From positions 62,001 through 126,000 of the forward strand of contig NZ_JARGNB010000005.1 of NCBI RefSeq assembly GCF_030167915.1: a stretch of 64,000 nucleotides of DNA. The letters are read 5' to 3'. This document shows, piece by piece, positions 1-64,000 of the stretch. Source of the DNA: Aquabacterium humicola. Its GTDB lineage: Bacteria > Pseudomonadota > Gammaproteobacteria > Burkholderiales > Burkholderiaceae_C. The notes under the pieces were generated by a model. The model searched no databases, was not told the origin of the DNA, and was given only the letters and a program-made list of their open reading frames with translations. Positions within the stretch are counted from its first letter, which is position 1. The number at the start of each line of letters is the position of its first letter. The position numbers were made by a program, and so were the translations under genes.

Positions 1-728
1 CGCTGGGCCTGGCGATGGACATCAAGCGCGAGATCACGCTGGTGCGCCGCGGCCAGGCGATCCCCGCGCAGTCGATGATCTCGCCGCACACCTTCGGCTA
101 CGACGACAACTTCAAGAGCGAGAACGGCGACTACAACCTGCCGCGCGCGAAGGCGCTGCTCGACCTGTTCGGTTATGTCGACCGCGACGGCGACGGCTGG
201 CGCGACCGGCCCGACGGCCAGCCGCTGGTCATCGACTACGCGTCGCAACCCGACGAGTCGTCGCGCCAGTTCGACGAGCTGTGGAAGCACGACATGGATG
301 CGCTGGGCGTGCGCACGAAGATCGTCACGGCGAAGTGGCCCGAGCAGCTCAAGCGCGCGCGGGCCGGCCAGCTGATGACCTGGCAGCTCGGCTACTCGGC
401 CAGCAACCCGGACGTGCAGGATGCCTTCCAGGCCGTGTACGGCCCCGCCGCGGGCGGCCAGAACCTGCCGCGCTTCAAGCTCGACGCCTTCGACCGCCTG
501 TACGACCGCATGCAGTCGCTGCCGGACGGACCCGAGCGCCTGCAGGCGATCAACGATGCCAACAAGCTGCTGCTGGCCTACGCGCCGATGAAGTACAGCG
601 TGCACCGCGTCGCGCTGGAACTGGTGCACCCGTGGCTCGCCGGCTACCGCCGCCCGCCGTTCGGCAACCAGTGGTGGCAGTACGTGGACGTCGACGGCCC
701 GAAGCGGGACGCGTCGAAGAAGCGCTAG
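1..728 (+). CDS. ABC transporter substrate-binding protein, family 5 (C-terminal part)
   Basis: The reading frame is open at the left edge, so the start lies outside the window and only about the last 240 residues are visible. These residues fit the C-terminal lobe of periplasmic family-5 solute-binding proteins (peptide/oligopeptide or opine type). Typical traits are a YVDRDGDGWRD-like segment, the stretch describing a backbone residue cluster with SNPDV, and a final part ending in a hydrophobic, Trp-rich tail (LAGYRRPPFGNQWWQYVDVD). Such proteins deliver peptides or similar ligands to a Dpp/Opp-type importer. No permease or ATPase gene follows; the next gene is convergent. The ligand cannot be told from this part. 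Confidence 0.85.
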   Translation, partial: LGLAMDIKREITLVRRGQAIPAQSMISPHTFGYDDNFKSENGDYNLPRAKALLDLFGYVDRDGDGWRDRPDGQPLVIDYASQPDESSRQFDELWKHDMDALGVRTKIVTAKWPEQLKRARAGQLMTWQLGYSASNPDVQDAFQAVYGPAAGGQNLPRFKLDAFDRLYDRMQSLPDGPERLQAINDANKLLLAYAPMKYSVHRVALELVHPWLAGYRRPPFGNQWWQYVDVDGPKRDASKKR

Positions 729-744
729 GAAGCGGGACGCCGGG

Positions 745-765
745 CTTCACGCCGCGCGCGTGAAG
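745..765. terminator. Hairpin between convergent genes
   Basis: CTTCACGC (745-752) pairs perfectly with GCGTGAAG (758-765) across a 5-base loop, just after the binding-protein stop and overlapping the last codons of the opposite-strand gene. No T-run follows, so a bidirectional terminator role is inferred from position and stem only. Confidence 0.4.
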
Positions 766-1214
766 TCCATCTCCCAGTTGGTTTCCCAGCTGCGGCCGCC
801 GTCGGGCGAGAAGGCCTGTTCCCAGCGCGCGGTGGTCGGCGTGATGGCCGACCACAGGAAGCGCACGGTGATCGGCCGGCCGCGGAAGGTCTCGTCGGCG
901 AAGAAGGTGCCGATGCCGTTCTCGAAGCGCCCGAGCATCGGCGCATCGAGGGCATGCGGGTGGCGGCCGTCCAGCCACCAGATCGCCCACTGTCTCGTCG
1001 CCGGGTCGAACGAGCGCAGCGTCGCGGCACGGTAGGCGCCGCCGGGCAGGTCGATGACGTTGTCGTCGATGTTGGCGGCGCCGCCCAGCAGCGGCCGCAC
1101 GTCGCTGGTGCCGCCGAACAGCTCCCACTCGGTGCAGCCGGCGAGGCGGTCCTTCAGGCGGCGGTGGGCCACGGTCCAGCGGCCGTGAAAGAAATCGAAG
1201 TCGTGGGCGCTCAT
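747..1214 (-). CDS. Small conserved lipocalin-like protein (DUF1579-like)
   Basis: A 155-residue soluble protein starting MSAHDFDFFHGRW; this start is chosen because GGAG lies a few bases upstream of the ATG at 1214. The opening 'dFdFfhGrWtv.hrrlkdrl.gc.eW..F.G' and the later 'R.fdp.t.qWaiwWld' and 'F.Wsait.t.arWeQafS.DgG..WE.NW.M.F' are characteristic of a widespread family of proteins predicted to have a lipocalin-like beta-barrel. Its biochemical function is not established. No signal peptide is visible. It stands alone between convergent and unrelated genes. Confidence 0.75.
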   Translation of the reverse strand: MSAHDFDFFHGRWTVAHRRLKDRLAGCTEWELFGGTSDVRPLLGGAANIDDNVIDLPGGAYRAATLRSFDPATRQWAIWWLDGRHPHALDAPMLGRFENGIGTFFADETFRGRPITVRFLWSAITPTTARWEQAFSPDGGRSWETNWEMDFTRAA

Positions 1215-1280
1215 GGCGGGTCTCCGGAGGGGTGGATGCACAGGCGCCGCAGCGTAGGCCCGTAACACTGACAGCGCATG

Positions 1281-2549
1281 TCAGCTATTCGCGTCGGCGG
1301 CGGTTCGGGCGCTCGTCTGCACCTCGCCCACGCCGCGCCGCGACGCCGCGCAGCCTGCAGGCTGCGACGAGACGCGTCGTGCGCGCAAGGGCCACACCAG
1401 CGCGGCCGCGGCCAGCGCGAGCGCGATGTCCACCATCCAGAACGGCGTGTCGCGGCCGGTGCGTTCGGCGAGCCAGCCGCTGAGCCAGATGCCGCCGAAT
1501 CCGCCGACCTGGTGCACCAGCATCACGATGCCGAGCAGGCTCGACAGCCGCGCGACGCCGTGCTGGCGCGCGACGAGCTGCGCCGTCGGCGGCAGCGTGG
1601 CCATGTGGCTGGCGCCCATCACCAGGGCCAGCGCGACCAGCGACGTGCGGCTCGGCGCGGCGCACAGGAAGGCCGCGATGCCCGCCGCCCGCACGGCGTA
1701 CAGCGCGGCCAGCAGGCGCGCGATGTCCACGTGCGGCATCGCACGGCCGACCGCCAGGCTGCCGGCGACGTTGGCCACGCCGGCCACCGCGATCCACGCG
1801 CCGGCCAGCGCGGCATCCTGGCCGCAGCGCTCGATCACGCCCGGCATGTGCACAGCGAGGAACGAGACATGGAAGCCGCAGATGCCGAAGCTCGCGGCCA
1901 CGCGCAGGAAGCGCGCATCGCGCAGCGCATCGCCCAGCGGCGCGGCCGGCGCGACGTCGCTCGATCCGGCCGGGCGGCGCAGCACGGCTGCCAGCGGCAA
2001 GGCGCACAGCGCGAGCGCCGCGCTCGCCAGCGCGGCCGGCACGAAGCCCCGGGTCTCGATCAGCGCCTGCGTGGCCGGCGCGACGAGCAGTTGCCCGATC
2101 GAGGCGCCCGCGCTCAACACGCCGACGGCCACGCCCGCGTGCGCCGCGGGCAGGCGCCGGTTGAGCTCGCCGACGAGCAGCGCATTGCCGCCGACCGCGC
2201 CGTTGGCCATCGCCGCGGCGCACAGGGCCACGGCGAGCGCCGCGAGCGCGGCGCCTGGCGCGAGCCCCGCGCCCGGCAGCGCGAGCAGGGCCGTGCCGAG
2301 CGCCAGCACCAGCGCCCCGCCGGCCACCACGCGGGCGCTGCCGTGGCGGTCGGCCCAGGCGCCGATGACCGGCTGCGCCAGGCCCAGCGCGAGCTGCCCG
2401 GTGGCGAAGAGCAGGCTGATCGTCGCCAGCCCGAGGCCGCTGGCGCTGTTGAGCGGCGAGACGAACAGCCCGCCCGACGCGCGCAGGCCCGAGGCGAGCG
2501 CCATCAGCGCGGCGGCGGCAAGCGTGACGAGCCAGGCGCGGCGGTCCAT
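1281..2549 (-). CDS. MFS transporter (12-TM efflux type)
   Basis: A 422-residue membrane protein beginning MDRRAWLVTLAAAALMALASGLRAS. Alternating hydrophobic segments cover nearly the whole length and fit 12 helices. The cytoplasmic loop between helices 2 and 3 has GAWADRHGSARV, the MFS signature (GxxaDRxGrr). Its start is 11 bases after the stop of the diiron gene at 2561, so the two are very likely co-transcribed. The substrate is unknown; an exporter for a product of the neighbouring enzyme is only a guess. A tail of about 15 residues after the last helix is polar and low-complexity. Confidence 0.85.
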   Translation of the reverse strand: MDRRAWLVTLAAAALMALASGLRASGGLFVSPLNSASGLGLATISLLFATGQLALGLAQPVIGAWADRHGSARVVAGGALVLALGTALLALPGAGLAPGAALAALAVALCAAAMANGAVGGNALLVGELNRRLPAAHAGVAVGVLSAGASIGQLLVAPATQALIETRGFVPAALASAALALCALPLAAVLRRPAGSSDVAPAAPLGDALRDARFLRVAASFGICGFHVSFLAVHMPGVIERCGQDAALAGAWIAVAGVANVAGSLAVGRAMPHVDIARLLAALYAVRAAGIAAFLCAAPSRTSLVALALVMGASHMATLPPTAQLVARQHGVARLSSLLGIVMLVHQVGGFGGIWLSGWLAERTGRDTPFWMVDIALALAAAALVWPLRARRVSSQPAGCAASRRGVGEVQTSARTAADANS

Positions 2550-2560
2550 CGTGCGCCTCG

Positions 2561-3553
2561 TCAGGCGGCCGCGGCCAGCGCCGGCTCGGCTTGCGCGGGC
2601 ACGGCGTAGGCCAGCGGCGCCAGCGCCGCCTGGATGCGGGCGGCCTGCGCCTCGTTCACCAGCGAGAACAGCACCTTCTGGAAGCGCGGTTCCATCACGC
2701 CGGAGACGATGTATTGCCACCGGTAGGCCTTCAGCACGCCGTCCTCGATGCGGCGGCGCTCGTCGCTCGGGGCCGTGCGGCCGGTCATGCCGCAGAAGTA
2801 CGCGGCATCCGCCCTGGCCTGCGCCTGCAGGATGCCGTCGACCGCGCCGACCAGGCCGATCAGCTCGTCGACCGCGGCATCGCGCTGCGCGGGCGTGAGC
2901 TTGGCGTCCTCCTTCAGCAGTTCCAGCTCGTCGATGGTGGCGTGCTGCGACTCTTCCTTCCAGTGGAACAGGAACACGTCCTTCCACAGCTCGCTGAGGC
3001 TGGTGTCGGGTTCGATGCTGGCGCGGTAGTGCGCCAGCACGAAGAGCTCGATGTGCAGCGTCAGCGCCAGCACGGCCCAGTTGCTCTGGCCCAGCACCGC
3101 GCGCGCAACGTCGTTGGGCGCGGCGGTCATCGTGTAGCCGGCCGGCATGTCGGCGGCCATCATCGCCTCGAGGCGGCGGAACAGCTCCTGGTGCTTGAGC
3201 TCCTCGTCGGTCATGCGCACCAGCGCCTCGACGGCGGTCTGGTCGCCGAAGGCCTCGGCCCGGCCGAGCTCCATGGTCTTGACGGCGATGAAGCGTTCCA
3301 CCAGCCCGAACAGGTAGGCGTAGGTGCGGCCCTGCACCTGACTCAGCAGGCGCCGTTCGTCAGCCGTCAGGAAAGGCAGCTCGTCGACGAGCGAGAGCCC
3401 GCGCGGCAGGAAGCTGCGGCTGTAGTCGAAGCGGCGGTCGCGGAGGATGTCGCGATCGATGTCCCAGCGCACGCGCTTCGAGGCTTCGACGCACTTGGCG
3501 TAGCGCTGGCGCTGGATGTCGGCGGCGGGGGCGGTCGGGGTCGGCAGGGTCAT
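2561..3553 (-). CDS. Diiron ferritin-like protein
   Basis: A 330-residue soluble helical protein (start MTLPTPTAPAAD, ATG at 3553). Two ExxH motifs are visible, in DEELKHQELFRRLE and in HWKEESQHATIDELE, with further glutamates on other predicted helices (FIAVKTMELGRAEAFGD, LHIELFVLAHYR). This is the four-helix carboxylate-bridged diiron arrangement of ferritin-like oxygenases and oxidases, such as the AurF-like group. The reaction cannot be assigned. It is the first gene of a likely two-gene operon with an MFS transporter. It is divergent from a SARP-like regulator whose upstream region holds three 12-bp repeats, which suggests control by that regulator. Confidence 0.65.
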   Translation of the reverse strand: MTLPTPTAPAADIQRQRYAKCVEASKRVRWDIDRDILRDRRFDYSRSFLPRGLSLVDELPFLTADERRLLSQVQGRTYAYLFGLVERFIAVKTMELGRAEAFGDQTAVEALVRMTDEELKHQELFRRLEAMMAADMPAGYTMTAAPNDVARAVLGQSNWAVLALTLHIELFVLAHYRASIEPDTSLSELWKDVFLFHWKEESQHATIDELELLKEDAKLTPAQRDAAVDELIGLVGAVDGILQAQARADAAYFCGMTGRTAPSDERRRIEDGVLKAYRWQYIVSGVMEPRFQKVLFSLVNEAQAARIQAALAPLAYAVPAQAEPALAAAA

Positions 3554-3746
3554 GGTGGGTCGTCCTGTGGGCTCGGAAAGGGTCGATGGGTGCGCCGTGC
3601 GGAGCCCGGATCGGGTGCCGCCGGCGCGCGTGCCGCGCAGGTCCCGGATCGGTAAAGCGCTTCGTGTCCTGCGTGCGGAGCGCACTGTGCGAGCAGGACC
3701 GTGGCACGACCGTCCCACGGCGTTCCAGCAGCGCTGGGCACTGTCA

Positions 3747-3782
3747 GAATGGCCGCGAGAATGGCCGCGGGAGTGGCCGCGC
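3747..3782. repeat. Three tandem 12-bp repeats, possible operator
   Basis: Three head-to-tail copies are gaatggccgcga (3747-3758), gaatggccgcgg (3759-3770) and gagtggccgcgc (3771-3782). They lie between the divergent diiron gene (start 3553) and the regulator (start 3831). SARP-family regulators are known to bind direct repeats spaced by about one helical turn, so the spacing fits an operator; this is inference. Confidence 0.45.
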
Positions 3783-3830
3783 CGGTGCGCCGGCCGGGGC
3801 ATGCAGCGGCTTCAAGGTGCAGGTCCAGCG

Positions 3831-6800
3831 ATGTCCGTACGGCTGATCCTCTTCGGTGCGCCGGCCGTGGCCGGCGACGCCGGCCCGCAGACGCTGCCGT
3901 CCGAGCGGCGCAGCCAGCTGCTGGTATTCCTGGCCTGCCGGCGCGACTGGGTCGGCCGCGCCGAGCTGGCGGCGCTGCTGTGGCCCGAGCTCGACAACGC
4001 GGCGGCGCTGGCGAACCTGCGCAAGACGCTGCACCGGCTGCAGCTGGTGGGCTGGGCGCTGGAACCCGAACTGCAGGGCAACGCGCTGCGGCTCGTGGTG
4101 GCGACGGACGTCGCAGCGTTCGATGCCGCCATCGCCGGCACGCGGTTCGACGACGCGCTCGCGCTGCGGCGCGGCGAGTTTCTCGCGGGCTTCGACGACG
4201 ACGCGAATCCGGCGTGGACCGAGTGGCTGCGCTTCGAACGCCACCGGCTGCGCGACGCGTGGCGCGGCGCGGCCCTCGCGCGGCTGGCCGACCCGATCGA
4301 GCCCGTCGCCGCGCTGGCGCTGGCCGCGCAGCTGCTGGAGGCCGACCCGCTCGACGAAGCCGCCGTATCGGCGCAGATGAGCTGGCTCGGCCGCAGCGGA
4401 CAGGCCGCGCGCGCGCACCAGGTCTACCGCGAGTTCGCCGTGCGCCTGCAGGCCGAGCTCGGCCTCGCGCCGGGCACCGCGTTGAAGGCCCTGCACGAGA
4501 CGCTCGCCGGTGCGGACGCGGCGGACGCGCGCGTCGGCGCGGTGGCCCGCCATTCGGCGGCCACGGCGGCCGATGCCGACGGCTTCGTGGGCCGCAGCGT
4601 GGAGCTTGCACACATCGCCGAGCTGCTGCAGCAGCCGGGCTGCCGGCTGCTCTGCCTGCTCGGCCCGGGCGGCGCGGGCAAGACGCGGCTGGCACGCCGC
4701 GCGCTGGCCCAGCTGGCACCGCGTTTCGCCGACGGTGCGACCTGGATCGGCTTCGAGGACCTGCGCAGCGCCGACGAGATCGGCCCGCGCCTCGCCCGCG
4801 AGCTCGGCGTGAAGCTGGCCGGAAACCGCGATCCGATCGACCAGGTGATCGCCGCGCTGGCGGGCTGCTCGCAGCTGCTGGCGCTCGACAACCTGGAACA
4901 GCTCGACGGCGCAGCGGCGGCGATCGAGCGGCTGCTGCAGGGCTGCACCGGCCTGACGCTGCTGGCCACCTCGCGCGTGCGCCTGTCGATCGCCGACGAG
5001 TGGCTGCTGCCGATCGACGGCCTGCCCTGCCCCGAGGACGAGGACGTCGACCGCGTCGAGGCCTTCGACGCGGCGCGGCTGTTCATCCACGCGGCACGTC
5101 GCGTCGAGCCGGCGCTGCAGGCGTCGGCGGAAGCGGCGGCCATCGTCGCGATCTGCCGCCTCACCGGCGGGCTGCCGCTGGCGCTGGAGCTGGCCGCCGG
5201 CTGGACACGCGTGCTGTCGTGCGAGGCGATCGCCGCCGAGCTGCAGCAGGGCACCGAGCTGCTGCGCGCGGTCGATGCCACCCGGCCGTCGCGGCACGCC
5301 AGCATCGAGGCGGTGTTCGAACACTCCTGGAGCCTGCTCACCACCGCCGAGCGCGAGACGCTCGCGCGGCTGGCGGTGTTTCGCGGCGGCTGCTCGTTCG
5401 AGGCCGCGCGGGCGCTGGCCGGCGCGCCGCTGCCGGTGCTGGGCGCGCTCGTCGACAAGTCGCTGCTGCGCAAGGACGGTGCGCGGCTGTCGCTGCACCC
5501 GCTGGTGCAGCAGATGGTCGAGCCCCGGCTGGCCGCCGGCGGCGAGGAACAGGCCGCACGGCGCGCGCACGCGCAGTACTTCCACCACCTGCTGCGCCAG
5601 CTGAAGCGCGCCGCGGAACACGGCGAACGCGAGGCGCTGGCGCGCATCGACACCGAGCTGGAGAACTGCCGGGCCGCCTGGCTGTGGACCGTCGCGCAGG
5701 GCGATCTCGACAGCGTGCGCGGCAGCGCATCGACCCTGGCCGACTTCTACGACCACCGCTGCCGCTTTGCCGATGGCCTCGCGCTGCTGCAAGCCGCGCT
5801 CGCCGCACCGGCGCTCGCCGACCGCGCGCCGCCCTGGCCCCTGCTGCAGGCCCTGGCCGCCCACCTGGAGCTGCGCCGCGACAGGTATGCCGAGGCCGAG
5901 GCGATGGCCCGTCCGGCGGCCGAGGCGGCGCGTGCCGCCGACGACGTCGAGGCCGAGGTGCAGAGTTGCGGCGTGCTCGGCGCCAGTGCGCTGCGGCTCG
6001 GGCGCTACGACGAGGCGCGGCCGCACTTCGAACGTGCGCTGGCACTGGCGCCGCCCCAAGTCGACCCGCACGGCGCGGGGGCGATGCTTCACAACCTGGC
6101 GGTGCTCGCTTCCGAGCAGGGCCGCTACGACGACGCGCTGCGCCTGATGGCCGAGTCCTTGCAGGTGCGTCGCCAGATCGGCGACGTCGCCGGCGAGGCC
6201 GCCGGCCTGGTGGTGCTGGGCATCGCCCACCTGAAGCGGCGCGATCTCGAGTCCGCGCGGCTGCGGCTCGGCGAGGCGCTGGCCCTGTGCGAGCGGCACG
6301 ACCTGGTGACACTGCGCACGTCCGCGCTGGGCGCCCTGGTCGAACACGCGCGCACGGCCGGCGACTTCGCCACCGCCGAACGCCATGCGCTGAGGGCCCT
6401 GGAGCTCGCGCGCGCGAACGGCTACCGCGCGCTGATGATGGCGCTGCAGTTCGACCTCGGCCACATCGCGCTGCATCGCGGCGATCCGGATGCCGCGCTG
6501 GTCGCGCTCGGCGAGGGCCTGCGCATGGCCATCGCGATCGCCCGGCCGACGTGGCAAATCGCCGGCGTGGCGCTGTGCGCGCAGATCCTGGCGTCACATG
6601 GCGAGACGGCCTGCGCCGCGCACGTGATGCGCGCCGCGGTGGCGCACCCGCTGGCGCAGCCGGCCGATCGCGAGGACCACCTGGCGCTCCTGGCGGCGTG
6701 GCAGGCCAACGGACCGCACGACGCGCCTGCGCCGGCATTCGACGAACTGGTGCGACGCATCGACGCGCTGGCCGGGCACGGGTTGCCGAAGCTGGCCGTC

Positions 6801-6833
6801 GCGCTGCGCCCGCCGCCCGGCGCGTCGTCCTGA
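3831..6833 (+). CDS. SARP/AfsR-type transcriptional activator (winged helix + BTAD + ATPase + TPR)
   Basis: A 1000-residue regulator. The N-terminus MSVRLILFGAPAV...LPSERRSQLLVFLACRRDWVGRAELAALLWPELDNAAALANLRKTLHRLQ is the winged-helix part. A bacterial transcriptional activator domain follows (about 100-240, with YREFAVRLQAELGLAPGTA). A STAND/NB-ARC-type ATPase comes next, with Walker A GPGGAGKTRLA at about 278-288 and LLALDNLEQLDG as Walker B. From about 580 there are TPR-like helical repeats. Such proteins switch on a neighbouring operon after ligand or partner sensing by the TPR part. The start at 3831 fits the family N-terminus; an in-frame ATG at 3801 is possible. It is divergent from the diiron-MFS pair, its most likely target. 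Confidence 0.85.
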   Translation: MSVRLILFGAPAVAGDAGPQTLPSERRSQLLVFLACRRDWVGRAELAALLWPELDNAAALANLRKTLHRLQLVGWALEPELQGNALRLVVATDVAAFDAAIAGTRFDDALALRRGEFLAGFDDDANPAWTEWLRFERHRLRDAWRGAALARLADPIEPVAALALAAQLLEADPLDEAAVSAQMSWLGRSGQAARAHQVYREFAVRLQAELGLAPGTALKALHETLAGADAADARVGAVARHSAATAADADGFVGRSVELAHIAELLQQPGCRLLCLLGPGGAGKTRLARRALAQLAPRFADGATWIGFEDLRSADEIGPRLARELGVKLAGNRDPIDQVIAALAGCSQLLALDNLEQLDGAAAAIERLLQGCTGLTLLATSRVRLSIADEWLLPIDGLPCPEDEDVDRVEAFDAARLFIHAARRVEPALQASAEAAAIVAICRLTGGLPLALELAAGWTRVLSCEAIAAELQQGTELLRAVDATRPSRHASIEAVFEHSWSLLTTAERETLARLAVFRGGCSFEAARALAGAPLPVLGALVDKSLLRKDGARLSLHPLVQQMVEPRLAAGGEEQAARRAHAQYFHHLLRQLKRAAEHGEREALARIDTELENCRAAWLWTVAQGDLDSVRGSASTLADFYDHRCRFADGLALLQAALAAPALADRAPPWPLLQALAAHLELRRDRYAEAEAMARPAAEAARAADDVEAEVQSCGVLGASALRLGRYDEARPHFERALALAPPQVDPHGAGAMLHNLAVLASEQGRYDDALRLMAESLQVRRQIGDVAGEAAGLVVLGIAHLKRRDLESARLRLGEALALCERHDLVTLRTSALGALVEHARTAGDFATAERHALRALELARANGYRALMMALQFDLGHIALHRGDPDAALVALGEGLRMAIAIARPTWQIAGVALCAQILASHGETACAAHVMRAAVAHPLAQPADREDHLALLAAWQANGPHDAPAPAFDELVRRIDALAGHGLPKLAVALRPPPGASS

Positions 6834-6891
6834 ACGTCGCCGGGCAGGCTGCGGTGTCGGGACGCTGCGCCGGACCGCGCCGGCGCGGCGC

Positions 6892-6975
6892 GGCCTGCAG
6901 GCCGAGGTGCTGCATGGTCCGGACTGGAGCGCGCTGAGCGACCACTTCCCGCTCGTCGTCGACATCGCGGTCTGA
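6892..6975 (+). pseudogene. Possible remnant of an endonuclease/exonuclease/phosphatase gene 3' end
   Basis: Within the 318-base interval before the next gene, one frame reads GLQAEVLHGPDWSALSDHF followed by PLVVDIAV and a stop. SDHfPlvvd is the usual C-terminal signature of the endonuclease/exonuclease/phosphatase fold. No start codon or upstream domain in this frame is recognisable, so this looks like a leftover 3' fragment. The rest of 6834-7151 holds only leader sequence. Confidence 0.3.
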
Positions 6976-7151
6976 TGTCGCGGTGATGTCGCGGTGCGAT
7001 GTCGCGAACGACGCCGCGGCGCCGGTGCCGCAGTGACAAACCGCACTCCCTGCGTTTGCAGTCTTCGTCTCGGAAGAACGGGGCCTGCCGCCTACATTGT
7101 TCTCAGCCCGGCGCGAATGTCGCACCGGCAACGACAGCAGCAGGAGCCACC

Positions 7152-7253
7152 ATGAACGCCTTCTTCGACAACCTGTGCATCGCCGCCTTCGTGCTTTGCT
7201 TCGGCCTCGTGGCGCCGGCGATGTCGTTCAGCGTGATCAGCGCGATCTGGTGA
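7152..7253 (+). CDS. 33-residue predicted single-pass membrane protein
   Basis: A short ORF, MNAFFDNLCIAAFVLCFGLV followed by APAMSFSVISAIW, with an excellent ribosome binding site (AGGAG at 7142-7146, six bases before the ATG). About 20 central residues are hydrophobic and could form one transmembrane helix. Nothing about its function can be read from the sequence. Its own leader region, strong Shine-Dalgarno and clean stop support real translation. Confidence 0.55.
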   Translation: MNAFFDNLCIAAFVLCFGLVAPAMSFSVISAIW

Positions 7254-7301
7254 GCGTCGACCTGCGGGCCCACGACGGCCCGCCCGAAGCGCGTCAGCGC
7301 G

Positions 7302-8060
7302 TCAGCGCGCCAGCTGCACGTGCTGCGAGGACGCGGTGCCGCCGATGTCCTCGAGGCTGTCGGCCGCCGGGCGCTGGAACAGCGCACGCAGCCAGCGCGG
7401 CCGGCCGGCCGGAATCACCGCCGGCAGATCGAGGTCCTCGTGCGCGCCCGGCGCGATCGTGACGGTCTTGCGCCACGCCCGCTGGCCGGCGCGCTGCCAC
7501 TCCACCGCCGACACCGGCGAACTCTCGACGAAGAGCGATCGCTCGTCGAGCGCCAGCACCAGCGGCTGCGAGCCGAGGTTCTCGATGCGCACCCGGGCCG
7601 GCTGCGCCCGCAGCAGGTCGATGCGCAGCGCGCGCCAGGGCTGCGCGCGCGCACGCTCGATGATCTTCCGCGCCTCGGCCTTCAGCCGGTCCGCCGCCGG
7701 GTCGCCCGGCGCCAGCGCGAGCACCTGTTCCTGCCCGGCGCGCTTGAGCCGCACCGTCTGCGCCGGCATGCCCGGCCGCAGGCCGGGCGTCGAACGCGCC
7801 GGCAGCCCGGCTTCGAGCGCCTGGCGCTCGGCGGCGCTGACGGCGGTGCGGAAGACGCCGATCGCGCCGCGCTCGATCACCGCCACCGGCGGCTCGTGGT
7901 ACCAGGTGGCCTGGTCGCCGTCGATCTCGAGGCGGCTGTCGGCCGGCCCGATGCCGGCGCTCTGCGCGTACTCGAAGCGGAAATCCGGTGTCGCGGCCAT
8001 GATGCCTCCCGTCGCGAGGACCAGCCCCACCGCCGCGGCGAGCGCGAATCGCCGCTTCAC
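7302..8060 (-). CDS. Secreted protein of unknown function, last gene of the LysM/OmpA module
   Basis: A 252-residue protein starting at GTG (8060), which overlaps the upstream gene's TGA as GTGA, so translation is probably coupled. The N-terminus KRRFALAAAVGLVLATGGI followed by MAAT is a signal peptide or lipoprotein-like leader without an obvious lipobox Cys. The mature part has mixed alpha/beta character with SPVSAVEWQRAGQRAWRKTVTIAPGA and no domain I recognise. It is predicted periplasmic. As the only exported member directly coupled to a set containing a metallopeptidase-bearing protein, it could be an immunity protein; this is inference from context. Confidence 0.6.
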   Translation of the reverse strand: MKRRFALAAAVGLVLATGGIMAATPDFRFEYAQSAGIGPADSRLEIDGDQATWYHEPPVAVIERGAIGVFRTAVSAAERQALEAGLPARSTPGLRPGMPAQTVRLKRAGQEQVLALAPGDPAADRLKAEARKIIERARAQPWRALRIDLLRAQPARVRIENLGSQPLVLALDERSLFVESSPVSAVEWQRAGQRAWRKTVTIAPGAHEDLDLPAVIPAGRPRWLRALFQRPAADSLEDIGGTASSQHVQLAR

Positions 8061-8953
8061 GCCACCTGCACCTCGACGTCGCTCGAGAAGACCCCGCCGA
8101 CAAAACGCGGCTGCGACGCCACCGTCGATTCGCCGCGATAGGCGCAGTAGCCGGCGCGCATGAAGTGCGGGCCGGCGGCCTGGAACCGGACGTCCGCCGA
8201 GCACTCGATCGTCACCTTCGTGCGCGGCCCCATCCAGATCAGCTCGGGCACGTCCTGGACGCTCATTTCGAGCGGTACGCGCGCGATCTCCAGCGGCGGC
8301 GGCATCACGTCGTCGCGCACTTCGGGCAGGTGGCCGTAGTACAGCGCGAACAGGTCGTCGCCGTCGGCCAGGCGCGCCGGGTGCGTCATCCACCAGCCCT
8401 GGGCGCCGAAGTTGCCGAAGACCACCGACAGCGCCAGGCGCCTGTCGGTGATCGCGATGCGCTGCGGCGCGGCGAGCATCATGCCCAGCGTCATCGACGG
8501 ATGCTGCTCGGCCTGCGTCAGCAGCGACGCCAGCTCGCCGAGCAGCGGCCGCAGCGCCGCGGCCGCGGCGCGGTCGGACGACGGGAAGACGAATTCCGAC
8601 ACCAGGCCGCCGGCGACCACCGACACCCGCATCACCGTGTCGGCCGGCCGCACCTGCGAGGGCGGCATCGCGTCGAACGGATGGGCCTTCAGCAGCCGCA
8701 CCAGGCCGAGGATCACGTCGATCGGCACCTGCGTCTCGAAGACCCCCACCTGCCGGCCGGGCATGTCGGACAACGAACGGTGAAGCGCCAGCCGCACGCG
8801 GCCGTCGCCCGCGATGTCGAGCCGGTCCTCGTGGATGCAGATGCCGGACTCTGTGCGGCGCCCGGAGGTCACGACGCGCTGCACCGCGAAGCCGTCCAGC
8901 AGGTGGGCATCCCCCGCGAGGATGCGATCGAAGACGGCCTGGATGGCAGCCAT
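8057..8953 (-). CDS. Uncharacterised 298-residue protein of the LysM/OmpA module
   Basis: Starts MAAIQAVFDRILAGD at 8953, five bases after the stop of the OmpA-like gene, and overlaps the next gene by four bases. There is no signal peptide or membrane segment. The first half (RRTESGICIHEDRLDIAGDG, then HRSLSDMPGRQVGVFETQVP) and the second half (FGNFGAQGWWMTHPA, RVPLEMSVQDVPELIWMGPRTKVTIEC) look like compact beta-rich domains, but I recognise no family. Tight coupling on both sides suggests it works with its neighbours, perhaps as an adaptor or chaperone. Confidence 0.6.
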   Translation of the reverse strand: MAAIQAVFDRILAGDAHLLDGFAVQRVVTSGRRTESGICIHEDRLDIAGDGRVRLALHRSLSDMPGRQVGVFETQVPIDVILGLVRLLKAHPFDAMPPSQVRPADTVMRVSVVAGGLVSEFVFPSSDRAAAAALRPLLGELASLLTQAEQHPSMTLGMMLAAPQRIAITDRRLALSVVFGNFGAQGWWMTHPARLADGDDLFALYYGHLPEVRDDVMPPPLEIARVPLEMSVQDVPELIWMGPRTKVTIECSADVRFQAAGPHFMRAGYCAYRGESTVASQPRFVGGVFSSDVEVQVA

Positions 8954-8958
8954 GGCGC

Positions 8959-11103
8959 CTACACCTTGTCGACCACGAGGTAGTCGTAGTCGCGGCCGTA
9001 CTTGTTCTTGATCGACTTCTTCTTCATGAGCTCGGGGAAGGCGTGGTAGTGCCGCTTCTTCACCTTGGTGTGGTTCTGGCCCATGATCGAATCCTTGTCG
9101 ATGCCGGCCACCGCGCCATCGCCGGACATCGCCGGATCGACCGCGCCGCCGGTGTACTCGTCCGGGTTGTCCATGTGGTGGCCGGCCTCGTGCGCCAGCA
9201 GCGTATCGCGCGGATCGCCCATGAAGAAGGTGCCGGCATTCGAGCGGAAGGTCTCGCGGCCGACGCCGATCACGTCCGCCCCGTCGACGGTGACCGTCGT
9301 GAGCTTGACGTCGACCTCGACGTCGTAGCGGCAGCATCGCACCGCGTTGCCCGAGTGGCAGTCCTTGCGCCGCAGCTGCCACACCGCGCTCCACTTGTCG
9401 TGCGAGGTCTTGACCCACTTGTCGCGCTTGGCAACCAGCTTCGGGTCGTTGAAGTCGTAGTCGGTGAAGGTGGTCGGGAACGGTCCGCCGGTGTTCGGCT
9501 GCTTCGGCACGAACTGCGCGCCGTTCTTGATCAGCCCGATCGCCGTGTACAACACCGCGTTCGCATCCGCCGCCGCCTTGAAGCCGGCCGGCAGTGCCTT
9601 CCAGCGCGTGCCGTCGTGGTACTGGTCGGGCATGAAGGTATTGCTGCCGGTGACACGCGCCCAGCGCCAGCCGGCGCTGCCCGGGCCGTTCGTGGCGGTG
9701 CCGGTGATGCCGAAGGTGTTGAGGTCGACCATGTAGGCCCCCCACACCTTCATGATCTTGAATTCCGGATGCACCTTGGCCTTGAACTTGTCGATCTTCA
9801 TCAGGAACTTCGAGTCGTTCCCGAAACCGCTCCAGGTCCGGTGCTCGGAGAGTTCCTCGTCCGGCGCGTCGAGCAGGGCCTCGACCGTCAGCGGCTTGCT
9901 GCCCGGATCGACCAGCGCCTTGGCCGGGCTGGCCGCATCGACGGTGGCCTCGATCACCACCTTGTCGAAGAAGCTGCTGCCGTTCTTGAAGTCGACATCC
10001 TTGACTTCGAACTCGTGGCTCAACTGCCCGCCCGCGGGCATCACGTCCAGCGGTTTCAAGGTCGACGAGCCCTGCTTCGCCTTGAGCTGGAAGCGCACCG
10101 CCGTGCCGTCGGGCAGGTTCGTGGTGGCCAGCAGCTTGACCTTGTCGCCGCAGAAGGCCTTCTCCGGCTCGAAGCGCAGGTCCTTGATGAAGAAGACCAC
10201 CGCCTTGGCGCGCTCGCAGGGCGACTCCACGGCAATCCGGTGATAGAAGCGGCAGCCGAAGGTGTCCTTCGTCTCCTCGAACTCGCGCCGGTCGCCCGAG
10301 GGGTTGCGCCGCACCTTCTCGTCGGACCACAGCCGCTTCGTGCAGCCCGCGGTGTCTTCCTTCGCCCGGGGGCACGGCCACTTGCCGGGGCTGACCACCG
10401 AGCCGGGCCGGAACAGGTAGGCCAGCACGCGCCGGTTCGGCGCGTTCTCCTCGTTGCGCTTCTTGTGGTTCTTGTCCAGGTCCTGCGTCTCCTTCGTGGA
10501 GAACACCAGCAGCGGGTTGAACTCGCCGCAGCCCTGGTAGTCGCCCTTGCCGTCCGGGTCCGCGCCCCGGGCCAGGAAGTCGCCCGGCGTCAGCACCATC
10601 TCGCCGCACACCAGGTCCATGTAGGCGCGGAACAGGATCGCGCGGTCGACCGGCTTGCTCACCGTGGAATGCGGCTGGCCCAGCGCATCCTGCATGCGGT
10701 TGATCGACTTCTGGCCCCACACGTCGCCGCCCATCGAGTGCGGCTTCTTGTACAGCTCTTCCCACATCGCCTCGCGCCGGATCAGCATCGCGTAGACGGC
10801 GATGGCGCGGCGGCCGCTCAGCTCCTTGTTGTACTGGTCGTTGCCCACCGGGTCGGCATGCCCGAACACCGAGATCGGCGCGCCCGGATGTTCGGCCCGC
10901 AGCTTGGCGAGCATCTGCATCTCGTCGGCGGCATCGGGCAGCACGAACGAGGAATCGAACTCGAAGCGCACGTCCTTGATGTGCCAGCACGCCAGCGGCA
11001 CCAGCGCCATGCGGTAGGTGTTGTGCTTGTCCTCGGTGGTCGGGCCCGCGCGCAGCAGGTGATCGACCTGGAGGGTGTGGGTGCCGGAGATGCCGCCAGA
11101 CAT
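8959..11103 (-). CDS. OmpA-like protein with C-terminal HExxH metallopeptidase domain
   Basis: A 714-residue protein (start MSGGISGTHTLQVDH). Residues about 50-150 form an OmpA-type peptidoglycan-binding domain: VRFEFDSSFVLPDA, then ISVFGHADPVGNDQYNKELS and RRAIAVYAML. The middle (about 320-440) looks like Ig-type beta segments. Near the C-terminus is LLAHEAGHHMDNPDEY, with the zinc-binding HEAGH at 638-642 followed by a PDEY turn, typical of zinc metallopeptidases. There is no signal peptide, unusual for an OmpA protein but expected of a cargo moved by a contractile or type VI-like machine. No VgrG or PAAR gene is in the window, so the delivery route is unknown. Coupled with a LysM protein upstream and two unknown genes downstream. 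Confidence 0.7.
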   Translation of the reverse strand: MSGGISGTHTLQVDHLLRAGPTTEDKHNTYRMALVPLACWHIKDVRFEFDSSFVLPDAADEMQMLAKLRAEHPGAPISVFGHADPVGNDQYNKELSGRRAIAVYAMLIRREAMWEELYKKPHSMGGDVWGQKSINRMQDALGQPHSTVSKPVDRAILFRAYMDLVCGEMVLTPGDFLARGADPDGKGDYQGCGEFNPLLVFSTKETQDLDKNHKKRNEENAPNRRVLAYLFRPGSVVSPGKWPCPRAKEDTAGCTKRLWSDEKVRRNPSGDRREFEETKDTFGCRFYHRIAVESPCERAKAVVFFIKDLRFEPEKAFCGDKVKLLATTNLPDGTAVRFQLKAKQGSSTLKPLDVMPAGGQLSHEFEVKDVDFKNGSSFFDKVVIEATVDAASPAKALVDPGSKPLTVEALLDAPDEELSEHRTWSGFGNDSKFLMKIDKFKAKVHPEFKIMKVWGAYMVDLNTFGITGTATNGPGSAGWRWARVTGSNTFMPDQYHDGTRWKALPAGFKAAADANAVLYTAIGLIKNGAQFVPKQPNTGGPFPTTFTDYDFNDPKLVAKRDKWVKTSHDKWSAVWQLRRKDCHSGNAVRCCRYDVEVDVKLTTVTVDGADVIGVGRETFRSNAGTFFMGDPRDTLLAHEAGHHMDNPDEYTGGAVDPAMSGDGAVAGIDKDSIMGQNHTKVKKRHYHAFPELMKKKSIKNKYGRDYDYLVVDKV

Positions 11104-11123
11104 GTCGTGCCTTCCGCCGTCGC

Positions 11124-11750
11124 CTAACAGCCGTGGATCTCGAGCAGCTTCGCCTGCGTCGCGGCGTCGCACTCGGGGTTCACCGGCGTGAGCTCATGGT
11201 CGCACTTGAATTCCTCGACGGCCGACTTGCGCTCGTCCTCGTCGACCGGGTCCAGCGCGCGGCGGTAGTAGCCCAGGTTCAGCAGGCGCGCGAGCTGGCC
11301 GGACTGTTCTTCCACCGGATCGAGATCGCCGATGCCGATGGCGATCTGGTCGTCGGCGAGCTCGAGCTTGCCGTTGCGCGCGCTGCGGGCGATCGGCTTG
11401 TCGAGCAGGCCGGCCGAGATCGGTTCGCGCGAGGCCTTGCCGTCGATCAGCAGGCCGCAGATCGTGTCCTCGACCGGCTCGCCGTCCACCTTCTGCAGCT
11501 TCACCCGCAGCTTCAGCACTTCCTTCGACAGCCGGAACTTGTGCAGGGCGTCGGTCGGGCGCTGCTCGGTGCGCTGTTCCTTCTCGGGGATGAAGACGCT
11601 GTCGCCCGGCTGCAGCACGTGCGGGTTCTTGCGCAGCGCCTTCAGCGCGGCGTTCTCGGGATGGTCCCAGATCGTGCGCAGGTCGTGGAAGCCGGCCTTC
11701 TCGGCAATGCTCGACAGGTGATCGCCTTGCTCGACGATGTGGATGGGCAT
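11124..11750 (-). CDS. LysM-type protein, first gene of the module
   Basis: A 208-residue protein starting MPIHIVEQGDHLSSIAEKAG. The first 55 residues (HIVEQGDHLSSIAEKAGFHD, RTIWDHPENAALKALRKNPH, VLQPGDSVFIPE) are a LysM-like domain of the variant found next to phage-tail-like and type VI-associated cargo genes. The C-terminal part (ARLLNLGYYRRA, KSAVEEFKCDHELTP, DAATQAKLLEIHGC) resembles a peptidoglycan-binding (PG_binding_1-like) helical domain. No signal peptide. Its stop is 20 bases before the OmpA-metallopeptidase start, so one operon is likely. Confidence 0.7.
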   Translation of the reverse strand: MPIHIVEQGDHLSSIAEKAGFHDLRTIWDHPENAALKALRKNPHVLQPGDSVFIPEKEQRTEQRPTDALHKFRLSKEVLKLRVKLQKVDGEPVEDTICGLLIDGKASREPISAGLLDKPIARSARNGKLELADDQIAIGIGDLDPVEEQSGQLARLLNLGYYRRALDPVDEDERKSAVEEFKCDHELTPVNPECDAATQAKLLEIHGC

Positions 11751-11918
11751 GGTGAAGGGCCGCCTTGCTGCTGCGGGACATGCCCGCGGGCACGTTGCTG
11801 GCCGCACTCTAGCCAAGCGGGCCCGGCACGACCGATGACGTTGGTCATCCGCGGGGGGCACGGGTTGGGGGGGCCGCGCGGCCGGGGCGGCCGCGGTAAC
11901 AAGGCGTGCCGGCCGACG

Positions 11919-13112
11919 TCAGCGTTCCGCGGCCAGGAAACGCTCCACCAGCGCCGTCCAGTACGCCGCGCCGACCGTCAGGTTCGCGTCGTTGAAGTCG
12001 TAGGCGGCGTTGTGCAGCATCGGGCTGTCCTCGCCGTTGCCCAGGCGCAGGAAGCAGCCGGGGCGATGCTGCAGGTAGTACGCGAAGTCCTCGCTGCCGG
12101 TCACCGGGCCGAAGGGGGCGATGACGCGCTCCGGGCCGACCAGGGCCTCGGCCACCTCGCGCGCGAAGGTGGTCTCGGCCTCGCTGTTGACGAGCACCGG
12201 GTAGCCCTCCTCGTAGTCGATCTCCACCCGCCCGCCGTAGCCCTGCACGTGCAGTTGCACGAGCTCGGTGATGCGCTCGCGCAGCCGCTGGCGCACCGCT
12301 TCGCTGAACGAGCGCACGCTCAGGCCGAGCGTGGCGCTTTCGGGGATCACGTTCGGCGCGCTGCCGGCATGCATGCTGCCGATGGTCAGCACCGCGGTCT
12401 GCGTCGGGTCGATGTTGCGCGAGACCACCGTCTGCAGCGCCATCACCAGGCTGCCGGCGATCAGCACCGGGTCCACCGCCAGGTGCGGCCGCGCGGCATG
12501 GCCGCCGCGGCCATGGATCGTGATGTGCACCGTGTCCGAGGCCGACATGAAGGGCCCGCTGCCGAAGGCGAAGCTGCCCGCCGGCATGCCGGGGTGGTTG
12601 TGCAGGCCGAAGATGGCCTCGCAGGGGAAGCGCTCGAACAGGCCGTCGGCGATCATGCGTTGGGCGCCGCTGTCGCGGCCGGCTTCTTCGGCCGGCTGGA
12701 ACACCAGGTGCACGGTGCCCGAGAAGCGCCCGTGCGCGGCCAGGTGGCGGGCGGCGCCGAGCAGCATCGTCGTGTGGCCGTCGTGGCCGCAGGCGTGCAT
12801 CACGCCGGCGTGGCGGCTGGCGTGCGGCAGCGCGGTCTGCTCGAGGATCGGCAGCGCATCCATGTCCGCGCGCAGGCCGACGCTGCGCGGCCCGTCGCCG
12901 CGCCGCAGCGTGCCGACCACGCCATGGCCGCCGACGCCGCGCGTCACCTCGTAGCCCCATTCGACGAGCCGCGCGGCGACCAGCTCGGCCGTCGCCGCTT
13001 CCTTGAACGACAGCTCGGGATGCTGGTGCAGGTGGCGGCGGACCTGCGTCAGCCACTCGGCCGAATCGGCCAGGTCGCCGACGGTGCACAGCGTCTTGTA
13101 GCGGGCATCCAT
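11919..13112 (-). CDS. M20-family amidohydrolase (hippurate hydrolase/aminoacylase type)
   Basis: A 397-residue cytosolic metallo-amidohydrolase. It carries HQHPELSFKE, GLRADMDALPI, the metal-binding MHACGHDGHTTMLLGAA (Cys108, His110), the catalytic FQPAEEAGRDSGAQRMI, and a late FGPVTGSEDFAYYLQHRPG. The family hydrolyses N-acyl amino acids such as hippurate, or related amides. Length and motif order are complete. It stands as a single gene, separated from the LysM module downstream and a PEP-CTERM gene upstream. The exact substrate is not readable. Confidence 0.9.
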   Translation of the reverse strand: MDARYKTLCTVGDLADSAEWLTQVRRHLHQHPELSFKEAATAELVAARLVEWGYEVTRGVGGHGVVGTLRRGDGPRSVGLRADMDALPILEQTALPHASRHAGVMHACGHDGHTTMLLGAARHLAAHGRFSGTVHLVFQPAEEAGRDSGAQRMIADGLFERFPCEAIFGLHNHPGMPAGSFAFGSGPFMSASDTVHITIHGRGGHAARPHLAVDPVLIAGSLVMALQTVVSRNIDPTQTAVLTIGSMHAGSAPNVIPESATLGLSVRSFSEAVRQRLRERITELVQLHVQGYGGRVEIDYEEGYPVLVNSEAETTFAREVAEALVGPERVIAPFGPVTGSEDFAYYLQHRPGCFLRLGNGEDSPMLHNAAYDFNDANLTVGAAYWTALVERFLAAER

Positions 13113-13201
13113 GGGTTGCTTTCTCCGTCAGGGCAGCAACCCGCGAGTGTGCATCGGCGGCAGGCGGGACCTGCCCCGCCGCCGCCGCCGCGGCCACGGC
13201 C

Positions 13202-13747
13202 TCAGCCGCGTCGGCGCCTCAGCGCCAGCCAGGCCAGCGCCGGCAGCAGCAGCGCCCCGCTCGACGGCTCGGGCACGGTGTTCTCCCGGTATGCGGCGCT
13301 CGTGTGCGCCGGCGTCCACCAGATCGCATTGAACTTGCCGGCGATCGAGTAGGCGAAGGCATCGATCTTCGGCACGACACGGTCGAAGACGATCAGGAAG
13401 TCGTCGCCGGCACCATCGCCGACGACCGTGTTGGCGCCGCGCAGCACGCCGCCGATGGCGGTCTGCGTCGACCCCTGGTTCGCGATGCCGACCTCGGCCA
13501 TCGTGTACTGGTGGCCGGCGATCTCGATGTCGATGCTCAGGAACGACTGGATCGCATCGGCCTTGTCGTTCGTGTCCCAGGTCAGGTTCACATCGATCTC
13601 GCCGTCGTAGCCCGGATAGGAAATGCCGACGTTGACGAAGTCCGATGCCTTCAGGTTCAGCGTGACGGTCTCGGCGTGCGCGGTGCCGGCCAGGGCCGTC
13701 GCCAGCAGGACGGCGACGCCGGTGCTGACGAATGAAGTGAGCGACAT
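13202..13747 (-). CDS. PEP-CTERM sorting domain protein
   Basis: A 181-residue secreted protein. MSLTSFVSTGVAVLLATALA followed by GTAHA is a signal peptide ending in AHA. The C-terminus VPEPSSGALLLPALAWLALRRRRG is a textbook PEP-CTERM tail: VPEP, hydrophobic helix, Arg cluster. Such proteins are processed by exosortase in the inner membrane on the way to the surface or biofilm matrix. The start at 13747 has GGAG seven bases upstream. The mature beta-rich domain is of unknown function. No exosortase gene is in the window. Confidence 0.9.
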   Translation of the reverse strand: MSLTSFVSTGVAVLLATALAGTAHAETVTLNLKASDFVNVGISYPGYDGEIDVNLTWDTNDKADAIQSFLSIDIEIAGHQYTMAEVGIANQGSTQTAIGGVLRGANTVVGDGAGDDFLIVFDRVVPKIDAFAYSIAGKFNAIWWTPAHTSAAYRENTVPEPSSGALLLPALAWLALRRRRG

Positions 13748-13978
13748 GTTCGTTCTCCGAAGGCGGGTTGGATGCAACACAATGTATTGATCGCCCGCCC
13801 GCACTGCAGTGACGGACTTCACTCGCCGCGAGCACGCCGCTTGGCCATTGGTCATGCGGCCGCGGATCGACGTCGGGCGCTGCATCGCCTGCCGGCGTCG
13901 TCGCCGGCGCGCTTCGATCGCCAGCGCCGGCTTGCGCGCTGACGGGCAGCGTCACCGGGCTGTGCGGGAGGGCGACGC

Positions 13979-16552
13979 TCAGCTCTTGCCCAGCTGGGCC
14001 AGCTCGGCGTCGCTGAGGCTGCGGCCCTGCGCGCGCAGCGCGTCGCGCACGGGCGCGGGCAAGGCGTCGTGCAGCAGGCCGAGCGTGCGCCCGACGGCCC
14101 ACTGCTCGTTGGCCGTGCGCCCGCCGGACACGGCCTCGTAGCGCGCGTCGGCCGCACCGAGCCACTGCGCAGCGGCCTCGTGCCGGCCCTGCAGCGCGCA
14201 CAGCAGGGCCATCAGGTCCAGGTACTGCGCCAGGTGCGGCCAGTCGCGCCCGACGCTGCGCGACGCGTCCCACGCGGCCTGCAGCAGCTCGCGCGCTTCG
14301 CCGGTCTGTTCGAGCGCCAGGTGCGCCGCGGCCAGGTTCAGGCGGGCCAGCTGCAGCAGGCCGGTGGCGCGCCGCCCGGCCAGCGCCTGCACGAGCGCGC
14401 GACCGGTCTCGACGGCCGCGGCAGCCTGCCCGGCCGTCAGTTCGAAGTCGGCGATGTTGAGGCGGGTCGCCAGGCTGGGGTCGCCTGCGGCCAGGCTCAG
14501 TGCCAGCGTCTGCCGCATGTGGTGCAGCGCCAGCTCGGGCTGCTTCTGCGCCAGCGCCAGGAAGGCCCGGGCGCGCTGCGCGTTGCGCAGGCGCACCGGC
14601 GCCCAGGCCGGGTCGGCCAGCGCATCGGCTTCCTCCAGCAGCGCCTGGGCCTGCTCGAAATCCTGGCCGGCGGCCCGCACCCGGGCCGCCTCGCACAGCA
14701 CGTCGTAACGCATGAAGCGCTCGTCGTCCGACGCGCCCAGGCGCCGCGCCCGCGCCAGCGCCCGCGTCGTGGCCTCCTGGCTGCGCTGCGGCCCGCGGAA
14801 CGTCACCAGGCTGACGACCGACCAGGCGCGGCAGGCCAGCAGGTCGTCGGCGATCTCGCCCGACGCGAGCTGCGATTCGCAGATGCGCACGGCGTCCCGG
14901 GTCTCGACGTGGCGCGGGTCGGGCACGCGTCCCAGCAGGCTGGTGGCCAGCCCGAGCGACAGCCGGTGGTCGGCGGCCTTCTCGGCCCAGGCCAGCGCCT
15001 GCAGCATGTCGACGAACAGGGGCTCGCCGTCGCGACGCCAGCCGGCCACGTCCTGGGCGCCGGCCAGCATGGTCCACTCGGCCCGCTCGAAGGCGTCGAG
15101 CAGCGCGCGCGCATGGCGCTCGCGCACTGCCTGCTCCTCGCCGGCTTCGGCCAGCCGCTCCAGCGCCAGCGCGCGCGGCGATTCCAGCAGCCGGTAGCGC
15201 GGCGTGCCGTCGCCGTCGGCGACCTGCACGTCGACAAGCGAGCGCTGGATCAGCTCGTCCAGCGCGTCCACCACCGCCCAGGGATCGGACGCGGTGCCGT
15301 CGGGCGCATCGGCGCCCAGCTGCTGCACCAGGTCGAGCCCCGCGCTGCCGGCCACCACGCCCAGCCGGCGGAACAGCCGCTGCTGGATCGGCGTCAGCAG
15401 GCCGACGCTCCACTCCAGCGCGGCGCGCAGGCTTTGCTGGCGCGCCGGGGCCAGGCGGCTGCGGCTGGACTTCAGCAGCGCCAGCCGGTCGGTCAGCGCA
15501 TCCAGCAGGCGGGCCAGGCCCAGCAGCGGCGCCCGGGCCGCCGCCAGCTCGATGGCCAGCGCCAGGCCATCGAGGCGCTGGCACAGCGCGATGACCGCGG
15601 GCACGTCGGCATCGGCCAGCACGAAGCGGTGGTCGGCGGCGGCGGCGCGCTCACAGAACAGCGCCACCGCGCCGAAGGCCTGCGCCTCGCGCGCCGGCAG
15701 CACGCCTTGCGGCACCGCCATCGGCCCCAGGCGCAGCACGCGCTCGGACGACAGTCGCAGCGGCGCCTGGCTGGTGACGACCAGGCGGAGGCCCGGCGCC
15801 GCATCGAGCAGGGCCTGCGCCAGCCGGGCGACGTCGTCGAGCAGGTGCTCGGCGTTGTCCAGCGCCACCAGCATCTGCAGGCCGCGCATTGCCTGCGACA
15901 GCTGGGCCAGCGCATCGCCCGGCGGCAGCGGCAGTTCGAGCGCCGCGGCCACCGCGGCGGGCAGCGCCTCGGCGGTCGCGACGGGCCCCAGCTCGACCCA
16001 GCACACGCTCTGCGCGTAGGCATTCGCGCGCAGCTGCAGCAGCGCCTGCGCCAGCCGCGTCTTGCCCATGCCGCCAGCCCCGACGACGGTGACCAGCCGG
16101 TGCTGGTCGATCAGCGTGCCCAGCGCCGCCAGGTCCTCGCTGCGGCCGATCAGCAGCGGCTGCGCCGCCGGCAGGCGGGTGCGCGGGCCGCGCGGCGGCT
16201 CGGGCGGCGGCGCCGCGGCCCTCGGCACCGGCTGCGCCGGCGCCACGAAGCGGTAGCCGCGGCCGGGCACGGTGACCAGCCACTCGGCGCCCAGCGCCTT
16301 GCGCAGCGCATTGACCTGCACGCTGAGGTTGTTTTCCTCGACCACCCGGCCGGGCCAGACCTGCTCGATCAGCTCGTTGCGCGTGACCAGCTGCCCCGCG
16401 CGCTGCGCCAGCGCCAGCAGCAGGTCGAAGGCGCGGCCGCCCAGCGGCACCAGCTCGCCGTCGGCGAGCAGGCGTTGCTCGAGCGACCGCAGCTCGAAGC
16501 GACCGAAACGCAGGACCGCGGGCAGCGGCGGCGGGTTCGACATGTTCGACAT
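13979..16552 (-). CDS. Winged-helix/ATPase/TPR transcriptional regulator
   Basis: An 857-residue regulator. Residues about 12-103 are an OmpR/PhoB-type winged helix (LRFGRFELRSLEQRLLADGE, AFDLLLALAQRAGQLVTRNE, VEENNLSVQVNALRKALG, TVPGRGYRFV). A STAND/NB-ARC-like ATPase follows, with Walker A VVGAGGMGKTRLAQ (about 157-170) and a Walker B LVALDNAEHLLDD. The C-terminal half consists of TPR-like helices. The family integrates an unknown signal and activates nearby genes. ATG at 16552 or at 16543 (nine bases on, a duplicated ATGTCGAAC) may be the start. It is divergent from the chemoreceptor gene. Confidence 0.85.
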   Translation of the reverse strand: MSNMSNPPPLPAVLRFGRFELRSLEQRLLADGELVPLGGRAFDLLLALAQRAGQLVTRNELIEQVWPGRVVEENNLSVQVNALRKALGAEWLVTVPGRGYRFVAPAQPVPRAAAPPPEPPRGPRTRLPAAQPLLIGRSEDLAALGTLIDQHRLVTVVGAGGMGKTRLAQALLQLRANAYAQSVCWVELGPVATAEALPAAVAAALELPLPPGDALAQLSQAMRGLQMLVALDNAEHLLDDVARLAQALLDAAPGLRLVVTSQAPLRLSSERVLRLGPMAVPQGVLPAREAQAFGAVALFCERAAAADHRFVLADADVPAVIALCQRLDGLALAIELAAARAPLLGLARLLDALTDRLALLKSSRSRLAPARQQSLRAALEWSVGLLTPIQQRLFRRLGVVAGSAGLDLVQQLGADAPDGTASDPWAVVDALDELIQRSLVDVQVADGDGTPRYRLLESPRALALERLAEAGEEQAVRERHARALLDAFERAEWTMLAGAQDVAGWRRDGEPLFVDMLQALAWAEKAADHRLSLGLATSLLGRVPDPRHVETRDAVRICESQLASGEIADDLLACRAWSVVSLVTFRGPQRSQEATTRALARARRLGASDDERFMRYDVLCEAARVRAAGQDFEQAQALLEEADALADPAWAPVRLRNAQRARAFLALAQKQPELALHHMRQTLALSLAAGDPSLATRLNIADFELTAGQAAAAVETGRALVQALAGRRATGLLQLARLNLAAAHLALEQTGEARELLQAAWDASRSVGRDWPHLAQYLDLMALLCALQGRHEAAAQWLGAADARYEAVSGGRTANEQWAVGRTLGLLHDALPAPVRDALRAQGRSLSDAELAQLGKS

Positions 16553-16880
16553 GGCAGGGGGCCGAGTGTAGGCATGCGCCGCGTCGCCCGTCGGCGTTCG
16601 AGAGCCCCCTCGGGACCCCGGCGCACAGCGCGGCGCATCGACCCGGCGGCTTGACCATGTCAAGGCTCGGCTTCGAGCACTCCCCACAGTCCCGACAAGC
16701 GATCTCGACCCCCGTGAACGGAGCCCTCCATCGCGGCGCTTCGGTGTTCTCCATCGGCGCGGTTTCATCAGGCGTCTGCCGCTCATTTCGCACGTTTGCG
16801 GCCCTGTACCGTCATCGACGATCGGCCGATCACCAGCAACGACGCCCCGCGTTCCGGGGCACCACCAGGGAGCCCACACG
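16553..16880. promoter_or_regulatory. Divergent intergenic region with a possible sigma-28 element
   Basis: This 328-base gap lies between the winged-helix regulator and the chemoreceptor. On the plus strand GCCGATCA (16825-16832) matches the flagellar sigma-28 -10 element GCCGATAA at seven of eight bases; the -35 is poor. It overlaps a palindrome, CGATCGGCCGATC. AGGGAG shortly before the chemoreceptor ATG is its ribosome binding site. No gene is seen here. Confidence 0.3.
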
Positions 16881-18413
16881 ATGCGACTCAACGAGCCGGT
16901 CACGCAGCGAGAGTTTCAGTTTCCCGAGAACGCGACATTGATGTCCACCACGGACACGCAGAGCCGCATCACCTACGCGAACCAGGCGTTCATCGACGTC
17001 AGCGGCTTCAGCCGCGACGAGATCGCCGGCCAGCCGCACAACCTGGTGCGGCATCCGGACATGCCCAGGCAGGCCTTCGCCGACATGTGGGCGACGCTCA
17101 AGGGCGGCGAGCCGTGGACCGCGCTGGTGAAGAACCGCCGCAAGAACGGCGACCACTACTGGGTGCGCGCCAACGCGACGCCGGTGGTGCGCCAGGGGCG
17201 CACGGTGGGCTACATGTCGGTGCGCACGAAAGCCGAGCGCGCCGAGATCGAGGCCGCCGAGAAGCTCTACCGCGACTTCCGCGACAACCGCGCCGGCAAC
17301 CGCCGCTTCCACAAGGGCCTGATCGTGCGCAGCGGCCTCGGCCGGCTGGGATCGCTGGGGCAGACGATGAGCGTGCGCTGGCGCATCCGCGGCGCGCTGC
17401 TGGCGGCGCTGCCGGTGATGGGCCTCGGCGGCTGGATGGTCGGCGCCGGCGCGGCCGCCTTCGGCATCGGCGCGGGGGTGCTGGGGCTGCTGTCGTGGTG
17501 GCTGGAATCGCAGATCGCCACGCCGCTGGAGCAGGTGCGCGCGCAGGCGCTGCGCGTGGCCAGCGGCGATACGCAGAGCGTGGCGCACATGAACCGCGTC
17601 GACGAGATCGGCATGACGCTGCGCACGATCAGCCAGCTCGGCCTGATGTTCCGCTGGCTGATCGACGACGTGAGCCAGCAGGTGATGACGGTGCAGGCCG
17701 CGGTGAAGGACATCGCGCAGGGCAACAACGACCTGAGCGCACGCACCGAGCAGGCCGCGGCCAGCGTGCAGCAGACGGCCTCGTCGATGGAGCAGATGAC
17801 GGCGACGGTGAAGAACAACGCCGACACCGCCAGCCAGGCCAATGAACTCTCCGGCACCGCCAGCGATGCCGCGGCGGCCGGCGGGCGCGCGGTGTCGGAG
17901 GTGATCTCGACGATGGACGACATCAGCGCCAGCTCGAAGAGGATCGCCGACATCATCGGCGTGATCGACGGCATCGCGTTCCAGACCAACATCCTGGCAC
18001 TGAATGCCGCGGTGGAAGCCGCGCGCGCCGGCGACCAGGGCCGCGGCTTCGCGGTGGTGGCCGGCGAGGTGCGCGCGCTGGCCGGCCGCAGCGCCGACGC
18101 GGCGCGCGAGATCAAGTCGCTGATCGCCGCCAGCGTCGAGAAGGTGGACGCCGGCTCGAAGACCGTGCACGACGCCGGCCGCACGATGCAGGAGATCGTC
18201 GCGCAGGTCTCGCGGGTGTCGGGCCTGATCGCCGAGATCAGCAGCGCCACCGGCGAGCAGAACACCGGCATCGCGCAGGTCGGCCAGGCGGTGTCGCACC
18301 TGGACCAGATCACGCAGCAGAACGCCGCGCTGGTGGAACAGGGCGCCGCCGCGTCGACCAGCCTGCAGCAGCAGGCCGAGCGGCTGGTGGAGGCGGTGTC
18401 GGTGTTCCGCTGA
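16881..18413 (+). CDS. Aer-like methyl-accepting chemotaxis protein with PAS domain
   Basis: A 510-residue receptor. A PAS domain (about 20-120: [54 protein letters not shown]) matches the energy/redox sensor Aer. A hydrophobic hairpin (about 165-215) anchors it in the inner membrane without a large periplasmic loop. HAMP and signalling helices follow, with the conserved tip [20 protein letters not shown] then [15 protein letters not shown], which contacts CheA/CheW. It probably reports redox or oxygen state to the flagellar motor. The two-helix anchor and lack of a periplasmic sensor support Aer type. No che genes are adjacent. Confidence 0.9.
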
Positions 18414-18414
18414 G

Positions 18415-18440
18415 GCGTCGTCGTCGAGCCGGGACGACGC
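18415..18440. terminator. Hairpin between convergent genes
   Basis: GCGTCGTC (18415-18422) and GACGACGC (18433-18440) form a perfect 8-bp stem with a 10-base loop between the chemoreceptor stop and the convergent acyltransferase stop. No T-tract is present. Confidence 0.4.
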
Positions 18441-18447
18441 GCGGCCT

Positions 18448-19224
18448 TCAGTGCGCCAGGGCCGGGGCCGGCTCGTCCTTGGCCAGCAGCCGCCTGACGA
18501 TGCCGCGCGTCTCTTCGGCCGAGAAGAAGTAGCGGTACATCGAGCGCTCGCTGCGCCGGCCCGGCTCGCGATGCGCCATCGCGATGCGTTCCGCGCCGTA
18601 GTGCAGGTCGATCGACATCAGCACCGCCGGTGCGTTCACGCGCGGATTGATGCGTTCGTCGGCGAGCACCTCGAAGCCGAGCATGTGCGCGTAGAAGCGC
18701 ACATGGCGCGGGTTCACCTCGATCACGATGCGGTCGCAACCGCGGATCACATAGGCGTAGATGAACGCCGTGTGGAACAGCGCCGCGAGCACGCGCTTGG
18801 AATGCGCGACGCTGTCGACGGCGAACTTGATGAACTCGCACAGCGTCGCGCCTTCGTCGCGAAGCCGCGCGGTGGCATCGCCGAAGCACTGGTCGACAAG
18901 CAGCCCGCCGCTGCCGTCGAAGCCGATCGTCAAGGTGCCCTGCACGGTGTCGTTGACTTCCGCGGTCAGCGTGAAGCGGGCGGGCGTCTGCGCGCCGGCC
19001 GAGGGTGCGGTGGTGTAGCCGCTGTCGGCATAGCGGCGTTCGACGAGCACGTGCGCCGCGCTGCGGTGGCCTTCGGTGTCCGCGGCCCGGATCACCATGC
19101 AGTGACGGGCCTTCAGGACTTCGGCGGAGGGTGCCGGCTCGTCGCCGTCGAACAGCATCGAGTGCAGCACGTCGTCGGCCTCGTCGGCCGTTCGCACCGC
19201 CGCTGCGTCGTTCGCCGAATCCAT
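18448..19224 (-). CDS. FeeM-like N-acyl amino acid synthase (GNAT fold)
   Basis: A 258-residue cytosolic protein from the ATG at 19224; an in-frame ATG at 19320 would add 32 residues without a better ribosome binding site. The segment LKARHCMVIRAADTEGHRSA, then TLTAEVNDTVQGTLTIGFDG, a central CEFIKFAVDSVAHSKRVLAA and FYAHMLGFEVLADERINPRV fit the FeeM/N-acyl amino acid synthase branch of the GNAT superfamily. These enzymes join a fatty acyl chain from acyl-ACP to an amino acid. This type often occurs in PEP-CTERM/exosortase-bearing bacteria. It stands alone between convergent genes and the tcu locus. Confidence 0.7.
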   Translation of the reverse strand: MDSANDAAAVRTADEADDVLHSMLFDGDEPAPSAEVLKARHCMVIRAADTEGHRSAAHVLVERRYADSGYTTAPSAGAQTPARFTLTAEVNDTVQGTLTIGFDGSGGLLVDQCFGDATARLRDEGATLCEFIKFAVDSVAHSKRVLAALFHTAFIYAYVIRGCDRIVIEVNPRHVRFYAHMLGFEVLADERINPRVNAPAVLMSIDLHYGAERIAMAHREPGRRSERSMYRYFFSAEETRGIVRRLLAKDEPAPALAH

Positions 19225-19347
19225 CGCGGCAATGTACGCCGCAGGCCTGCCGCCACAGGGTCCAGCATGTTGCAGCTTGCGCCGAATCGTGAGAACGGTG
19301 ATCAGACGCTTGCCTGCCATCGACCGGACACGGCCCGGTCGTGCGCG

Positions 19348-20325
19348 TCACTCCGAAGTGATCCGGCGCTCCCGCACGACAGCGCTCCACTTGGCGTCCT
19401 CCTTCTTCATGAAGGCAGCCAACTCGGCCCGCGTGGTGGGCTGGGGGCTCAGGCCGTGCTTGTTCAGCGCGTCTCTCACGCCCGGGTCGTTGAGCACCTT
19501 CACGATCTCGAGGTTCCAGCGATCCAGCAGCGGCGCGGGCGTCTTGCCCGGCGCGACGAAGGCATACCAGTTCAGCGCCTCGAAACCCGCGTAGCCGGAC
19601 TCCGCGACGGTCGGGACCTGCGGCATGTAGGCCGGACGCGTCGGTCCGGTGGTGGCCAGCGGCACCAGCTTGCCGGCTTCCACGTGCGGCAGCGCGGTCG
19701 GCGGTGCCGAGAAGTACGCGGCGATGCGCTCACCGAGCAGGTCCTGCAGGGCCGGCGCACCGCCCTTGTAGGGCACGTGGATCATCTCGATGCCCGCGCG
19801 CTGGTTGAAGAGCTCGCCGGCCAGGTGCGATGCGGAGCCGGCGCCGGTGGACGCGTAGTCCAGCGCACCGGGCTTCTTCCTGGCCAGCGCGACGAGCTCG
19901 GCCAGCGTCTTGACCCCCACGCCCTTGTGCACCACCAGCACGTTCGGGAAGTTGACGCCGCCCGATACCGGCGCCAGGTCCTTGAACGGGTCGTAGCCGA
20001 CCTTCATCACGTGCGGGGCAATCGTCAGCGGGCCGATCGAACCGAACAGCAGCACCGTGCCGTCGGCCGGTCCATTGGCCACCTGCTGGTGCGCGATGTT
20101 GCCTCCGGCGCCGGCCCGGTTGTCGATGACCACCGTCTGGCCGATGTTGTCGCCCAGCTTCCGGGCGATCAGTCGGGCCGCCGCGTCGGCCGCGCCGCCG
20201 GCGGCGAAGCCGACGACCAGCGTGACCGGTTTCTTCGGCGGGAAGTCCTGGGCATGGCTGGCGACGCCCGGCAACAGCCCGGCAAGCGTCAGCGCCGTCG
20301 CGCGCAGCAGATCGAACTTGGTCAT
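19348..20325 (-). CDS. Tripartite tricarboxylate transporter substrate-binding protein (TctC/Bug family)
   Basis: A 325-residue periplasmic binding protein with signal peptide MTKFDLLRATALTLAGLLPG then VASHAQ. Family hallmarks are KPVTLVVGFAAGGAADAAAR near the N-terminus, GQTVVIDNRAGAGGNIA, and DYASTGAGSASHLAGELF. It binds small carboxylates for a TctAB-type permease or for sensing. It lies 29 bases downstream of tcuB in the same direction, so tricarballylate, citrate or a similar acid is the likely ligand. No TctA/TctB permease is in the window, which is common for Bug proteins. Confidence 0.9.
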   Translation of the reverse strand: MTKFDLLRATALTLAGLLPGVASHAQDFPPKKPVTLVVGFAAGGAADAAARLIARKLGDNIGQTVVIDNRAGAGGNIAHQQVANGPADGTVLLFGSIGPLTIAPHVMKVGYDPFKDLAPVSGGVNFPNVLVVHKGVGVKTLAELVALARKKPGALDYASTGAGSASHLAGELFNQRAGIEMIHVPYKGGAPALQDLLGERIAAYFSAPPTALPHVEAGKLVPLATTGPTRPAYMPQVPTVAESGYAGFEALNWYAFVAPGKTPAPLLDRWNLEIVKVLNDPGVRDALNKHGLSPQPTTRAELAAFMKKEDAKWSAVVRERRITSE

Positions 20326-20354
20326 CGTGGATCTCCGAGGGTGTCGTGAGTGGT

Positions 20355-21539
20355 TCAGTCGGCCGGCAGGCCGATCGTGCCGGGCTGGCGCTTTTCGATC
20401 GCATGCCGCAGCAAGGCTGCGCTGCGGAAGATGCCGTGCGCGAACTTGCCGTAGGGCAGCGTGGCAAACAGGGCCATCACCGCGCCCAGGTGCACGCACA
20501 ACAGCACGGCCAGGGCAGGCGTACTGCGGCCCAGCCAGAGCGCCAATCCGCTGGCACTGGTGAGGAACAGCAGGGCGATGAAGCCCAGGTCCATCGGTTT
20601 CTGCTCGGCGTCGCCATGCGAAGCGTGACGCCGGCGGTTCAGGTGCCACAGCCCGGCCGTGCCCACCATCAGGCTCACACCGCCGGCCACGCCAAGCAGC
20701 TTGGGCAGGCTGGGCAGCTCGTACGGCGCCTGCCAGCCGAACGCGTAGTGATAGAGCGTGGCCACGCTGGTCGCCGCGAAGCACAGCAGGAAGCCGTAGA
20801 ACGTGAAGTGGTGGAAGCGGCGGCGAGCGAGGGTGAACGCGTCGTCCTCGTTGTTGCAGCCCGCCCCGTGGCCGCCGTCGAGGTAGCGCAGGCGCAGCAC
20901 GGCGTCCGTGGCTTCCGCCACCGCCGGGGCACTCGCCGCTGCGCCGCTGGTGGCCGGGGCCACGTCCCGATAGAAGCCGCGCACCCCCATCCCCAGGGCC
21001 AGCGTTGCGAACAGGAACACCGGCGCGAACAAGCCGACCAGGAGGTTGTGCGGGAACAGCTTGTAGAAGTTGCCGCCGAGCGGCCCACCCCACAGGTTGC
21101 CGTTGATGGCCACCGCCAGGATCAGGAACAGCGCGAGGCCCGCCGCCAATGCCAGCGAGAGCGCCAGGCCGTTGCGCTGGTACAGCGCGCCCAGGGCGGG
21201 CGGCCAGGCGTAGTCGACATAGGTCTGGCCGCGCACCCGGGCCATCGCCTGCGGCACGTTCACGGCAAACTCATGCGGCGGCGCGTACTGGCACGCGTGC
21301 AGGCAGGCGCCGCAGTTGTGGCACAGGTTGGCGAGGAAGTGGATGTCGGCCTTGCCGAACTCCAGCCGCCGCGTCATCGCCGGAAACACCGCGCAGAAGC
21401 CCTCGCAGTAGCGGCAGGCATTGCAGATCTGCATCTGGCGGCCGACCTCGGCCTCCCGCGCGCTCAGGATGGGTATGACCGCGCGCCGGCCGGTCGCCAG
21501 CGCCGCGGCTTCGAGGGCCAGCGATTCAAGCGGCTGCAT
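20355..21539 (-). CDS. tcuB: Tricarballylate utilisation protein TcuB
   Basis: A 394-residue membrane Fe-S protein. The N-terminal third has two cysteine clusters, [14 protein letters not shown] and [20 protein letters not shown], for 4Fe-4S centres. The rest has about six hydrophobic helices with His residues that could bind haem ([23 protein letters not shown]). In the known pathway TcuB re-oxidises the FAD of TcuA and passes electrons to the quinone pool, turning tricarballylate into cis-aconitate. Its ATG at 21539 overlaps the 3' end of tcuA by 14 bases. Confidence 0.9.
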
Positions 21540-22932
21540 GCTGGATCTCCTGGCGTGCAGCCCGCGCCGCCTGCGTTCCGGCGATGCGGCCGAAAGCCGT
21601 GCCGATCGACATGCCGACCCCCGCGGTGTAGCCCTTGCCGAGTACGTTGCCGGCCATCATTTCCCCGGCAACGAAGAGGTTCGGGCTGGCATGGCCTCCG
21701 AAGTGCACGGCCGCCCTCTCGTCGACCTTCAGGCCCAGGTAGGTGAAGGTGACGCCGGGCTTGAGCGCATAGCCGTGGAAGGGCGGCGTATCGATCGGCC
21801 GTGCCCAGTGCGTCTTCGCGGGCGCGATGCCTTCTGTTCGGCAGTCGTCGAGCGTGGTGTGGTCGAACGTGCCCGGCCGGCAGGCCGCGTTGTAGGCCGC
21901 GACGGTTTGCACGAACGCCTGTTCGGGCAGGCCGAGCCTGCGGGCCAGTTCCGCCAGCGTGTTCGCCGTGACGCCGGTGAACACCGGTGGCATGAAGCGG
22001 CCGATCGCCTTCTGGTCGATGATCGAGTAGCCGGTCTGGCCGGGCTGCTGCGCCACCAGCCGGCCCCAGATCGCGTAACGCTTGGGCCAGAAGTCCTCGC
22101 CCTCGTCGTAGAAGCGCTGCGCTTCGCGGTTGACGACGATGCCGAGCGACACGCAGTCGATCCGGGTGCAGATGCCGCCGTCGTACAGCGGCGCGCGCGC
22201 GTCGATCGCCACCATGTGCGCCTGCGTCGGATCGCCGACCGTATCGGCCCCGGCCTCGATCATCGACTTGAGCAGCACGCCCTGGTTGAAGCGCGTGCCG
22301 CGGATCAGGAAGTTGTCGGCGGGCCACTCGCCGCGCGCGTTCCGGCCCCAGGCCTCGCGCAGCCAGTCGCGATTGGATTCGAAGCCGCCGGCCGCCAGCA
22401 CGCAGCTTCGCGCGGCAATGCGCTCGCCGCCGGCGGTGCGGGCGGCGACGAAACGGTCGCCGTCGAGTTCCAGCGATGCGACCGGCGTGTCGTAGCGGAT
22501 CTGCACGCCCAGCTTCGAGGCACTGCGGAAATAGGCGTTGACCAGCGCCTTGCCGCCGCCCATGAAGAAGGCGTTGGTGCGGGCGACATGCAGCGCGCCC
22601 GACAGCGGCGGCTGGAAGTGCACGCCGTGCCTGCGCATCCAGTCGCGGCAGCTCGACGATGCGCGGATCGTCAGGCGCGCCAGCGCTTCGTTGGTGATGC
22701 CGCCGGTGACCTTCAGCAGGTCCTGCCAGAACTCCTCTTCGGGGTAGGCATCGACGAGCACGTCCTGCGGCGCATCGTGCATGCAGCGCAGATTGCGCGT
22801 GTGCTGCGAATTGCCGCCGCGCCATTCACGCGGCGCGGCCTCCAGCAGCAAGACCGACGCGCCGGCCTCGCGCGCCATCAGCGCCGCGCACAACGCCGCA
22901 TTGCCGCCGCCGATCACCAGCACGTCGACCAT
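21526..22932 (-). CDS. tcuA: FAD-dependent tricarballylate dehydrogenase TcuA
   Basis: A 468-residue flavoprotein. The start [20 protein letters not shown] (ATG 22932, with AGGAG upstream) is the dinucleotide-binding GxGxxA fold; a longer start at 22953 is possible but lacks a good site. Further family motifs are [27 protein letters not shown], a central [20 protein letters not shown] and C-terminal [20 protein letters not shown]. It oxidises tricarballylate to cis-aconitate in the cytoplasm. It is preceded by its LysR regulator and followed by tcuB, the usual tcuRAB order. Confidence 0.9.
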
Positions 22933-23013
22933 CGGTTCGTCTCCTGTTCGCATGGAGACGCACTCTAGGAACAGCCGCGCCGGGCCGGTAGACGGCCGCC
23001 GCGCAAGCGGTGT

Positions 23014-23943
23014 TCAGGGTTCGTGAAGGGTCGCGCCGGGCCAGCGCCGCTGCGCGACCAGCTCGCCGGCCACGCTGCGAATCACCACGCGTGCCGCGAG
23101 CGCGGCCGGCGACAGCTCGTCGTCGGAGAGGCTGGCCAGCAGGTTGCGCCGTCGCGCACCGCGTTCCACCAGCTCGATGCGCGCCATCTCGTCGGCCGGC
23201 AGGCGCACCGTCGCGGCGCCGGGCTGGATGGTCGCCGCCAGCCCGGCGCGTACCGCATCCATCAGCACCGCCAGGCCATCGACCTCGAGCACGACGCGGG
23301 GCTCGCAGCGCGCGCGTGCGAAGGCGGCATCAACAATGGCGCGCAGCCCGTGCGTCCCGCTCGGCAGCACGAGCGGCAGGCCGGCCAGCCGCTTGACGCG
23401 CACGCTGCGGCCGGTGGGCATGCCTGGCAGGTCGCGCCGGCCGATGACGAAGAGCCGCTCGTCGAGCAGCGGCAGGACGCTCCAGCGCCGGGCGGCGGAA
23501 TCCGTCTCGAACAGCACGGCCAGGTCGAGCTGCCGCGCGTTCAGCAGGGCCGCCAGGTTGCCCGACAGGCTCTCGACGAGGCGCAGACGAACGTCCGGAT
23601 AACGCGCGCGCATCGCCTCCATCAGCGGCAGCGCGAGCACGCCGGAGGTCGACGGCGCGAGGCCGATGCTGACGTGCCCTGCGAGCCGGGCCTGCCGCGC
23701 CGCCTGGCCCGCAGCGTCGGCATGGCGGATCGCGAGCTGCGCCTGGCCGAAGAAGGCCAGGCCCGCATCGGTCGGCAGCACGCCACGCGCGGTGCGCTGC
23801 AGCAGCCGCGTCGACAGCTCGCCCTCGAGACGGCTGATCTGCTGGCTCAGCGCGGGCGTTCCGAGACCGAGATCCAGCGCGGCGCGGCCCATGCTGCCGA
23901 GCTCGACGACCCGGACGAAATAGCGCAGCTGACGCAGTTCCAT
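23014..23943 (-). CDS. tcuR: LysR-family regulator of the tcu genes (TcuR-like)
   Basis: A 309-residue regulator with an N-terminal LysR helix-turn-helix (MELRQLRYFVRVVELGSMGR, ALDLGLGTPALSQQISRLEG, TDAGLAFFGQ) and a periplasmic-binding-protein-like effector domain. It is immediately upstream of tcuA in the same direction, matching the known gene order, so control of tcuAB by tricarballylate is the likely role. The hydrogenase-like small subunit ends only 20 bases upstream, so read-through from that long operon into tcuR is possible. Confidence 0.85.
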   Translation of the reverse strand: MELRQLRYFVRVVELGSMGRAALDLGLGTPALSQQISRLEGELSTRLLQRTARGVLPTDAGLAFFGQAQLAIRHADAAGQAARQARLAGHVSIGLAPSTSGVLALPLMEAMRARYPDVRLRLVESLSGNLAALLNARQLDLAVLFETDSAARRWSVLPLLDERLFVIGRRDLPGMPTGRSVRVKRLAGLPLVLPSGTHGLRAIVDAAFARARCEPRVVLEVDGLAVLMDAVRAGLAATIQPGAATVRLPADEMARIELVERGARRRNLLASLSDDELSPAALAARVVIRSVAGELVAQRRWPGATLHEP

Positions 23944-23963
23944 GGCTTCGCGGCGGCGCACGC

Positions 23964-24491
23964 TCAGCGGCGCGGCGCTCCGGCGTCGCGTTTCACCGCG
24001 GTGAGGATGCCGCGCAGGATCTCGATCGGCGGCGGCGGGCAGCCGGGGACTTCGACATCCACGGGAATCACGTCCGCGACCCGTCCGCAGCTCGCGTAGC
24101 TCTCGCCGAAGAGGCCCCCCGAGCAGCCGCAGTCGCCGACCGCGACGACGAGCCTGGGCTCCGGCGTGGCCTCGTAGGTGCGTCGCAGCGCTTCGGCCAT
24201 GTGGCGCGAGACGGGCCCCGTCACCAGCAGCATGTCGGCGTGGCGCGGGCTCGCCACGAACCGGATGCCCAGCCCTTCGAGGTTGTAGTAGGGGTTGTTG
24301 AGCGCGTGGATCTCGAGCTCGCAGCCATTGCACGAGCCCGCGTCCACCTCGCGTATCGTCAGCGCCTGCCCGAGGGTCGCGAGGATCTCGTCCTGGATGC
24401 GGCCCGCCTCCCGCCGCAGCGTGTCGTCCACCGGCGGCGCCGGCTCGCTGACGATGCCGGTGCGGGCGATCTGTCGCAGGATCCGCCACAT
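23964..24491 (-). CDS. NuoB/HyfI-type Fe-S small subunit, complex 1 (Ehr-like)
   Basis: A 175-residue soluble subunit homologous to NuoB/HyfI. It keeps the ligand set of the terminal 4Fe-4S cluster: Cys54 and Cys57 in SCNGCELE, Cys121 in VAVGDCGCSGG and Cys151 in VPGCPP. LLVTGPVSRHMAEALRRTYE is the usual surface motif. It should form the electron-carrying junction with the large subunit on the membrane arm. It has no ferredoxin domain, unlike the paralogue at 32418. Its ATG overlaps the large-subunit stop by one base; it is the last gene of this operon. Confidence 0.9.
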   Translation of the reverse strand: MWRILRQIARTGIVSEPAPPVDDTLRREAGRIQDEILATLGQALTIREVDAGSCNGCELEIHALNNPYYNLEGLGIRFVASPRHADMLLVTGPVSRHMAEALRRTYEATPEPRLVVAVGDCGCSGGLFGESYASCGRVADVIPVDVEVPGCPPPPIEILRGILTAVKRDAGAPRR

Positions 24492-26041
24492 CAGAGATCG
24501 TGCCCCGAATAGCTGAGGTTGAAGGACTTGTTGATCAGCGGGAAGTCCGGAACGATGTTGCCGATCACCGCATGCTCCAGCACCGGCCAGTTCTGCCAGG
24601 AGGGGTCGTGCGGATGGCAGCGGATGATGCGCCCGCCCGCACCGAGTTCGAGCGCCACCACCACCTCGCCGCGCCAGCCTTCCACCCAGCCCAGGCCGCG
24701 GGCACCGTCGCCGGCCGGCAGCGGCACGTCGCGCTTCACCGGGCCGACGGGCAGGCCCTCGCTGAGGCGGCCGATCAGGCGCAGCGACTCGAAGACCTCA
24801 TCGAAGCGCACGGCCACGCGCGCGGCCACGTCGCCGCCGGTGTGCAGGCTCGGCCGCGCATCGACGCGACGGTAGGGGTCGAAGGCCTGGTCGACACGCA
24901 GATCCAACGCGACGCCGCTGGCGCGTGCCGCCAGGCCGGTCAGCCCCAGGCGCAGCGCGAGTTCGCGCGGCACGCGGCCGGTGGTCATGAAGCGGTCCTG
25001 CAGGCCGGCGTGTTCGTCGTAGATGCCACGCAGCGTATGCACCTCGCGCTCGATGGCCTCGCACTGGGCACGCAGGCGGTCGGCGTCCGCCGGGCCGATG
25101 TCCACGGCGACACCCCCCGGGACGACGGCGTCCATCATCAGACGGTGGCCGAACAAGGCCCTCGACAGGCGCTGCCAGTCCTCGCGCAGCCGCGAGAACT
25201 GGGCGAGGCCGAACGCCAGCGCGGCGTCGTTGCCCAGGGCGCCGAGGTCGCCGAGGTGGTTGGCCACACGCTCGCGTTCGAGCAGCAGCGCGCGCAGCCA
25301 CGCGGCACGCTCGGGCACCGCGACGCCGGCGGCGGACTCCAGCGCCATGCAGTAGGCCCAGGCGAAGGCCACGGTCGAGTCGCCGCTGACGCGCCCGGCG
25401 AGCCGGTGGCCGTCGAGCGCCGGCAAGGAGGTGAAGCGCCGCTCGATGCCCTTGTGCGTGTAGCCCAGGCGCTGCTCCAGCCGCAGCACCTTCTCGCCGA
25501 CGACCGAGAAGCGGAAGTGCCCGGGCTCGATGATGCCGGCATGCACCGGCCCGACCGGGATCTCGTGCACGCCATCGCCCTCGACGCGCACGAAGGCATA
25601 GTTCGATGGCAGCGTGGCGGCGTCGGCCCCGCGTGGCGCGGCATCGCCTGCCAACGGCGGCCCGTCGCACCACAGCCCGTGATCGAGCCAGGGGCGGTGG
25701 TCCCGGGCGCCCTCGGCGGCAAACCCGTTCAGGTCGGCCACGGCGCGTTGCATGCGCGAAGCGCAGGGGAAGCTGGGCGTGAGGTCCGGGTAGGACGAAC
25801 CGTCAGCCAGCGCGAGCTCCACCCACAACAGGCCGAAGTCGCCGGCCAGCGCCGCGCTGACGGATGCGGGACTGTGCGAGGACCCGGAATCGTTGATGCC
25901 CCACAGCGCGACGAGGCGTCCGCCCGCCGCGGCCACCTTGCCCGCGGTGGCGGACCACGCCGCGCGATCCACCCACGCGTGCCAGGTGGCCATCGGCGCG
26001 GCCAGGCGCGTGGCGTTCGGGCCCAGGTTGGTGATCGGCAT
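24491..26041 (-). CDS. NuoCD/HyfG-type large subunit lacking NiFe ligands, complex 1
   Basis: A 516-residue subunit with an N-terminal NuoC-like part (to about 130) and a NuoD/hydrogenase-large-subunit part. Family motifs are EIPVGPVHAGIIEPGHFRFS, LGYTHKGIERRF, and C-terminal INKSFNLSYSGHDL. Where NiFe hydrogenases have RICGIC it reads GRVSGDSTVAFAWAYC, and where they have DPCxxC it reads HDPSWQNW; neither CxxC pair exists. It therefore cannot bind the NiFe centre and is not a hydrogenase. This is the mark of energy-converting hydrogenase-related (Ehr) complexes. Substrate unknown; quinone or another redox partner may occupy the site. Confidence 0.85.
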   Translation of the reverse strand: MPITNLGPNATRLAAPMATWHAWVDRAAWSATAGKVAAAGGRLVALWGINDSGSSHSPASVSAALAGDFGLLWVELALADGSSYPDLTPSFPCASRMQRAVADLNGFAAEGARDHRPWLDHGLWCDGPPLAGDAAPRGADAATLPSNYAFVRVEGDGVHEIPVGPVHAGIIEPGHFRFSVVGEKVLRLEQRLGYTHKGIERRFTSLPALDGHRLAGRVSGDSTVAFAWAYCMALESAAGVAVPERAAWLRALLLERERVANHLGDLGALGNDAALAFGLAQFSRLREDWQRLSRALFGHRLMMDAVVPGGVAVDIGPADADRLRAQCEAIEREVHTLRGIYDEHAGLQDRFMTTGRVPRELALRLGLTGLAARASGVALDLRVDQAFDPYRRVDARPSLHTGGDVAARVAVRFDEVFESLRLIGRLSEGLPVGPVKRDVPLPAGDGARGLGWVEGWRGEVVVALELGAGGRIIRCHPHDPSWQNWPVLEHAVIGNIVPDFPLINKSFNLSYSGHDL

Positions 26042-26045
26042 CGTG

Positions 26046-27506
26046 TCAGCCTCCCCCCAGCATGGCGGCCGCCTGCCGGTACCAGCCGTCGAGGTAGGGC
26101 GGGATATACAGGCCCAGCATCAGCCCGAGGCCGAGGTGCACGAACACCGGGATCAGCGCCGGCGGGTGCGCCAGCGGCTGAAGCGTGGTCTCGCCGAACA
26201 CCATCGGCTGCACACGGCTGAAGACCGACGCGAAGGCCAGGCCCAGCGCGATCAGCAGGAAGGGCGTGGCCCAGGGATGGTCGCGCATCGCCGTGGTGAC
26301 GATCAGGAACTCGCTCGCGAAGACGCCGAAGGGCGGCATGCCCAGGATCGCCAGCGCACCCAGCATCAGGCCCCAGCCGACCGTCGGGCTGACGCGGATC
26401 AGCCCGCGGATCTCGTCCATCACCTGCGAGCCGGCCTTCTGTGTCGCGTGGCCGACGGCGAAGAAGATGGCCGACTTGATCAGCGAGTGCACCGTCATGT
26501 GCAGCAGCCCGGCGAAGCTGGCGATCGGGCCGCCCATGCCGAAGGCGAAGGTCATCAAGCCCATGTGCTCGATCGACGAGTACGCGAACATACGCTTCAC
26601 GTCGCGCTGGCGGATGATGAAGAACACCGCGGCCACCACCGACACCAGGCCGAAGCCCATCATCAGCGCACCGGTGAGCGCGCTGCCGCCGAGTGCGCCG
26701 TCGGTCAGCACCTTGCAGCGCAGCACGGCGTACAGCGCCACGTTCAGCAGCAGGCCGGACAGCACCGCCGACACCGGCGTCGGGCCCTCGGCATGCGCGT
26801 CGGGCAGCCAGTTGTGCACCGGCACCAGGCCGACCTTGGTGCCGTAGCCGATGAACAGGAAGGCCCAGGCCAGCGTGATGATGTTGGGATCGAGCCGGGC
26901 CTTCACCGCGTCGAGGTTGGTCCACAGCAGCGCGCCGCCTTCGGCCCCGATCACCTTCTCGGCCGCCATGTACAGCAGCACGGTGCCGAACAGGGCCTGC
27001 GCGATGCCGACACCGCAGAGGATGAAGTACTTCCAGGCGGCCTCCAGGCTGGCGGCGGTGCGGTAGACGCTGACCAGCAGCACCGTGCTCAAGGTCGCCG
27101 CCTCCATCGCCACCCAGACGATGCCGAGGTTGTTGGTGGTCAGCGCCAGCAGCATCGTGAAGCTGAACAGCTGGTACATGCTGTGGTACAGGCGCAGCCG
27201 CGGCGGTGTCATCTTGCCGTGGTCGCGCTCCACGCGCATGTAGGGCCGCGAGAAGATCGACGTGGTCAGCCCGACGAACGCGGTGAGCGTGACCAGGAAG
27301 ACATTGAGCGCGTCGATGTAGAAGTGCTGGTCCCACACCAGCATCGGCCCTTCGGCGATCACGTCGGCCGTCAAGACGCAGGCGCACACGAAGGTGCCGG
27401 CGCTGAACGCGACATTGACGTCGCGCGCGCGATCCCGGTGTCCGACCAGCCCGAGCACGATGCCGCCCAGCAGGGGCACGGCCAACAGGAATGCCAGGGC
27501 CAGCAT
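26046..27506 (-). CDS. hyfF: HyfF-like antiporter-type membrane subunit, complex 1
   Basis: A 486-residue polytopic protein of the Mrp/NuoL-M-N family, about 14 helices. The proton-path residues are present: the glutamate in VWVAMEAATLSTVLL (helix 5) and the lysine in YGTKVGLVPVHNWLPDAHAE (helix 7). MFAYSSIEHMGLMTFAFGMG is the usual loop. It should translocate protons or sodium driven by the redox arm. Spacing to neighbours is 3-4 bases, so it is part of one operon. Confidence 0.9.
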   Translation of the reverse strand: MLALAFLLAVPLLGGIVLGLVGHRDRARDVNVAFSAGTFVCACVLTADVIAEGPMLVWDQHFYIDALNVFLVTLTAFVGLTTSIFSRPYMRVERDHGKMTPPRLRLYHSMYQLFSFTMLLALTTNNLGIVWVAMEAATLSTVLLVSVYRTAASLEAAWKYFILCGVGIAQALFGTVLLYMAAEKVIGAEGGALLWTNLDAVKARLDPNIITLAWAFLFIGYGTKVGLVPVHNWLPDAHAEGPTPVSAVLSGLLLNVALYAVLRCKVLTDGALGGSALTGALMMGFGLVSVVAAVFFIIRQRDVKRMFAYSSIEHMGLMTFAFGMGGPIASFAGLLHMTVHSLIKSAIFFAVGHATQKAGSQVMDEIRGLIRVSPTVGWGLMLGALAILGMPPFGVFASEFLIVTTAMRDHPWATPFLLIALGLAFASVFSRVQPMVFGETTLQPLAHPPALIPVFVHLGLGLMLGLYIPPYLDGWYRQAAAMLGGG

Positions 27507-27509
27507 GGG

Positions 27510-28169
27510 TCAGTCTTCCTTGAGCTTCTCGAGGTGCCGGATGTCCAGGCTGTCGAACTGCTCGCGGATCTGGAACATGAACACGCCCAGGATCAGCACG
27601 CCGATCAGCACGTCCAGCGCGATGCCCAGTTCCACGACCATCGGCATGCCGTAGGTGGCGGAGGTGGCGGCGAAGAACAGGCCGTTCTCCATCGACAGGA
27701 AGCCGATCACCTGCGGCACGGCCTTGGCGCGGGTGATCATCATCAGGAACGACAGCAGCACGCAGGCCAGCGCGATGCCCAGCGTGCCGCTGGCCAGCGT
27801 GCTGGACAGCCGCGAGATCGGCAGCGCGAGGTTGAACGCGAAGATGACCACCAGGATGCCGATCAGCATCGTCGTCGGGATGTTGATCAGGCTTTCCAGC
27901 TCCCAGCGGATGTCCAGGCGCTTGACCACGCGGTGCAGCAGCCAGGGGATCAGCAGCACCTTGAGCGCCAACGTGATGCCCGCCGACAGGTACAGGTGCG
28001 GCTGGTGCGTGACGTAACCCACCACGGCTGTGGCCAGCACCAGCGTCGCGCCCTGCATGGTGAACAGGCGGATCAGCGACAGGATGCGACGCTGCGCGAT
28101 CATCGCGAAGGCCAGGATCAGCAGCAGCGCGCCGAGCAGGTTGACGAACTGGGTGAGCAGGGCGTTCAT
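27510..28169 (-). CDS. hyfE: HyfE-like membrane subunit, complex 1
   Basis: A 219-residue protein with about six helices (MNALLTQFVNLLGALLLILA, GYVTHQPHLYLSAGITLALK, ALPISRLSSTL, QVIGFLSMENGLFFAA, YGMPMVVELGIALDVLIGVL). The FLSMENGLF and MVVELGIALD segments are characteristic of hydrogenase-4 component E, the NuoK-like part of the membrane arm with conserved buried glutamates. It sits between hyfC-like and hyfF-like genes, the normal order. Confidence 0.9.
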   Translation of the reverse strand: MNALLTQFVNLLGALLLILAFAMIAQRRILSLIRLFTMQGATLVLATAVVGYVTHQPHLYLSAGITLALKVLLIPWLLHRVVKRLDIRWELESLINIPTTMLIGILVVIFAFNLALPISRLSSTLASGTLGIALACVLLSFLMMITRAKAVPQVIGFLSMENGLFFAATSATYGMPMVVELGIALDVLIGVLILGVFMFQIREQFDSLDIRHLEKLKED

Positions 28170-28180
28170 CGCATCCCGCC

Positions 28181-29128
28181 TCAGCGCGCCAGCAGGAGGT
28201 GGACGAGCATGCCGATCACCGCCAGCAGGAAGGCGGCCGCCAGGAATTCCGGCACGCGGAAGATGCGCATCTTGGCCGACAGCGCCTCGAGCAATGCGAG
28301 CAGGAAGCCGCCGATGGCCAGCTTGAATACCAGTGCCGGCATGGCCAGCAGCATGGCCAGCGGCGCCTGCGCCTCGGCGACGCCCCAGGGGAAGAACAGC
28401 GCGAGCCCGATGCAGGAGTAGGCAAACAGCTTCAGGCTGGCCGCCCACTCGATCAGCGCCAGGTGGCGCCCCGAGTACTCGAGGATCAGCGCCTCGTGGA
28501 TCATCGTCAGCTCGAGGTGCGTGGCCGGGTTGTCCACCGGCACGCGCGCGTTCTCCGCGAGCGACACCATCGTGAAGGCAATGCCGGCGAAGGCCAGGCC
28601 GGGATAGATCGCGAACTCGCGGTGCGCCAGCGTCTCGACGATGGTGGTGAGCGACGTCGACTTGGAGATCAGCGATGCCGAGAACAGCACCATCAGCAGC
28701 GCCGGCTCGGCCAGGAAGCCGATCAGCATCTCGCGCCGCGCGCCGAGCGTGCCGAACGAGGTGCCGACGTCCATCGCCGCCAGCGAGATGAACACCCGTG
28801 CCAGCGCGAACAACCCGACCAGGGCGATCGCATCGGCGGCCGGCGCGAGCGGCAGGTCGGTGGACAGCGTCGGGATGATGGCGCAGGCCAGCACCATGCA
28901 GCCGAAGACGATGTAGGGGGCCGCGCGGAACAGGCGCGAGGCGTTGTCCGCGATGACCGATTCCTTGACGAAGAGCTTGTGCAGTTGCCGGTAGGGCAGC
29001 CACAGGCTCGGGGCCGAGCGGTTCTGCAGCCAGGCGCGCCACTGGTTGACCCAGCCCGTGAGCACCGGCGCGAGCAGGATCGCCAGCACGATCTCGAGCA
29101 GTTGCGACAGCGCGCCGGCCCAGTTCAT
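28181..29128 (-). CDS. hyfC: HyfC/NuoH-type membrane subunit, complex 1
   Basis: A 315-residue subunit with about eight helices, homologous to NuoH and HyfC/HycD. Key parts are LPYRQLHKLFVKESVIADNA on the redox-arm side, ISLAAMDVGTSFGTLGARRE, and the charged loop ENARVPVDNPATHLELTMIH then EALILEYSG. This subunit forms the interface through which redox changes at the small and large subunits drive ion pumping. Four-base spacing to the HyfB-like gene upstream and 11 bases to hyfE. Confidence 0.9.
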   Translation of the reverse strand: MNWAGALSQLLEIVLAILLAPVLTGWVNQWRAWLQNRSAPSLWLPYRQLHKLFVKESVIADNASRLFRAAPYIVFGCMVLACAIIPTLSTDLPLAPAADAIALVGLFALARVFISLAAMDVGTSFGTLGARREMLIGFLAEPALLMVLFSASLISKSTSLTTIVETLAHREFAIYPGLAFAGIAFTMVSLAENARVPVDNPATHLELTMIHEALILEYSGRHLALIEWAASLKLFAYSCIGLALFFPWGVAEAQAPLAMLLAMPALVFKLAIGGFLLALLEALSAKMRIFRVPEFLAAAFLLAVIGMLVHLLLAR

Positions 29129-29132
29129 CGCG

Positions 29133-31157
29133 TCACCGCATCACCACCACCAGCGTGGCCGCCAGCGTGAGGAAGCTGTAGAGCAGGTACACCGAGATGC
29201 GGCCCTGCTGCATCAGGCCGATCAGGCGCGCCAGCGTGCCGGCCAGATCGGCGATCGGCATGTACATCCAGCGCCAGAAGTGGTCCTCGACGACCACCTT
29301 GTAGCGCGGTTGCTCGTCGAAGGGCGTCGGCAGCTCGCGCGTCATCTGGAAGAAGGGCTCGAAGATCTGCCGGATCGGCTGGCCGAAGCCTTCGGCCGTG
29401 TCCTGCATGCGCGGCGTGCCCCACGGGAAGCCGCAGGCCCAGGCGATGCCGCGGCGCAGGCGGCCGTGGTAGAGCCAGCGCACCAGCAGGAAGGCGAGCG
29501 CGAAGCTGCCGAGGATGCCGAGCAGGAAGATGACCGGCCCATAACTCGCTTGCTCGAGGCTGGTGGGCGCCAGCAGCCAGCCGCTGGCCGCGACGCGCTC
29601 GGCGAGCCCCGCGCCGGCGAGCTGGCGCGTCACCGGATCGATCAGCGCGATGAACTGCACCGGCAGCAGGCCGAGCAGCAGGCAGCCGGCGACCAGCCAG
29701 CCCATGCCCAGGCGCTCGCGCAGGCCCGCGTCGTGCGCGGTCGCCAGCTTCTCCTCCCGGGGCTGACCCAGGAAGATCACGCCGAAGAACTTGACCATCG
29801 TGTAGCCGGCCAGCGCAGCCACCAGCGCGATCAGCGCGGCCACCACCGGAATCAGCATGGTCAGCAGCGGCACCGGCAGGCCCGGCGTGAACAGGAAGCT
29901 CTGCAGCAGCAGCCACTCCGACACGAAGCCGCCCAGCGGCGGCAGGCCGGCGCTGGCCAGCACGCCCAGCAGCGTGAACCAGCCCACCCAGGGCATGGTG
30001 CGAATCAGGCCGCCCAGCCGGCCCAGGCTGCGCTCGGCGGTGGCGTGCAGCACGCTGCCGGTGCCCAGGAAGAGCAGGCTCTTGAAGAAGGCATGGCTGG
30101 CCACGTGGTACAGCGTGGCGGTGAGCGACAGTGCGGCCATCGGCGCCATGCCGTAGCCCGAGAAGATGAGCGTGAGCCCCATGCCGACGAACAGCAGGCC
30201 CATGTTCTCGATCGACGAGTACGCCAGCAGGCGCTTCATGTCGGTCTGCACGGCGGCGAAGATCACGCCGTACAGCGCCGTCGCCAGGCCGGCGGCCAGC
30301 AGCAGCGCACCCCACCACCACAGCCGCAGCTCGAGCAGGTCCATCGCCACGCGCAGCATCCCGTAGATCGCGGTGTTGAGCATCACGCCACTCATCAGCG
30401 CCGAGACCGGCGACGGCGCGGCCGGATGGGCCTCGGGCAGCCACACGTGCAGCGGCAGGATGCCGGCCTTGGCGCCGAAGCCGAACAGGGCCAGCAGGAA
30501 ACCCACCGAGGCCCAGAACGGCGTCAGCGCCTGCGCGCGCATGTTGGCGAAGGTGTAGTCGCCGGTATTGGCCTGCAGCACGCCGAAGCACAGCAGGATG
30601 GCGATGGCGCCGACCCTGGCCATCGTGATGTACAGGTAGCCTGCGCTGCGCACCTCGGGCACGCGGTGGTTCGCGGTCACCAGGAAGTACGAGGACAGCG
30701 CCATCGTCTCCCACATCACCATGAAGCCATAGGCATCGTCGGCCAGCACCACGCCCAGCATGCTGGCGAGGAAGACGTGGTACTCCAGGCACAACAGGCC
30801 CGGCGGCGTGCCTTCCCCCTTGCGGAAGTAGCCGGCGGCGAAGAACGAGATGCCGGCCGACGCCGCGCCGATGACGAGCAGGAAGTAGGCCGCCAGGCTG
30901 TCGAGCCGCAGGTGCAGCGGCAGGCTCGGCAGGCCGATGGGCAGCACCGCCGTCTGCGGCGAGCCCGTCAGCGCAACCGCGGCCACGCCCGCCAGTGCCA
31001 GCGCGAGCACGCCGCCGATGGGAAACAGCACATGGGCCACCAGGGCCAGGCGATGCAGCATCAGCACACCAGCGGCTCCCACGACCAGCCAGCCGAGGCC
31101 GACTGCCATCAGCCAGTCGATGGCCAGCCATTCGGCCGGTGCCACCAGGTGCGCCAC
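29133..31157 (-). CDS. hyfB: HyfB-like antiporter-type membrane subunit, complex 1
   Basis: A 674-residue polytopic protein, first gene of operon 1. The start is taken as GTG 31157 (VAHLVAPAEW) because no ATG with a ribosome site is present near; it is uncertain. Proton-path residues are seen in MWETMALSSYFLV (Glu) and GFGAKAGILPLHVWLPEAHP (Lys), with MLAYSSIENMGLLF. The extra C-terminal region (GIAWACGFPWGTPRMQDTAE, then KVVVEDHFWRWMY) is typical of HyfB rather than NuoL. A long hairpin repeat abuts its 5' end at 31166. Confidence 0.88.
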   Translation of the reverse strand: MAHLVAPAEWLAIDWLMAVGLGWLVVGAAGVLMLHRLALVAHVLFPIGGVLALALAGVAAVALTGSPQTAVLPIGLPSLPLHLRLDSLAAYFLLVIGAASAGISFFAAGYFRKGEGTPPGLLCLEYHVFLASMLGVVLADDAYGFMVMWETMALSSYFLVTANHRVPEVRSAGYLYITMARVGAIAILLCFGVLQANTGDYTFANMRAQALTPFWASVGFLLALFGFGAKAGILPLHVWLPEAHPAAPSPVSALMSGVMLNTAIYGMLRVAMDLLELRLWWWGALLLAAGLATALYGVIFAAVQTDMKRLLAYSSIENMGLLFVGMGLTLIFSGYGMAPMAALSLTATLYHVASHAFFKSLLFLGTGSVLHATAERSLGRLGGLIRTMPWVGWFTLLGVLASAGLPPLGGFVSEWLLLQSFLFTPGLPVPLLTMLIPVVAALIALVAALAGYTMVKFFGVIFLGQPREEKLATAHDAGLRERLGMGWLVAGCLLLGLLPVQFIALIDPVTRQLAGAGLAERVAASGWLLAPTSLEQASYGPVIFLLGILGSFALAFLLVRWLYHGRLRRGIAWACGFPWGTPRMQDTAEGFGQPIRQIFEPFFQMTRELPTPFDEQPRYKVVVEDHFWRWMYMPIADLAGTLARLIGLMQQGRISVYLLYSFLTLAATLVVVMR

Positions 31158-31165
31158 GGGGTTCA

Positions 31166-31324
31166 GAGGCTGAGAGTTTTTCGAGCGTGCCCGAGCAGCG
31201 CGCCAGAAGGCGTCTGATCTAGGCGCAAAGCGCAGCCATAGCCCGGGCTATGGCGAGCATTTGCAACGACGAGCAGGCGTCTTCTGGCGTGATGAGCGGG
31301 CATGATCGAAAGACTCTCAGCCTC
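31166..31324. repeat. Long nested inverted repeat (MITE/REP-like) between the two operons
   Basis: The 159 bases fold back on themselves almost completely. Outer arms are GAGGCTGAGAGTTTTTCGA (31166-31184) and its near-perfect complement ending at 31324. Middle arms are CGCCAGAAGGCGTCTG (31201-31216) and CAGGCGTCTTCTGGCG (31274-31289). The core gccatagcccgggctatggc (31235-31254) is a perfect 20-bp palindrome. It fills the gap between the stop of the ribbon-helix-helix gene and the start of the HyfB-like gene. Either a small non-autonomous mobile repeat or a strong transcript-processing or termination structure is possible. Confidence 0.75.
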
Positions 31325-31552
31325 TCAGGCCTTGCGCGGACGCGGCCCTCGTCTGGCGGGTGCGGAGGCCTCTTCGTCGTCGTCACCGGTGCCGCTGGGC
31401 TGGTAGGCCACGCCGTGGTGCGCCAGGTAATCGCGTATCAAGCGGCGCACGACCTGGGACGGCGTCAGGTCCTGCTGCGCGCAAAGGCGCTCGAAGGCAG
31501 CCTTCTTGTTGGGATCGATGAGCAGCGTCAAGCGCGCGGTCTTCAGCTCCAT
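31325..31552 (-). CDS. Ribbon-helix-helix (CopG/Arc-like) small protein
   Basis: A 75-residue protein starting MELKTARLTLLIDPNKKAAF with GAGG six bases before the ATG. The pattern TARLTLLIDPNKKAAFERLC then DLTPSQVVRRLIRDYLAHHG is one beta strand plus two helices of a ribbon-helix-helix DNA-binding domain, which dimerises on DNA. The basic, Pro/Arg-rich tail is low-complexity. It is the last gene after operon 2 and the spermidine-synthase-like gene, 83 bases downstream of that stop, and could regulate either complex. It could also be an orphan antitoxin; no toxin is adjacent. Confidence 0.7.
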   Translation of the reverse strand: MELKTARLTLLIDPNKKAAFERLCAQQDLTPSQVVRRLIRDYLAHHGVAYQPSGTGDDDEEASAPARRGPRPRKA

Positions 31553-31635
31553 AGATCCTCGGTATGCCAATTGAATGTTGTTCGGATGCACATCGTACTC
31601 TCAGGGGTTTCGTGCGGGAAGCGGCGTCGCGCCGC

Positions 31636-32391
31636 TCATGCGTACTGATCCTTCCAGGCCGATCTGAACAGCGCGAAGGAGGCGAGCAAGGGCTTGACGG
31701 CTTCGCGGGCCAGGCCCCTGGGCGGGCGCACGACGCCCGCGCTGAATCGCGCCAGCGCGGGGCCCTTGCAGGCGAAGACGATGCTGTTGCTGCATTCGCC
31801 GTCGTCGACCACCAGGATCGCGCCATGGAAGCTGCGGCGGATGCGCTCGACGTGGCGCGGGTGGTCGCGATGGCCGAAGTGCAGGTTGACCACCATCACC
31901 CCGCCGGGTTGCAGCATCTCGTAGGCGTTGTCGTAGAAGCGCTGGGAGCACAGTGCGTCCGGTAGCCCGTTGCTGTCGAAGCCGTCGACCATCAGCACGT
32001 CGCTTCGCGTCGCGCGGTAGCGCACGTAGTGCGCACCATCGCCCGCGATGACCCGGAAGCGCGCGTCGTCCGGCGGCACGTGGAACTCGTCGCGCAGCGC
32101 GATCACATGCGGATTGATCTCGACCACGTGGATCTGCGTGTCCGGCAGGTAGCGGTGGCAGAACTTCGCCAGCGACCCACCGCCGAGGCCGATCATCGCG
32201 ATGCGCCGGGGCTGCGGCACCAGCAGCAGGAACGCCATCATCGTGCGCGTGTACTCGAGGTCGAGCGCATGCGGATCGCGCAGGTCCATGCGGCTCTGGG
32301 TCTCGCAGATCGAGAAGTGCAGCGCCTTGCGCGTCAGCGTTTCGTAGACGAAGGGCCGGACGTGCTGCGCGGGGTCGATGGTTTCTGGCAT
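31636..32391 (-). CDS. Spermidine synthase-like (polyamine aminopropyltransferase family) protein
   Basis: A 251-residue Rossmann-fold protein. RRIAMIGLGGGSLAKFCHRY is the nucleotide (decarboxy-SAM/SAM) site, VVEINPHVIALRDEF the ribose-binding acidic residue, and VIAGDGAHYVR, VLMVDGFDSNGLPDALCSQR and FYDNAYEMLQPGGVMVVNLH complete the spermidine synthase pattern. It is shorter than canonical SpeE and lacks the N-terminal beta domain of full length, so the substrate may differ. It follows the Fe-S subunit of complex 2 by 26 bases and is probably in that operon, an unusual partner. Confidence 0.75.
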   Translation of the reverse strand: MPETIDPAQHVRPFVYETLTRKALHFSICETQSRMDLRDPHALDLEYTRTMMAFLLLVPQPRRIAMIGLGGGSLAKFCHRYLPDTQIHVVEINPHVIALRDEFHVPPDDARFRVIAGDGAHYVRYRATRSDVLMVDGFDSNGLPDALCSQRFYDNAYEMLQPGGVMVVNLHFGHRDHPRHVERIRRSFHGAILVVDDGECSNSIVFACKGPALARFSAGVVRPPRGLAREAVKPLLASFALFRSAWKDQYA

Positions 32392-32417
32392 GGCTCGAGG
32401 CGGGAAGGATGCAGCGA

Positions 32418-33209
32418 TCAGGACGGGATGCCCAGCAGGTCCAGGAGGCCGCACAGGAAGGTCAGCGGGTGCGCCGGGCACCCGGGCACGTACAGCGTGG
32501 GCTTGATGCGATCGAGGAAGGATCGGTCCAGCGCCTCGGAGCCGTCGAACGGGCTGCCCGAGATCGCGCAGGCGCCCACGGCGATCACCAGCTTGGGCTC
32601 GGGCATGCCGTCCCAGCACAGCTGCAGGGCATCGGCCATGTTCCGGCTGATCGGGCCGGTGAGCACCAGGCCATCGGCATGGCGCGGCGAGGCGACGATG
32701 TCGATGCCATAGCGGCCGATGTCGAAGTTGACGTTGGTGAGCGCGTTGACTTCCAGCTCGCAGGCATTGCAGCCACCGGCCGACACCGAGCGCAGCTTGA
32801 GCGAGCGGCCGAAGCGCTGCTTCAACTCGGCCGAGACCCGCACCGGATCGGGCGTCGGGCGGTCCACGCCGATCACCAGCCCCGCCAGGTCGGTGGCGGC
32901 GAGCCGGACGTCGTTGCTGTAGCCGAGCTTGCCGGTGGGGCAGGCGCTCGCGCAGTCGCCGCACTGGATGCAGCGGCCGAGGTCGACGGTGAGCGCCGCG
33001 GTGGTCGGCGCGGCAGGGGTCGGCGCGGCAGTGGTCAGCTTCAGGGCGATGGCGCGGGTCGGGCAGGAATCCACGCAGGCGCTGCAGCCGGTGCCGCAAG
33101 CGCCCTCGCCGACCACCGGCCGGCCACGAAAGCCTTGCGGCGCGGCGCGGCGCGGGTCCGGGATGAACTGGCTGCCCTGGGCGCGGCGAACGGCGATCGA
33201 CTTGAACAT
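32418..33209 (-). CDS. Fused ferredoxin + NuoB/HyfI-type Fe-S subunit, complex 2
   Basis: A 263-residue subunit. Residues about 35-95 are a two-cluster ferredoxin (CGTGCSACVDSCP, Cys38/42/45/49; CIQCGDCASACP, Cys80/83/86/90). The C-terminal two thirds are NuoB-like with Cys147 and Cys150 in GGCNACELEVN, VGACAISGSPF and VPGCPAHP. The arrangement joins the HyfH-type ferredoxin and HyfI in one chain and gives a wire from a soluble donor such as ferredoxin to the membrane arm. Eight bases separate it from the large subunit gene. Confidence 0.9.
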   Translation of the reverse strand: MFKSIAVRRAQGSQFIPDPRRAAPQGFRGRPVVGEGACGTGCSACVDSCPTRAIALKLTTAAPTPAAPTTAALTVDLGRCIQCGDCASACPTGKLGYSNDVRLAATDLAGLVIGVDRPTPDPVRVSAELKQRFGRSLKLRSVSAGGCNACELEVNALTNVNFDIGRYGIDIVASPRHADGLVLTGPISRNMADALQLCWDGMPEPKLVIAVGACAISGSPFDGSEALDRSFLDRIKPTLYVPGCPAHPLTFLCGLLDLLGIPS

Positions 33210-33217
33210 GGCGTGGC

Positions 33218-34717
33218 CTACAGGTCGTTTCCGCAGTACGAGAGGTCGAAGCTCTTGTTGCAGATCGGGAAGTCGGAGATCTCGTTGTCGCGCACCGCCA
33301 GCGCGAGCCCGAACCAGTTCAGCAGCGAAGGGTCCTGCAGCTTGACGTGCAGCAGCCGGCCGTCGGGGCCGGTTTCGTAGGCGTGCACCACCGGGCCGCG
33401 GAAGCCCTCGCGCACGCAGACGCACAGGGTGTCGGGGTACAGGGCCCCCGGCGGCTGCAGCGCCGGCGCGTCGAGCGGCAGGTCCGGCGCACCCAGCAGC
33501 GATTCCAGCCAGCGCAGCGATTCGCCGACCTCGCGCATGCGCAGCACCAGCCGGGCCCAGCAGTCGCCGGCGGTTTCGATCAGGGTCTCGACCGGATGGG
33601 CGTCATGCAGGCGGCCCGGCAGGCGGCTGCGCGTGTCGAAGGGCACACCGCTGGCGCGCGCGGCGACACCGGCCAGGCCGATGTCGGCGGCGGCTTGGTG
33701 GCTCACCGTGCCCACCGCCTGGAAGCGCGCGCGCACCGATCGCGCGGCGAGCATCAGCGCGTTGACTTCGTTGAAGTCGCGACTGAACCCGGACAAGGTC
33801 TTCAGCAGGTCCGCGCGCAGCCCGGGCGTGATGCCGAAGCGCACGCCGCCGGGGCGCAGCCAGCCGCGGCCGAAACGGCTGCCGCACACGCGCATCGTGG
33901 CGTTGATGATGGCGGTGCGAAGGCGGCCGTAGGTGGCGCCGCCCTGTAGGAAGGCGATGTCGGTCGCCAGGCCGGCCAGCGCCACCAGGTGCATGGCGAT
34001 GCGTTCGAGTTCCAGCGCGACGCCCCGCACGCGATCCACCTCGAACGGCAGCTGCACGCCGCCCAGCGCCTCGACCGCCGCGCAATAGGCCCACGCGTGG
34101 GCGATGCTGCTGTCGCCGGCAATGGTTTCCGCCAGCGTCGCCATCGTCAGCGGCGGGCGCGCGAGCATCAGGGCTTCGACGCCGCGATGCTGGTAGCCGA
34201 GCTGGATCTCCAGGTGGTGCACGGTCTCGCCGTGGCACATGAAGCGGAAGTGACCGGGCTCGATCACGCCGGCATGGATCGGGCCGACACCGACCTCGTG
34301 CACCTCCTGGCCCCGCACGCTGAAGAACGGGTACTCGTGCATGCGGCGCTGACGCTCGCCCTCGAAGCGCACCGGTTTGAGCCAGGGGTGGCCGTGCGGC
34401 ACGACGCCGGTCTGCTCCCACAGCTCGCGCTCGAGCATCTGCACCGACGGGAAGCGTGCGGTCAGGGCCGGGTAGCCCGTCGCCGCCGGCCCGCGCCCGC
34501 GCAGGATGTGCATCGCGCCGGAAGCCGGCAGCAGCACCGCGGTGACGACCACATCGTCGCCCTCGCGCCGCCCGAACAGCGTGAGCATGCGCGCGCCGGC
34601 GGCCAGCGCCTGCTCGCACTGTGCGGCCCAGGCGTCGAGCGACGTCGGCGCGAGTTCCGCCGTCAGGCGCAGCGCGACGCACGGGGCGGGCGGGACGGGC
34701 GGGTGCAGGTCGGCCAT
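33218..34717 (-). CDS. NuoCD/HyfG-type large subunit lacking NiFe ligands, complex 2
   Basis: A 499-residue homologue of the complex 1 large subunit. It keeps VGVGPIHAGVIEPGHFRFMC, LGYQHRGVEAL and ICNKSFDLSYCGNDL. In place of the two nickel-binding CxxC pairs it has TIAGDSSIAHAWAYC and LQDPSLLNWFG. The few Cys present are not spaced as CxxC. It therefore belongs with the NiFe-free Ehr group. The N-terminal NuoC-like part (PALTARFPSVQMLERELWEQ, HPWLKPVRFEGE) is intact. Start and upstream stop overlap by one base. Confidence 0.85.
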   Translation of the reverse strand: MADLHPPVPPAPCVALRLTAELAPTSLDAWAAQCEQALAAGARMLTLFGRREGDDVVVTAVLLPASGAMHILRGRGPAATGYPALTARFPSVQMLERELWEQTGVVPHGHPWLKPVRFEGERQRRMHEYPFFSVRGQEVHEVGVGPIHAGVIEPGHFRFMCHGETVHHLEIQLGYQHRGVEALMLARPPLTMATLAETIAGDSSIAHAWAYCAAVEALGGVQLPFEVDRVRGVALELERIAMHLVALAGLATDIAFLQGGATYGRLRTAIINATMRVCGSRFGRGWLRPGGVRFGITPGLRADLLKTLSGFSRDFNEVNALMLAARSVRARFQAVGTVSHQAAADIGLAGVAARASGVPFDTRSRLPGRLHDAHPVETLIETAGDCWARLVLRMREVGESLRWLESLLGAPDLPLDAPALQPPGALYPDTLCVCVREGFRGPVVHAYETGPDGRLLHVKLQDPSLLNWFGLALAVRDNEISDFPICNKSFDLSYCGNDL

Positions 34718-36147
34718 CAGTGCCCCCCGATCGATTGCGCCACCTGCGCCAGCAGGTCGCTGATCGGCGCCGGCGTGTAGACGCCCAGCAGCACCAGCGC
34801 AGTGACGAATCCCAGCTTGGGCAGCGCCGTCACCCAGGTTTCGCGCACCGGCGGGCGGTGCTGCTCGGGCGGATTCCACAACATCGGGAAGATGGCTCGG
34901 CCGGTGGCCACGAAGATGATCGTCAGCATCGTGCACATCAGCGTGAAGGCGATCAGGTTGCCCGCCTGCACGATGCCCGAGAGGATCAGCATCTCGGCCA
35001 GGAAGCTGCCGAAGGGCGGAAAGCCCAGCAGCGCGAAGGTGCCCACCGCGAACAGCACGCCGGAGAACGGCAGCACGCGGACCACGCCGGCCAGCGGCGC
35101 GGTCTCGTTGGTGCGGTAGACCGCGCGCATGCGGCCTGCCGTGAGGAACAGCAGGCTCTTCACGAAGGCATTGCTGACGACGTAGAGCAGCACGCCGTAG
35201 GCCGCCGCGCGGCCCACCGACAGGCCGATGGCGATCACGCCCGACGAGGCCATGCAGGCGTAGGCGATCAGCCGCTTGTAGTTGCGCGCGGCCATCACCT
35301 GGATCGCGGCCACGGTCAGCGTCAGGCAGCCGAGGATCAAGAGCTCGTGCAGCACGAAGCCGGTGTCCTGCCCGCGGAAGACCTGCAGGATGCGCAGCAC
35401 CGCGACGATGCTGATGTTGAACTGGATGGCCGCCAGCAGCGCGCTGGTGCTGGTGGGCGCGGCCTCGTAGGTCTCGGGCAGCCAGGCATACAGCGGCGCC
35501 AGGCCGAGCTTGCCGCCCAGGCCGAACAGCATCAGCGCCAGGCCCAGGCGCTGCCAGCCGTCGCCCTTCGACGAGACGGTGGCGGCCATCTCGTCGAGCA
35601 TGAAGCTCATTTCGATGCCCTGCAGCTGGGCCGAACGCGCGAGGCACAGCAGGCCCAGGAAGGTCAGCGCGAGCGACATGCTGGAGTACAGCAGGTAGTG
35701 CCAGGCCACGCGCCGCGGTGCCAGCGCGTCGCCCTGGGCCACCAGCGGCGCCAGGCACAAGGTGGTCAGCTCGATGAAGGCCCACAGCAACAGCAGGTGG
35801 TTGGCCATCAGGCCCAGGTTCATCGCCACCATGAAGGCCAGCGTGAGCGCGCTGCGCGGCAGCATGTTCGCGGCCAGCACGCGCGAGGTGCTGGCCCGCG
35901 AGGACATGTAGACGCTGATGCCGAGGAACACGGCGTTGACCACCAGCAGGAACAGCATCGACGTGGCGTCGAGCACGAGGAAGCGCTGCGCGAAGACCAG
36001 CGGCAGCCCGGCCAGCGTGAGCCGCGCGTAGGTGACGGACCAGCCGACCAGAAAGGCCAGCGCCACGATGACCAGCGCCGGGCCGGCCCAGGCGCCCGGC
36101 AAGCCCCGGCGCAGCGACTCGGTCGCGGCGGCGGCTGGCATCGTCAT
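34717..36147 (-). CDS. hyfF: HyfF-like antiporter-type membrane subunit, complex 2
   Basis: A 476-residue polytopic protein with about 14 helices (start MTMPAAAATES). The helix-5 glutamate (LWAFIELTTLCLAPLV) and helix-7 lysine (GLGGKLGLAPLYAWLPETYE) are present. The helix-8 site, usually SGvxxxxxxY, is changed to LLAAIQFNISIVAVLR. It overlaps the HyfE-like gene upstream by four bases (ATGA) and touches the large subunit downstream. Confidence 0.88.
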   Translation of the reverse strand: MTMPAAAATESLRRGLPGAWAGPALVIVALAFLVGWSVTYARLTLAGLPLVFAQRFLVLDATSMLFLLVVNAVFLGISVYMSSRASTSRVLAANMLPRSALTLAFMVAMNLGLMANHLLLLWAFIELTTLCLAPLVAQGDALAPRRVAWHYLLYSSMSLALTFLGLLCLARSAQLQGIEMSFMLDEMAATVSSKGDGWQRLGLALMLFGLGGKLGLAPLYAWLPETYEAAPTSTSALLAAIQFNISIVAVLRILQVFRGQDTGFVLHELLILGCLTLTVAAIQVMAARNYKRLIAYACMASSGVIAIGLSVGRAAAYGVLLYVVSNAFVKSLLFLTAGRMRAVYRTNETAPLAGVVRVLPFSGVLFAVGTFALLGFPPFGSFLAEMLILSGIVQAGNLIAFTLMCTMLTIIFVATGRAIFPMLWNPPEQHRPPVRETWVTALPKLGFVTALVLLGVYTPAPISDLLAQVAQSIGGH

Positions 36148-36755
36148 GCGCGCTCCCCCTCGGGCGGGAGCGGGGCCACCCTCGCCTCGTCCGGCGTGCC
36201 GATCAGCCAGGCGCCCACGCCGACCGTGCCGAAGTAGATGAGCCCCAGCGCCGCATGCACCGGCAGCGGCCAGGGCTCGGGCAGCAGGGTCTCGAACAGG
36301 CCGAGCGCGTTCTCCATCGTCAGCAGCGCCACCAGTTGCGCCGGCGACGCGGCGTTGGTGGACAGCAGCAGCAGCGCCACCGCCACCGTGGCGGCGACGG
36401 CGCCCAGGGTCATCGCGTGGCGGTCGTCGGCGGCCGGGGCACCGAACTGGAAGGCCAGCACGATGAGCGCGATGGCCACGGCCCAGGCGAACAGGTTGGA
36501 CGGCATCAGGTCGAGGTCGGGCTCGCCGCGCGCCCGGATCGCGCGGCCCAGCAGCCATGGCGCGACGAGCGCCCGCACGACGATCACTTCGGCCAGCGCC
36601 GCCACGGCGTGCCCCGACAGCTGCGGATGCTGGACGAAACCGGCCCAGCCCAGCGCCACCGCCTGCACCAGCAGCCAGGCCGGCGCCGTGCGGATGCGGC
36701 CGAAGAACACCGGCACCACCACGGCGATCAGGAACAGCGTGATCGGCAGCGTCAT
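36144..36755 (-). CDS. hyfE: HyfE-like membrane subunit, complex 2
   Basis: A 203-residue protein with about six helices. VQHPQLSGHAVAALAEVIVV, then LVAPWLLGRAIRARGEPDLD and QLVALLTMENALGLFETLLP match hydrogenase-4 component E, with the MENALGLFE glutamates. It is somewhat shorter and more diverged than the copy in complex 1. Its start shares one base with the upstream HyfC-like stop. Confidence 0.82.
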   Translation of the reverse strand: MTLPITLFLIAVVVPVFFGRIRTAPAWLLVQAVALGWAGFVQHPQLSGHAVAALAEVIVVRALVAPWLLGRAIRARGEPDLDLMPSNLFAWAVAIALIVLAFQFGAPAADDRHAMTLGAVAATVAVALLLLSTNAASPAQLVALLTMENALGLFETLLPEPWPLPVHAALGLIYFGTVGVGAWLIGTPDEARVAPLPPEGERA

Positions 36756-37687
36756 CACGGCCTCGCGATCCAGCCGCTGGCCAGCAGCGCGGCGGCCGAG
36801 ATTGCCGTGGCCAGCAGCAGGTAGCGCGGCACCCGCTTCATGCGCAGGCGCGCCACCAGCGATTCGACACAGCCCACCGCCACGGCCACCACCGCCATCA
36901 AGGCGACGGCGGCGACCATCGCCGGCAACGGCTCGCGCCAGGCATCGAAGGGATTGAGCAGCGTGGCGATCAGGCCCGCATACATCGACATCTTCACCGC
37001 CGCGGCGTACTGCATGGCCGCCAGCTCCGGGCCGCTGTGGTCGAGCACCATCACCTCGTGGACCATGGTCAGCTCCAGGTGCGTGAGCGGGTCGTCGACC
37101 GGCACGCGTGCGGCCTCGGCCTGCAGCAGCACGAACAGCACGGCGACCATCGGCACGGCCAGCCACGCCGCGCCGTCGTGGTGACCGATGCGGCCGAAGT
37201 GGCCGACCAGGTCGGCGAAGCTCGATTGGCCGGTGAGCACGCCGGCCGTTCCGATGAGCAGGAACAGCGCCGGCTCGATGAAGGCGGTGAAGGACGCCTC
37301 GCGCGCGCTGCCCATGCCCTCGAAGGAGCTGCCGGTGTCCATGGCCGAGAGCATCAGGACCATGCGCGCCAGGCCCAGCGTGTAGGCGAAGACGATGAAA
37401 TCGCGGCCGAACTGCAGCGGCGCGACGGACCCCAGCACAGGCGCCATCATCGCGGCCAGCAGCGACGCGGCCAGCACCACCCACGCGCCGGCCTTGAACA
37501 ATGGCGTGGTGACCTCGCTGACCACCGGCCGCTTGCGCAGCAGGCGCAGCAGGTCCCAGGCCGATTGGGTGATGCGCGGCCCGCGGCGGCCGCCCCACCA
37601 GGACTTGGTGCGGTTGACCAGCCCGACCATCACGATCGGCATGACCAGCACCAGCAGCACGTGCACGGCGATCAGCAAGGGCTTCAA
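36755..37687 (-). CDS. hyfC: HyfC/NuoH-type membrane subunit, complex 2
   Basis: A 310-residue protein starting at TTG (37687), which overlaps the HyfB-like TGA as TTGA, so translational coupling is likely. It carries MLSAMDTGSSFEGMGSAREA and the loop AARVPVDDPLTHLELTMVHE with VMVLDHSG, the conserved acidic loop of the family. About eight helices. Role as for the complex 1 copy: interface between redox and pumping arms. Confidence 0.87.
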   Translation of the reverse strand: MKPLLIAVHVLLVLVMPIVMVGLVNRTKSWWGGRRGPRITQSAWDLLRLLRKRPVVSEVTTPLFKAGAWVVLAASLLAAMMAPVLGSVAPLQFGRDFIVFAYTLGLARMVLMLSAMDTGSSFEGMGSAREASFTAFIEPALFLLIGTAGVLTGQSSFADLVGHFGRIGHHDGAAWLAVPMVAVLFVLLQAEAARVPVDDPLTHLELTMVHEVMVLDHSGPELAAMQYAAAVKMSMYAGLIATLLNPFDAWREPLPAMVAAVALMAVVAVAVGCVESLVARLRMKRVPRYLLLATAISAAALLASGWIARP

Positions 37688-39693
37688 CTCAGCGCCCCGC
37701 CGGAGATCACGATCAACCCGGCGATGACCACCAGCGCGATCAGGCCGGCGGCGAAGGCCAGCCGAGGGTCGTCCTCGCGCAGCTTGCGCGACAGCTCGCC
37801 GGCGGAAGTGTCGCCATGGCCGATCACCGAATACAGGCGCCGCTCGACGGCATCGACGCAGTCGGTGATGACGTAGGCATCGTTCGGGAAGTAGGCCTGC
37901 GGCCCCTTGCGGCGGTACAGCAGCACCATCAGCGCGCGGAAACGGCTCGCGAAGTCCCACGAGAAGCCGGCGCCGGTGGTCTGCATGCGCGGACCGACCG
38001 CCGTGTAGCCGCAGCCCCAGGTGACGTGCGATGCGCTCGCGCTGCGCGCGACCGCGCGCCGCAGCCACCAGAGTGCGACGATGGCCAGCACCAGCAGGCC
38101 CGAGAGCGCGCCGATGCGGCCCAGCGTCGTGCCCACCTCGGCCAGCTCGTGGCCCGTGGCCGCGGGAAGCCCGGCCAGCGCCAGCGCCGCGGTCGGCTGC
38201 ACCAGCGCCAGCCCCAGCATCGGCACGAGCCCGAGCACGGCCACGCCCAGGCCGTGCAGCAGCAGCGGCACGCGCATCCACCAGCCGACCTCCGTGGCGT
38301 GCGTCGCGCACTCGTCGCGCGGCGCACCGAGGAAGACCACGCCGAAGGCGCGCGTGATGCTCAGCGCGGACACGGCGCCGACAAAAGCCAGCAACGCGCC
38401 CGCTGCCGCCAGCGCCACCTTGGCCCGCACCGGTACCGGCTGGTCGGTGTACAGGCCCGAGTAGATGAGGAACTCGCTGGTGAATCCGTTGAAGGGGGGC
38501 AGCGCGCAGATCGCGATGCCGCCGACCAGGAAGCTGATCGCCGTCCACGGCATCAGCCGGGCCAGGCCGCCGAGTTTCTCGATGTCCACGCCGTGCGCGG
38601 CCTGGTAGACCGCCCCGGCCGCGTAGAAGAGCTGGCACTTGAAGAAGGCGTGGTTGAGCACGTGCATCAGCGCGCCCGCGAAGCCCAGGGCCACCAGCAT
38701 CGGCTGCTGCCAGGCGAGGCCCAGGCAGCCGACCCCCAGGCCCATGGCGGCGATGCCGACGTTCTCGGTGGAGGAGTAGCCCAGCAGCCGCTTCAGGTCA
38801 CGCTGGCCGACGGTGTAGAGCGCGCCGATGACGGCCGACAACGCGCCGAAGCCCAGCAGGAACCAGCCCATCCACTCGTCCGGCCGCCCCATCAGCAGCA
38901 GGAAGCGCACGAGGGCGTAGAGGCCGGCCTTGTGGATCACGCCGGACATCAGCGCCGAGACATGGGCCGGCGCAGCGGCATGCGCGCGCGGCAGCCACGA
39001 GTGGAACGGGAAGAAGGCCGACTTGAGCGCGAAGCTGGTCAGCAGCAGCAGGAAGACGAGGTTGCGCTCGGAGCCGGGTTGATCGCGCAGCCACTGGCCG
39101 AAGCTGCCGAGCTCCCACGACGCCGAGTGCGTGTACAGGATCATGAACGCGGCGACCAGGAAGATCAGCCCGATGTGCGTGGACACCAGGTAGTTGAAGC
39201 CGGCGAAGCGCACCTTCTGGTTCGAGTAGTCCCAGATCACGAGCAGCCAGGCCGCCAGCGCCGCGATTTCCCAGCCGAGCAGGAAGACGAGCGCGTGGTC
39301 GGCGCTGTAGACCAGCACGAAGGACAGCGACGTCATGTTCAGCAGCGCGTAGTGCACGCCGACATGCCGCTGCGTATCGAAATGGGGCTTCAGGTAGCCG
39401 GCGGCGTAGACGCTGCCCAGCAGCGTCATCGGCACCGACCAGGCGAGGAAGAACGCGCCCAGGCCATCCATCCGGATGCGCAGCGTGCCCACGGGATGGG
39501 CCCACGGCAGGTCGGCCACCAGGGGCGCGCCGCCCATCAGCACCGGCGCGACAGCCATCCAGACCAGCACCGTGGCGAGCGCCTGCGTGGTGATGCCGAT
39601 GGCGGCCCGGTGGGCATTGCGCAGCGGCAGCAGGCAGGCTGCCGCCCCCAGCAGCAGCACCCATTGGGTCGCCAGCAGCGCGGTCACGGTCAA
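37684..39693 (-). CDS. hyfB: HyfB-like antiporter-type membrane subunit, complex 2
   Basis: A 669-residue polytopic protein and the first gene of operon 2. The start is a TTG at 39693 or a GTG at 39687; no ATG is near. The proton-path residues are in GWEIAALAAWLLV (Glu) and SFALKSAFFPFHSWLPRAH (Lys), followed by ALMSGVIHKAGLYALVRFL and LLGYSSTENVGIAAMGL. The C-terminal cytoplasmic segment (HVTWGCGYTAVGPRMQTTGA) is as in HyfB. It is clearly diverged from the copy at 29133, so the clusters are old paralogues rather than a recent duplication. Confidence 0.88.
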   Translation of the reverse strand: MTVTALLATQWVLLLGAAACLLPLRNAHRAAIGITTQALATVLVWMAVAPVLMGGAPLVADLPWAHPVGTLRIRMDGLGAFFLAWSVPMTLLGSVYAAGYLKPHFDTQRHVGVHYALLNMTSLSFVLVYSADHALVFLLGWEIAALAAWLLVIWDYSNQKVRFAGFNYLVSTHIGLIFLVAAFMILYTHSASWELGSFGQWLRDQPGSERNLVFLLLLTSFALKSAFFPFHSWLPRAHAAAPAHVSALMSGVIHKAGLYALVRFLLLMGRPDEWMGWFLLGFGALSAVIGALYTVGQRDLKRLLGYSSTENVGIAAMGLGVGCLGLAWQQPMLVALGFAGALMHVLNHAFFKCQLFYAAGAVYQAAHGVDIEKLGGLARLMPWTAISFLVGGIAICALPPFNGFTSEFLIYSGLYTDQPVPVRAKVALAAAGALLAFVGAVSALSITRAFGVVFLGAPRDECATHATEVGWWMRVPLLLHGLGVAVLGLVPMLGLALVQPTAALALAGLPAATGHELAEVGTTLGRIGALSGLLVLAIVALWWLRRAVARSASASHVTWGCGYTAVGPRMQTTGAGFSWDFASRFRALMVLLYRRKGPQAYFPNDAYVITDCVDAVERRLYSVIGHGDTSAGELSRKLREDDPRLAFAAGLIALVVIAGLIVISGGALS

Positions 39694-39790
39694 CCCCCGC
39701 GCCGGTCCTGGTCAGCGCACCGGCCGAGCGGGCGCCCGATGCGCAGAGGCCGGTGGCGAGCGGTCGGGGTCACGGCGGGCCGGTGTCATC

Positions 39791-39845
39791 CAAGGTGTGT
39801 TGCATGATACTACTATGTTAATGCTATAGACATGCCATGCAGGCG
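39791..39845. promoter_or_regulatory. AT-rich divergent promoter region upstream of operon 2
   Basis: In otherwise very GC-rich DNA, a block around 39800-39840 is AT-rich (tactatgttaatgctataga) and is flanked by TGCATG (39801-39806) and CATGCA (39836-39841). It lies about 110-150 bases upstream of the operon 2 start and is the only plausible promoter island there. TATCAT on the minus strand is a possible -10, but no good -35 is found. The whole gap 39694-39975 holds no gene. Confidence 0.35.
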
Positions 39846-39939
39846 ACGGACTGCACACCATCGGTCCGGCGGTGCGGCTGTCTGGCGCATCGCCCGGCTG
39901 GTTTCTGCGCAGGCGCACGAGCAAGCGAGCGCACCGGTG

Positions 39940-39971
39940 TTGACGCCCCCAATTTGCCTGACTAAAGTCAG
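39940..39971 (+). promoter_or_regulatory. Promoter and operator of the MarR-GNAT gene, probably leaderless
   Basis: TTGACG (39940-39945) and TAAAGT (39963-39968) are spaced by 17 bases. The palindrome CTGACT-AA-AGTCAG (39958-39971) covers the -10. The ATG at 39976 lies about seven bases after the -10, at the expected transcription start, and there is no Shine-Dalgarno. This fits autorepression and a leaderless mRNA. Confidence 0.55.
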
Positions 39972-39975
39972 CTAT

Positions 39976-40881
39976 ATGGATCCGGACGCCGTTGCACGGG
40001 TACGCCGCTTCAACCGGGCGGTCACGGTCGAGGTGGGTGCACTCGACACGTCGTTCCTCGGCCGGGGCCGGCCTCTCGGCGCCGCGCGCGTGCTGAACTC
40101 GATCGGGCGGGGCATCACCGACGTGGCCCGCCTGCGCGAGTCGCTGGGCCTCGACTCGGGCCTGGCCAGCCGGCTGCTGCGCGGCCTGGAGGAAGAAGGC
40201 CTGGTCGAGACCGTCGCACATCCGGACGATGCGCGACGCCGGGTGGCGCGCCTGACGCGCGCAGGCCAGCGGGAGTTCCGGGCCTACGAGAAGCTGTCCG
40301 ACGATCAGGCGGGCGCGATGCTGGCCCAGCATCCCGATCCGCAGAAGCTGCTGGCCGCGATGGACGTGATCGCCTGTGCATTGCAGCGCGCCCGCACGGT
40401 CATCGAGGAAACCGACGCGACGAGCGAACCGGCCCGTGCCTGCCTGCGGGCCTACTACCGGGAGCTCGACCAGCGCTTCGCCTCCGGCTTCGACGTCGCG
40501 CTTTCGCGCGATCCGGATGCCGCGGACATGGTGCGCCCGCGCGGCACGTTCCTGCTCGCCTGGTCGGACGGACTCCCGGTGGGCTGCGTGGGCCTGAAGG
40601 GCGATGGCGGCGCGGTGGCGGAGGTGAAGCGGCTGTGGGTGGCGCCAGCCGCGCGGGGGCTGGGGCTGGCGCGCCGCCTGATGGCCGCGATCGAGGACAT
40701 CGCGCGCCAGCTGGGCATCGGCGTGCTGCGCCTGGATACCAACAGCGCACTGTCGGAAGCCGTCGCGCTCTATCGGACCTCGGGCTGGACCGAGATTCCG
40801 CGCTTCAACGACGACCCCTACCCCGACGTCTTCTTCGAGAAGCGTCTGCCGGCGGCGGGCCGCGCTTTTAACAAGTCTTAA
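39976..40881 (+). CDS. MarR-type regulator fused to a GNAT acetyltransferase
   Basis: A 301-residue protein. Residues 1-150 are a MarR winged helix (VRRFNRAVTVEVGAL, LGAARVLNSIGRGITDVARL, GLDSGLASRLLRGLEEEGLV, HPDDARRRVARLTRAGQREF). Residues about 155-295 are a GNAT domain with acetyl-CoA motif VKRLWVAPAARGLGLARRLM and YRTSGWTEIPRFNDDPY. Such fusions are common but poorly characterised; they probably regulate genes in response to acetylation chemistry or a small molecule. Divergent from operon 2, whose promoter could be a target besides its own. Confidence 0.88.
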   Translation: MDPDAVARVRRFNRAVTVEVGALDTSFLGRGRPLGAARVLNSIGRGITDVARLRESLGLDSGLASRLLRGLEEEGLVETVAHPDDARRRVARLTRAGQREFRAYEKLSDDQAGAMLAQHPDPQKLLAAMDVIACALQRARTVIEETDATSEPARACLRAYYRELDQRFASGFDVALSRDPDAADMVRPRGTFLLAWSDGLPVGCVGLKGDGGAVAEVKRLWVAPAARGLGLARRLMAAIEDIARQLGIGVLRLDTNSALSEAVALYRTSGWTEIPRFNDDPYPDVFFEKRLPAAGRAFNKS

Positions 40882-41023
40882 GCCGCGCTGAAGGCCAACG
40901 GCCTGGGGCTTCGGAACACTGCAACTGCTTCGTCGGCACAGCGCCGCAGGCCCACCGGGCCCGGCGCGCACCGGCGATCAGGCAGTGCGACCCCCCACCT
41001 TGCAACCCTTCAGAGGACATCCC

Positions 41024-42709
41024 ATGAGCGTGCCAGCCCCCAATTCCTACACCGCCGTTGTTCACGGCGGCGCAGGCGACGACATCCTCGTCGATCAGAG
41101 CAACCTCGTCACGGAGCCGGGCGTGACCGGCAGCTTCTTCCACAACACCTACCTCTACGGCCATGGCGGCAACGATTCGTTCATGGCGGAGAACGGACTC
41201 GGCGCCAACCACGACCACGGCGGCGCCGACCTCTTCGACGGCGGATCCGGCGTCGACACGGTGTTCTATTCGCAGTCCAACGCCGGCATGGTGGTCGACC
41301 TGGCCTACGACCCGTCGTTCGGCCGCGCGTATGCGATCGGCTATTCCACGGACACCAATCAGTGGTCCTCCCGCGTCGACTACCTGGTGAGCATCGAGGA
41401 CATCTACGGCACCGCGCAGCCCGACATCCTCATGGGGTCGGCCGCGGCCAACTTCCTCACCGGCATGGACGGCAACGACGAGATCGACGGGCGCGGCGGC
41501 AACGACACGCTGCACGGCGGTGCCGGCAACGACGTCATCCGCGGCGACGCCGGCAACGACACGGTCCGCGGCGACGACGGCAACGACGACCTGTTCGGCG
41601 GCACCGGCCAGGACCTGATCGAGGGCGGCAGCGGCAACGACGACCTCTACGGCGGCGACCAGAACGACTGGCTGTACGGCCAGGACGGCTTCAACAAGCT
41701 GTACGGCAACGACGGCGACGACACGCTCTTCATCGGCGAGGACGGCGAGGCCTATGGCGGCGATGGCCATGACGTCATCGTCGGCGGCAATGCCAACGAG
41801 ACGCTCGACGGCGGCGCCGGGCCCGACATCCTCAACGGCATGGGCGGCAACGACACGATCGTCGGCGGCCCGGACAACGACATCATCGACGGCGGCGCGG
41901 GCACCGACACCGGGGACTTCAGCGGCATGTGGGGCACCACCGTCGTCTTCAACGGCAGCGGCGGCGGCATGGTGATCGGCCCTTCCAGCACCGATACCTT
42001 CCAGAACCTGGAGGTGTTCCGCCTCGGCAATGGCGGCGATTCGTTCCTGGGCAACAACGCCGCCAACAACGCCGACCTGGGCGGCGGCAACGACTACGCC
42101 TACGGGGCCGACGGCAACGACACCCTGGATGGCGAGGGCGGCAACGACACGCTGCACGGCCAGGGCGGCGACGACGTGCTGATCGGCGGCGACGGTGCCG
42201 ACGTGCTGCGCGGCGGCGACGGCAACGACGCGCTCTACGGCAGCGACGGCAACGACCAGCTCTTCGGCGACGCCGGCAACGACACGCTGAACGGCGGCAA
42301 CGGCAACGACACGATCGACGGCGGCGCGGGCAACGACGTGCTGCAGGCCAGCGGCAATGACGTGCTGATCGGCGGTGCCGGCAACGACACCATCAACCTG
42401 GTGGTGGGCGACCAGGACCTGCGCTGGCTCGCAGGGCACACCGGTTTCGACACCGTCAATGGCTTCAATCCGTACCACGACCAGCTGGTCTTCAGCCGCG
42501 GCTTCTTTGCCGACGGCGTGGCGCCGATCGACCTGGAGGACTACCTGCTGGTGTTCCAGTCGGGCGACGACACCTGGCTGGCCGCGAACACCGCCGCCTC
42601 CGGCTGGGAGTACATCGCGGTGTTCAACGACGTGCCGGCCTCGGTCTTCGGCGCGGGCATCGAGTCCGGCACGATGGTGACCCTGATCGGCACCGACTTC
42701 GCCGGCTGA
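41024..42709 (+). CDS. RTX-type calcium-binding repeat protein
   Basis: A 561-residue acidic protein. Runs of GGxGxDxxx nonapeptides (for example GGAGNDVIRGDAGNDTVRGD at about 165 and again at about 360-460) make two blocks of calcium-binding beta-rolls, separated by a non-repeat insert. The C-terminal 90 residues lack repeats and have the hydrophobic/acidic look of a type I secretion signal. No N-terminal signal peptide. No enzymatic domain is evident, so it may be a surface or matrix protein. No HlyB/HlyD/TolC genes are in the window. AGAGGA precedes the ATG. Confidence 0.85.
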   Translation: MSVPAPNSYTAVVHGGAGDDILVDQSNLVTEPGVTGSFFHNTYLYGHGGNDSFMAENGLGANHDHGGADLFDGGSGVDTVFYSQSNAGMVVDLAYDPSFGRAYAIGYSTDTNQWSSRVDYLVSIEDIYGTAQPDILMGSAAANFLTGMDGNDEIDGRGGNDTLHGGAGNDVIRGDAGNDTVRGDDGNDDLFGGTGQDLIEGGSGNDDLYGGDQNDWLYGQDGFNKLYGNDGDDTLFIGEDGEAYGGDGHDVIVGGNANETLDGGAGPDILNGMGGNDTIVGGPDNDIIDGGAGTDTGDFSGMWGTTVVFNGSGGGMVIGPSSTDTFQNLEVFRLGNGGDSFLGNNAANNADLGGGNDYAYGADGNDTLDGEGGNDTLHGQGGDDVLIGGDGADVLRGGDGNDALYGSDGNDQLFGDAGNDTLNGGNGNDTIDGGAGNDVLQASGNDVLIGGAGNDTINLVVGDQDLRWLAGHTGFDTVNGFNPYHDQLVFSRGFFADGVAPIDLEDYLLVFQSGDDTWLAANTAASGWEYIAVFNDVPASVFGAGIESGTMVTLIGTDFAG

Positions 42710-42797
42710 AGGCGCGCCGATCCGCCCGCGCCCTGCCCCTTGGGGGCGCCCGGCGACCTCGCTACGATGTCGGCACCGCAACCGGCAGGGAGATGCG

Positions 42798-44696
42798 GTG
42801 GCCGTTCCGGAGCTGGATCAACATCGACGCCTGGCGGGGATCCTCGCGGCCGACGCCGCGGGGTTCTCGCGGCTGATGGCGCTGGACGAGGCGGCCACCG
42901 TGACCGCTCTCGACGCCGCGCGAGCGGCGTTCCGGGAAGCCGTGGAGGCCCATCGCGGCCGCGTCGTCGACATGGCCGGCGATTCGGTGCTGGCGGTGTT
43001 CGACACCGCCAGCGCGGCCATCGCCGCCGCGCTCGCGGCCCAGCAGGCGATCGAATCGCGCGCCACCGGCGAGCGTCCGGACCGGCGCCTGCACTTCCGC
43101 GTGGGCGTGCACCTGGGCGAGCTGATCGAGAAGGCCGACGGCAGCGTGTACGGCGACGGCGTCAACATCGCCGCGCGGCTGCAGGCGCTGGCCACGCCGG
43201 GCGGCGTGGCGGTGTCCGAGGCGGTGCGCGGCGCGGTGGGCGGGCGAGCCGGCGTGGGCTTCGAGGACATGGGGACGCAGGCGGTCAAGAACATCGCCGA
43301 GCCCGTGCACGTGTACGGCCTGCGCCAGGCGGCGAACGTCGAGTCGCCGCAGGCGCCGGGGCGGCGCTGGCGACGGTCCGCGGGCTTGCTTCGGCGGCGC
43401 CCGTTCGCGTTGGCCGCGTTGATCGGGGCCGTGCTGGCGCTGGTGCTGGCGGCCGGCGCGCTCGGCACATGGCAGTGGCGCACGCAGGAGCCTGCCCAGG
43501 CCTCGTTCTGGCCGATCACCGTCGCGGTCCTGCCCTTCGTCGCCGACGGCGGCGCGACGGACGGCGCCTGGGCCGACGCGCTGACGCAATCGACGACGAC
43601 GGCGCTCTCGCAGTGGAAGTGGGTCAGCGTGACCGCGCCCGGCCGGGTGCAGGCGTACCGGGGACGCGTCATCGACGCGAAGCAGGTGGGCCGCGAACTG
43701 GACGTTCGCTACCTCGTCGAGGCCGACATCCGTGCGCTGGGCGACAAGGTGGGCATCACGGTGCGCCTGGTCGAGACCCGCGGCGGCACGCAGATCTGGG
43801 CCCGCGACTTCGAGACGGGCTCCCCGCCCACGTCACAGCAGAAGGCGCTGATGGCGAAGCGCCTGGCCCACCGCGCGCGCAACGCCATCTCCGCGTTGGC
43901 GTTCGAGCGCGAGGCCGGGCAAGCGTCCGCGCATCCCGTCGCGGTGCAGATGGCGCTGGCATCGTCCGCCTGGTCCAACGACGAGAACGCCGGCTGGCGC
44001 GCGGCGCGCGTGCACTACGACAAGGCGCTGCAGATCGACCCGACCTTCATGCCCGCCCTCGTGCAGCGCGCCTGGACGCTCGAGCGTGAATGCAACTCGG
44101 CCGACGTGCGCGACACCGCGGCCCTGGCGGCCTTCGAGGCGGCCACGGCCCGCGCCATCGCGGTCGATCCCCTCGACGACGAGGCCTGGATGGCCCGCGC
44201 GGTGGCGCTGTCGTACCTGTTCCGCTGGGGCGAGGCGTTCGCCGCGATCGAGCGGGCCATCACGCTGGCGCCCTACAAGCCCAACTACATCGCCATGCAG
44301 GCCAACCTGCACAGCGGTGTCGGCCGGCAGGCCGAGGCGGAGGCCGGCTACCTGCAGGCGATCGCCGTCGACCCGCCCGGCGATCCCTTCATGCTGCGCT
44401 CGCTGTGCGCGACGCGCCTGCTGATGGGCCGCCATGACGAGGCCGCGCCGGACTGCGAACGCGCGGCGGCCCGCGTGCGCTGGTACGAGGACCAGATGCT
44501 GCTGACCGCGATCTACGCGCACCAGGGGGACGCGGCGAGAACGGCGCTGGCCCGCGCGGAGCTGCTGAAGCAACGCCCCGGCCTGACGATCGAGAACAAC
44601 TTCTACCGCCGGCTCTCCGACGCGCCGCTGTTCCTGCAGCAGGTGCGCGAGCATCTGGAAAGCGGGCTGCGGAAGGCGGGGATTCCGGAGCGGTGA
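42798..44696 (+). CDS. Class III adenylate/guanylate cyclase with TPR region
   Basis: A 632-residue protein starting at GTG 42798, preceded by AGGGAG at ideal distance. Residues about 10-180 are a class III cyclase domain: LAGILAADAAGFSRLM with a metal Asp, DMAGDSVLAVF with the second Asp, and the VHLGELIEKADGSVYGDGVN loop. A single transmembrane helix (FALAALIGAVLALVLAAGAL, about 205-225) follows, then a CadC-like periplasmic TolB/TPR region (AVLPFVADGGATDGAWADAL, then TPRs from about 400). It likely makes cAMP or cGMP in response to a periplasmic or envelope cue. Monocistronic. Confidence 0.85.
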   Translation: MAVPELDQHRRLAGILAADAAGFSRLMALDEAATVTALDAARAAFREAVEAHRGRVVDMAGDSVLAVFDTASAAIAAALAAQQAIESRATGERPDRRLHFRVGVHLGELIEKADGSVYGDGVNIAARLQALATPGGVAVSEAVRGAVGGRAGVGFEDMGTQAVKNIAEPVHVYGLRQAANVESPQAPGRRWRRSAGLLRRRPFALAALIGAVLALVLAAGALGTWQWRTQEPAQASFWPITVAVLPFVADGGATDGAWADALTQSTTTALSQWKWVSVTAPGRVQAYRGRVIDAKQVGRELDVRYLVEADIRALGDKVGITVRLVETRGGTQIWARDFETGSPPTSQQKALMAKRLAHRARNAISALAFEREAGQASAHPVAVQMALASSAWSNDENAGWRAARVHYDKALQIDPTFMPALVQRAWTLERECNSADVRDTAALAAFEAATARAIAVDPLDDEAWMARAVALSYLFRWGEAFAAIERAITLAPYKPNYIAMQANLHSGVGRQAEAEAGYLQAIAVDPPGDPFMLRSLCATRLLMGRHDEAAPDCERAAARVRWYEDQMLLTAIYAHQGDAARTALARAELLKQRPGLTIENNFYRRLSDAPLFLQQVREHLESGLRKAGIPER

Positions 44697-44784
44697 TCAC
44701 ATCGCGCATCGCGCTTGCTCACCGGTCGCCCTCTCGCAGACTCCTGATGACCCGCGGCGCGCCGCTGCGGCGCGTGACTCCGAA

Positions 44785-45342
44785 TCAGCGCGCGCGCAGG
44801 TAGTGCATGGCGACCGCGCCGTTGCGCAGCGGCTTCGCCGAGACCAGTTCCAGCCGTCGCGTGCTGGGCAGCCCGCTCTGGTACAGGGTCGGGCCGTGGC
44901 CGGCGATCCGGGGGTGGACGAGCACCTTGTACTCGTCGATCAGATCGAGCCGATCCAGCTCGGTCGCGAGCTTGCCGCTGCCGAGCAGCACGCCGGCCGG
45001 GGTCGCGTCCTTGAGCCGCTGCACGCCCGTGCGCAGGTCGCCGGCGACGTGGTGGCTGTTGGTCCACGGAAAGTCCTTTCGCGTCGACGACACCACGTAC
45101 TTCGGCTTGGCCTCCAGCTTGAGCGCCCACTCGCGCATCGCCGGCGGGGCCACCTCGTCGCCGCGGGCGACCGCCGGCCAGTAGCTCTCCATCATCTCGT
45201 AGGTGACGCGGCCCCACAGCATCGCCCCGGCGTCGTCCAGGAGGCCGGTGAAGAAGGCGTGTGTCTCGTCGTCGGCGATGCCTTCCTGGTGGTCGAGGCA
45301 GCCGTCCAGGGTGACATTGATGCTGAAGATCAGGCGTCCCAT
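44785..45342 (-). CDS. Dihydrofolate reductase-like (RibD C-terminal domain) protein
   Basis: A 185-residue protein of the RibD-C/YyaP family. MGRLIFSINVTLDGCLDHQE, MLWGRVTYEMMESYWP, YVVSSTRKDFPWTNS and DEYKVLVHPRIAGHGPTLYQ are the usual family stations of an NADPH-dependent reductase fold. The physiological substrate of these stand-alone proteins is generally unknown. Separate gene, convergent with the cyclase. Confidence 0.85.
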   Translation of the reverse strand: MGRLIFSINVTLDGCLDHQEGIADDETHAFFTGLLDDAGAMLWGRVTYEMMESYWPAVARGDEVAPPAMREWALKLEAKPKYVVSSTRKDFPWTNSHHVAGDLRTGVQRLKDATPAGVLLGSGKLATELDRLDLIDEYKVLVHPRIAGHGPTLYQSGLPSTRRLELVSAKPLRNGAVAMHYLRAR

Positions 45343-45372
45343 GCGGCGAGTCTAGGCCGGACTGACGGTGGA

Positions 45373-46407
45373 CTAGCGGCCCTGCTTCGCCAGCCAGCGG
45401 TCGATCAGGTCGACGGCTGCGAAAGCCGGCCTGGGGTAGGGCGTGGGTTCGTCGAATGCGCGCTTCATCTCCTGCACGGCCGGCCGGACGTCCGCGCCTT
45501 TGGCCTGATAGGCGCCGGCCACCTCCAGTGCCAGGCGGACCTCGGTATGGAGCATGCCCGCGTACAGGTTGCTGGGATGGTTGCAGTTGCGGATGCGCCG
45601 ACGAATCGCCTCGGCCTGCCGCTGCAGACCCTCGGGCACGGCCGCGGCGAACATCGCCGCGTTGTCCACCTCGTTGGCGGACAGGAAGCCCAGCACCTCG
45701 GGCGCGGCGTCGCTCCTGAGCAGGCGCACCATCTCGTCCTGCCAGTCGGCCCGGGACTTGATCCTGGCCAGCGCGCGCTCGCGGATGATGGGATGGCGCC
45801 CCTCGGGCGTGTGCACCAGCAGCGTGGCGATGCCCTGCTGCACGTCGGTCGCTTCGATGTGCTGGACGATGCCCTGCTGGAAGCTGTCCAACTCACCGCG
45901 CTGCGCCATGCCGGCCACGGTCCGGGCGACGCTGCCCGCCGCCATGCCGACCAGCGGCAGGCCGCTCAGCGCGATGATGCCGAGGGTCAGCGCAGTGGCG
46001 GCGCCGGCCGGCAAGGCGCGGGCCAGGCCGTCGTTCAGGTGCACCGCAGCCCAGGCCAGCACCAGCACGGGCAGCACGAAGCTGCCGGCCACGCGCACCA
46101 CCTTCGGCAGGAAGGTGCCGGGGTCCGACAGCAGGTAGAAGCCGAGCGCGGTCAACGCGAACCAGCCCACGCCCACCAGGGCCCGCGCGCCCGCGCTGTC
46201 GCCGAAGCGGTCGAAGCCGCCGCGCAGCCCTACGGCCAGCGTCGTCAGGCCCGCGACGATCAGCAGGCCGACGCACAGGATGACGATCGCCCAGGCGTGG
46301 CCGACGCCGGCATCGCCGCCGGGCGCCTTCTGCAGAACGGCCAGGTTGAGCAGGCCCAGCAGGCACAGCGCCGTGCCGACGAGGCAGAGGTTTCCGAACA
46401 CCGACAT
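45373..46407 (-). CDS. Membrane protein with soluble helical C-terminus, unknown function
   Basis: A 344-residue protein. The first half has about five hydrophobic helices (MSVFGNLCLVGTALCLLGLL, WAIVILCVGLLIVAGLTTLA, FALTALGFYLLSD, VLPVLVLAWAAVHL, LTLGIIALSGLPLVG). The second half (from about 175) is soluble, helical and repeat-like (IVQHIEATDVQQGIATLLVH, ARIKSRADWQDEMVRLLRSD, ALEVAGAYQAKGADVRPAVQ) and probably lies in the cytoplasm. No known domain is recognised. It is divergent from the aminotransferase gene. Confidence 0.6.
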   Translation of the reverse strand: MSVFGNLCLVGTALCLLGLLNLAVLQKAPGGDAGVGHAWAIVILCVGLLIVAGLTTLAVGLRGGFDRFGDSAGARALVGVGWFALTALGFYLLSDPGTFLPKVVRVAGSFVLPVLVLAWAAVHLNDGLARALPAGAATALTLGIIALSGLPLVGMAAGSVARTVAGMAQRGELDSFQQGIVQHIEATDVQQGIATLLVHTPEGRHPIIRERALARIKSRADWQDEMVRLLRSDAAPEVLGFLSANEVDNAAMFAAAVPEGLQRQAEAIRRRIRNCNHPSNLYAGMLHTEVRLALEVAGAYQAKGADVRPAVQEMKRAFDEPTPYPRPAFAAVDLIDRWLAKQGR

Positions 46408-46566
46408 GAGCGATTGGCGTGAGCGTGGATGCGGAGATTCTTCGCCGGTGCCGCTTCAGGCGTGTTGCCGCAGGCCTGCAAGCCGGCCTGTCGCTTGTTT
46501 CACTGGTTGCCGCGCGGGGCGTTTGTTAGCCTGTGCGCCGATCAAGTCGCTGCGAAGGATCCTGGC

Positions 46567-47754
46567 GTGCGCTTCGGACGTGAAATGCTTCAGCACTGGG
46601 CCCTCGACCCGGCCGACGTGTACCTCAACCACGGCACCTTCGGCGTCACGCCCAAGCGCGTCATGGCGGCTCAGCAGGCGCTGCGCGAGAGGATCGAACG
46701 CCACCCGGCGCGTTTTCTCGGCCGCGAGCTGATGAGCCTCGCGGCGCAGCCACCCTCGCAGCCGACATTGCTTCGAAGCGCTGCCAACCAGGTCGGCGCG
46801 TTCCTCGGGGCAAGTGGCGACGACATCGTGTTCGTCGACAACGCCAGCAGCGGTGTCAATGCGGTGCTGCGCTCGCTGCGCCTGCAGCCGGGCGATCAGA
46901 TCGTGCTGTTCGACAGCGCCTACGGGGCGGTCGTTCGCACCGCGGACTTCGTGGCACGCCAGCACGGTGCGCGGGTGGTGACGGTGCCGCTGCCTTTTCC
47001 CGTCGCCGATCCATCGACCTGCATCGCGGCGCTCGCCGCGGCCCTCACGCCCCGCACGCGCATCGCCATCCTCGACCACATCAGCTCCGAGACGGCGCTG
47101 GTGATGCCGCTGGCGCAGATGGCGGCGCTGTGTCGCGAGCAGGGGGTGCCGGTGCTGGCCGACGGCGCCCACGCACCGGGGGCGATCCACGTCGACATCC
47201 CGATGCTCGGCGTCGATTGGTACGTGGCCAACCTGCACAAGTGGGCCTTCGCACCGCGTGCCTGCGGCGTGCTGTGGGCGGGCCCGAGCCGGCGCGAGGG
47301 CCTGCACCCGAACGTGATTTCCTGGGGGCTCGATGTCGGCTGGCACCAGGAGTTCGAATGGACCGGCACGCGCGACCCCACACCCTTTCTGTGTGCGCCC
47401 GACGGCATCGCCTTCATCACCGGGTTCCTGGGCACCGAGGCGATGCGCGAGCACAACCACGGCCTCGCATGGCAGGCGGCCCGGATGCTCGGCGAACGCT
47501 GGGGGCTGCCCTGGCGCACACCCGAGAGCATGGTGGGCTGCATGGCCGCGGTTCCACTGCCGGCGCAACTCGGCAGCGACCGCGCCGCGGCGGAGCGCCT
47601 GAAGGACTGGCTGTTCTTCGAGCGCCGCATCGAACTGTCCCTCTTCGCCCGCGCCGGGCGCCTGTGGGCCCGGGTGGCCACGCAGGTCTACAACGAGCTC
47701 GGCGACATTCAGCGCTTCGCCGAGGCGATCGACGACCACTGCGCGCTGCACTGA
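46567..47754 (+). CDS. Class V aminotransferase-fold protein (isopenicillin N epimerase-like)
   Basis: A 395-residue PLP enzyme. The start is taken as GTG 46567 because AAGGA lies seven bases upstream; an ATG follows at 46585. VYLNHGTFGVTPKRVMAAQQ opens the fold, DNASSGVNAVLRSL binds the PLP phosphate, LADGAHAPGAIHVDI supplies the Asp/His pair, and Lys225 in VANLHKWAFAPR is the Schiff-base lysine. The family includes epimerases, desulfurases and lyases, so the reaction is open. A LanC-like gene follows closely (about 40 bases), suggesting they work together. Confidence 0.85.
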   Translation: MRFGREMLQHWALDPADVYLNHGTFGVTPKRVMAAQQALRERIERHPARFLGRELMSLAAQPPSQPTLLRSAANQVGAFLGASGDDIVFVDNASSGVNAVLRSLRLQPGDQIVLFDSAYGAVVRTADFVARQHGARVVTVPLPFPVADPSTCIAALAAALTPRTRIAILDHISSETALVMPLAQMAALCREQGVPVLADGAHAPGAIHVDIPMLGVDWYVANLHKWAFAPRACGVLWAGPSRREGLHPNVISWGLDVGWHQEFEWTGTRDPTPFLCAPDGIAFITGFLGTEAMREHNHGLAWQAARMLGERWGLPWRTPESMVGCMAAVPLPAQLGSDRAAAERLKDWLFFERRIELSLFARAGRLWARVATQVYNELGDIQRFAEAIDDHCALH

Positions 47755-47795
47755 CCTGCCCTGCCATGGCGCCGGACAACCCTGGGAACACGACG

Positions 47796-49058
47796 ATGCT
47801 GCACGACCCTGCCCGCCATGAACCGCTGCGCACGATGGCGTGGGACGAAGCACGCGTGCGCGCCACGATCGCGCGCATCGTCGACGAGACGGTGGCAGCG
47901 TTCACGCCCGACGGGCTGTGGCCCGTGCACCCGCGCGACGTCGAATCGGGCGAGGATCCCGACGCGCCGGTCACCAACCTCTACTACGGGGCGGCCGGCG
48001 TGATCTGGGCGCTGGACTGGCTGCGCGCGGCCGGCGCCGCGAAGAGCCCGTCGTTCGCGCCATACCTCGACCCGCTGCGTCAACGCAACCGCGCCGCTGT
48101 GGCCGCCATGCCCGGCGACAACACCGGCAGCTGGCTGATGGGCGACCTGCCGTTCGAGATGATGGCCTGGGGCCACGCGCCGACCGGGCCGCTCAGGGCC
48201 GTGCGTGCCGACACGATCGCCGCGCTGATCGAGCGCAACATCGATCATCCGGCGCGCGAACTGATGTGGGGCTCACCCGGCTCGCTGCTGGCCGCCGCGA
48301 TGATGCACGGCGCGAGCGGCGACGCGCGCTGGGCCGCTCTCTTCCGGCGCATCGCGCAACGGCTGCGCGAACAACTGCAGTGGTCGCAGCGCCATGCCTG
48401 CCACTACTGGACGCAGGACCTGTACGGCCGCCAGTCGCGCTACATCGACGCCGTGCACGGCTTCGTCGCCACCGCGCGCGCACTGCTGCTGGGCCGCCAC
48501 CTGCTGCCCGAGGCCGACTGGCTGCAATGGCAGGCCTGCATCGAGACGACGGTGGCCCATACAGCCGTCCGCGACGACGGCCGCGCGACCTGGCCCTGCC
48601 AGATCGACGAGCCGCCCGGAACGCCGCAGAAGTGGCTGATGCAGTATTGCCACGGTGCGCCCGGCTTCGTCATCTGCCTGGCCGATCTGCCGGGCCACGC
48701 GCTCGATGCGCTGCTGACCGCGGCCGGCGAGGCCACCTGGGCCGCGGGCCCGCTCGCCAAGGGCTCCAACCTGTGCCACGGCACGGCCGGCAACGGCTAT
48801 GCGTTCCTGGTGCTGCTCGCCCGCACGCGGGAGCCGCGCTGGCGCGAGCGGGCCCGCGCGTTCGCGATGCACGCCATCGCCCAGTTCGAGGACGAGACCG
48901 CCCGCGTCGGCCGGTTGCGGCATTCACTGTGGACGGGAGACGTCGGCCTGGCGATCTTCCTGTGGGATTGCCTGCGCGAGCGGGCGCAGTTTCCGACGCT
49001 GGATGTCTTCTTCGCGGCGCCGGTGACCGGCATGTCCGCCGCCAGCGCCAAGGCGTAG
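47796..49058 (+). CDS. Stand-alone LanC-like zinc protein
   Basis: A 420-residue protein of the lanthionine-synthetase C family. The zinc ligands are complete: Cys285 in QYCHGAPGF, and Cys327-His328 in LCHGTAGNGY. YYGAAGVIWALDWL, WGSPGSLLAAAMMH and LWTGDVGLAIFLWDCL are the repeated GG-type helices of the alpha/alpha barrel. LanC cyclises Ser/Thr-derived dehydro residues with Cys thiols in lantibiotics; eukaryotic LANCL proteins add glutathione to damaged residues. No precursor peptide or LanB/LanM is seen. The start at 47796 has GGGAA upstream; 47766 is an alternative. Confidence 0.85.
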   Translation: MLHDPARHEPLRTMAWDEARVRATIARIVDETVAAFTPDGLWPVHPRDVESGEDPDAPVTNLYYGAAGVIWALDWLRAAGAAKSPSFAPYLDPLRQRNRAAVAAMPGDNTGSWLMGDLPFEMMAWGHAPTGPLRAVRADTIAALIERNIDHPARELMWGSPGSLLAAAMMHGASGDARWAALFRRIAQRLREQLQWSQRHACHYWTQDLYGRQSRYIDAVHGFVATARALLLGRHLLPEADWLQWQACIETTVAHTAVRDDGRATWPCQIDEPPGTPQKWLMQYCHGAPGFVICLADLPGHALDALLTAAGEATWAAGPLAKGSNLCHGTAGNGYAFLVLLARTREPRWRERARAFAMHAIAQFEDETARVGRLRHSLWTGDVGLAIFLWDCLRERAQFPTLDVFFAAPVTGMSAASAKA

Positions 49059-49355
49059 ATCAAAGCCACGCTGGCGGGCCCGATCCGATCGACAGACAGT
49101 TCAAATGCCCACCTATCGACACTCAGACTCCTCCGGGCAGGACGGGTCGATCATGGAGTGACCTCGTCCGAGGATGGGCCTGACGCCGAGATGTGGAGCG
49201 CGGTCGCGCCCGACATCCTGCCGGCGCGGTCGTCGAACGGCCGCTACATGGCGGCGAGTCGAGTGGAACGTCCCGGCCAGGAGCGGTCCGCCACGAGAGA
49301 GCGCTTTCCGTAGAAGCACAGAGGGCTGGCAAGGGGTTGCCGCTGCCCCGAAGCC

Positions 49356-49946
49356 TCAGTACGGCGGCGCCTGGCGCGCCCGCTGCGCTCGCGCCGCCTC
49401 GGTCCACCAGGCCAAGTCGTCGGCGAAGCGGCTGAAGGCCTTGCGCAGCGACTCGCCCGAGGCGCCGACCGGCTGGCCAGCGGCGTCAAGCGTTTGGGCG
49501 ATCGGACCCACCGCCAGCGTGCTCGACACCACCACCATTCCCATCTCGCTGAGGATGCCGTGCCAGAGGGTGCCCGAGCGCACACCCGAGAAGCGCCCGG
49601 CGGAATAGCTGGCAATCGCGGCCGGCCGCCAGAACCACTCCTCCAGGAAGTGGTCGGTGAGGTTCTTCAAGCCCGGCTGGGGCCCCCAGTTGTATTCGCC
49701 CGTCACGAAGACGAAGGCGTCGGCCCCCTTGATTTCGCGAGCCAGGGTCTCCAGCGCCTGGGGCGCAGTTCCGGGCGGGTACTCCTTGTACATGCGGTCC
49801 AGCATCGGCAGGTTGAGCGCCTTCGCGTCGACCAGTTGGGGCTCGGCGCCACGCTGCCGCAGCCCGTCGACGATGAAGTCCGCCAGGCGAATGCCCATGC
49901 GGTCGGACCGGTAGGAACCGTAGAACACCAGGATCTTGTCGACCAT
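49356..49946 (-). CDS. NADPH-dependent FMN reductase (flavodoxin-like)
   Basis: A 196-residue flavodoxin-fold protein: VDKILVFYGSYRSDRMGIRL at the FMN phosphate loop, then ADAFVFVTGEYNWGPQPGLK and DHFLEEWFWRPAAIASYSAG, typical of the NADPH:FMN reductase/ArsH-like family. It reduces flavin or quinones using NADPH in the cytosol. Stand-alone gene; the 297-base stretch 49059-49355 downstream, between it and the LanC-like gene, holds no gene I recognise. Confidence 0.88.
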   Translation of the reverse strand: MVDKILVFYGSYRSDRMGIRLADFIVDGLRQRGAEPQLVDAKALNLPMLDRMYKEYPPGTAPQALETLAREIKGADAFVFVTGEYNWGPQPGLKNLTDHFLEEWFWRPAAIASYSAGRFSGVRSGTLWHGILSEMGMVVVSSTLAVGPIAQTLDAAGQPVGASGESLRKAFSRFADDLAWWTEAARAQRARQAPPY

Positions 49947-50274
49947 CTCGCGCTCCGTCGTGCGTACATTCAGTCTAGCCGTGCACGCAGTCGGCCGGCG
50001 TGGCGCACAGTCGCCGGCTCTGGCCTCGGCCGCTGTACATCGCCGACGTGCCTGCACGCGGGCTGTCCTTGGGCGCCGCGCCGGCCGGCGGGTGGATGTG
50101 ACCTGGACACTGGGCTCGCTGCTCCAAGTGCTCTCGCAAAGCGAGGGACGCGTCTCGGCCATAACCGGCCCCTGGCGATCCGCTCACAACTTCCCCTTCT
50201 GGCCCGCCTTGGATGACTGGTTTACGGCGGTCAGTTTGAGCTCCACTTCGGCTCGGCCCGGCCATAAGCGGACT

Positions 50275-51061
50275 GACGAGCCCAGCGTGGCATCCGGCCG
50301 TGGGGACTGGGCCGGCGAACTGAAGATGGCGTCGTAGCTCTCGAGTTCACCGGCGCTGACCTGTCGTTCGGCTCGAGCAGCAGTTCGAGGTTTGGATGCG
50401 AGCGCGCCACTTCTGCGACGTACGCAGCCCGTAGTTGTGGCGCAGCACGCGCCGGCGCAGCCCGCCGATGCCGATTTCCTTCAGCAGCGCCCAGACCACC
50501 ACGCCACGCGACGGGGAACTCGGCTCCACGCCGAGGTCTTAGTACGGGACTTCGAAATCATCGCTCGACCACCGGGGCAGCGCCGGCTCGAAGACGGCCC
50601 ACTCGACGGCGCCCACGAGCTAGTCTGCCGGGTCCTGGATGAGCGCACGCCGCAGCAGGTCCCGATCCCGGACGTAGGTGGCCGTCACGCCGACGGAGGC
50701 CCGAGCCGCTTGTGCTGGTCCACGATGGCCGGATCCGCCAGCCCGTCCAGCAAACGGGGTAATCCATAGGCGCCGTCGACGTGAAACCACACGCCGTGCT
50801 CGCGCGCTATCCCGCCGATGGCGCGCAGTGGGTTGATCGCGCCGGTGCTGATGGTGCCCGTCGTGGCGACGGCGGCCACTGGCAGCAGCCGCGCCCCCTG
50901 GTCCTCAGCCATGGCTTCGCGCAGGGGCGCCACCGTTCGGCGTCCTGCAGCGCATCGGTGTGCCGGAACCGGAGGTACTCGTCGAGCGCCGCACCCGAGC
51001 GGGCCATCATTGTCTTCAATCCCACGGTGAGCGCCGCGTTGCATCCATCTGAGACGGTCAT
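50275..51061 (-). pseudogene. Decayed PLP-dependent (group II) decarboxylase gene
   Basis: Read on the minus strand in shifting frames, this stretch shows successive decarboxylase blocks. They are VAPLREAMAEDQGARLLPVA, VATTGTISTGAINPLRAIGG, IAREHGVWFHVDGAYGLPRL, then ADPAIVDQHKRLG with the PLP lysine, VRDRDLLRRALIQDPAD, and VVVWALLKEIGIGGLRRRVL. At least two frameshifts and in-frame stops (after DPAD and after VPY) break it, and the N-terminal third is missing or unrecognisable. It is a dead aromatic-amino-acid/glutamate-type decarboxylase. The rest of 49947-51071 holds no intact gene. Confidence 0.7.
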
Positions 51062-51071
51062 CGTCGCTTCC

Positions 51072-52070
51072 TCACTCCAGCGGCTGACCCGGCTGCAGCA
51101 CCTGCAGCACGACGCGGCCCTGGGCCTCGCGACGGCGCAGAAGCTCCAGCGCGACGCCGAATTCCTCCCAGGACATCGTGCATCCGACGTGCGGGCGCAA
51201 CTCTCCGGTCCCCACCAGGCGCATCAGTACTTCGTCGGCCGCGGCACTCTCGCGCGGATGGCGCTCAGCCCATGCGCCCCAGTAGGCGCCGACGACCGAG
51301 TAGTTCTTCAGCAATGGCAGGTTGGCCGCGACGCTTGGGATCTGCCCGCAGGCGAAGCCCAAGGGCACCAGGCGGCCGCCCCAGGCCATCGAGCGTGCCA
51401 TGGCGGCGAACACGTCACCGCCGACGTGATCGAGGCACACATCCACACCGCGGTCGCCGTTCAGCGACCGGATGCGCTCGCGCAGGTCTTCCTCGGTGTA
51501 GAAGATCACGTGCTCGGCGCCGCGGTCGCGCACGACAGCAGCCTTGTTGCGCGAACCCACGCCAGCAATCACCCGTGCGCCGAGATGGCGGCCCAGGTCG
51601 ACAGCAGCCAGCCCAACGCCGCCGGCCGCTCCTGTCACGAACAGCGTTTCGCCGGCCTGCAGACGGGCCTGCGTGACGAGTGCATAACGCGCCGTCCCGT
51701 AGGCGTAGCGAACAGCAGCTGCCGTTTGGAAGTCGACGCCCGCCGGCAGAGGCACCGTGCTGCTTTCCGGGGCCACCATCCTCTCGGCCCATGCGCCGTG
51801 CCAGTTGCCGCAGGCAACGCGATCGCCGACGTGAAAGCGCGTGACCTCGGCACCTACCGACACGACCACGCCGGCCGCATCGGTGCCGGGCACGTAGGGA
51901 AGTTCCGGCCGCATCTGGTAACGCCCCTGGGCCATCAGCAAGTCCATGAAGCTGACCGCGGCGGCATGTACCGCGACCTCGACGTCATGCCGTCCGGGCG
52001 TGGGGGCCGTCGTCTCGCCGAGCTGCAGTTGCGGTTCGGCGGCGAAGCCGGCGCAAAGGATCGCCCTCAT
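51072..52070 (-). CDS. Zinc-independent quinone oxidoreductase (MDR family)
   Basis: A 332-residue medium-chain dehydrogenase/reductase. MRAILCAGFAAEPQLQLGET, VSFMDLLMAQGRYQMRPELP, YVPGTDAAGVVVSVGAEVTR and GDRVACGNWHGAWAERMVAP are the catalytic-domain landmarks, with the NADPH-binding LFVTGAAGGVGLAAVDLGRH. The catalytic zinc ligands of alcohol dehydrogenases are not at the expected places, as in NADPH:quinone oxidoreductases. Its start is four bases from the stop of the thioesterase gene, so the two are co-transcribed. Confidence 0.9.
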   Translation of the reverse strand: MRAILCAGFAAEPQLQLGETTAPTPGRHDVEVAVHAAAVSFMDLLMAQGRYQMRPELPYVPGTDAAGVVVSVGAEVTRFHVGDRVACGNWHGAWAERMVAPESSTVPLPAGVDFQTAAAVRYAYGTARYALVTQARLQAGETLFVTGAAGGVGLAAVDLGRHLGARVIAGVGSRNKAAVVRDRGAEHVIFYTEEDLRERIRSLNGDRGVDVCLDHVGGDVFAAMARSMAWGGRLVPLGFACGQIPSVAANLPLLKNYSVVGAYWGAWAERHPRESAAADEVLMRLVGTGELRPHVGCTMSWEEFGVALELLRRREAQGRVVLQVLQPGQPLE

Positions 52071-52074
52071 CGGG

Positions 52075-52533
52075 TCACCCCATGGCGGCGACGCACACCG
52101 TCACCACCTCGGCAGTTGCGCATTCGCTGCCCTGCTGCAGCACGCGGCACGCGACGGTGGCCCGACGCGGCCCCGCCTCGACCACCTTCGCCCGCAGCTC
52201 CAGCGGCTGGTCGATGACGGCCGGCTTGAGAAAGCTCACGCTGAGGCGGCCGGTCACCACCGCAAAGGGCAGGGCACCCTGCGCCAGGTCGATGCCTTCA
52301 TCGCGACAGCGGGTTGCCAGGGCGGTCCAGACCGCGTGGCAATCGACCACCGACGCGATCGTTCCTCCGTAGACGACGCCCGGATGACCGATGTGATACG
52401 GCTGCGGCTGCCAGTTGCACACCAGTTCGTCGCCGCCGTCCCAGTGGCTCTTGATCTGCATCCCGTGCGCATTCAGCGCACCGCATCCGTAGCACTGGAC
52501 CTTCCGCACATCCTGCAGCGGGCGTCCGTCCAT
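52075..52533 (-). CDS. Hotdog-fold thioesterase (PaaI-like)
   Basis: A 152-residue protein. CYGCGALNAHGMQIKSHWDG, then PYHIGHPGVVYGGTIASVVD and a C-terminal beta-sheet (GRLSVSFLKPAVIDQPLELR, RRATVACRVLQQG) match the PaaI/YbgC thioesterase superfamily, which hydrolyses acyl- or aroyl-CoA esters. The VVYGGTIASVVDCHAV segment holds the usual Gly-rich helix with a candidate acidic residue. It is the first gene of a two-gene unit with the quinone oxidoreductase. Confidence 0.85.
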   Translation of the reverse strand: MDGRPLQDVRKVQCYGCGALNAHGMQIKSHWDGGDELVCNWQPQPYHIGHPGVVYGGTIASVVDCHAVWTALATRCRDEGIDLAQGALPFAVVTGRLSVSFLKPAVIDQPLELRAKVVEAGPRRATVACRVLQQGSECATAEVVTVCVAAMG

Positions 52534-52653
52534 GTTTGTTCTCCGCAGTCTCCGTGCCGCGAGTCTGCGACGGGTCGCCGCGCGAGCGACAGTCGGCCGA
52601 CTACGGTAGCCGTTCTGGTGGATACCGGGGCATCCCGGTAGGGCGGTGAAGCG

Positions 52654-53724
52654 TCAGGTCGCGAGCATTCGGCGCTCGGATGCGCGTCCCACCGCCTCGG
52701 CGCGGGTTCGGCAGCCGAGCGCCTGCAGGGCTCGAGCCGCGTGCATCTCCACGGTGCGCGGGCTGAGGCCGAGCGCCGCAGCGATCTGCTTGTCGGACTG
52801 GCCGAGCGAGATCCGGCGCAGCACCTCCAGCTGGCGTTCGGTCAAGCGGATCTCAGCGCGCCCGGCCGGCTCGTCGTTCGTGCCGAGAAAGCGCCGGGTC
52901 TCCCGCACAAAGCCTTCCCAGGCCGGCTCGTCGGGGAACGGGATGTGGTTGCGACCCTCCAGCGGCACGAAGCGCGCGCCTGGAATGAGCGATGCAAGAC
53001 GTCGTCCCTGCTCGAACCTGACCATCTCGTCATCCTTCGGATGCAGCACCAGCGTCGGGCAGCGCACCCGCGCGGCCGCCTCCTTGACGTTCATGCCGTA
53101 CATCGCCCGAAGGTAGCGCACCGCCACGTCGGGCGTCGCGGTCGTGCGCTGCTTCTCGTCGAAGGCCATCCACTGCGCCTGCGTGGCAGCGGGCAGGAAA
53201 CGCGAGACGAAGACCTGCCGGAACGCGGGCGAGCTGTTTCCCCAACCCAGCTCGGCCAGCTCGATCATCAGGTCGCCTTCGCGGCGAATTGCCGGATCGG
53301 GATGGCTGGTGCTGTGATACGAGGTCGCAAACCCGCCGAACAGGATCAGCCGGCTCACGCGCTCGGGATGCCTGGCCGCGTATTCGACCGCGATGCCGGC
53401 TGCACAAGTGAATCCCAGCAGCGTGAACGGCTCGCGGCCGTGTGCGTCCGCCACCGCTTCCAGGTCGTGCACCCAGGCCTCGAAGGAAAGTTCGTCCACC
53501 CGGCGCTGCGACAGGCCGCAGCCGCGCGTGTCGTATTCGACGTAACTGAATCGAGGAGCGAACTCGTCGATCAACGCCTGCTGGATCGTTCCGGGCGCGG
53601 CACGTTCGATGTGCGTAAGCCACGTTGCCGCCTTGATCAACGTCGGGCCCGCGCCGTAGCGCGCGGTGGCGAGCTGGACCCCGTCCCGAGACGAGACGAA
53701 CTCGATGTCGCGCGCATGGCCCAT
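52654..53724 (-). CDS. Alpha/beta-hydrolase fused to a LuxR DNA-binding domain
   Basis: A 356-residue protein. The start at 53724 has AGGAAGGAA just upstream. Residues 1-280 are an alpha/beta-hydrolase (YVEYDTRGCGLSQRRVDELS, LLGFTCAAGIAVEYAARHPE, RLILFGGFATSYH, the Asp in LVLHPKDDEMV and the His in EGRNHIPFPDEPA). The nucleophile position, normally Ser in GxSxxG, is Thr106 followed by Cys107 here, so hydrolysis may be altered or lost. Residues about 290-350 are a LuxR helix-turn-helix (LTERQLEVLRRISLGQSDKQ, IAAALGLSPRTVEMHAARAL). It may sense a ligand in the hydrolase pocket and regulate genes. Confidence 0.85.
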   Translation of the reverse strand: MGHARDIEFVSSRDGVQLATARYGAGPTLIKAATWLTHIERAAPGTIQQALIDEFAPRFSYVEYDTRGCGLSQRRVDELSFEAWVHDLEAVADAHGREPFTLLGFTCAAGIAVEYAARHPERVSRLILFGGFATSYHSTSHPDPAIRREGDLMIELAELGWGNSSPAFRQVFVSRFLPAATQAQWMAFDEKQRTTATPDVAVRYLRAMYGMNVKEAAARVRCPTLVLHPKDDEMVRFEQGRRLASLIPGARFVPLEGRNHIPFPDEPAWEGFVRETRRFLGTNDEPAGRAEIRLTERQLEVLRRISLGQSDKQIAAALGLSPRTVEMHAARALQALGCRTRAEAVGRASERRMLAT

Positions 53725-53839
53725 AGAGTTCCTTCCTGGCCCACCACCCGTTCGCCGGGCCGACTCATCGCCGCAGTGTTTCTGCGCCCAGTCTTCCACT
53801 CGACTTTACTGCCAAAGCCGCCTCACACGAGAGCGCCAG

Positions 53840-53885
53840 ATTAGACCGGTGTCGGCACGTTGGCCGACACGCACGTCGGCCAACG
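53840..53885 (-). promoter_or_regulatory. Promoter with perfect 11-bp inverted repeat upstream of the hydrolase-LuxR gene
   Basis: CGTTGGCCGAC (53858-53868) and GTCGGCCAACG (53875-53885) are perfect arms around six bases. On the minus strand TCTAAT (53840-53845) is a good -10, and the palindrome covers the -35 position, centred near -38. This is the class II activator geometry, expected of a LuxR-type activator. A further GTCGGC at 53851-53856 nests with it. Confidence 0.5.
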
Positions 53886-54209
53886 ACCGGTCCTGACCTG
53901 GTCCACCGGCAGCAATGGGTCGGGAACGGCCCTTCACTTCAGGCGCAAGCAGTCGTTCGCGATTCGTCCAACAAGGGCGGCCAGCGTCAGGTGACCGGTG
54001 ACGCGAAGTTGAAGCGGTCGATCAAGCGTCTGTTCATCGAAGGACCGTGATCGTCGCTGCCGTCACTCGGCCATTCGTGAGCAACCGGCTTCAGCCTTGA
54101 CCTGAAGCTCGATCCGCTGCGGTGCAGCTAACACGTCACTGGGGCCGTATCGCCACCCCAGCACCGTTTCATCAGCCGCTGGCCACCAGGCCCCGCACGC
54201 GCCCCATGC
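53886..54209. other. Intergenic region without a recognisable gene
   Basis: These 324 bases between the hydrolase-LuxR palindrome and the YdeI-like gene carry no convincing ORF on either strand, no recognisable protein fragments and no strong repeat. Confidence 0.4.
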
Positions 54210-54827
54210 TCACGCCTTCTCCTTGGGCTTGAAGATGTGAATCACCTCCCCGCGCGCCAGCATTGCCACCAGTTGTTCGATGCGTCTGGCGCGCGTCTCG
54301 GGTTTCACGGCGGTCTGGATGCGCCACAACACCGCGTAGCGATTGGCCGCGTTGATGGTCGCGAAGAAGGCCTTCGCTTTCGGCTCGGCTTCCAGCGCCG
54401 CCAGCAGGTCCTCGGGCACCGCGGACGTGCGGGCGCCGTCGTAGGCCTTGGCCCAGCGTCCGTCGGCCTTGGCGGCCTCGATCTGTGCGTAGCCCGGCGC
54501 CTGCATGCGGCCCACCTCGATGAGCGCGGCCACCTTGTCGACGTTGATCTTCGACCACACGCTGCGCGCGCGCCGCGGCGTGAAGCGCTGCAGGAAGTGC
54601 TGGTCGTCGAGGCCTTTCTTCTGGCCGTCGATCCAGCCCCAGCAGAGCGCGATCTCCACCGCCTCGGGATAGGTCACGCTCGGTTCGTCGGCGCCCCGCT
54701 TGGCGATCTTCAGCCACAGGCCGTCGGAGGTGGCGTGGTGCGTCTTCAGCCAGCGCTCGAAGGCCTGGGCGTTCTTGAACAACATCGGGGCCGACGTGGC
54801 CTGACGGGTGGACGGGAGGGCCGGCAT
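54210..54827 (-). CDS. YdeI/OmpD-associated family protein
   Basis: A 205-residue protein. SDGLWLKIAKRG, TYPEAVEIALCWGWIDGQKK, DDQHFLQRFTPRRARSVWSK and NVDKVAALIEVGRMQAPGYA are the signatures of the YdeI/OmpD-associated family. The C-terminus RRIEQLVAMLARGEVIHIF is the common dimer tail. These are small soluble proteins linked to resistance to cationic peptides in a few bacteria, but their biochemical role is not settled. It stands alone, divergent from the gamma-glutamyltransferase. Confidence 0.88.
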   Translation of the reverse strand: MPALPSTRQATSAPMLFKNAQAFERWLKTHHATSDGLWLKIAKRGADEPSVTYPEAVEIALCWGWIDGQKKGLDDQHFLQRFTPRRARSVWSKINVDKVAALIEVGRMQAPGYAQIEAAKADGRWAKAYDGARTSAVPEDLLAALEAEPKAKAFFATINAANRYAVLWRIQTAVKPETRARRIEQLVAMLARGEVIHIFKPKEKA

Positions 54828-54985
54828 CGCATCGAGTGTGCCGCAACGCGGGCCGCGTGCGCCTGGCCTGCCCGGCGGGCTTGCAGTGCCGCGCAATGGC
54901 TGCGCCCGGTCTAGGGAAGGCACCAATGCCCTGCCCCGGCTGCAGCCCTGTAATGGCCCGACCCCCACCCTCACCTCCCCACCCC

Positions 54986-56896
54986 ATGGCCCGCACTGCC
55001 CACACGCTGACCGCCATCCGCTGTGCCACGTTGATCGCCTGCATGGCGATGGCGCCGGTGCACGCCGACGAGGGCGACGAAACCCTCGGTGTGATCTCGC
55101 CGGTGCCCGCATCCACCAAGGGCAAGGGCACGCCGCCCAGCTGGGCCGGCAAGGCCTTCCGGCAGGGCGTGGTGTCGGTGGCCAATCCCTATGGCGCCGA
55201 GGCCGGCGCGCAGGTACTCGAGCGCGGCGGCAATGCCATCGACGCGGCCGTGGCCATTGCCTACGCGCTGAACGTGGTGGAGCCGCAGTCCGCCGGCATT
55301 GGCGGCGGTGGTTTCATGATGATCCACCTGGCCGCCGAGAACCGCACCTTCGTGGTCGAGACGCGCGAGAAGGCGCCGGCCGGCGCCACGCCGACGATGT
55401 TCGTCGGCGTGCCGAACAGCTCGCTGCAGGGCGTGGCGGTCGGCGTGCCGGGCATGGTGCGCGGCACCGCGATGGCCATCGAGCAATGGGGCCGGCTGTC
55501 GCTGGCCGATGTGCTGCAGCCCGCCATCCGGCTGGCCGACCAGGGCTTCGCCGCGACACCGCGCTTCTCCTCTTCGATCGGCTGCGGCGCCACGGCACGC
55601 TCGGCGAACTCGCCCGAGGTCAAGGACTACTTCTGTCCCGGCGGCGCGCCCGTGCCGGCGGGTGCGCTGGTGACCAACAAGCCGCTGGCCGACACCTTCC
55701 GGCTCATCGCCGCCAACGGCCCCGACTGCTTCTACAAGCTGATGCCCGAGAAGGGCTGCGACATCGCCACCGGCATCGTCGAGGGCCAGAAGTTCAACCG
55801 GCCGCAGGCGCCCGGCGGCAAGGGCGGCAGCATGAGCTACGCCGACCTCGAGAACTACAACGCCGTCATTCGCGAGCCCATCGTCGGCACCTACCGCGGC
55901 TACACCATCAAGTCGATGTCGCCACCCAGCTCCGGCGGCCTCACGATGATCCAGATGCTCAAGATGCTGGAGCGCTTCCCGATCGGCGACGCGAGCCTGG
56001 GTTATGGCTTCGGTTCGGCCAAGACGCTGAACGTGATGGCCGATGCGATGCGCATCGCGTTCTCCGACCGCGCGGTGTGGATGGGCGATGCCGACTTCGT
56101 GCCCGTGCCCGCCAAGGGCCTGCTGCATCCCACCTACGTCGGCCAGCGCGGCGCCGCCATCGTGCCCGGCACGCGCATCTTCCCCAACCCGGCCGCCGGC
56201 GACCCGCGGCTCTACGACAGCGCGAAGGCCGGCCCCTCCCCGCGCCTGGCGGTGGCCGAGCCGGTCACCGGCCCCGGCGAGACGACCACGCACTTCGTCG
56301 TGGTGGACAAGTGGGGCAACCTGGTCACGTACACCAACACCATCGAGTCGGGCTACGGCATCGGCGTCTTCGCGGGCTACAAACGGGCCGATGGTTCGTT
56401 CAGGAGCCACGGCTTCCTGCTGAACAACGAGCTCACCGACTTCAACACCGCGCCCACCACCAACCCCTACACCGGCTCGCCGGGGTTCAACGACGTGCAG
56501 CCGAACAAGCGGCCGCGCAGCAGCATGAATCCGACGATGATCTTCTCGCCCGATGGCCAGCCGCTGGTGGCCTACGGCTCGCCGGGGGGCGCGACCATCA
56601 TCAACTCGGTGCTCAACGTCACCCTCAACCTCATCGACCACAAGATGGGGCTGCAGGAAGCCATCGATGCGCCGCGCATCTCCATCACCGGCACGGGCTC
56701 GGGCATCGCGATCGAACCCGGCTTCCCGCAGGCGAGCCTGGATGCCCTGGGCGCGCTCGGCTACACCTTGACGCCGTCGGAGATCGGCTCGGTGCAGGCG
56801 GTGATCCTCGACCGTCAGACGGGCAAGCAGTACGGCGGGGCCGACAAGCGGCGCGAAGGCACGGTGATCGGATTGCCGCGGCCGCAAGGCAAGTAG
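54986..56896 (+). CDS. ggt: Gamma-glutamyltransferase
   Basis: A 636-residue periplasmic enzyme with signal peptide MARTAHTLTAIRCATLIACM then AMAPVHA; an in-frame ATG at 54953 is possible. GVVSVANPYGAEAGAQVLER and GNAIDAAVAIAYALNVVEPQ open the large subunit. The autoprocessing/catalytic threonine is Thr434 in GETTTHFVVVDKWG, followed by MNPTMIFSPDGQPLVAYGSP GG near the substrate pocket (the SxGG-type loop). It cleaves gamma-glutamyl bonds of glutathione and transfers the gamma-glutamyl group. Stand-alone gene. Confidence 0.93.
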   Translation: MARTAHTLTAIRCATLIACMAMAPVHADEGDETLGVISPVPASTKGKGTPPSWAGKAFRQGVVSVANPYGAEAGAQVLERGGNAIDAAVAIAYALNVVEPQSAGIGGGGFMMIHLAAENRTFVVETREKAPAGATPTMFVGVPNSSLQGVAVGVPGMVRGTAMAIEQWGRLSLADVLQPAIRLADQGFAATPRFSSSIGCGATARSANSPEVKDYFCPGGAPVPAGALVTNKPLADTFRLIAANGPDCFYKLMPEKGCDIATGIVEGQKFNRPQAPGGKGGSMSYADLENYNAVIREPIVGTYRGYTIKSMSPPSSGGLTMIQMLKMLERFPIGDASLGYGFGSAKTLNVMADAMRIAFSDRAVWMGDADFVPVPAKGLLHPTYVGQRGAAIVPGTRIFPNPAAGDPRLYDSAKAGPSPRLAVAEPVTGPGETTTHFVVVDKWGNLVTYTNTIESGYGIGVFAGYKRADGSFRSHGFLLNNELTDFNTAPTTNPYTGSPGFNDVQPNKRPRSSMNPTMIFSPDGQPLVAYGSPGGATIINSVLNVTLNLIDHKMGLQEAIDAPRISITGTGSGIAIEPGFPQASLDALGALGYTLTPSEIGSVQAVILDRQTGKQYGGADKRREGTVIGLPRPQGK

Positions 56897-56930
56897 CGCC
56901 GGTCAGGCGGACGCGGAGACTGCGGCGGTT

Positions 56931-56954
56931 GATCTCGATCTCGATCTCGATCTC
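56931..56954. repeat. Hexanucleotide repeat (GATCTC)4
   Basis: Four perfect tandem copies of GATCTC lie in the 73-bp gap between the convergent gamma-glutamyltransferase and TIR genes. No coding role; a spot for slippage. Confidence 0.7.
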
Positions 56955-56969
56955 TGTCGATGGTGGCAC

Positions 56970-58532
56970 CTAAGAAGGCCGGGTTTGCATGGACGACGGC
57001 GTGGAGGACTGCTTCGGCGATAGCGGCCCCCCATCCGTTGTCGCCTGCGGATCCTCCACCGGCCGAACCTTGGCCTTCTCCTCATCGATGTAGCGTTTCA
57101 GCACGCCCATAAGCCGGACCATCATCCTGCGATTGATGTCGTCGGTCGCCTCCGCCAGGGCGCGAATTGCCCCCGCAAGCTGGGCTCTCAATTCCGGAAG
57201 TTTCAGCGGCTCCGTGCGGGACCGGAGGACCGCATTCGCGGCGGCGATGACTGCAGGCTCGTTCTCGCCATAGGCTTTCGCCATCTTCTTTACGAGGTCA
57301 TAGCCCCTCAGCATCCGCGCCCACACAACGGTGTCGTCGAGTCGTGCTTGCCTCGCGTCGCGCTTCAGCCAGTCGAGTTCGCGCATCACGCTGGCGGCGC
57401 GGTCGTGGAGATCCTCGTCGCGGGTTACCTCGATGTTCTCGTAGACGAACGGACTGTCTGCCTCGAGGAACATGAAGCGGTAGCGGCAGACCAGTTCAAG
57501 GCCCTTCAGAAGCAGGCTCGTTTCCTCGCGACCGAACTCTGTGCGCGCGAGGCCCTCGACCAAGTAGATCGTGAACCGGCGCCTGCCGTCAAAGTAGCGC
57601 AGGCCGCTCGTCAAAATTACACGATACATCTTCCCGTCGTCATGGGCAAAGATGACCTGCCCGTTGTCGACCGACACCTGGTTGGGAAGCGTCGACGTCA
57701 CGACGGCCCGGATCGCGCCGGTCCACACGCTCCCGTTCTTACGACCCTGCGTTTGCGCGCAAAAGTCCGTCCAAGTAAGGCTCGCCTCGGGAAGTCCGAA
57801 GATGCCTAGTCCCCCCGCGGAACCCGGAGTCAACTGGGCCGACGGAGGAAGGTCGGGCAGATGGGCGTCCAGATCAGTGTCCGAGGTGTCGATGGTCAGT
57901 TGCTTCTGAGGCCGCGTGGATCGATTGACGTCGACACTGGCCTTCAGGTTGCCGAAGATCTCGACGTACATGTCCTTCGCGAACTCGGCGTGATCTCGCT
58001 CACGGGTGGGCGGTACGCCCGGGTAGTTGTCACGCCTCCAGATCTCCTCGACGACGCCTTGCATCTGGTTGAGGAACTGCACGAAGGTGTCGTCGTCCGT
58101 GACTCGAAGGCGGTTCGCATACTCCTCCTTGGTCAGGTCGAGGTCCTTCGAGGAGATCGTGATGCGAATGCCGTTTAGCATCTCTGTGCCTGGAGGCACA
58201 TCCTCGGCTAGCGACACAAAGACGATGCGCCGTTCGATTTCGTCGAGCTTCGGTGTTATCTCTTGCTGAGCCCTGAAGTAACCCAGTTCTTGGCCGGTCC
58301 ATCCGAAGCTTTCTTTGGGGCGCGCGGTGTGCACGAGCACCAGTACGTGTGCACGGTTGAGCTTCTTCTTGATCTCAGCCGAAAAATCTGCACCCACCTC
58401 GATCGTGTACTTGTCCATGTCGACGAAAGCGGGCGGCGTCGGTAGCGCGTTTGCTAGCGCCGCGCGGACCGCGTTGGCGATGATCTCGTCCTCGCGCGCG
58501 TAGCTGATGAACAGGTTTAGCGTCGTGGGCAT
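56970..58532 (-). CDS. TIR-domain protein with long helical C-terminus
   Basis: A 520-residue protein (start MPTTLNLFISYAREDE, with GGAGG just upstream). Residues 5-150 are a TIR domain: LNLFISYAREDEIIANAVRA, then VDMDKYTIEVGADFSAEIKK, AHVLVLVHTARPKESFGWTG and QELGYFRAQQE. Glu82 of the W-x-x-x-E-L pattern matches the catalytic glutamate of NAD-cleaving TIRs. The middle and C-terminal parts (from about 230) are of unknown fold, helical at the end (EATDDINRRMMVRLMGVLKR). Codon and base composition look more AT-rich than the neighbours, which suggests horizontal acquisition. Bacterial TIRs often act in phage defence; no partner gene (Thoeris ThsA, STING or CBASS type) is next to it. Confidence 0.78.
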   Translation of the reverse strand: MPTTLNLFISYAREDEIIANAVRAALANALPTPPAFVDMDKYTIEVGADFSAEIKKKLNRAHVLVLVHTARPKESFGWTGQELGYFRAQQEITPKLDEIERRIVFVSLAEDVPPGTEMLNGIRITISSKDLDLTKEEYANRLRVTDDDTFVQFLNQMQGVVEEIWRRDNYPGVPPTRERDHAEFAKDMYVEIFGNLKASVDVNRSTRPQKQLTIDTSDTDLDAHLPDLPPSAQLTPGSAGGLGIFGLPEASLTWTDFCAQTQGRKNGSVWTGAIRAVVTSTLPNQVSVDNGQVIFAHDDGKMYRVILTSGLRYFDGRRRFTIYLVEGLARTEFGREETSLLLKGLELVCRYRFMFLEADSPFVYENIEVTRDEDLHDRAASVMRELDWLKRDARQARLDDTVVWARMLRGYDLVKKMAKAYGENEPAVIAAANAVLRSRTEPLKLPELRAQLAGAIRALAEATDDINRRMMVRLMGVLKRYIDEEKAKVRPVEDPQATTDGGPLSPKQSSTPSSMQTRPS

Positions 58533-58797
58533 GCACACCTCCAGGACACGCGGCGACCGGGCGAACCCGGGGAACTCTGGAAGGTCGAGGCTGCCTATCC
58601 CGTCCCGCTATGTCAACCTGCAGTCTCAACTACCGAACGGACGAGCGCTCAGCACTGCGCGGTCCAGAGCAAGAGCAACCGCGCATAACCGCGGCGCAGG
58701 CAAGCCTGAAGGCGTTCATCCAGCGCGAGCCCTTCCCCGGTCGCCTTCACCTGACGCTGGAGAATGCCACGCCATACGCAACGGAAGCCACGACAGC

Positions 58798-60600
58798 ATG
58801 CACACCCGCCTCTCCCGCGCCGAAGTCCCCGTCGAGACCACCTGGGACCTCAACGACCTGTTCCCCGATGACGCCACCTGGGCCGCCGAGGTCCAGGCCA
58901 TCGACGACGCCCGCCAGGCGCTCACCGCGTACCAGGGCCGGCTGGGCCAGGACGCCGCCACGCTGCTGGCCTGCCTGAACGCGGTGGAGGCCGTGCAGGT
59001 GCGGCTGATGCGCGTGGACACGTTCGCGCACCTGCGCAATGCGCAGGACGGCACCGATGCGCAGCACCAGGCGGCGGTGGCGGGGGTGTCGGCGCTGGAG
59101 GCGCGGTTCGAGGCCGACACCAGCTTCGTCGAGTCCGAGATCCTGGCCTTTCCGGACGGCCTGCTGCAGCGCTTCATGGCCGACGAGCCGGGGCTGGCGG
59201 ACTTCAAGACGCTGCTGGACGACCTGCTGCAGCTGCGTCCGCATCGGCTGCATGCCGACACCGAGCGGGCCCTCGCCGCGCTGGGCCAGGTGCTGGACGC
59301 GCCCTACACGGTCTACAGCCGGTCGAAGTCCAGCGACCTGCACTTCGCGCCGTTCACCGACGCCGCCGGCACCGTCTACGCCAATTCGGTCAACGGCTTC
59401 GAGTCGAACTACGAGAGCCACGCCGATGCCAGCGTGCGCCGCGGCGCGTGGGCGTCGTTCAGCGCCGGGCTGAAGGCCTACAACCACACCTGGGCGGCCA
59501 CCTTCGCGACCGAGGTCAACAAGAACGTGGCGATGGCGCGGCTGCGCAACTACCGCAGCACCGAAGAGTTCCTGCTGCAGCCGCACAAGATCCCGCACGC
59601 GGTCTACACCAGCATCCTCGACATCATCCAGACCGGGCTGGCCCCCCACATGCAGCGTTATGCGCGGCTGCGGCGCCGGGTGCTGGGCCTGGACTCGCTG
59701 CTGTACTGCGACATCAAGGCGCCGCTGGACCCGGACTTCAATCCGCGCATGTCGTACGCGGACGGCTGCGCGCTGATCCTCGAGGCGCTGCAGGTGATGG
59801 GGCCCGAGTACTGCGACTTCGCACGCAAGACGATGCAGCAGCGCTGGGTCGACCGGGCAGACAACATCGGCAAGTCGTCGGGCGCGTTCTGCGCGTCACC
59901 CTACGGCGTGCATCCGTACATCCTGATCACCTGGTCGGACACGATGCGCAACGTCTTCACGCTGGCGCACGAGCTCGGCCACGGCGGGCACTTCGGCCTG
60001 GCGATGAAGCACCAGCGCTACACGAACATGCGCTGCGCGATGCCCTTCGTCGAGGCGCCGTCGATCATGAACGAGATGCTGCTGGCGCAGCACATCCTCG
60101 CCAGGAGCCAGGAGACGCGCCTGCGGCGCTCGGTCATCATGCAGGTGCTGGGCACCTACCACCACAACTTCGTCACCCACCTGCTCGAAGCCGAGCTGCA
60201 GCGCCAGGTGATTGCACTGGCCGAGGGCGGCGGCTCGATCACCGCGGCGGTGCTCAACGAACGCAAGGGCCGCATCCTGTCGGCGTTCTGGGGCGACACG
60301 GTGGAAATCGACGAGGGCGCGCGCATGACCTGGATGCGCCAGCCCCACTACTACATGGGCCTGTACCCCTACACCTACTCGGTGGGGCTGGTGGCGTCGA
60401 CGGCGATGGCGCTGCGGGTCGAGCAGGAAGGCCCCGTCGCCGTGCAGCGCTGGCTCGAGGTGCTGAAGGCCGGCGGCACGCGGCCGCCGCTGGACCTGAT
60501 GCAGCTGGCCGGCATCGACATGCGCTCGCCGCAGCCGATCCACGACGCGGTGGCTCACGTGGGCCGGCTGATCGACGAGCTGGAGCGCTCGTTCGACTGA
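58798..60600 (+). CDS. pepF: Oligoendopeptidase F (M3 family)
   Basis: A 600-residue cytosolic zinc peptidase. The N-terminus (ETTWDLNDLFPDDATWAAEV) and central helices are typical of the M3B PepF family; the active site is TLAHELGHGGHFGLA (His391-Glu-Leu-Gly-His395), with the third ligand region MPFVEAPSIMNEMLLAQHIL. It trims oligopeptides of about 7-17 residues in protein turnover. The start at 58798 fits the family N-terminus, although the nearby GGAAG is rather far upstream. Convergent with the DTW-domain gene. Confidence 0.9.
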   Translation: MHTRLSRAEVPVETTWDLNDLFPDDATWAAEVQAIDDARQALTAYQGRLGQDAATLLACLNAVEAVQVRLMRVDTFAHLRNAQDGTDAQHQAAVAGVSALEARFEADTSFVESEILAFPDGLLQRFMADEPGLADFKTLLDDLLQLRPHRLHADTERALAALGQVLDAPYTVYSRSKSSDLHFAPFTDAAGTVYANSVNGFESNYESHADASVRRGAWASFSAGLKAYNHTWAATFATEVNKNVAMARLRNYRSTEEFLLQPHKIPHAVYTSILDIIQTGLAPHMQRYARLRRRVLGLDSLLYCDIKAPLDPDFNPRMSYADGCALILEALQVMGPEYCDFARKTMQQRWVDRADNIGKSSGAFCASPYGVHPYILITWSDTMRNVFTLAHELGHGGHFGLAMKHQRYTNMRCAMPFVEAPSIMNEMLLAQHILARSQETRLRRSVIMQVLGTYHHNFVTHLLEAELQRQVIALAEGGGSITAAVLNERKGRILSAFWGDTVEIDEGARMTWMRQPHYYMGLYPYTYSVGLVASTAMALRVEQEGPVAVQRWLEVLKAGGTRPPLDLMQLAGIDMRSPQPIHDAVAHVGRLIDELERSFD

Positions 60601-60607
60601 GCCGCCG

Positions 60608-60670
60608 CCGGGCCGCCCCAAGGCGGCTAGCGACCCCTCGGGGGGCAGGAGCGAAGCGACGTGGGGGCCT
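60608..60670. repeat. GC-rich palindromic intergenic repeat
   Basis: A block with GCCGCCCC/AAGGCGGC and CCCCTCGGGG arms followed by gagcgaagcgacgtgggggc lies at the convergent ends of pepF and the DTW gene. It resembles repeated intergenic palindromes seen in Comamonadaceae-type genomes and may end transcription from both sides. It forms the last residues of the DTW protein. Confidence 0.45.
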
Positions 60671-61286
60671 CAACCCGCCGCTGCCGCGCGGCCACGCCGG
60701 CGACGAAACATCCGAAGGCGTCCAGCAGCGGGGCGGCGTCGAAGCCCGGCCCCTCCAGCATCGCCAGCGCCTGCACGGTGGCTTCCAGCGTCGAGACCTG
60801 GTCGGCCCGCCGGGCCGCTCTGATCGCGCGATAGCGGGTCGGCGCCGGCGCGTCCAATGACAGCCGCGGCAGCGCGGCCAGCGCCGGGTGCTCGAGCAGC
60901 ATGCGCAGGCTCTTGCGCCAGGTGGCGTCGATGACCACCAGCCGCAGCGACCCGTCTGCCGCCGGTGGCGCCTCCGGTGCCACGTCCGGCGGCGCGGGCG
61001 CGGCCGGCACGTCCGGGTAGAGCAGCCGCGTCTGCCGGCCGGGGGGATGCAGCAGCCCCTGCAGCGCCTCGGGCGCGAAGCGCTCGCCAACCACCACCTC
61101 GCAGTGCGCCAGCGACAGGCGCAGCAGCGCCACGCTGTTCTTCGCCTGGCGCTGTTCCTGCGGATGCTGCAGCACCAGCACCTCGGTGCGGTGGGCCGTG
61201 GGCCGCACCAGCGCGCACAGGCAGGTCGGCTGCGGGCGCAGGCAGCGCGCGCAGGTCGCGCGGCCGGGGGTGGCGGGAGCGTTCAC
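60627..61286 (-). CDS. DTW-domain tRNA-uridine aminocarboxypropyltransferase
   Basis: A 219-residue protein starting at GTG 61286 (no ATG in range). The N-terminus ATCARCLRPQPTCLCALVRP has the Cys cluster of the family; HPQEQRQAKNSVALLRLSLA and VVIDATWRKSLRMLLEHPAL contain the Dx(T)W motif. These enzymes transfer the 3-amino-3-carboxypropyl group of SAM to a uridine in tRNA (acp3U). The last 15 residues, Arg/Pro-rich, are encoded by the intergenic repeat and look like an extension of the usual end. Confidence 0.85.
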   Translation of the reverse strand: MNAPATPGRATCARCLRPQPTCLCALVRPTAHRTEVLVLQHPQEQRQAKNSVALLRLSLAHCEVVVGERFAPEALQGLLHPPGRQTRLLYPDVPAAPAPPDVAPEAPPAADGSLRLVVIDATWRKSLRMLLEHPALAALPRLSLDAPAPTRYRAIRAARRADQVSTLEATVQALAMLEGPGFDAAPLLDAFGCFVAGVAARQRRVEAPTSLRSCPPRGR

Positions 61287-61343
61287 TCCGGCATCGTGGC
61301 ACAGCGAAGCGGCGCCAGAATCGGCCTCACCCTCGAAGAAGGC

Positions 61344-61841
61344 ATGACCATGCAAGCACCGAGCACCGCATCCGACACCGCGCCTGCCACGACCCCACCG
61401 CCGGCCGCGCTGACCGGGCATTGCCTCTGCGGCGCCGTGTCGATCACGGTCGCCGGCGAACACGACCCGCGCGTGGGTGCCTGCCACTGCCGCATGTGCC
61501 AGCGCTGGTCGGGGGGCCTGTTCCTGTGCTTCAACGCGGACGCTTGCGCAGTCACCGTCACGGGTGAGGTCACGCGCTACCGGTCGTCCTCGTTCGCCGA
61601 ACGCGCCTTCTGTGCGCGCTGCGGCTCGCACCTGTGGTTCAACGATGTCGAGGAAGGCGGCCAGCCGCGCACCTACGAGCTGATGCCGGGCCTCTTCGAC
61701 GCGGCCCGCGCCTGGCCGCTGCGGTCCGAGATCTACGTGGACCGGGCGATGGCCTGCGCCCGGCTGGCCGGCGAGCACCGCCGCAAGACCCGGGCCGAGT
61801 ACGAAGCCGGGAATCCGTTCGTCGCGGGCGACCTGGACTGA
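61344..61841 (+). CDS. GFA-family protein (glutathione-dependent formaldehyde-activating-like)
   Basis: A 165-residue zinc protein. GHCLCGAVSITVAGEHDPRV, then CHCRMCQRWSGG and FCARCGSHLWF give the Cys set for two zinc sites of the GFA/CENP-V fold. The true activity of most of these proteins is uncertain. ATG at 61344 or 61350 may be used; both follow GAAGAAGG. Single gene. Confidence 0.88.
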   Translation: MTMQAPSTASDTAPATTPPPAALTGHCLCGAVSITVAGEHDPRVGACHCRMCQRWSGGLFLCFNADACAVTVTGEVTRYRSSSFAERAFCARCGSHLWFNDVEEGGQPRTYELMPGLFDAARAWPLRSEIYVDRAMACARLAGEHRRKTRAEYEAGNPFVAGDLD

Positions 61842-61867
61842 TGTTCGAGCGCGAGGCGCGCGCCTTG

Positions 61868-62677
61868 TCAGCGCGCGGCCGCCTCGCGCACCAGCGTCGC
61901 CGGCGCGATGCCGAACATGCGCCGGCAGGTGCGGCTGAGGTGCGCTGAATCCGCGAAGCCGGCGTCCATCGCCGCGGCCGTCCACGACTGCCCGCCCATC
62001 GCGGCGGCCACCGCCCGCTCGACGCGCGCCCACAGCAGCCAGGCGCGGAACGAGATGCCGGTCTGCGCGACGAAGAGATGGCGGAAGCGGCTGGGCGACA
62101 GGTGCGCGACGCCCGCGGCATCGGCCAGCGACAGCGGATCGGCGAGCCGTTCGCGCAGCGCCGCCAGCACGCGGGCGATGCGCGGGTCGACGCTGTCCGG
62201 TGCAGGCAGCGGGCCGACCAGCGCGGCCAGCGCGGCGCGCGCCGTGGCGGCCAGCGTCGTGTCGTCGGCCTGCCGGGTATGGGCGTGCCGCAGCGGCTGC
62301 ACGAGCGCCTGCGCGGCCGCCGGCGGCAGGTCGGCGATGCGCGCGCCGGCATGCCGCGCCAGCAGCGCGCGCCCCTGCACCGTCTCGGGCTCGACGAACA
62401 GGTGGGCGACGCTGCCGCCGCAGCCGTCGAACTGGTGTTCGCAGTGCGGCATCACCAGGCTGCCGTGGTGCTCGGTCCAGCCGGCGGTGTCATCGCGCAG
62501 CAGGTAGGGGTTGCCGTCCAGCGTCACGGTGAGCTGCAGCGCATGGTGCGCATGCGTCTCGACGCGCCCCGCCTGGCGGCCGATCCACAGGCTGCCGCCG
62601 CTCCACAGCAGCACGCGGCCCACACCGGCCACCGGGCGGCGGGGGGCTCTCGCGGCGATCGCGGGCTGCGTCTGCAT
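61868..62677 (-). CDS. AraC-family transcriptional regulator
   Basis: A 269-residue regulator: an N-terminal cupin-like sensor (HAHHALQLTVTLDGNPYLLR, GSLVMPHCEHQFDG) and a C-terminal double helix-turn-helix (LSLADAAGVAHLSPSRFRHL, WTAAAMDAGFADSAHLSRTC, MFGIAPATLVREA). The start is the ATG at 62677 with GGAG upstream. It is divergent from the metallothionein-like gene, which could be its target. The ligand is unknown. Confidence 0.88.
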   Translation of the reverse strand: MQTQPAIAARAPRRPVAGVGRVLLWSGGSLWIGRQAGRVETHAHHALQLTVTLDGNPYLLRDDTAGWTEHHGSLVMPHCEHQFDGCGGSVAHLFVEPETVQGRALLARHAGARIADLPPAAAQALVQPLRHAHTRQADDTTLAATARAALAALVGPLPAPDSVDPRIARVLAALRERLADPLSLADAAGVAHLSPSRFRHLFVAQTGISFRAWLLWARVERAVAAAMGGQSWTAAAMDAGFADSAHLSRTCRRMFGIAPATLVREAAAR

Positions 62678-62811
62678 CGGCACTCCAGAGGCTGCCGCGG
62701 CAGTCTATGAGAACAGCCGCTTCATTCAAGTCGCGCCGCGCCCCGATCACCAGAATTCGCCCTCACGGATCCACCGATCCGCTGCTTGTTCAACCACCCC
62801 AGGAGATTCCG

Positions 62812-63024
62812 ATGTACACGACCACCACCGCTTCGATGGACCGCCGCTGCCAATGCGCCAACTGCCCCGGCGCCAGTTGCACCTGCGGCTGCCAGCACGG
62901 CAGCGCCATGCCGGCGATGCAGGCCGCGGCCGCACCGGCCTGCCATTGCGGCCCGAACTGCGGCTGCGATGCCGGCGAGCAGGGCTGCTTGTGCGGCACG
63001 CCCGCCGCCGCCGTCCTGGCCTGA
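62812..63024 (+). CDS. Small cysteine-rich metallothionein-like protein
   Basis: A 70-residue protein with 12 cysteines and two histidines, arranged as RRCQCANCPGASCTCGCQHG and PACHCGPNCGCDAGEQGCLC. AGGAG lies six bases before the ATG. The density of CxC and CxxC pairs, split into two clusters, is that of bacterial metallothioneins that bind Zn, Cd or Cu. Divergent from an AraC regulator, 134 bp apart. Confidence 0.8.
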   Translation: MYTTTTASMDRRCQCANCPGASCTCGCQHGSAMPAMQAAAAPACHCGPNCGCDAGEQGCLCGTPAAAVLA

Positions 63025-63030
63025 CCACGA

Positions 63031-63089
63031 TTCACGACGCCGCGGCGGCGGCGTATAAGTCGGGCTCTCTCCGGGAGAGAGGAGGCCCG
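63031..63089 (+). promoter_or_regulatory. Promoter and leader hairpin before the terminal TPR regulator
   Basis: TTCACG (63031-63036) and TATAAG (63054-63059) are 17 bases apart. The expected transcript begins at about 63066. CTCTCTCC-GG-GAGAGAG (63065-63081) forms a tight hairpin that runs into the GGAGG ribosome site (63081-63085), and outer CGGGC/GCCCG arms (63061-63065/63085-63089) extend it. Translation of the TTG-started gene could be limited by this structure. Confidence 0.5.
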
Positions 63090-63091
63090 TC

Positions 63092-64000
63092 TTGGACAGC
63101 CACACGGACGCCGCAACCGGACCCGCCACCACCACCGACGCGCCCTCGGTGCTGACGCTCGCGCGGCAGAGCTACGCGCGCCACGAGTGGGAATCGACCT
63201 TCCATCTGCTGACGCAGGTCGATGCATCGTCGCCGCTCGTGGCCGAGGACCTCGACCGCCTGGCCTGGTCGGCCGGTCTGACGACACGCGACGACCAGAT
63301 GCTGGTGCTGCTGGAGCGCCTGCACGACGCGCGGGTGCAGGCCGCCGACCTGCAGGGCGCCGCGCGCGCCGCGCTGTGGCTGGGCTTTCGCCTCTTCGCA
63401 CGCGGCGAGGCCAGCCGCGCCGGCGCCTGGCTGGCACGGGCGCACAAGCTCGCCGACGAGGTCGGGCCGGAGTGTGTCGAGCAGGGCTACCTGCTGCTGC
63501 CGCAGGCGCAGCGGCTGATGAACATCGGCGACGACCGCGCCGCCGGCGAGACCGCCGCGCGCGCGGTGGTGCTGGCCGAGCGCCGCGCCGACCGCGACCT
63601 GCTGGCCTTCGCCAGCAACCTGCAGGGTCGCGCGCTGCTGCGGCAGGCGCGTGTCGACGAAGGGCTGGCGCTGATGGACGAGGCGATGATCGCCGTCGGT
63701 TCGGGCCAGCTGGCGCCGGTGGTCACCGGCCTCGTCTACTGCAGCGCGATCGCCGCCTGCCAGCGTGTGGGCGCCCTCGACCGCATGCGCGAATGGACCG
63801 CCGCGCTCGACCGCTGGTGCGGCGAGCGGCCGCAGCTGGTGCTCTTCAAGGGCCACTGCCGCATCCACCGCGCGCAGGTGTTCGCGCTCGACGGCGACTG
63901 GGTGCGCGCGCTCGACGAAGCGCGCGCCGCGGTGGCCCTGTGCGTCGGCGACTTCGACCGCGACGCGCTGGGCCTGGCGCACTACGAGCAGGCCGAGATC
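63092..64000 (+). CDS. TPR-containing regulator (N-terminal part, runs off the window)
   Basis: Open to the right edge; 303 codons are visible. The start is TTG 63092 with GGAGG eight bases upstream. The helical N-terminus (LTLARQSYARHEWESTFHLL, LAWSAGLTTRDDQMLVLLER, ARVQAADLQGAARAALWLGF) is followed by tetratricopeptide-like repeats (LIAACQR, RMREWTAALDRWCGERPQLV, CRIHRAQVFALDGDWVRALD). This N-terminal plan is usual for LuxR-type regulators with a C-terminal helix-turn-helix, which would lie outside the window. Confidence 0.72.
   Translation, partial: MDSHTDAATGPATTTDAPSVLTLARQSYARHEWESTFHLLTQVDASSPLVAEDLDRLAWSAGLTTRDDQMLVLLERLHDARVQAADLQGAARAALWLGFRLFARGEASRAGAWLARAHKLADEVGPECVEQGYLLLPQAQRLMNIGDDRAAGETAARAVVLAERRADRDLLAFASNLQGRALLRQARVDEGLALMDEAMIAVGSGQLAPVVTGLVYCSAIAACQRVGALDRMREWTAALDRWCGERPQLVLFKGHCRIHRAQVFALDGDWVRALDEARAAVALCVGDFDRDALGLAHYEQAEI

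Follow-up and report, generated by a model that had tools for sequence, protein, structure and literature searches.

The window analysed here is a stretch of 64,000 nucleotides from Aquabacterium humicola, the genome of which is listed as 100% complete. Profile searches identified twelve intact genes on the minus strand between positions 23964 and 39693, in which the order HyfB, HyfC, HyfE, HyfF, HyfG and HyfI occurs twice (Table 1). This agrees with the first-pass annotation, made from the sequence alone, which had described two successive six-gene sets of these types; they are termed A and B below. The sets are separated by a spermidine-synthase-like gene and a ribbon-helix-helix (RHH) gene, both absent from that annotation.

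Table 1. Features of sets A and B and of the associated elements in the window.
Feature	Position	Strand	Evidence and remarks
Candidate RHH operator TAACAT-N5-TATCAT, upstream of set A	39804..39820	-	Match to direct-repeat pattern drawn by eye
Set A HyfB alternative start	TTG at 39693	-	
Set A HyfB-type antiporter-like subunit, 667 aa	37684..39687	-	NCBIfam PRK06521 7.5e-135, under its cut-off; retains the TM5 Glu and TM7 Lys
Set A HyfC/NuoH-type membrane subunit	36755..37687	-	Pfam NADHdh 5e-27; ~32% identity to set B HyfC
Set A HyfE-type membrane subunit, 203 aa	36144..36755	-	No match in NCBIfam (at 0.01) or Pfam (at 0.1); 27% identity to set B HyfE; equivalent position in related loci
Set A HyfF-type antiporter-like subunit	34717..36147	-	Pfam Proton_antipo_M 8.8e-38; retains the TM5 Glu and TM7 Lys
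Set A HyfG-type (NuoCD-like) large subunit, four Ni ligands all replaced	33218..34717	-	Alignment; AlphaFold model
Set A HyfI small subunit with fused N-terminal 2x[4Fe-4S] ferredoxin domain	32418..33209	-	Pfam Oxidored_q6, Fer4_7
Spermidine-synthase-like gene, between sets A and B	31636..32391	-	Pfam Spermine_synth; NCBIfam PRK04457, under cut-off
Ribbon-helix-helix (RHH_9) gene, between sets A and B	31325..31552	-	Pfam RHH_9 1.8e-22
Set B HyfB	29133..31157	-	NCBIfam PRK06521 891 bits, exceeds cut-off 667
Set B HyfC	28181..29128	-	NuoH model 1.6e-14
Set B HyfE	27510..28169	-	NCBIfam PRK11492 2.8e-25, under its cut-off
Set B HyfF	26046..27506	-	NCBIfam PRK06458.1-5 899 bits, exceeds cut-off 543
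Set B HyfG-type large subunit, four Ni ligands all replaced	24491..26041	-	Alignment; structure model; 66% identity to C. metallidurans CH34 copy
Set B HyfI small subunit, without ferredoxin domain	23964..24491	-	Pfam Oxidored_q6 3.9e-31

The large subunits were aligned with the reference sequences HycE, MbhL and Nqo4. At the position of the first CxxC pair, RVCGIC of HycE corresponds to RVSGDS in set B and TIAGDS in set A; at the second, which is the extreme C-terminus, DPCYSC corresponds to NLSYSG in set B and DLSYCG in set A. The earlier claim that both NiFe CxxC pairs are replaced in both large subunits is thus confirmed, with SGDS/AGDS and SYSG/SYCG instead of CGIC and CYSC, and alignment to large subunits of group 4 hydrogenase and complex I finds no such pair in either window protein. 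No CxxC pair was found at the nickel positions in any of 107 aligned Ehr (energy-converting hydrogenase-related) large subunits (101 different): 98 retain none of the ligand cysteines and nine a lone cysteine at the first position, while HycE and E. coli HyfG scored four of four in the same test. The motif DPSxxNW, previously proposed as the replacement of DPCxxC, aligns elsewhere, with AATYANW of HycE, EPTFPN of MbhL and APSFVN of Nqo4. It was rejected as a new ligand motif, being the ordinary (P/A)(S/T)xxN motif that complex I and hydrogenases share; its PSxxN part is ancestral and its Asp Ehr-specific, and its Asn is replaced by T in the B2 rows and by C in L069.

The broader proposal of a conserved new site, as opposed to decay, survives on other grounds. 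The Ehr-specific cleft residues (G-D of the first loop, then N-K and S-Y-x-G-x-D at the C-terminus) are invariant or nearly so, and dN/dS is 0.15-0.50 for all twelve genes. In set A the positions concerned are G201-D202, K488 and S493-Y494-C495-G496-x-D498. All 47 A rows carry an extra Cys beside the fourth-ligand position. The position of the complex-I quinone tyrosine (Tyr87 of Nqo4) is occupied by Gly in 47/47 A and 60/60 B rows, and the His38-equivalent is retained in all 107. In HyfC, the equivalents of NuoH E157 and D213 are found in all rows and that of E220 in most. In structure models, the set A (AlphaFold, pLDDT 86) and set B (pLDDT 83) large subunits both have E. coli HycE as the closest solved structure (7z0s_E; TMq 0.79 and 0.87, respectively). 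Both models are of low confidence in the site loops and C-termini. In the alignments, MBX (6u8y) matches far less well than HycE.

The maturation gene HypD was not found in the window genome by a search that was positive in 4 of 14 control genomes, E. coli included. Of the 34 further genomes of the family with Ehr, 20 were likewise without it. The window sets therefore have neither the two CxxC pairs nor the HypD gene of a group 4 [NiFe]-hydrogenase, and the loss of all four cysteines together with the missing HypD supports the earlier description of Ehr-like complexes without nickel. Both sets combine a group-4-like large subunit devoid of NiFe cysteine pairs with antiporter-like membrane subunits, as in the Ehr complexes reportedly defined in a 2013 paper.

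As the first-pass annotation stated, the pumping residues (helix-5 Glu, helix-7 Lys) remain in both sets, and this extends to relatives. Both residues of HyfB are kept in 46/46 A-labelled and 24/24 B-labelled rows; for HyfF, Glu is kept in 28/28 and 36/36 and Lys in 28/28 and 35/36, although one HyfB and two HyfF among those labelled B come from the non-Ehr loci L091/L093. The TM8 lysine of HyfF is missing (N in both window proteins), as it is in E. coli HyfF. The cluster ligands CxxC...C...C, also noted earlier, are present in both window small subunits. The two-cluster ferredoxin domain, absent from the earlier annotation, is NuoI/HyfH-like and was detected by Pfam at the N-terminus of set A HyfI and not on set B HyfI. 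By regular expressions, both ferredoxin motifs occur in 39/47 A-type small subunits and the second motif in 45/47, compared with 0/23 of the B-labelled small subunits among those listed. A genome-wide search for a separate HyfH for set B found none, the matches being NuoI, the fused domain of set A and one larger protein only.

The adjacency and identical gene order of the sets might suggest that one set arose recently by tandem duplication and that the second copy is decaying. However, the sets are only 27-47% identical across subunits, all genes are intact and under purifying selection, and A and B fall into separate deep clades of the tree (SH-aLRT support: Ehr 100, A 99, B 89; built by a quick method that flagged long branches between clade A and the outgroup). 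A broken duplicate is refuted by this tree and by the open reading frames, and we give this explanation almost no credence. Judged from these sequences, A and B are ancient sister clades and not products of recent duplication. Set A falls in a clade with the ferredoxin fusion, the Geothrix members of which have two HyfB genes.

The first-pass annotation left open whether the locus encodes two complexes or one larger assembly. In the latter case, A and B subunits together would provide four antiporter-like subunits and two redox arms. In favor of a single assembly, the sets lie in tandem, on the same strand and tightly spaced, in the window and in L053, L056, L065 and L115, and their co-occurrence is well above expectation. 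Among 299 family genomes, in which at most five candidates per genome were scored, so that absences are not absolute, six had both sets, three only A, 24 only B and 266 neither (the last including G297 and G409, with a more distant relative at 32-35% identity); Fisher's test gave p = 4e-5, or 3e-4 without the window genome and 0.002 by genus. Against it, those paired loci that are covered in full (the window, L056, L086 and L115, plus L055 for A with B2) keep six genes per set, and lone A and lone B sets are common. The pairs are also convergent (L086, L100), and in several two-set genomes A and B are distant or on different contigs, as far as 1.9 Mb apart in G366; L055 carries A, B2 and B together on one contig. 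At least four changes of adjacency were counted on the A tree. The contigs of L054, L058, L059, L060, L062, L094, L096 and L097 are too short to show whether A and B adjoin. Twelve of 17 Burkholderiales-type A genomes (classed from the record title, except that L054, whose title gives just Pseudomonadota, and five "beta proteobacterium" records were classed from tree position) also have B, and all 22 other A genomes are without it. Since A occurs without B in 3/9 family, 5/17 Burkholderiales-type and 22/22 other A genomes, A does not need B. The sets are neither always together nor found to share subunits, and two complexes fit better than one assembly because each set also occurs alone; we consider a single assembly very unlikely. 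The side-by-side arrangement, called unusual earlier, is indeed rare overall but recurs in Burkholderiales and is not unique to the window genome, although the paired loci are not all independent (the L053 and L056 genomes match congeners of the window, and the genome collections may overlap in species). No further set A was found in a draw of 250 genomes of the order, which gave only A-less relatives at up to 41% identity.

The RHH protein, the gene for which is the single RHH_9 match in the window genome, is a candidate regulator of both sets; relatives were present in 14 of 64 stretches examined. Spermidine-synthase-like genes also adjoin some other A or B sets. Exact k-mers common to the upstream regions were not above those of random stretches. 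The inverted repeat ATGATA-N7-TATCAT has two exact matches in 1.19 Mb, which both lie on L115, a Variovorax plasmid, at 12749 (intergenic stretch between RHH and set A) and 21475 (ahead of the spermidine-synthase and B genes), and none in the 64 kb window at up to two mismatches. The direct-repeat pattern TANCAT-N5-[TG][AC]NCAT, derived by eye from these same upstream regions and hence post hoc and circular, has 10 sites in 1.19 Mb. Seven lie upstream of A, B or RHH genes (window, L053, L056, L094, L112, L113, L114) and three are in L073, L085 and L115; the site upstream of set A is the only match in the window. In a hand tally, 7 of 14 RHH-bearing stretches had an upstream site, compared with one of 50 RHH-less stretches with a site beside a set gene (L085). 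These counts are at most suggestive of an RHH operator near the sets, given the circularity that the pattern was drawn from the same regions.

By sequence, set B is of a type already known. Passages of PMC2864759 describe hyfBCEFGI of Cupriavidus metallidurans CH34 and C. necator H16, the function of which is likewise given as unknown, and the six-gene content reported there is identical to that of set B. The set B large subunit is 66% identical to its CH34 counterpart over 100% of the query, so that set B closely matches a published Ehr-type operon (the comparison concerns set B only). The CH34 megaplasmid record has one matching place only at 1e-30, and no set A was found in it. The Nitrospira hyf-like operon has the same hyfBCEFGI content as the window sets in the part of PMC5596200 concerned, and parts of PMC10284858 describe its Ehr as missing the CxxC motifs and of unknown function; pairing is not mentioned in these parts of either paper. 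The Geobacter sulfurreducens Ehr, with EhrA-1, EhrC, EhrL and EhrS named and described as hydrogenase-related in passages of PMC7894505 and PMC8691401, resembles the window sets, by description only, in its NuoL-like and HyfE-like membrane subunits and its large and small subunits; the two-HyfB operons of Geothrix clade A may resemble it. E. coli HycE and HyfG differ in keeping the four Cys and a C-terminal tail, and the window genome is without HypD. Complex I (NuoB, CD, H, L, M, N) has the fold and antiporter residues in common with the window sets, which differ from it in the Gly at the quinone Tyr position, in having no NADH-module genes in either set and in the hydrogenase-type CxxC of the small subunits.

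With moderate confidence, we favor two distinct Ehr complexes, both intact and free of nickel, that derive from ancient sister clades, have stayed together, perhaps under shared control, and would each act as a redox-driven cation pump. In each complex, HyfB and HyfF (antiporter-like), HyfC and HyfE would form the membrane arm, and HyfG and HyfI, with one proximal [4Fe-4S] cluster, the cytoplasmic redox arm. Electrons of the redox arm would reduce a substrate, or in reverse be drawn from it, in the cleft where hydrogenases carry NiFe; the energy of this non-hydrogenase reaction would be converted to cation movement via the membrane arm. Set A would be fed through its fused two-cluster domain, most likely by a soluble ferredoxin or flavodoxin, and set B, having no such domain, directly or by another protein; the acceptor may be some small molecule, either a quinone whose pocket is altered or a different compound. 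Here we infer pumping, the direction of electron flow, a ferredoxin donor to A, shared control and the identity of the acceptor. That the ferredoxin-linked A and ferredoxin-less B work back to back as one functional unit with two redox partners and one RHH switch is unlikely. Such a unit could, for example, use the proton gradient in one complex to raise electrons to ferredoxin and conserve energy in the other, or form a loop setting the quinone/ferredoxin balance.

Several chemistries may be considered for the two complexes. They could be ferredoxin:quinone oxidoreductases, that is, complex I minus the NADH module and with its quinone pocket remodelled, a tentative possibility with which the NuoCD fusion and complex-I fold, the retained His38-equivalent, the NuoH-like acidic residues of HyfC and the NuoI/HyfH-like domain of A agree. 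Nevertheless, a quinone acceptor is without direct support, since the Tyr87-equivalent is Gly in 107/107 Ehr rows; moreover, set B is missing the ferredoxin domain, and the site loops and C-termini are modelled at low confidence. By analogy with what has been proposed for the sulfur-reducing relative MBX, the former NiFe cleft might reduce some other small molecule, as the Ehr-specific cleft residues and the extra Cys of A could suggest, but MBX matches far less well than HycE and no recurrent sulfur or other reductase partner was seen near the sets in the first 60 of 87 neighbor clusters; we regard this, too, as a tentative possibility. In those 60 clusters no recurrent donor or acceptor enzyme was found beside A or B sets, the larger ones inspected, besides RHH and spermidine-synthase-like genes, being genome context (such as metG or Geothrix-specific genes). 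A formate dehydrogenase feeding both complexes would follow what has been suggested for other Ehr: passages of PMC6349859 put forward an FDH-Ehr link, those of PMC7735108 suggest formate for Acidithiobacillus, and those of PMC7894505 report higher Geobacter Ehr abundance on formate. However, no formate dehydrogenase was recognized, mostly by eye, among the recurrent A/B neighbors in the same 60 clusters, and none is annotated within the stretches fetched of three plasmid records; we consider this proposal distinctly unlikely.

Ehr complexes occur widely, and parts of papers on Nitrospira, ammonia-oxidising archaea, mycobacteria and Geobacter describe the reaction that they catalyse as unknown. 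The corrected ligand map indicates which residues to mutate, and the ferredoxin-fused clade A provides a testable point of electron entry. The recurrent pairing of A with the better-known hyfBCEFGI type offers natural paired and unpaired genomes for comparison, and since pairs recur in related bacteria, A and B may jointly serve one energy-saving task.

The first-pass annotation had reported twelve genes in two successive ordered sets, and the locus indeed contains twelve intact genes on the minus strand, encoding HyfB, C, E, F, G and I types twice (set A and set B of energy-converting hydrogenase-related, Ehr, complexes). Corresponding proteins of the two sets share 27-47% identity. HyfB and HyfF of set B score above the cut-offs that NCBI sets for hydrogenase 4 subunits. 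Among the NCBIfam models listed, no cut-off is passed by any of the six proteins of set A, and its HyfE has no Pfam or NCBIfam family match at the thresholds used. Nearby lie a gene for an RTX-type calcium-binding repeat protein (window 40985-42709, Pfam HemolysinCabind) and, downstream of the LysR gene following set B, an apparently unrelated FAD-dependent oxidoreductase (window 21526-22953).

Features of the paired Ehr locus and of the Variovorax plasmid locus L115
Feature	Position	Strand	Content or location
Set A (window)	39687-32418	minus	HyfB, C, E, F, G, I
Set B (window)	31157-23964	minus	HyfB, C, E, F, G, I
Spermidine-synthase-like gene (window)	31636-32391		between set A and set B
Small ribbon-helix-helix (RHH) gene (window)	31325-31552		between set A and set B
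Inverted repeat (L115)	12749		between RHH and set A
Inverted repeat (L115)	21475		before spermidine-synthase and B genes

Both NiFe CxxC pairs had been described as replaced, and neither large subunit (HyfG) of the window has a pair when aligned to HycE of E. coli formate hydrogenlyase, MbhL and complex I Nqo4. In this comparison and in a 124-row alignment, CGIC of the first pair corresponds to SGDS in set B and AGDS in set A. HycE DPCYSC has its counterpart close to the C-terminal end, in NLSYSG (B) or DLSYCG (A); both proteins stop three residues beyond it and lack the C-terminal tail of HycE and HyfG in the 124-row alignment. The DPSxxNW motif, previously proposed as the replacement of DPCxxC, aligns instead with HycE AATYANW, MbhL EPTFPN and Nqo4 APSFVN, and is ruled out as the second-pair position.

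All four ligand positions lack Cys in 98 of 107 Ehr rows (47 from clade A and 60 from clade B; 101 different sequences). The other nine rows retain a single Cys, always at the first position (L042, L075, L078, L082, L086, L087, L098, L099 and L114, with L042 and L114 being the same gene); the controls, HycE and HyfG of E. coli, have Cys at all four. The third position is Ser in all rows and the fourth is Gly in 106; the residue adjacent to the fourth position is Cys in 47/47 A rows and S, T or A in B. An Asp after the Gly of the first loop and an N-K near the C-terminus are Ehr-specific and occur in every row of clades A and B. HypD is absent from the window's genome, whose listed completeness is 100%; among 34 other Ehr-positive family genomes it is present in 14 and absent from 20. 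As judged from sequence, a hydrogenase is excluded for the window's genome on two independent grounds, because the nickel ligands are replaced and HypD is missing.

In a large-subunit tree of 113 sequences (107 different), built by a quick method and subject to a long-branch warning, support was 100 for Ehr (107 rows), 99 for clade A (47 rows) and 89 for clade B (60 rows). Clade A hosts include Burkholderiales, Myxococcota, Acidobacteriota, Bacteroidota, Spirochaetota and others; its Geothrix/Holophagaceae members carry two consecutive HyfB-like genes (L075, L078, L080, L082, L083, L087, L088). A divergent subtype within clade B is termed B2 (L055, first set of L107, L110). The copy of Cupriavidus metallidurans CH34, whose hyfBCEFGI operon is described in PMC2864759, is 66% identical to set B. 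Nei-Gojobori dN/dS, partly saturated, is 0.15-0.50 across all twelve genes, each compared with its top-scoring relative among the longer loci retrieved.

Set A was found in 9 and set B in 30 of 299 family genomes (B counted from B-query matches at E <= 1e-148): both in 6, A only in 3, B only in 24 and neither in 266, two of which carry a more distant relative. Co-occurrence is significant (Fisher p 4e-5 for all genomes, 3e-4 minus the window's genome, 0.002 by genus). A sample of 250 genomes from the order yielded no additional set A. The A query reached 39 genomes; B (E <= 1e-185) was present in 12 of the 17 Burkholderiales-type and in none of the 22 others. Ehr large subunits are present in 4 of the 21 genomes examined from the genus: three genomes combine A with a B-like copy and the fourth has a B-like copy only, so the locus is accessory.

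The sets form an A-B tandem in the window, L053, L056, L065 and the Variovorax PBL-E5 plasmid (L115), and are convergent in L086 and L100. One 34-kb Rhodoferax contig (L055, G544:C58) carries three Ehr sets, A, B2 and B, and L107 (1-13323) has B2 then B in tandem, with no A in the 20-kb stretch. Genome G366 has A and B on one chromosome 1.9 Mb apart; G309, G552, G553 and G559 have them on separate contigs, the one with A leaving room around the set. At 1e-30, 62 plasmid records match B, and among the 40 listed one, Variovorax PBL-E5, matches in two places. Adjacency changed at least four times on the A tree (8 linked and 11 unlinked rows, after exclusion of 7 undecidable rows among the 26 from Burkholderiales). 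L074 has a second HyfB/HyfC-like ORF set (1-6524, minus strand) upstream of set A, and its genome a second Ehr-like large subunit. ORFs belonging to one shared-neighbour cluster, in L095 a methionyl-tRNA synthetase, adjoin differing set combinations (L055, L064, L067, L086, L095, L096, L097, L107) and possibly mark a common site.

In the window's genome the RHH protein is matched only once; its relatives occur in 14 of the 64 stretches that carry A or B sets. Burkholderia stagnalis has a spermidine synthase gene and one for a CopG-family regulator ahead of hyfB. The direct repeat TANCAT-N5-[TG][AC]NCAT, a pattern derived from the same kind of regions as those scored, occurs once in the window, at 39804-39820 and upstream of set A, a candidate regulatory site that is a lead only. 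L115 contains two exact ATGATA-N7-TATCAT inverted repeats, the sole exact matches in 1.19 Mb. Universal stress protein genes lie near Ehr sets in L115 (20923-21369, Variovorax) and L124 (14225-15124, Rhizobium).

Retention of the pumping residues was borne out: HyfB has the TM5 Glu and TM7 Lys in 46/46 A-labelled and 24/24 B-labelled rows, HyfF the Glu in 28/28 and 36/36 and the Lys in 28/28 and 35/36, and HyfC the equivalents of NuoH E157 and D213 in 40/40 and 21/21. Rows are labelled by whichever window protein, A or B, they match best; the B-labelled ones take in some from the non-Ehr loci L091-L093 (one of HyfB, two of HyfF and two of HyfC). The HyfF TM8 Lys position is N in both window proteins and in E. 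coli HyfF, and the NuoH E216 equivalent is gone from most HyfC rows. The AlphaFold models of the two large subunits average a pLDDT of 86 (A) and 83 (B), with low confidence in the site loops and C-termini; both match HycE (7z0s_E) best, followed by complex I.

The set A small subunit (HyfI) carries a ferredoxin domain, through which electrons would probably enter from a soluble low-potential carrier. By regular expressions, both ferredoxin motifs occur in 39/47 A-type small subunits and the second in 45/47; none occurs among the 23 B-labelled small subunits listed, three of them non-Ehr (L091-L093). HyfH-like matches in the window's genome are only NuoI, the set A domain and one larger protein, and set B would be supplied by another route. 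Upstream of set A in one locus, L057 (2943-3716), lies a flavin oxidoreductase gene resembling ferredoxin-NADP reductase (FAD_binding_6, NAD_binding_1). Formate as the electron source has literature support for Ehr elsewhere (PMC6349859, PMC7735108 and PMC7894505), but none in the gene neighbourhoods seen here, and appears improbable. As for the acceptor, the complex-I quinone tyrosine position is Gly and the His of GPxH is retained in 107/107 Ehr rows; a quinone in an altered pocket and a non-quinone small molecule are both tentative candidates of less than even probability, the quinone rated slightly higher.

Ehr complexes are already known, their function being termed unknown in several papers. 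No account of paired Ehr sets or of a ferredoxin-fused Ehr small subunit was recognised among the papers that the literature searches listed (one query was swamped by unrelated words), so both features are apparently undescribed variants within the known Ehr kind. Two complexes are preferred over one assembly, because paired loci seen whole have six genes per set (window, L056, L086, L115, and A with B2 in L055) and each set is also found alone. The anatomy of the locus fits two separate complexes predicted to act as redox-driven cation pumps.
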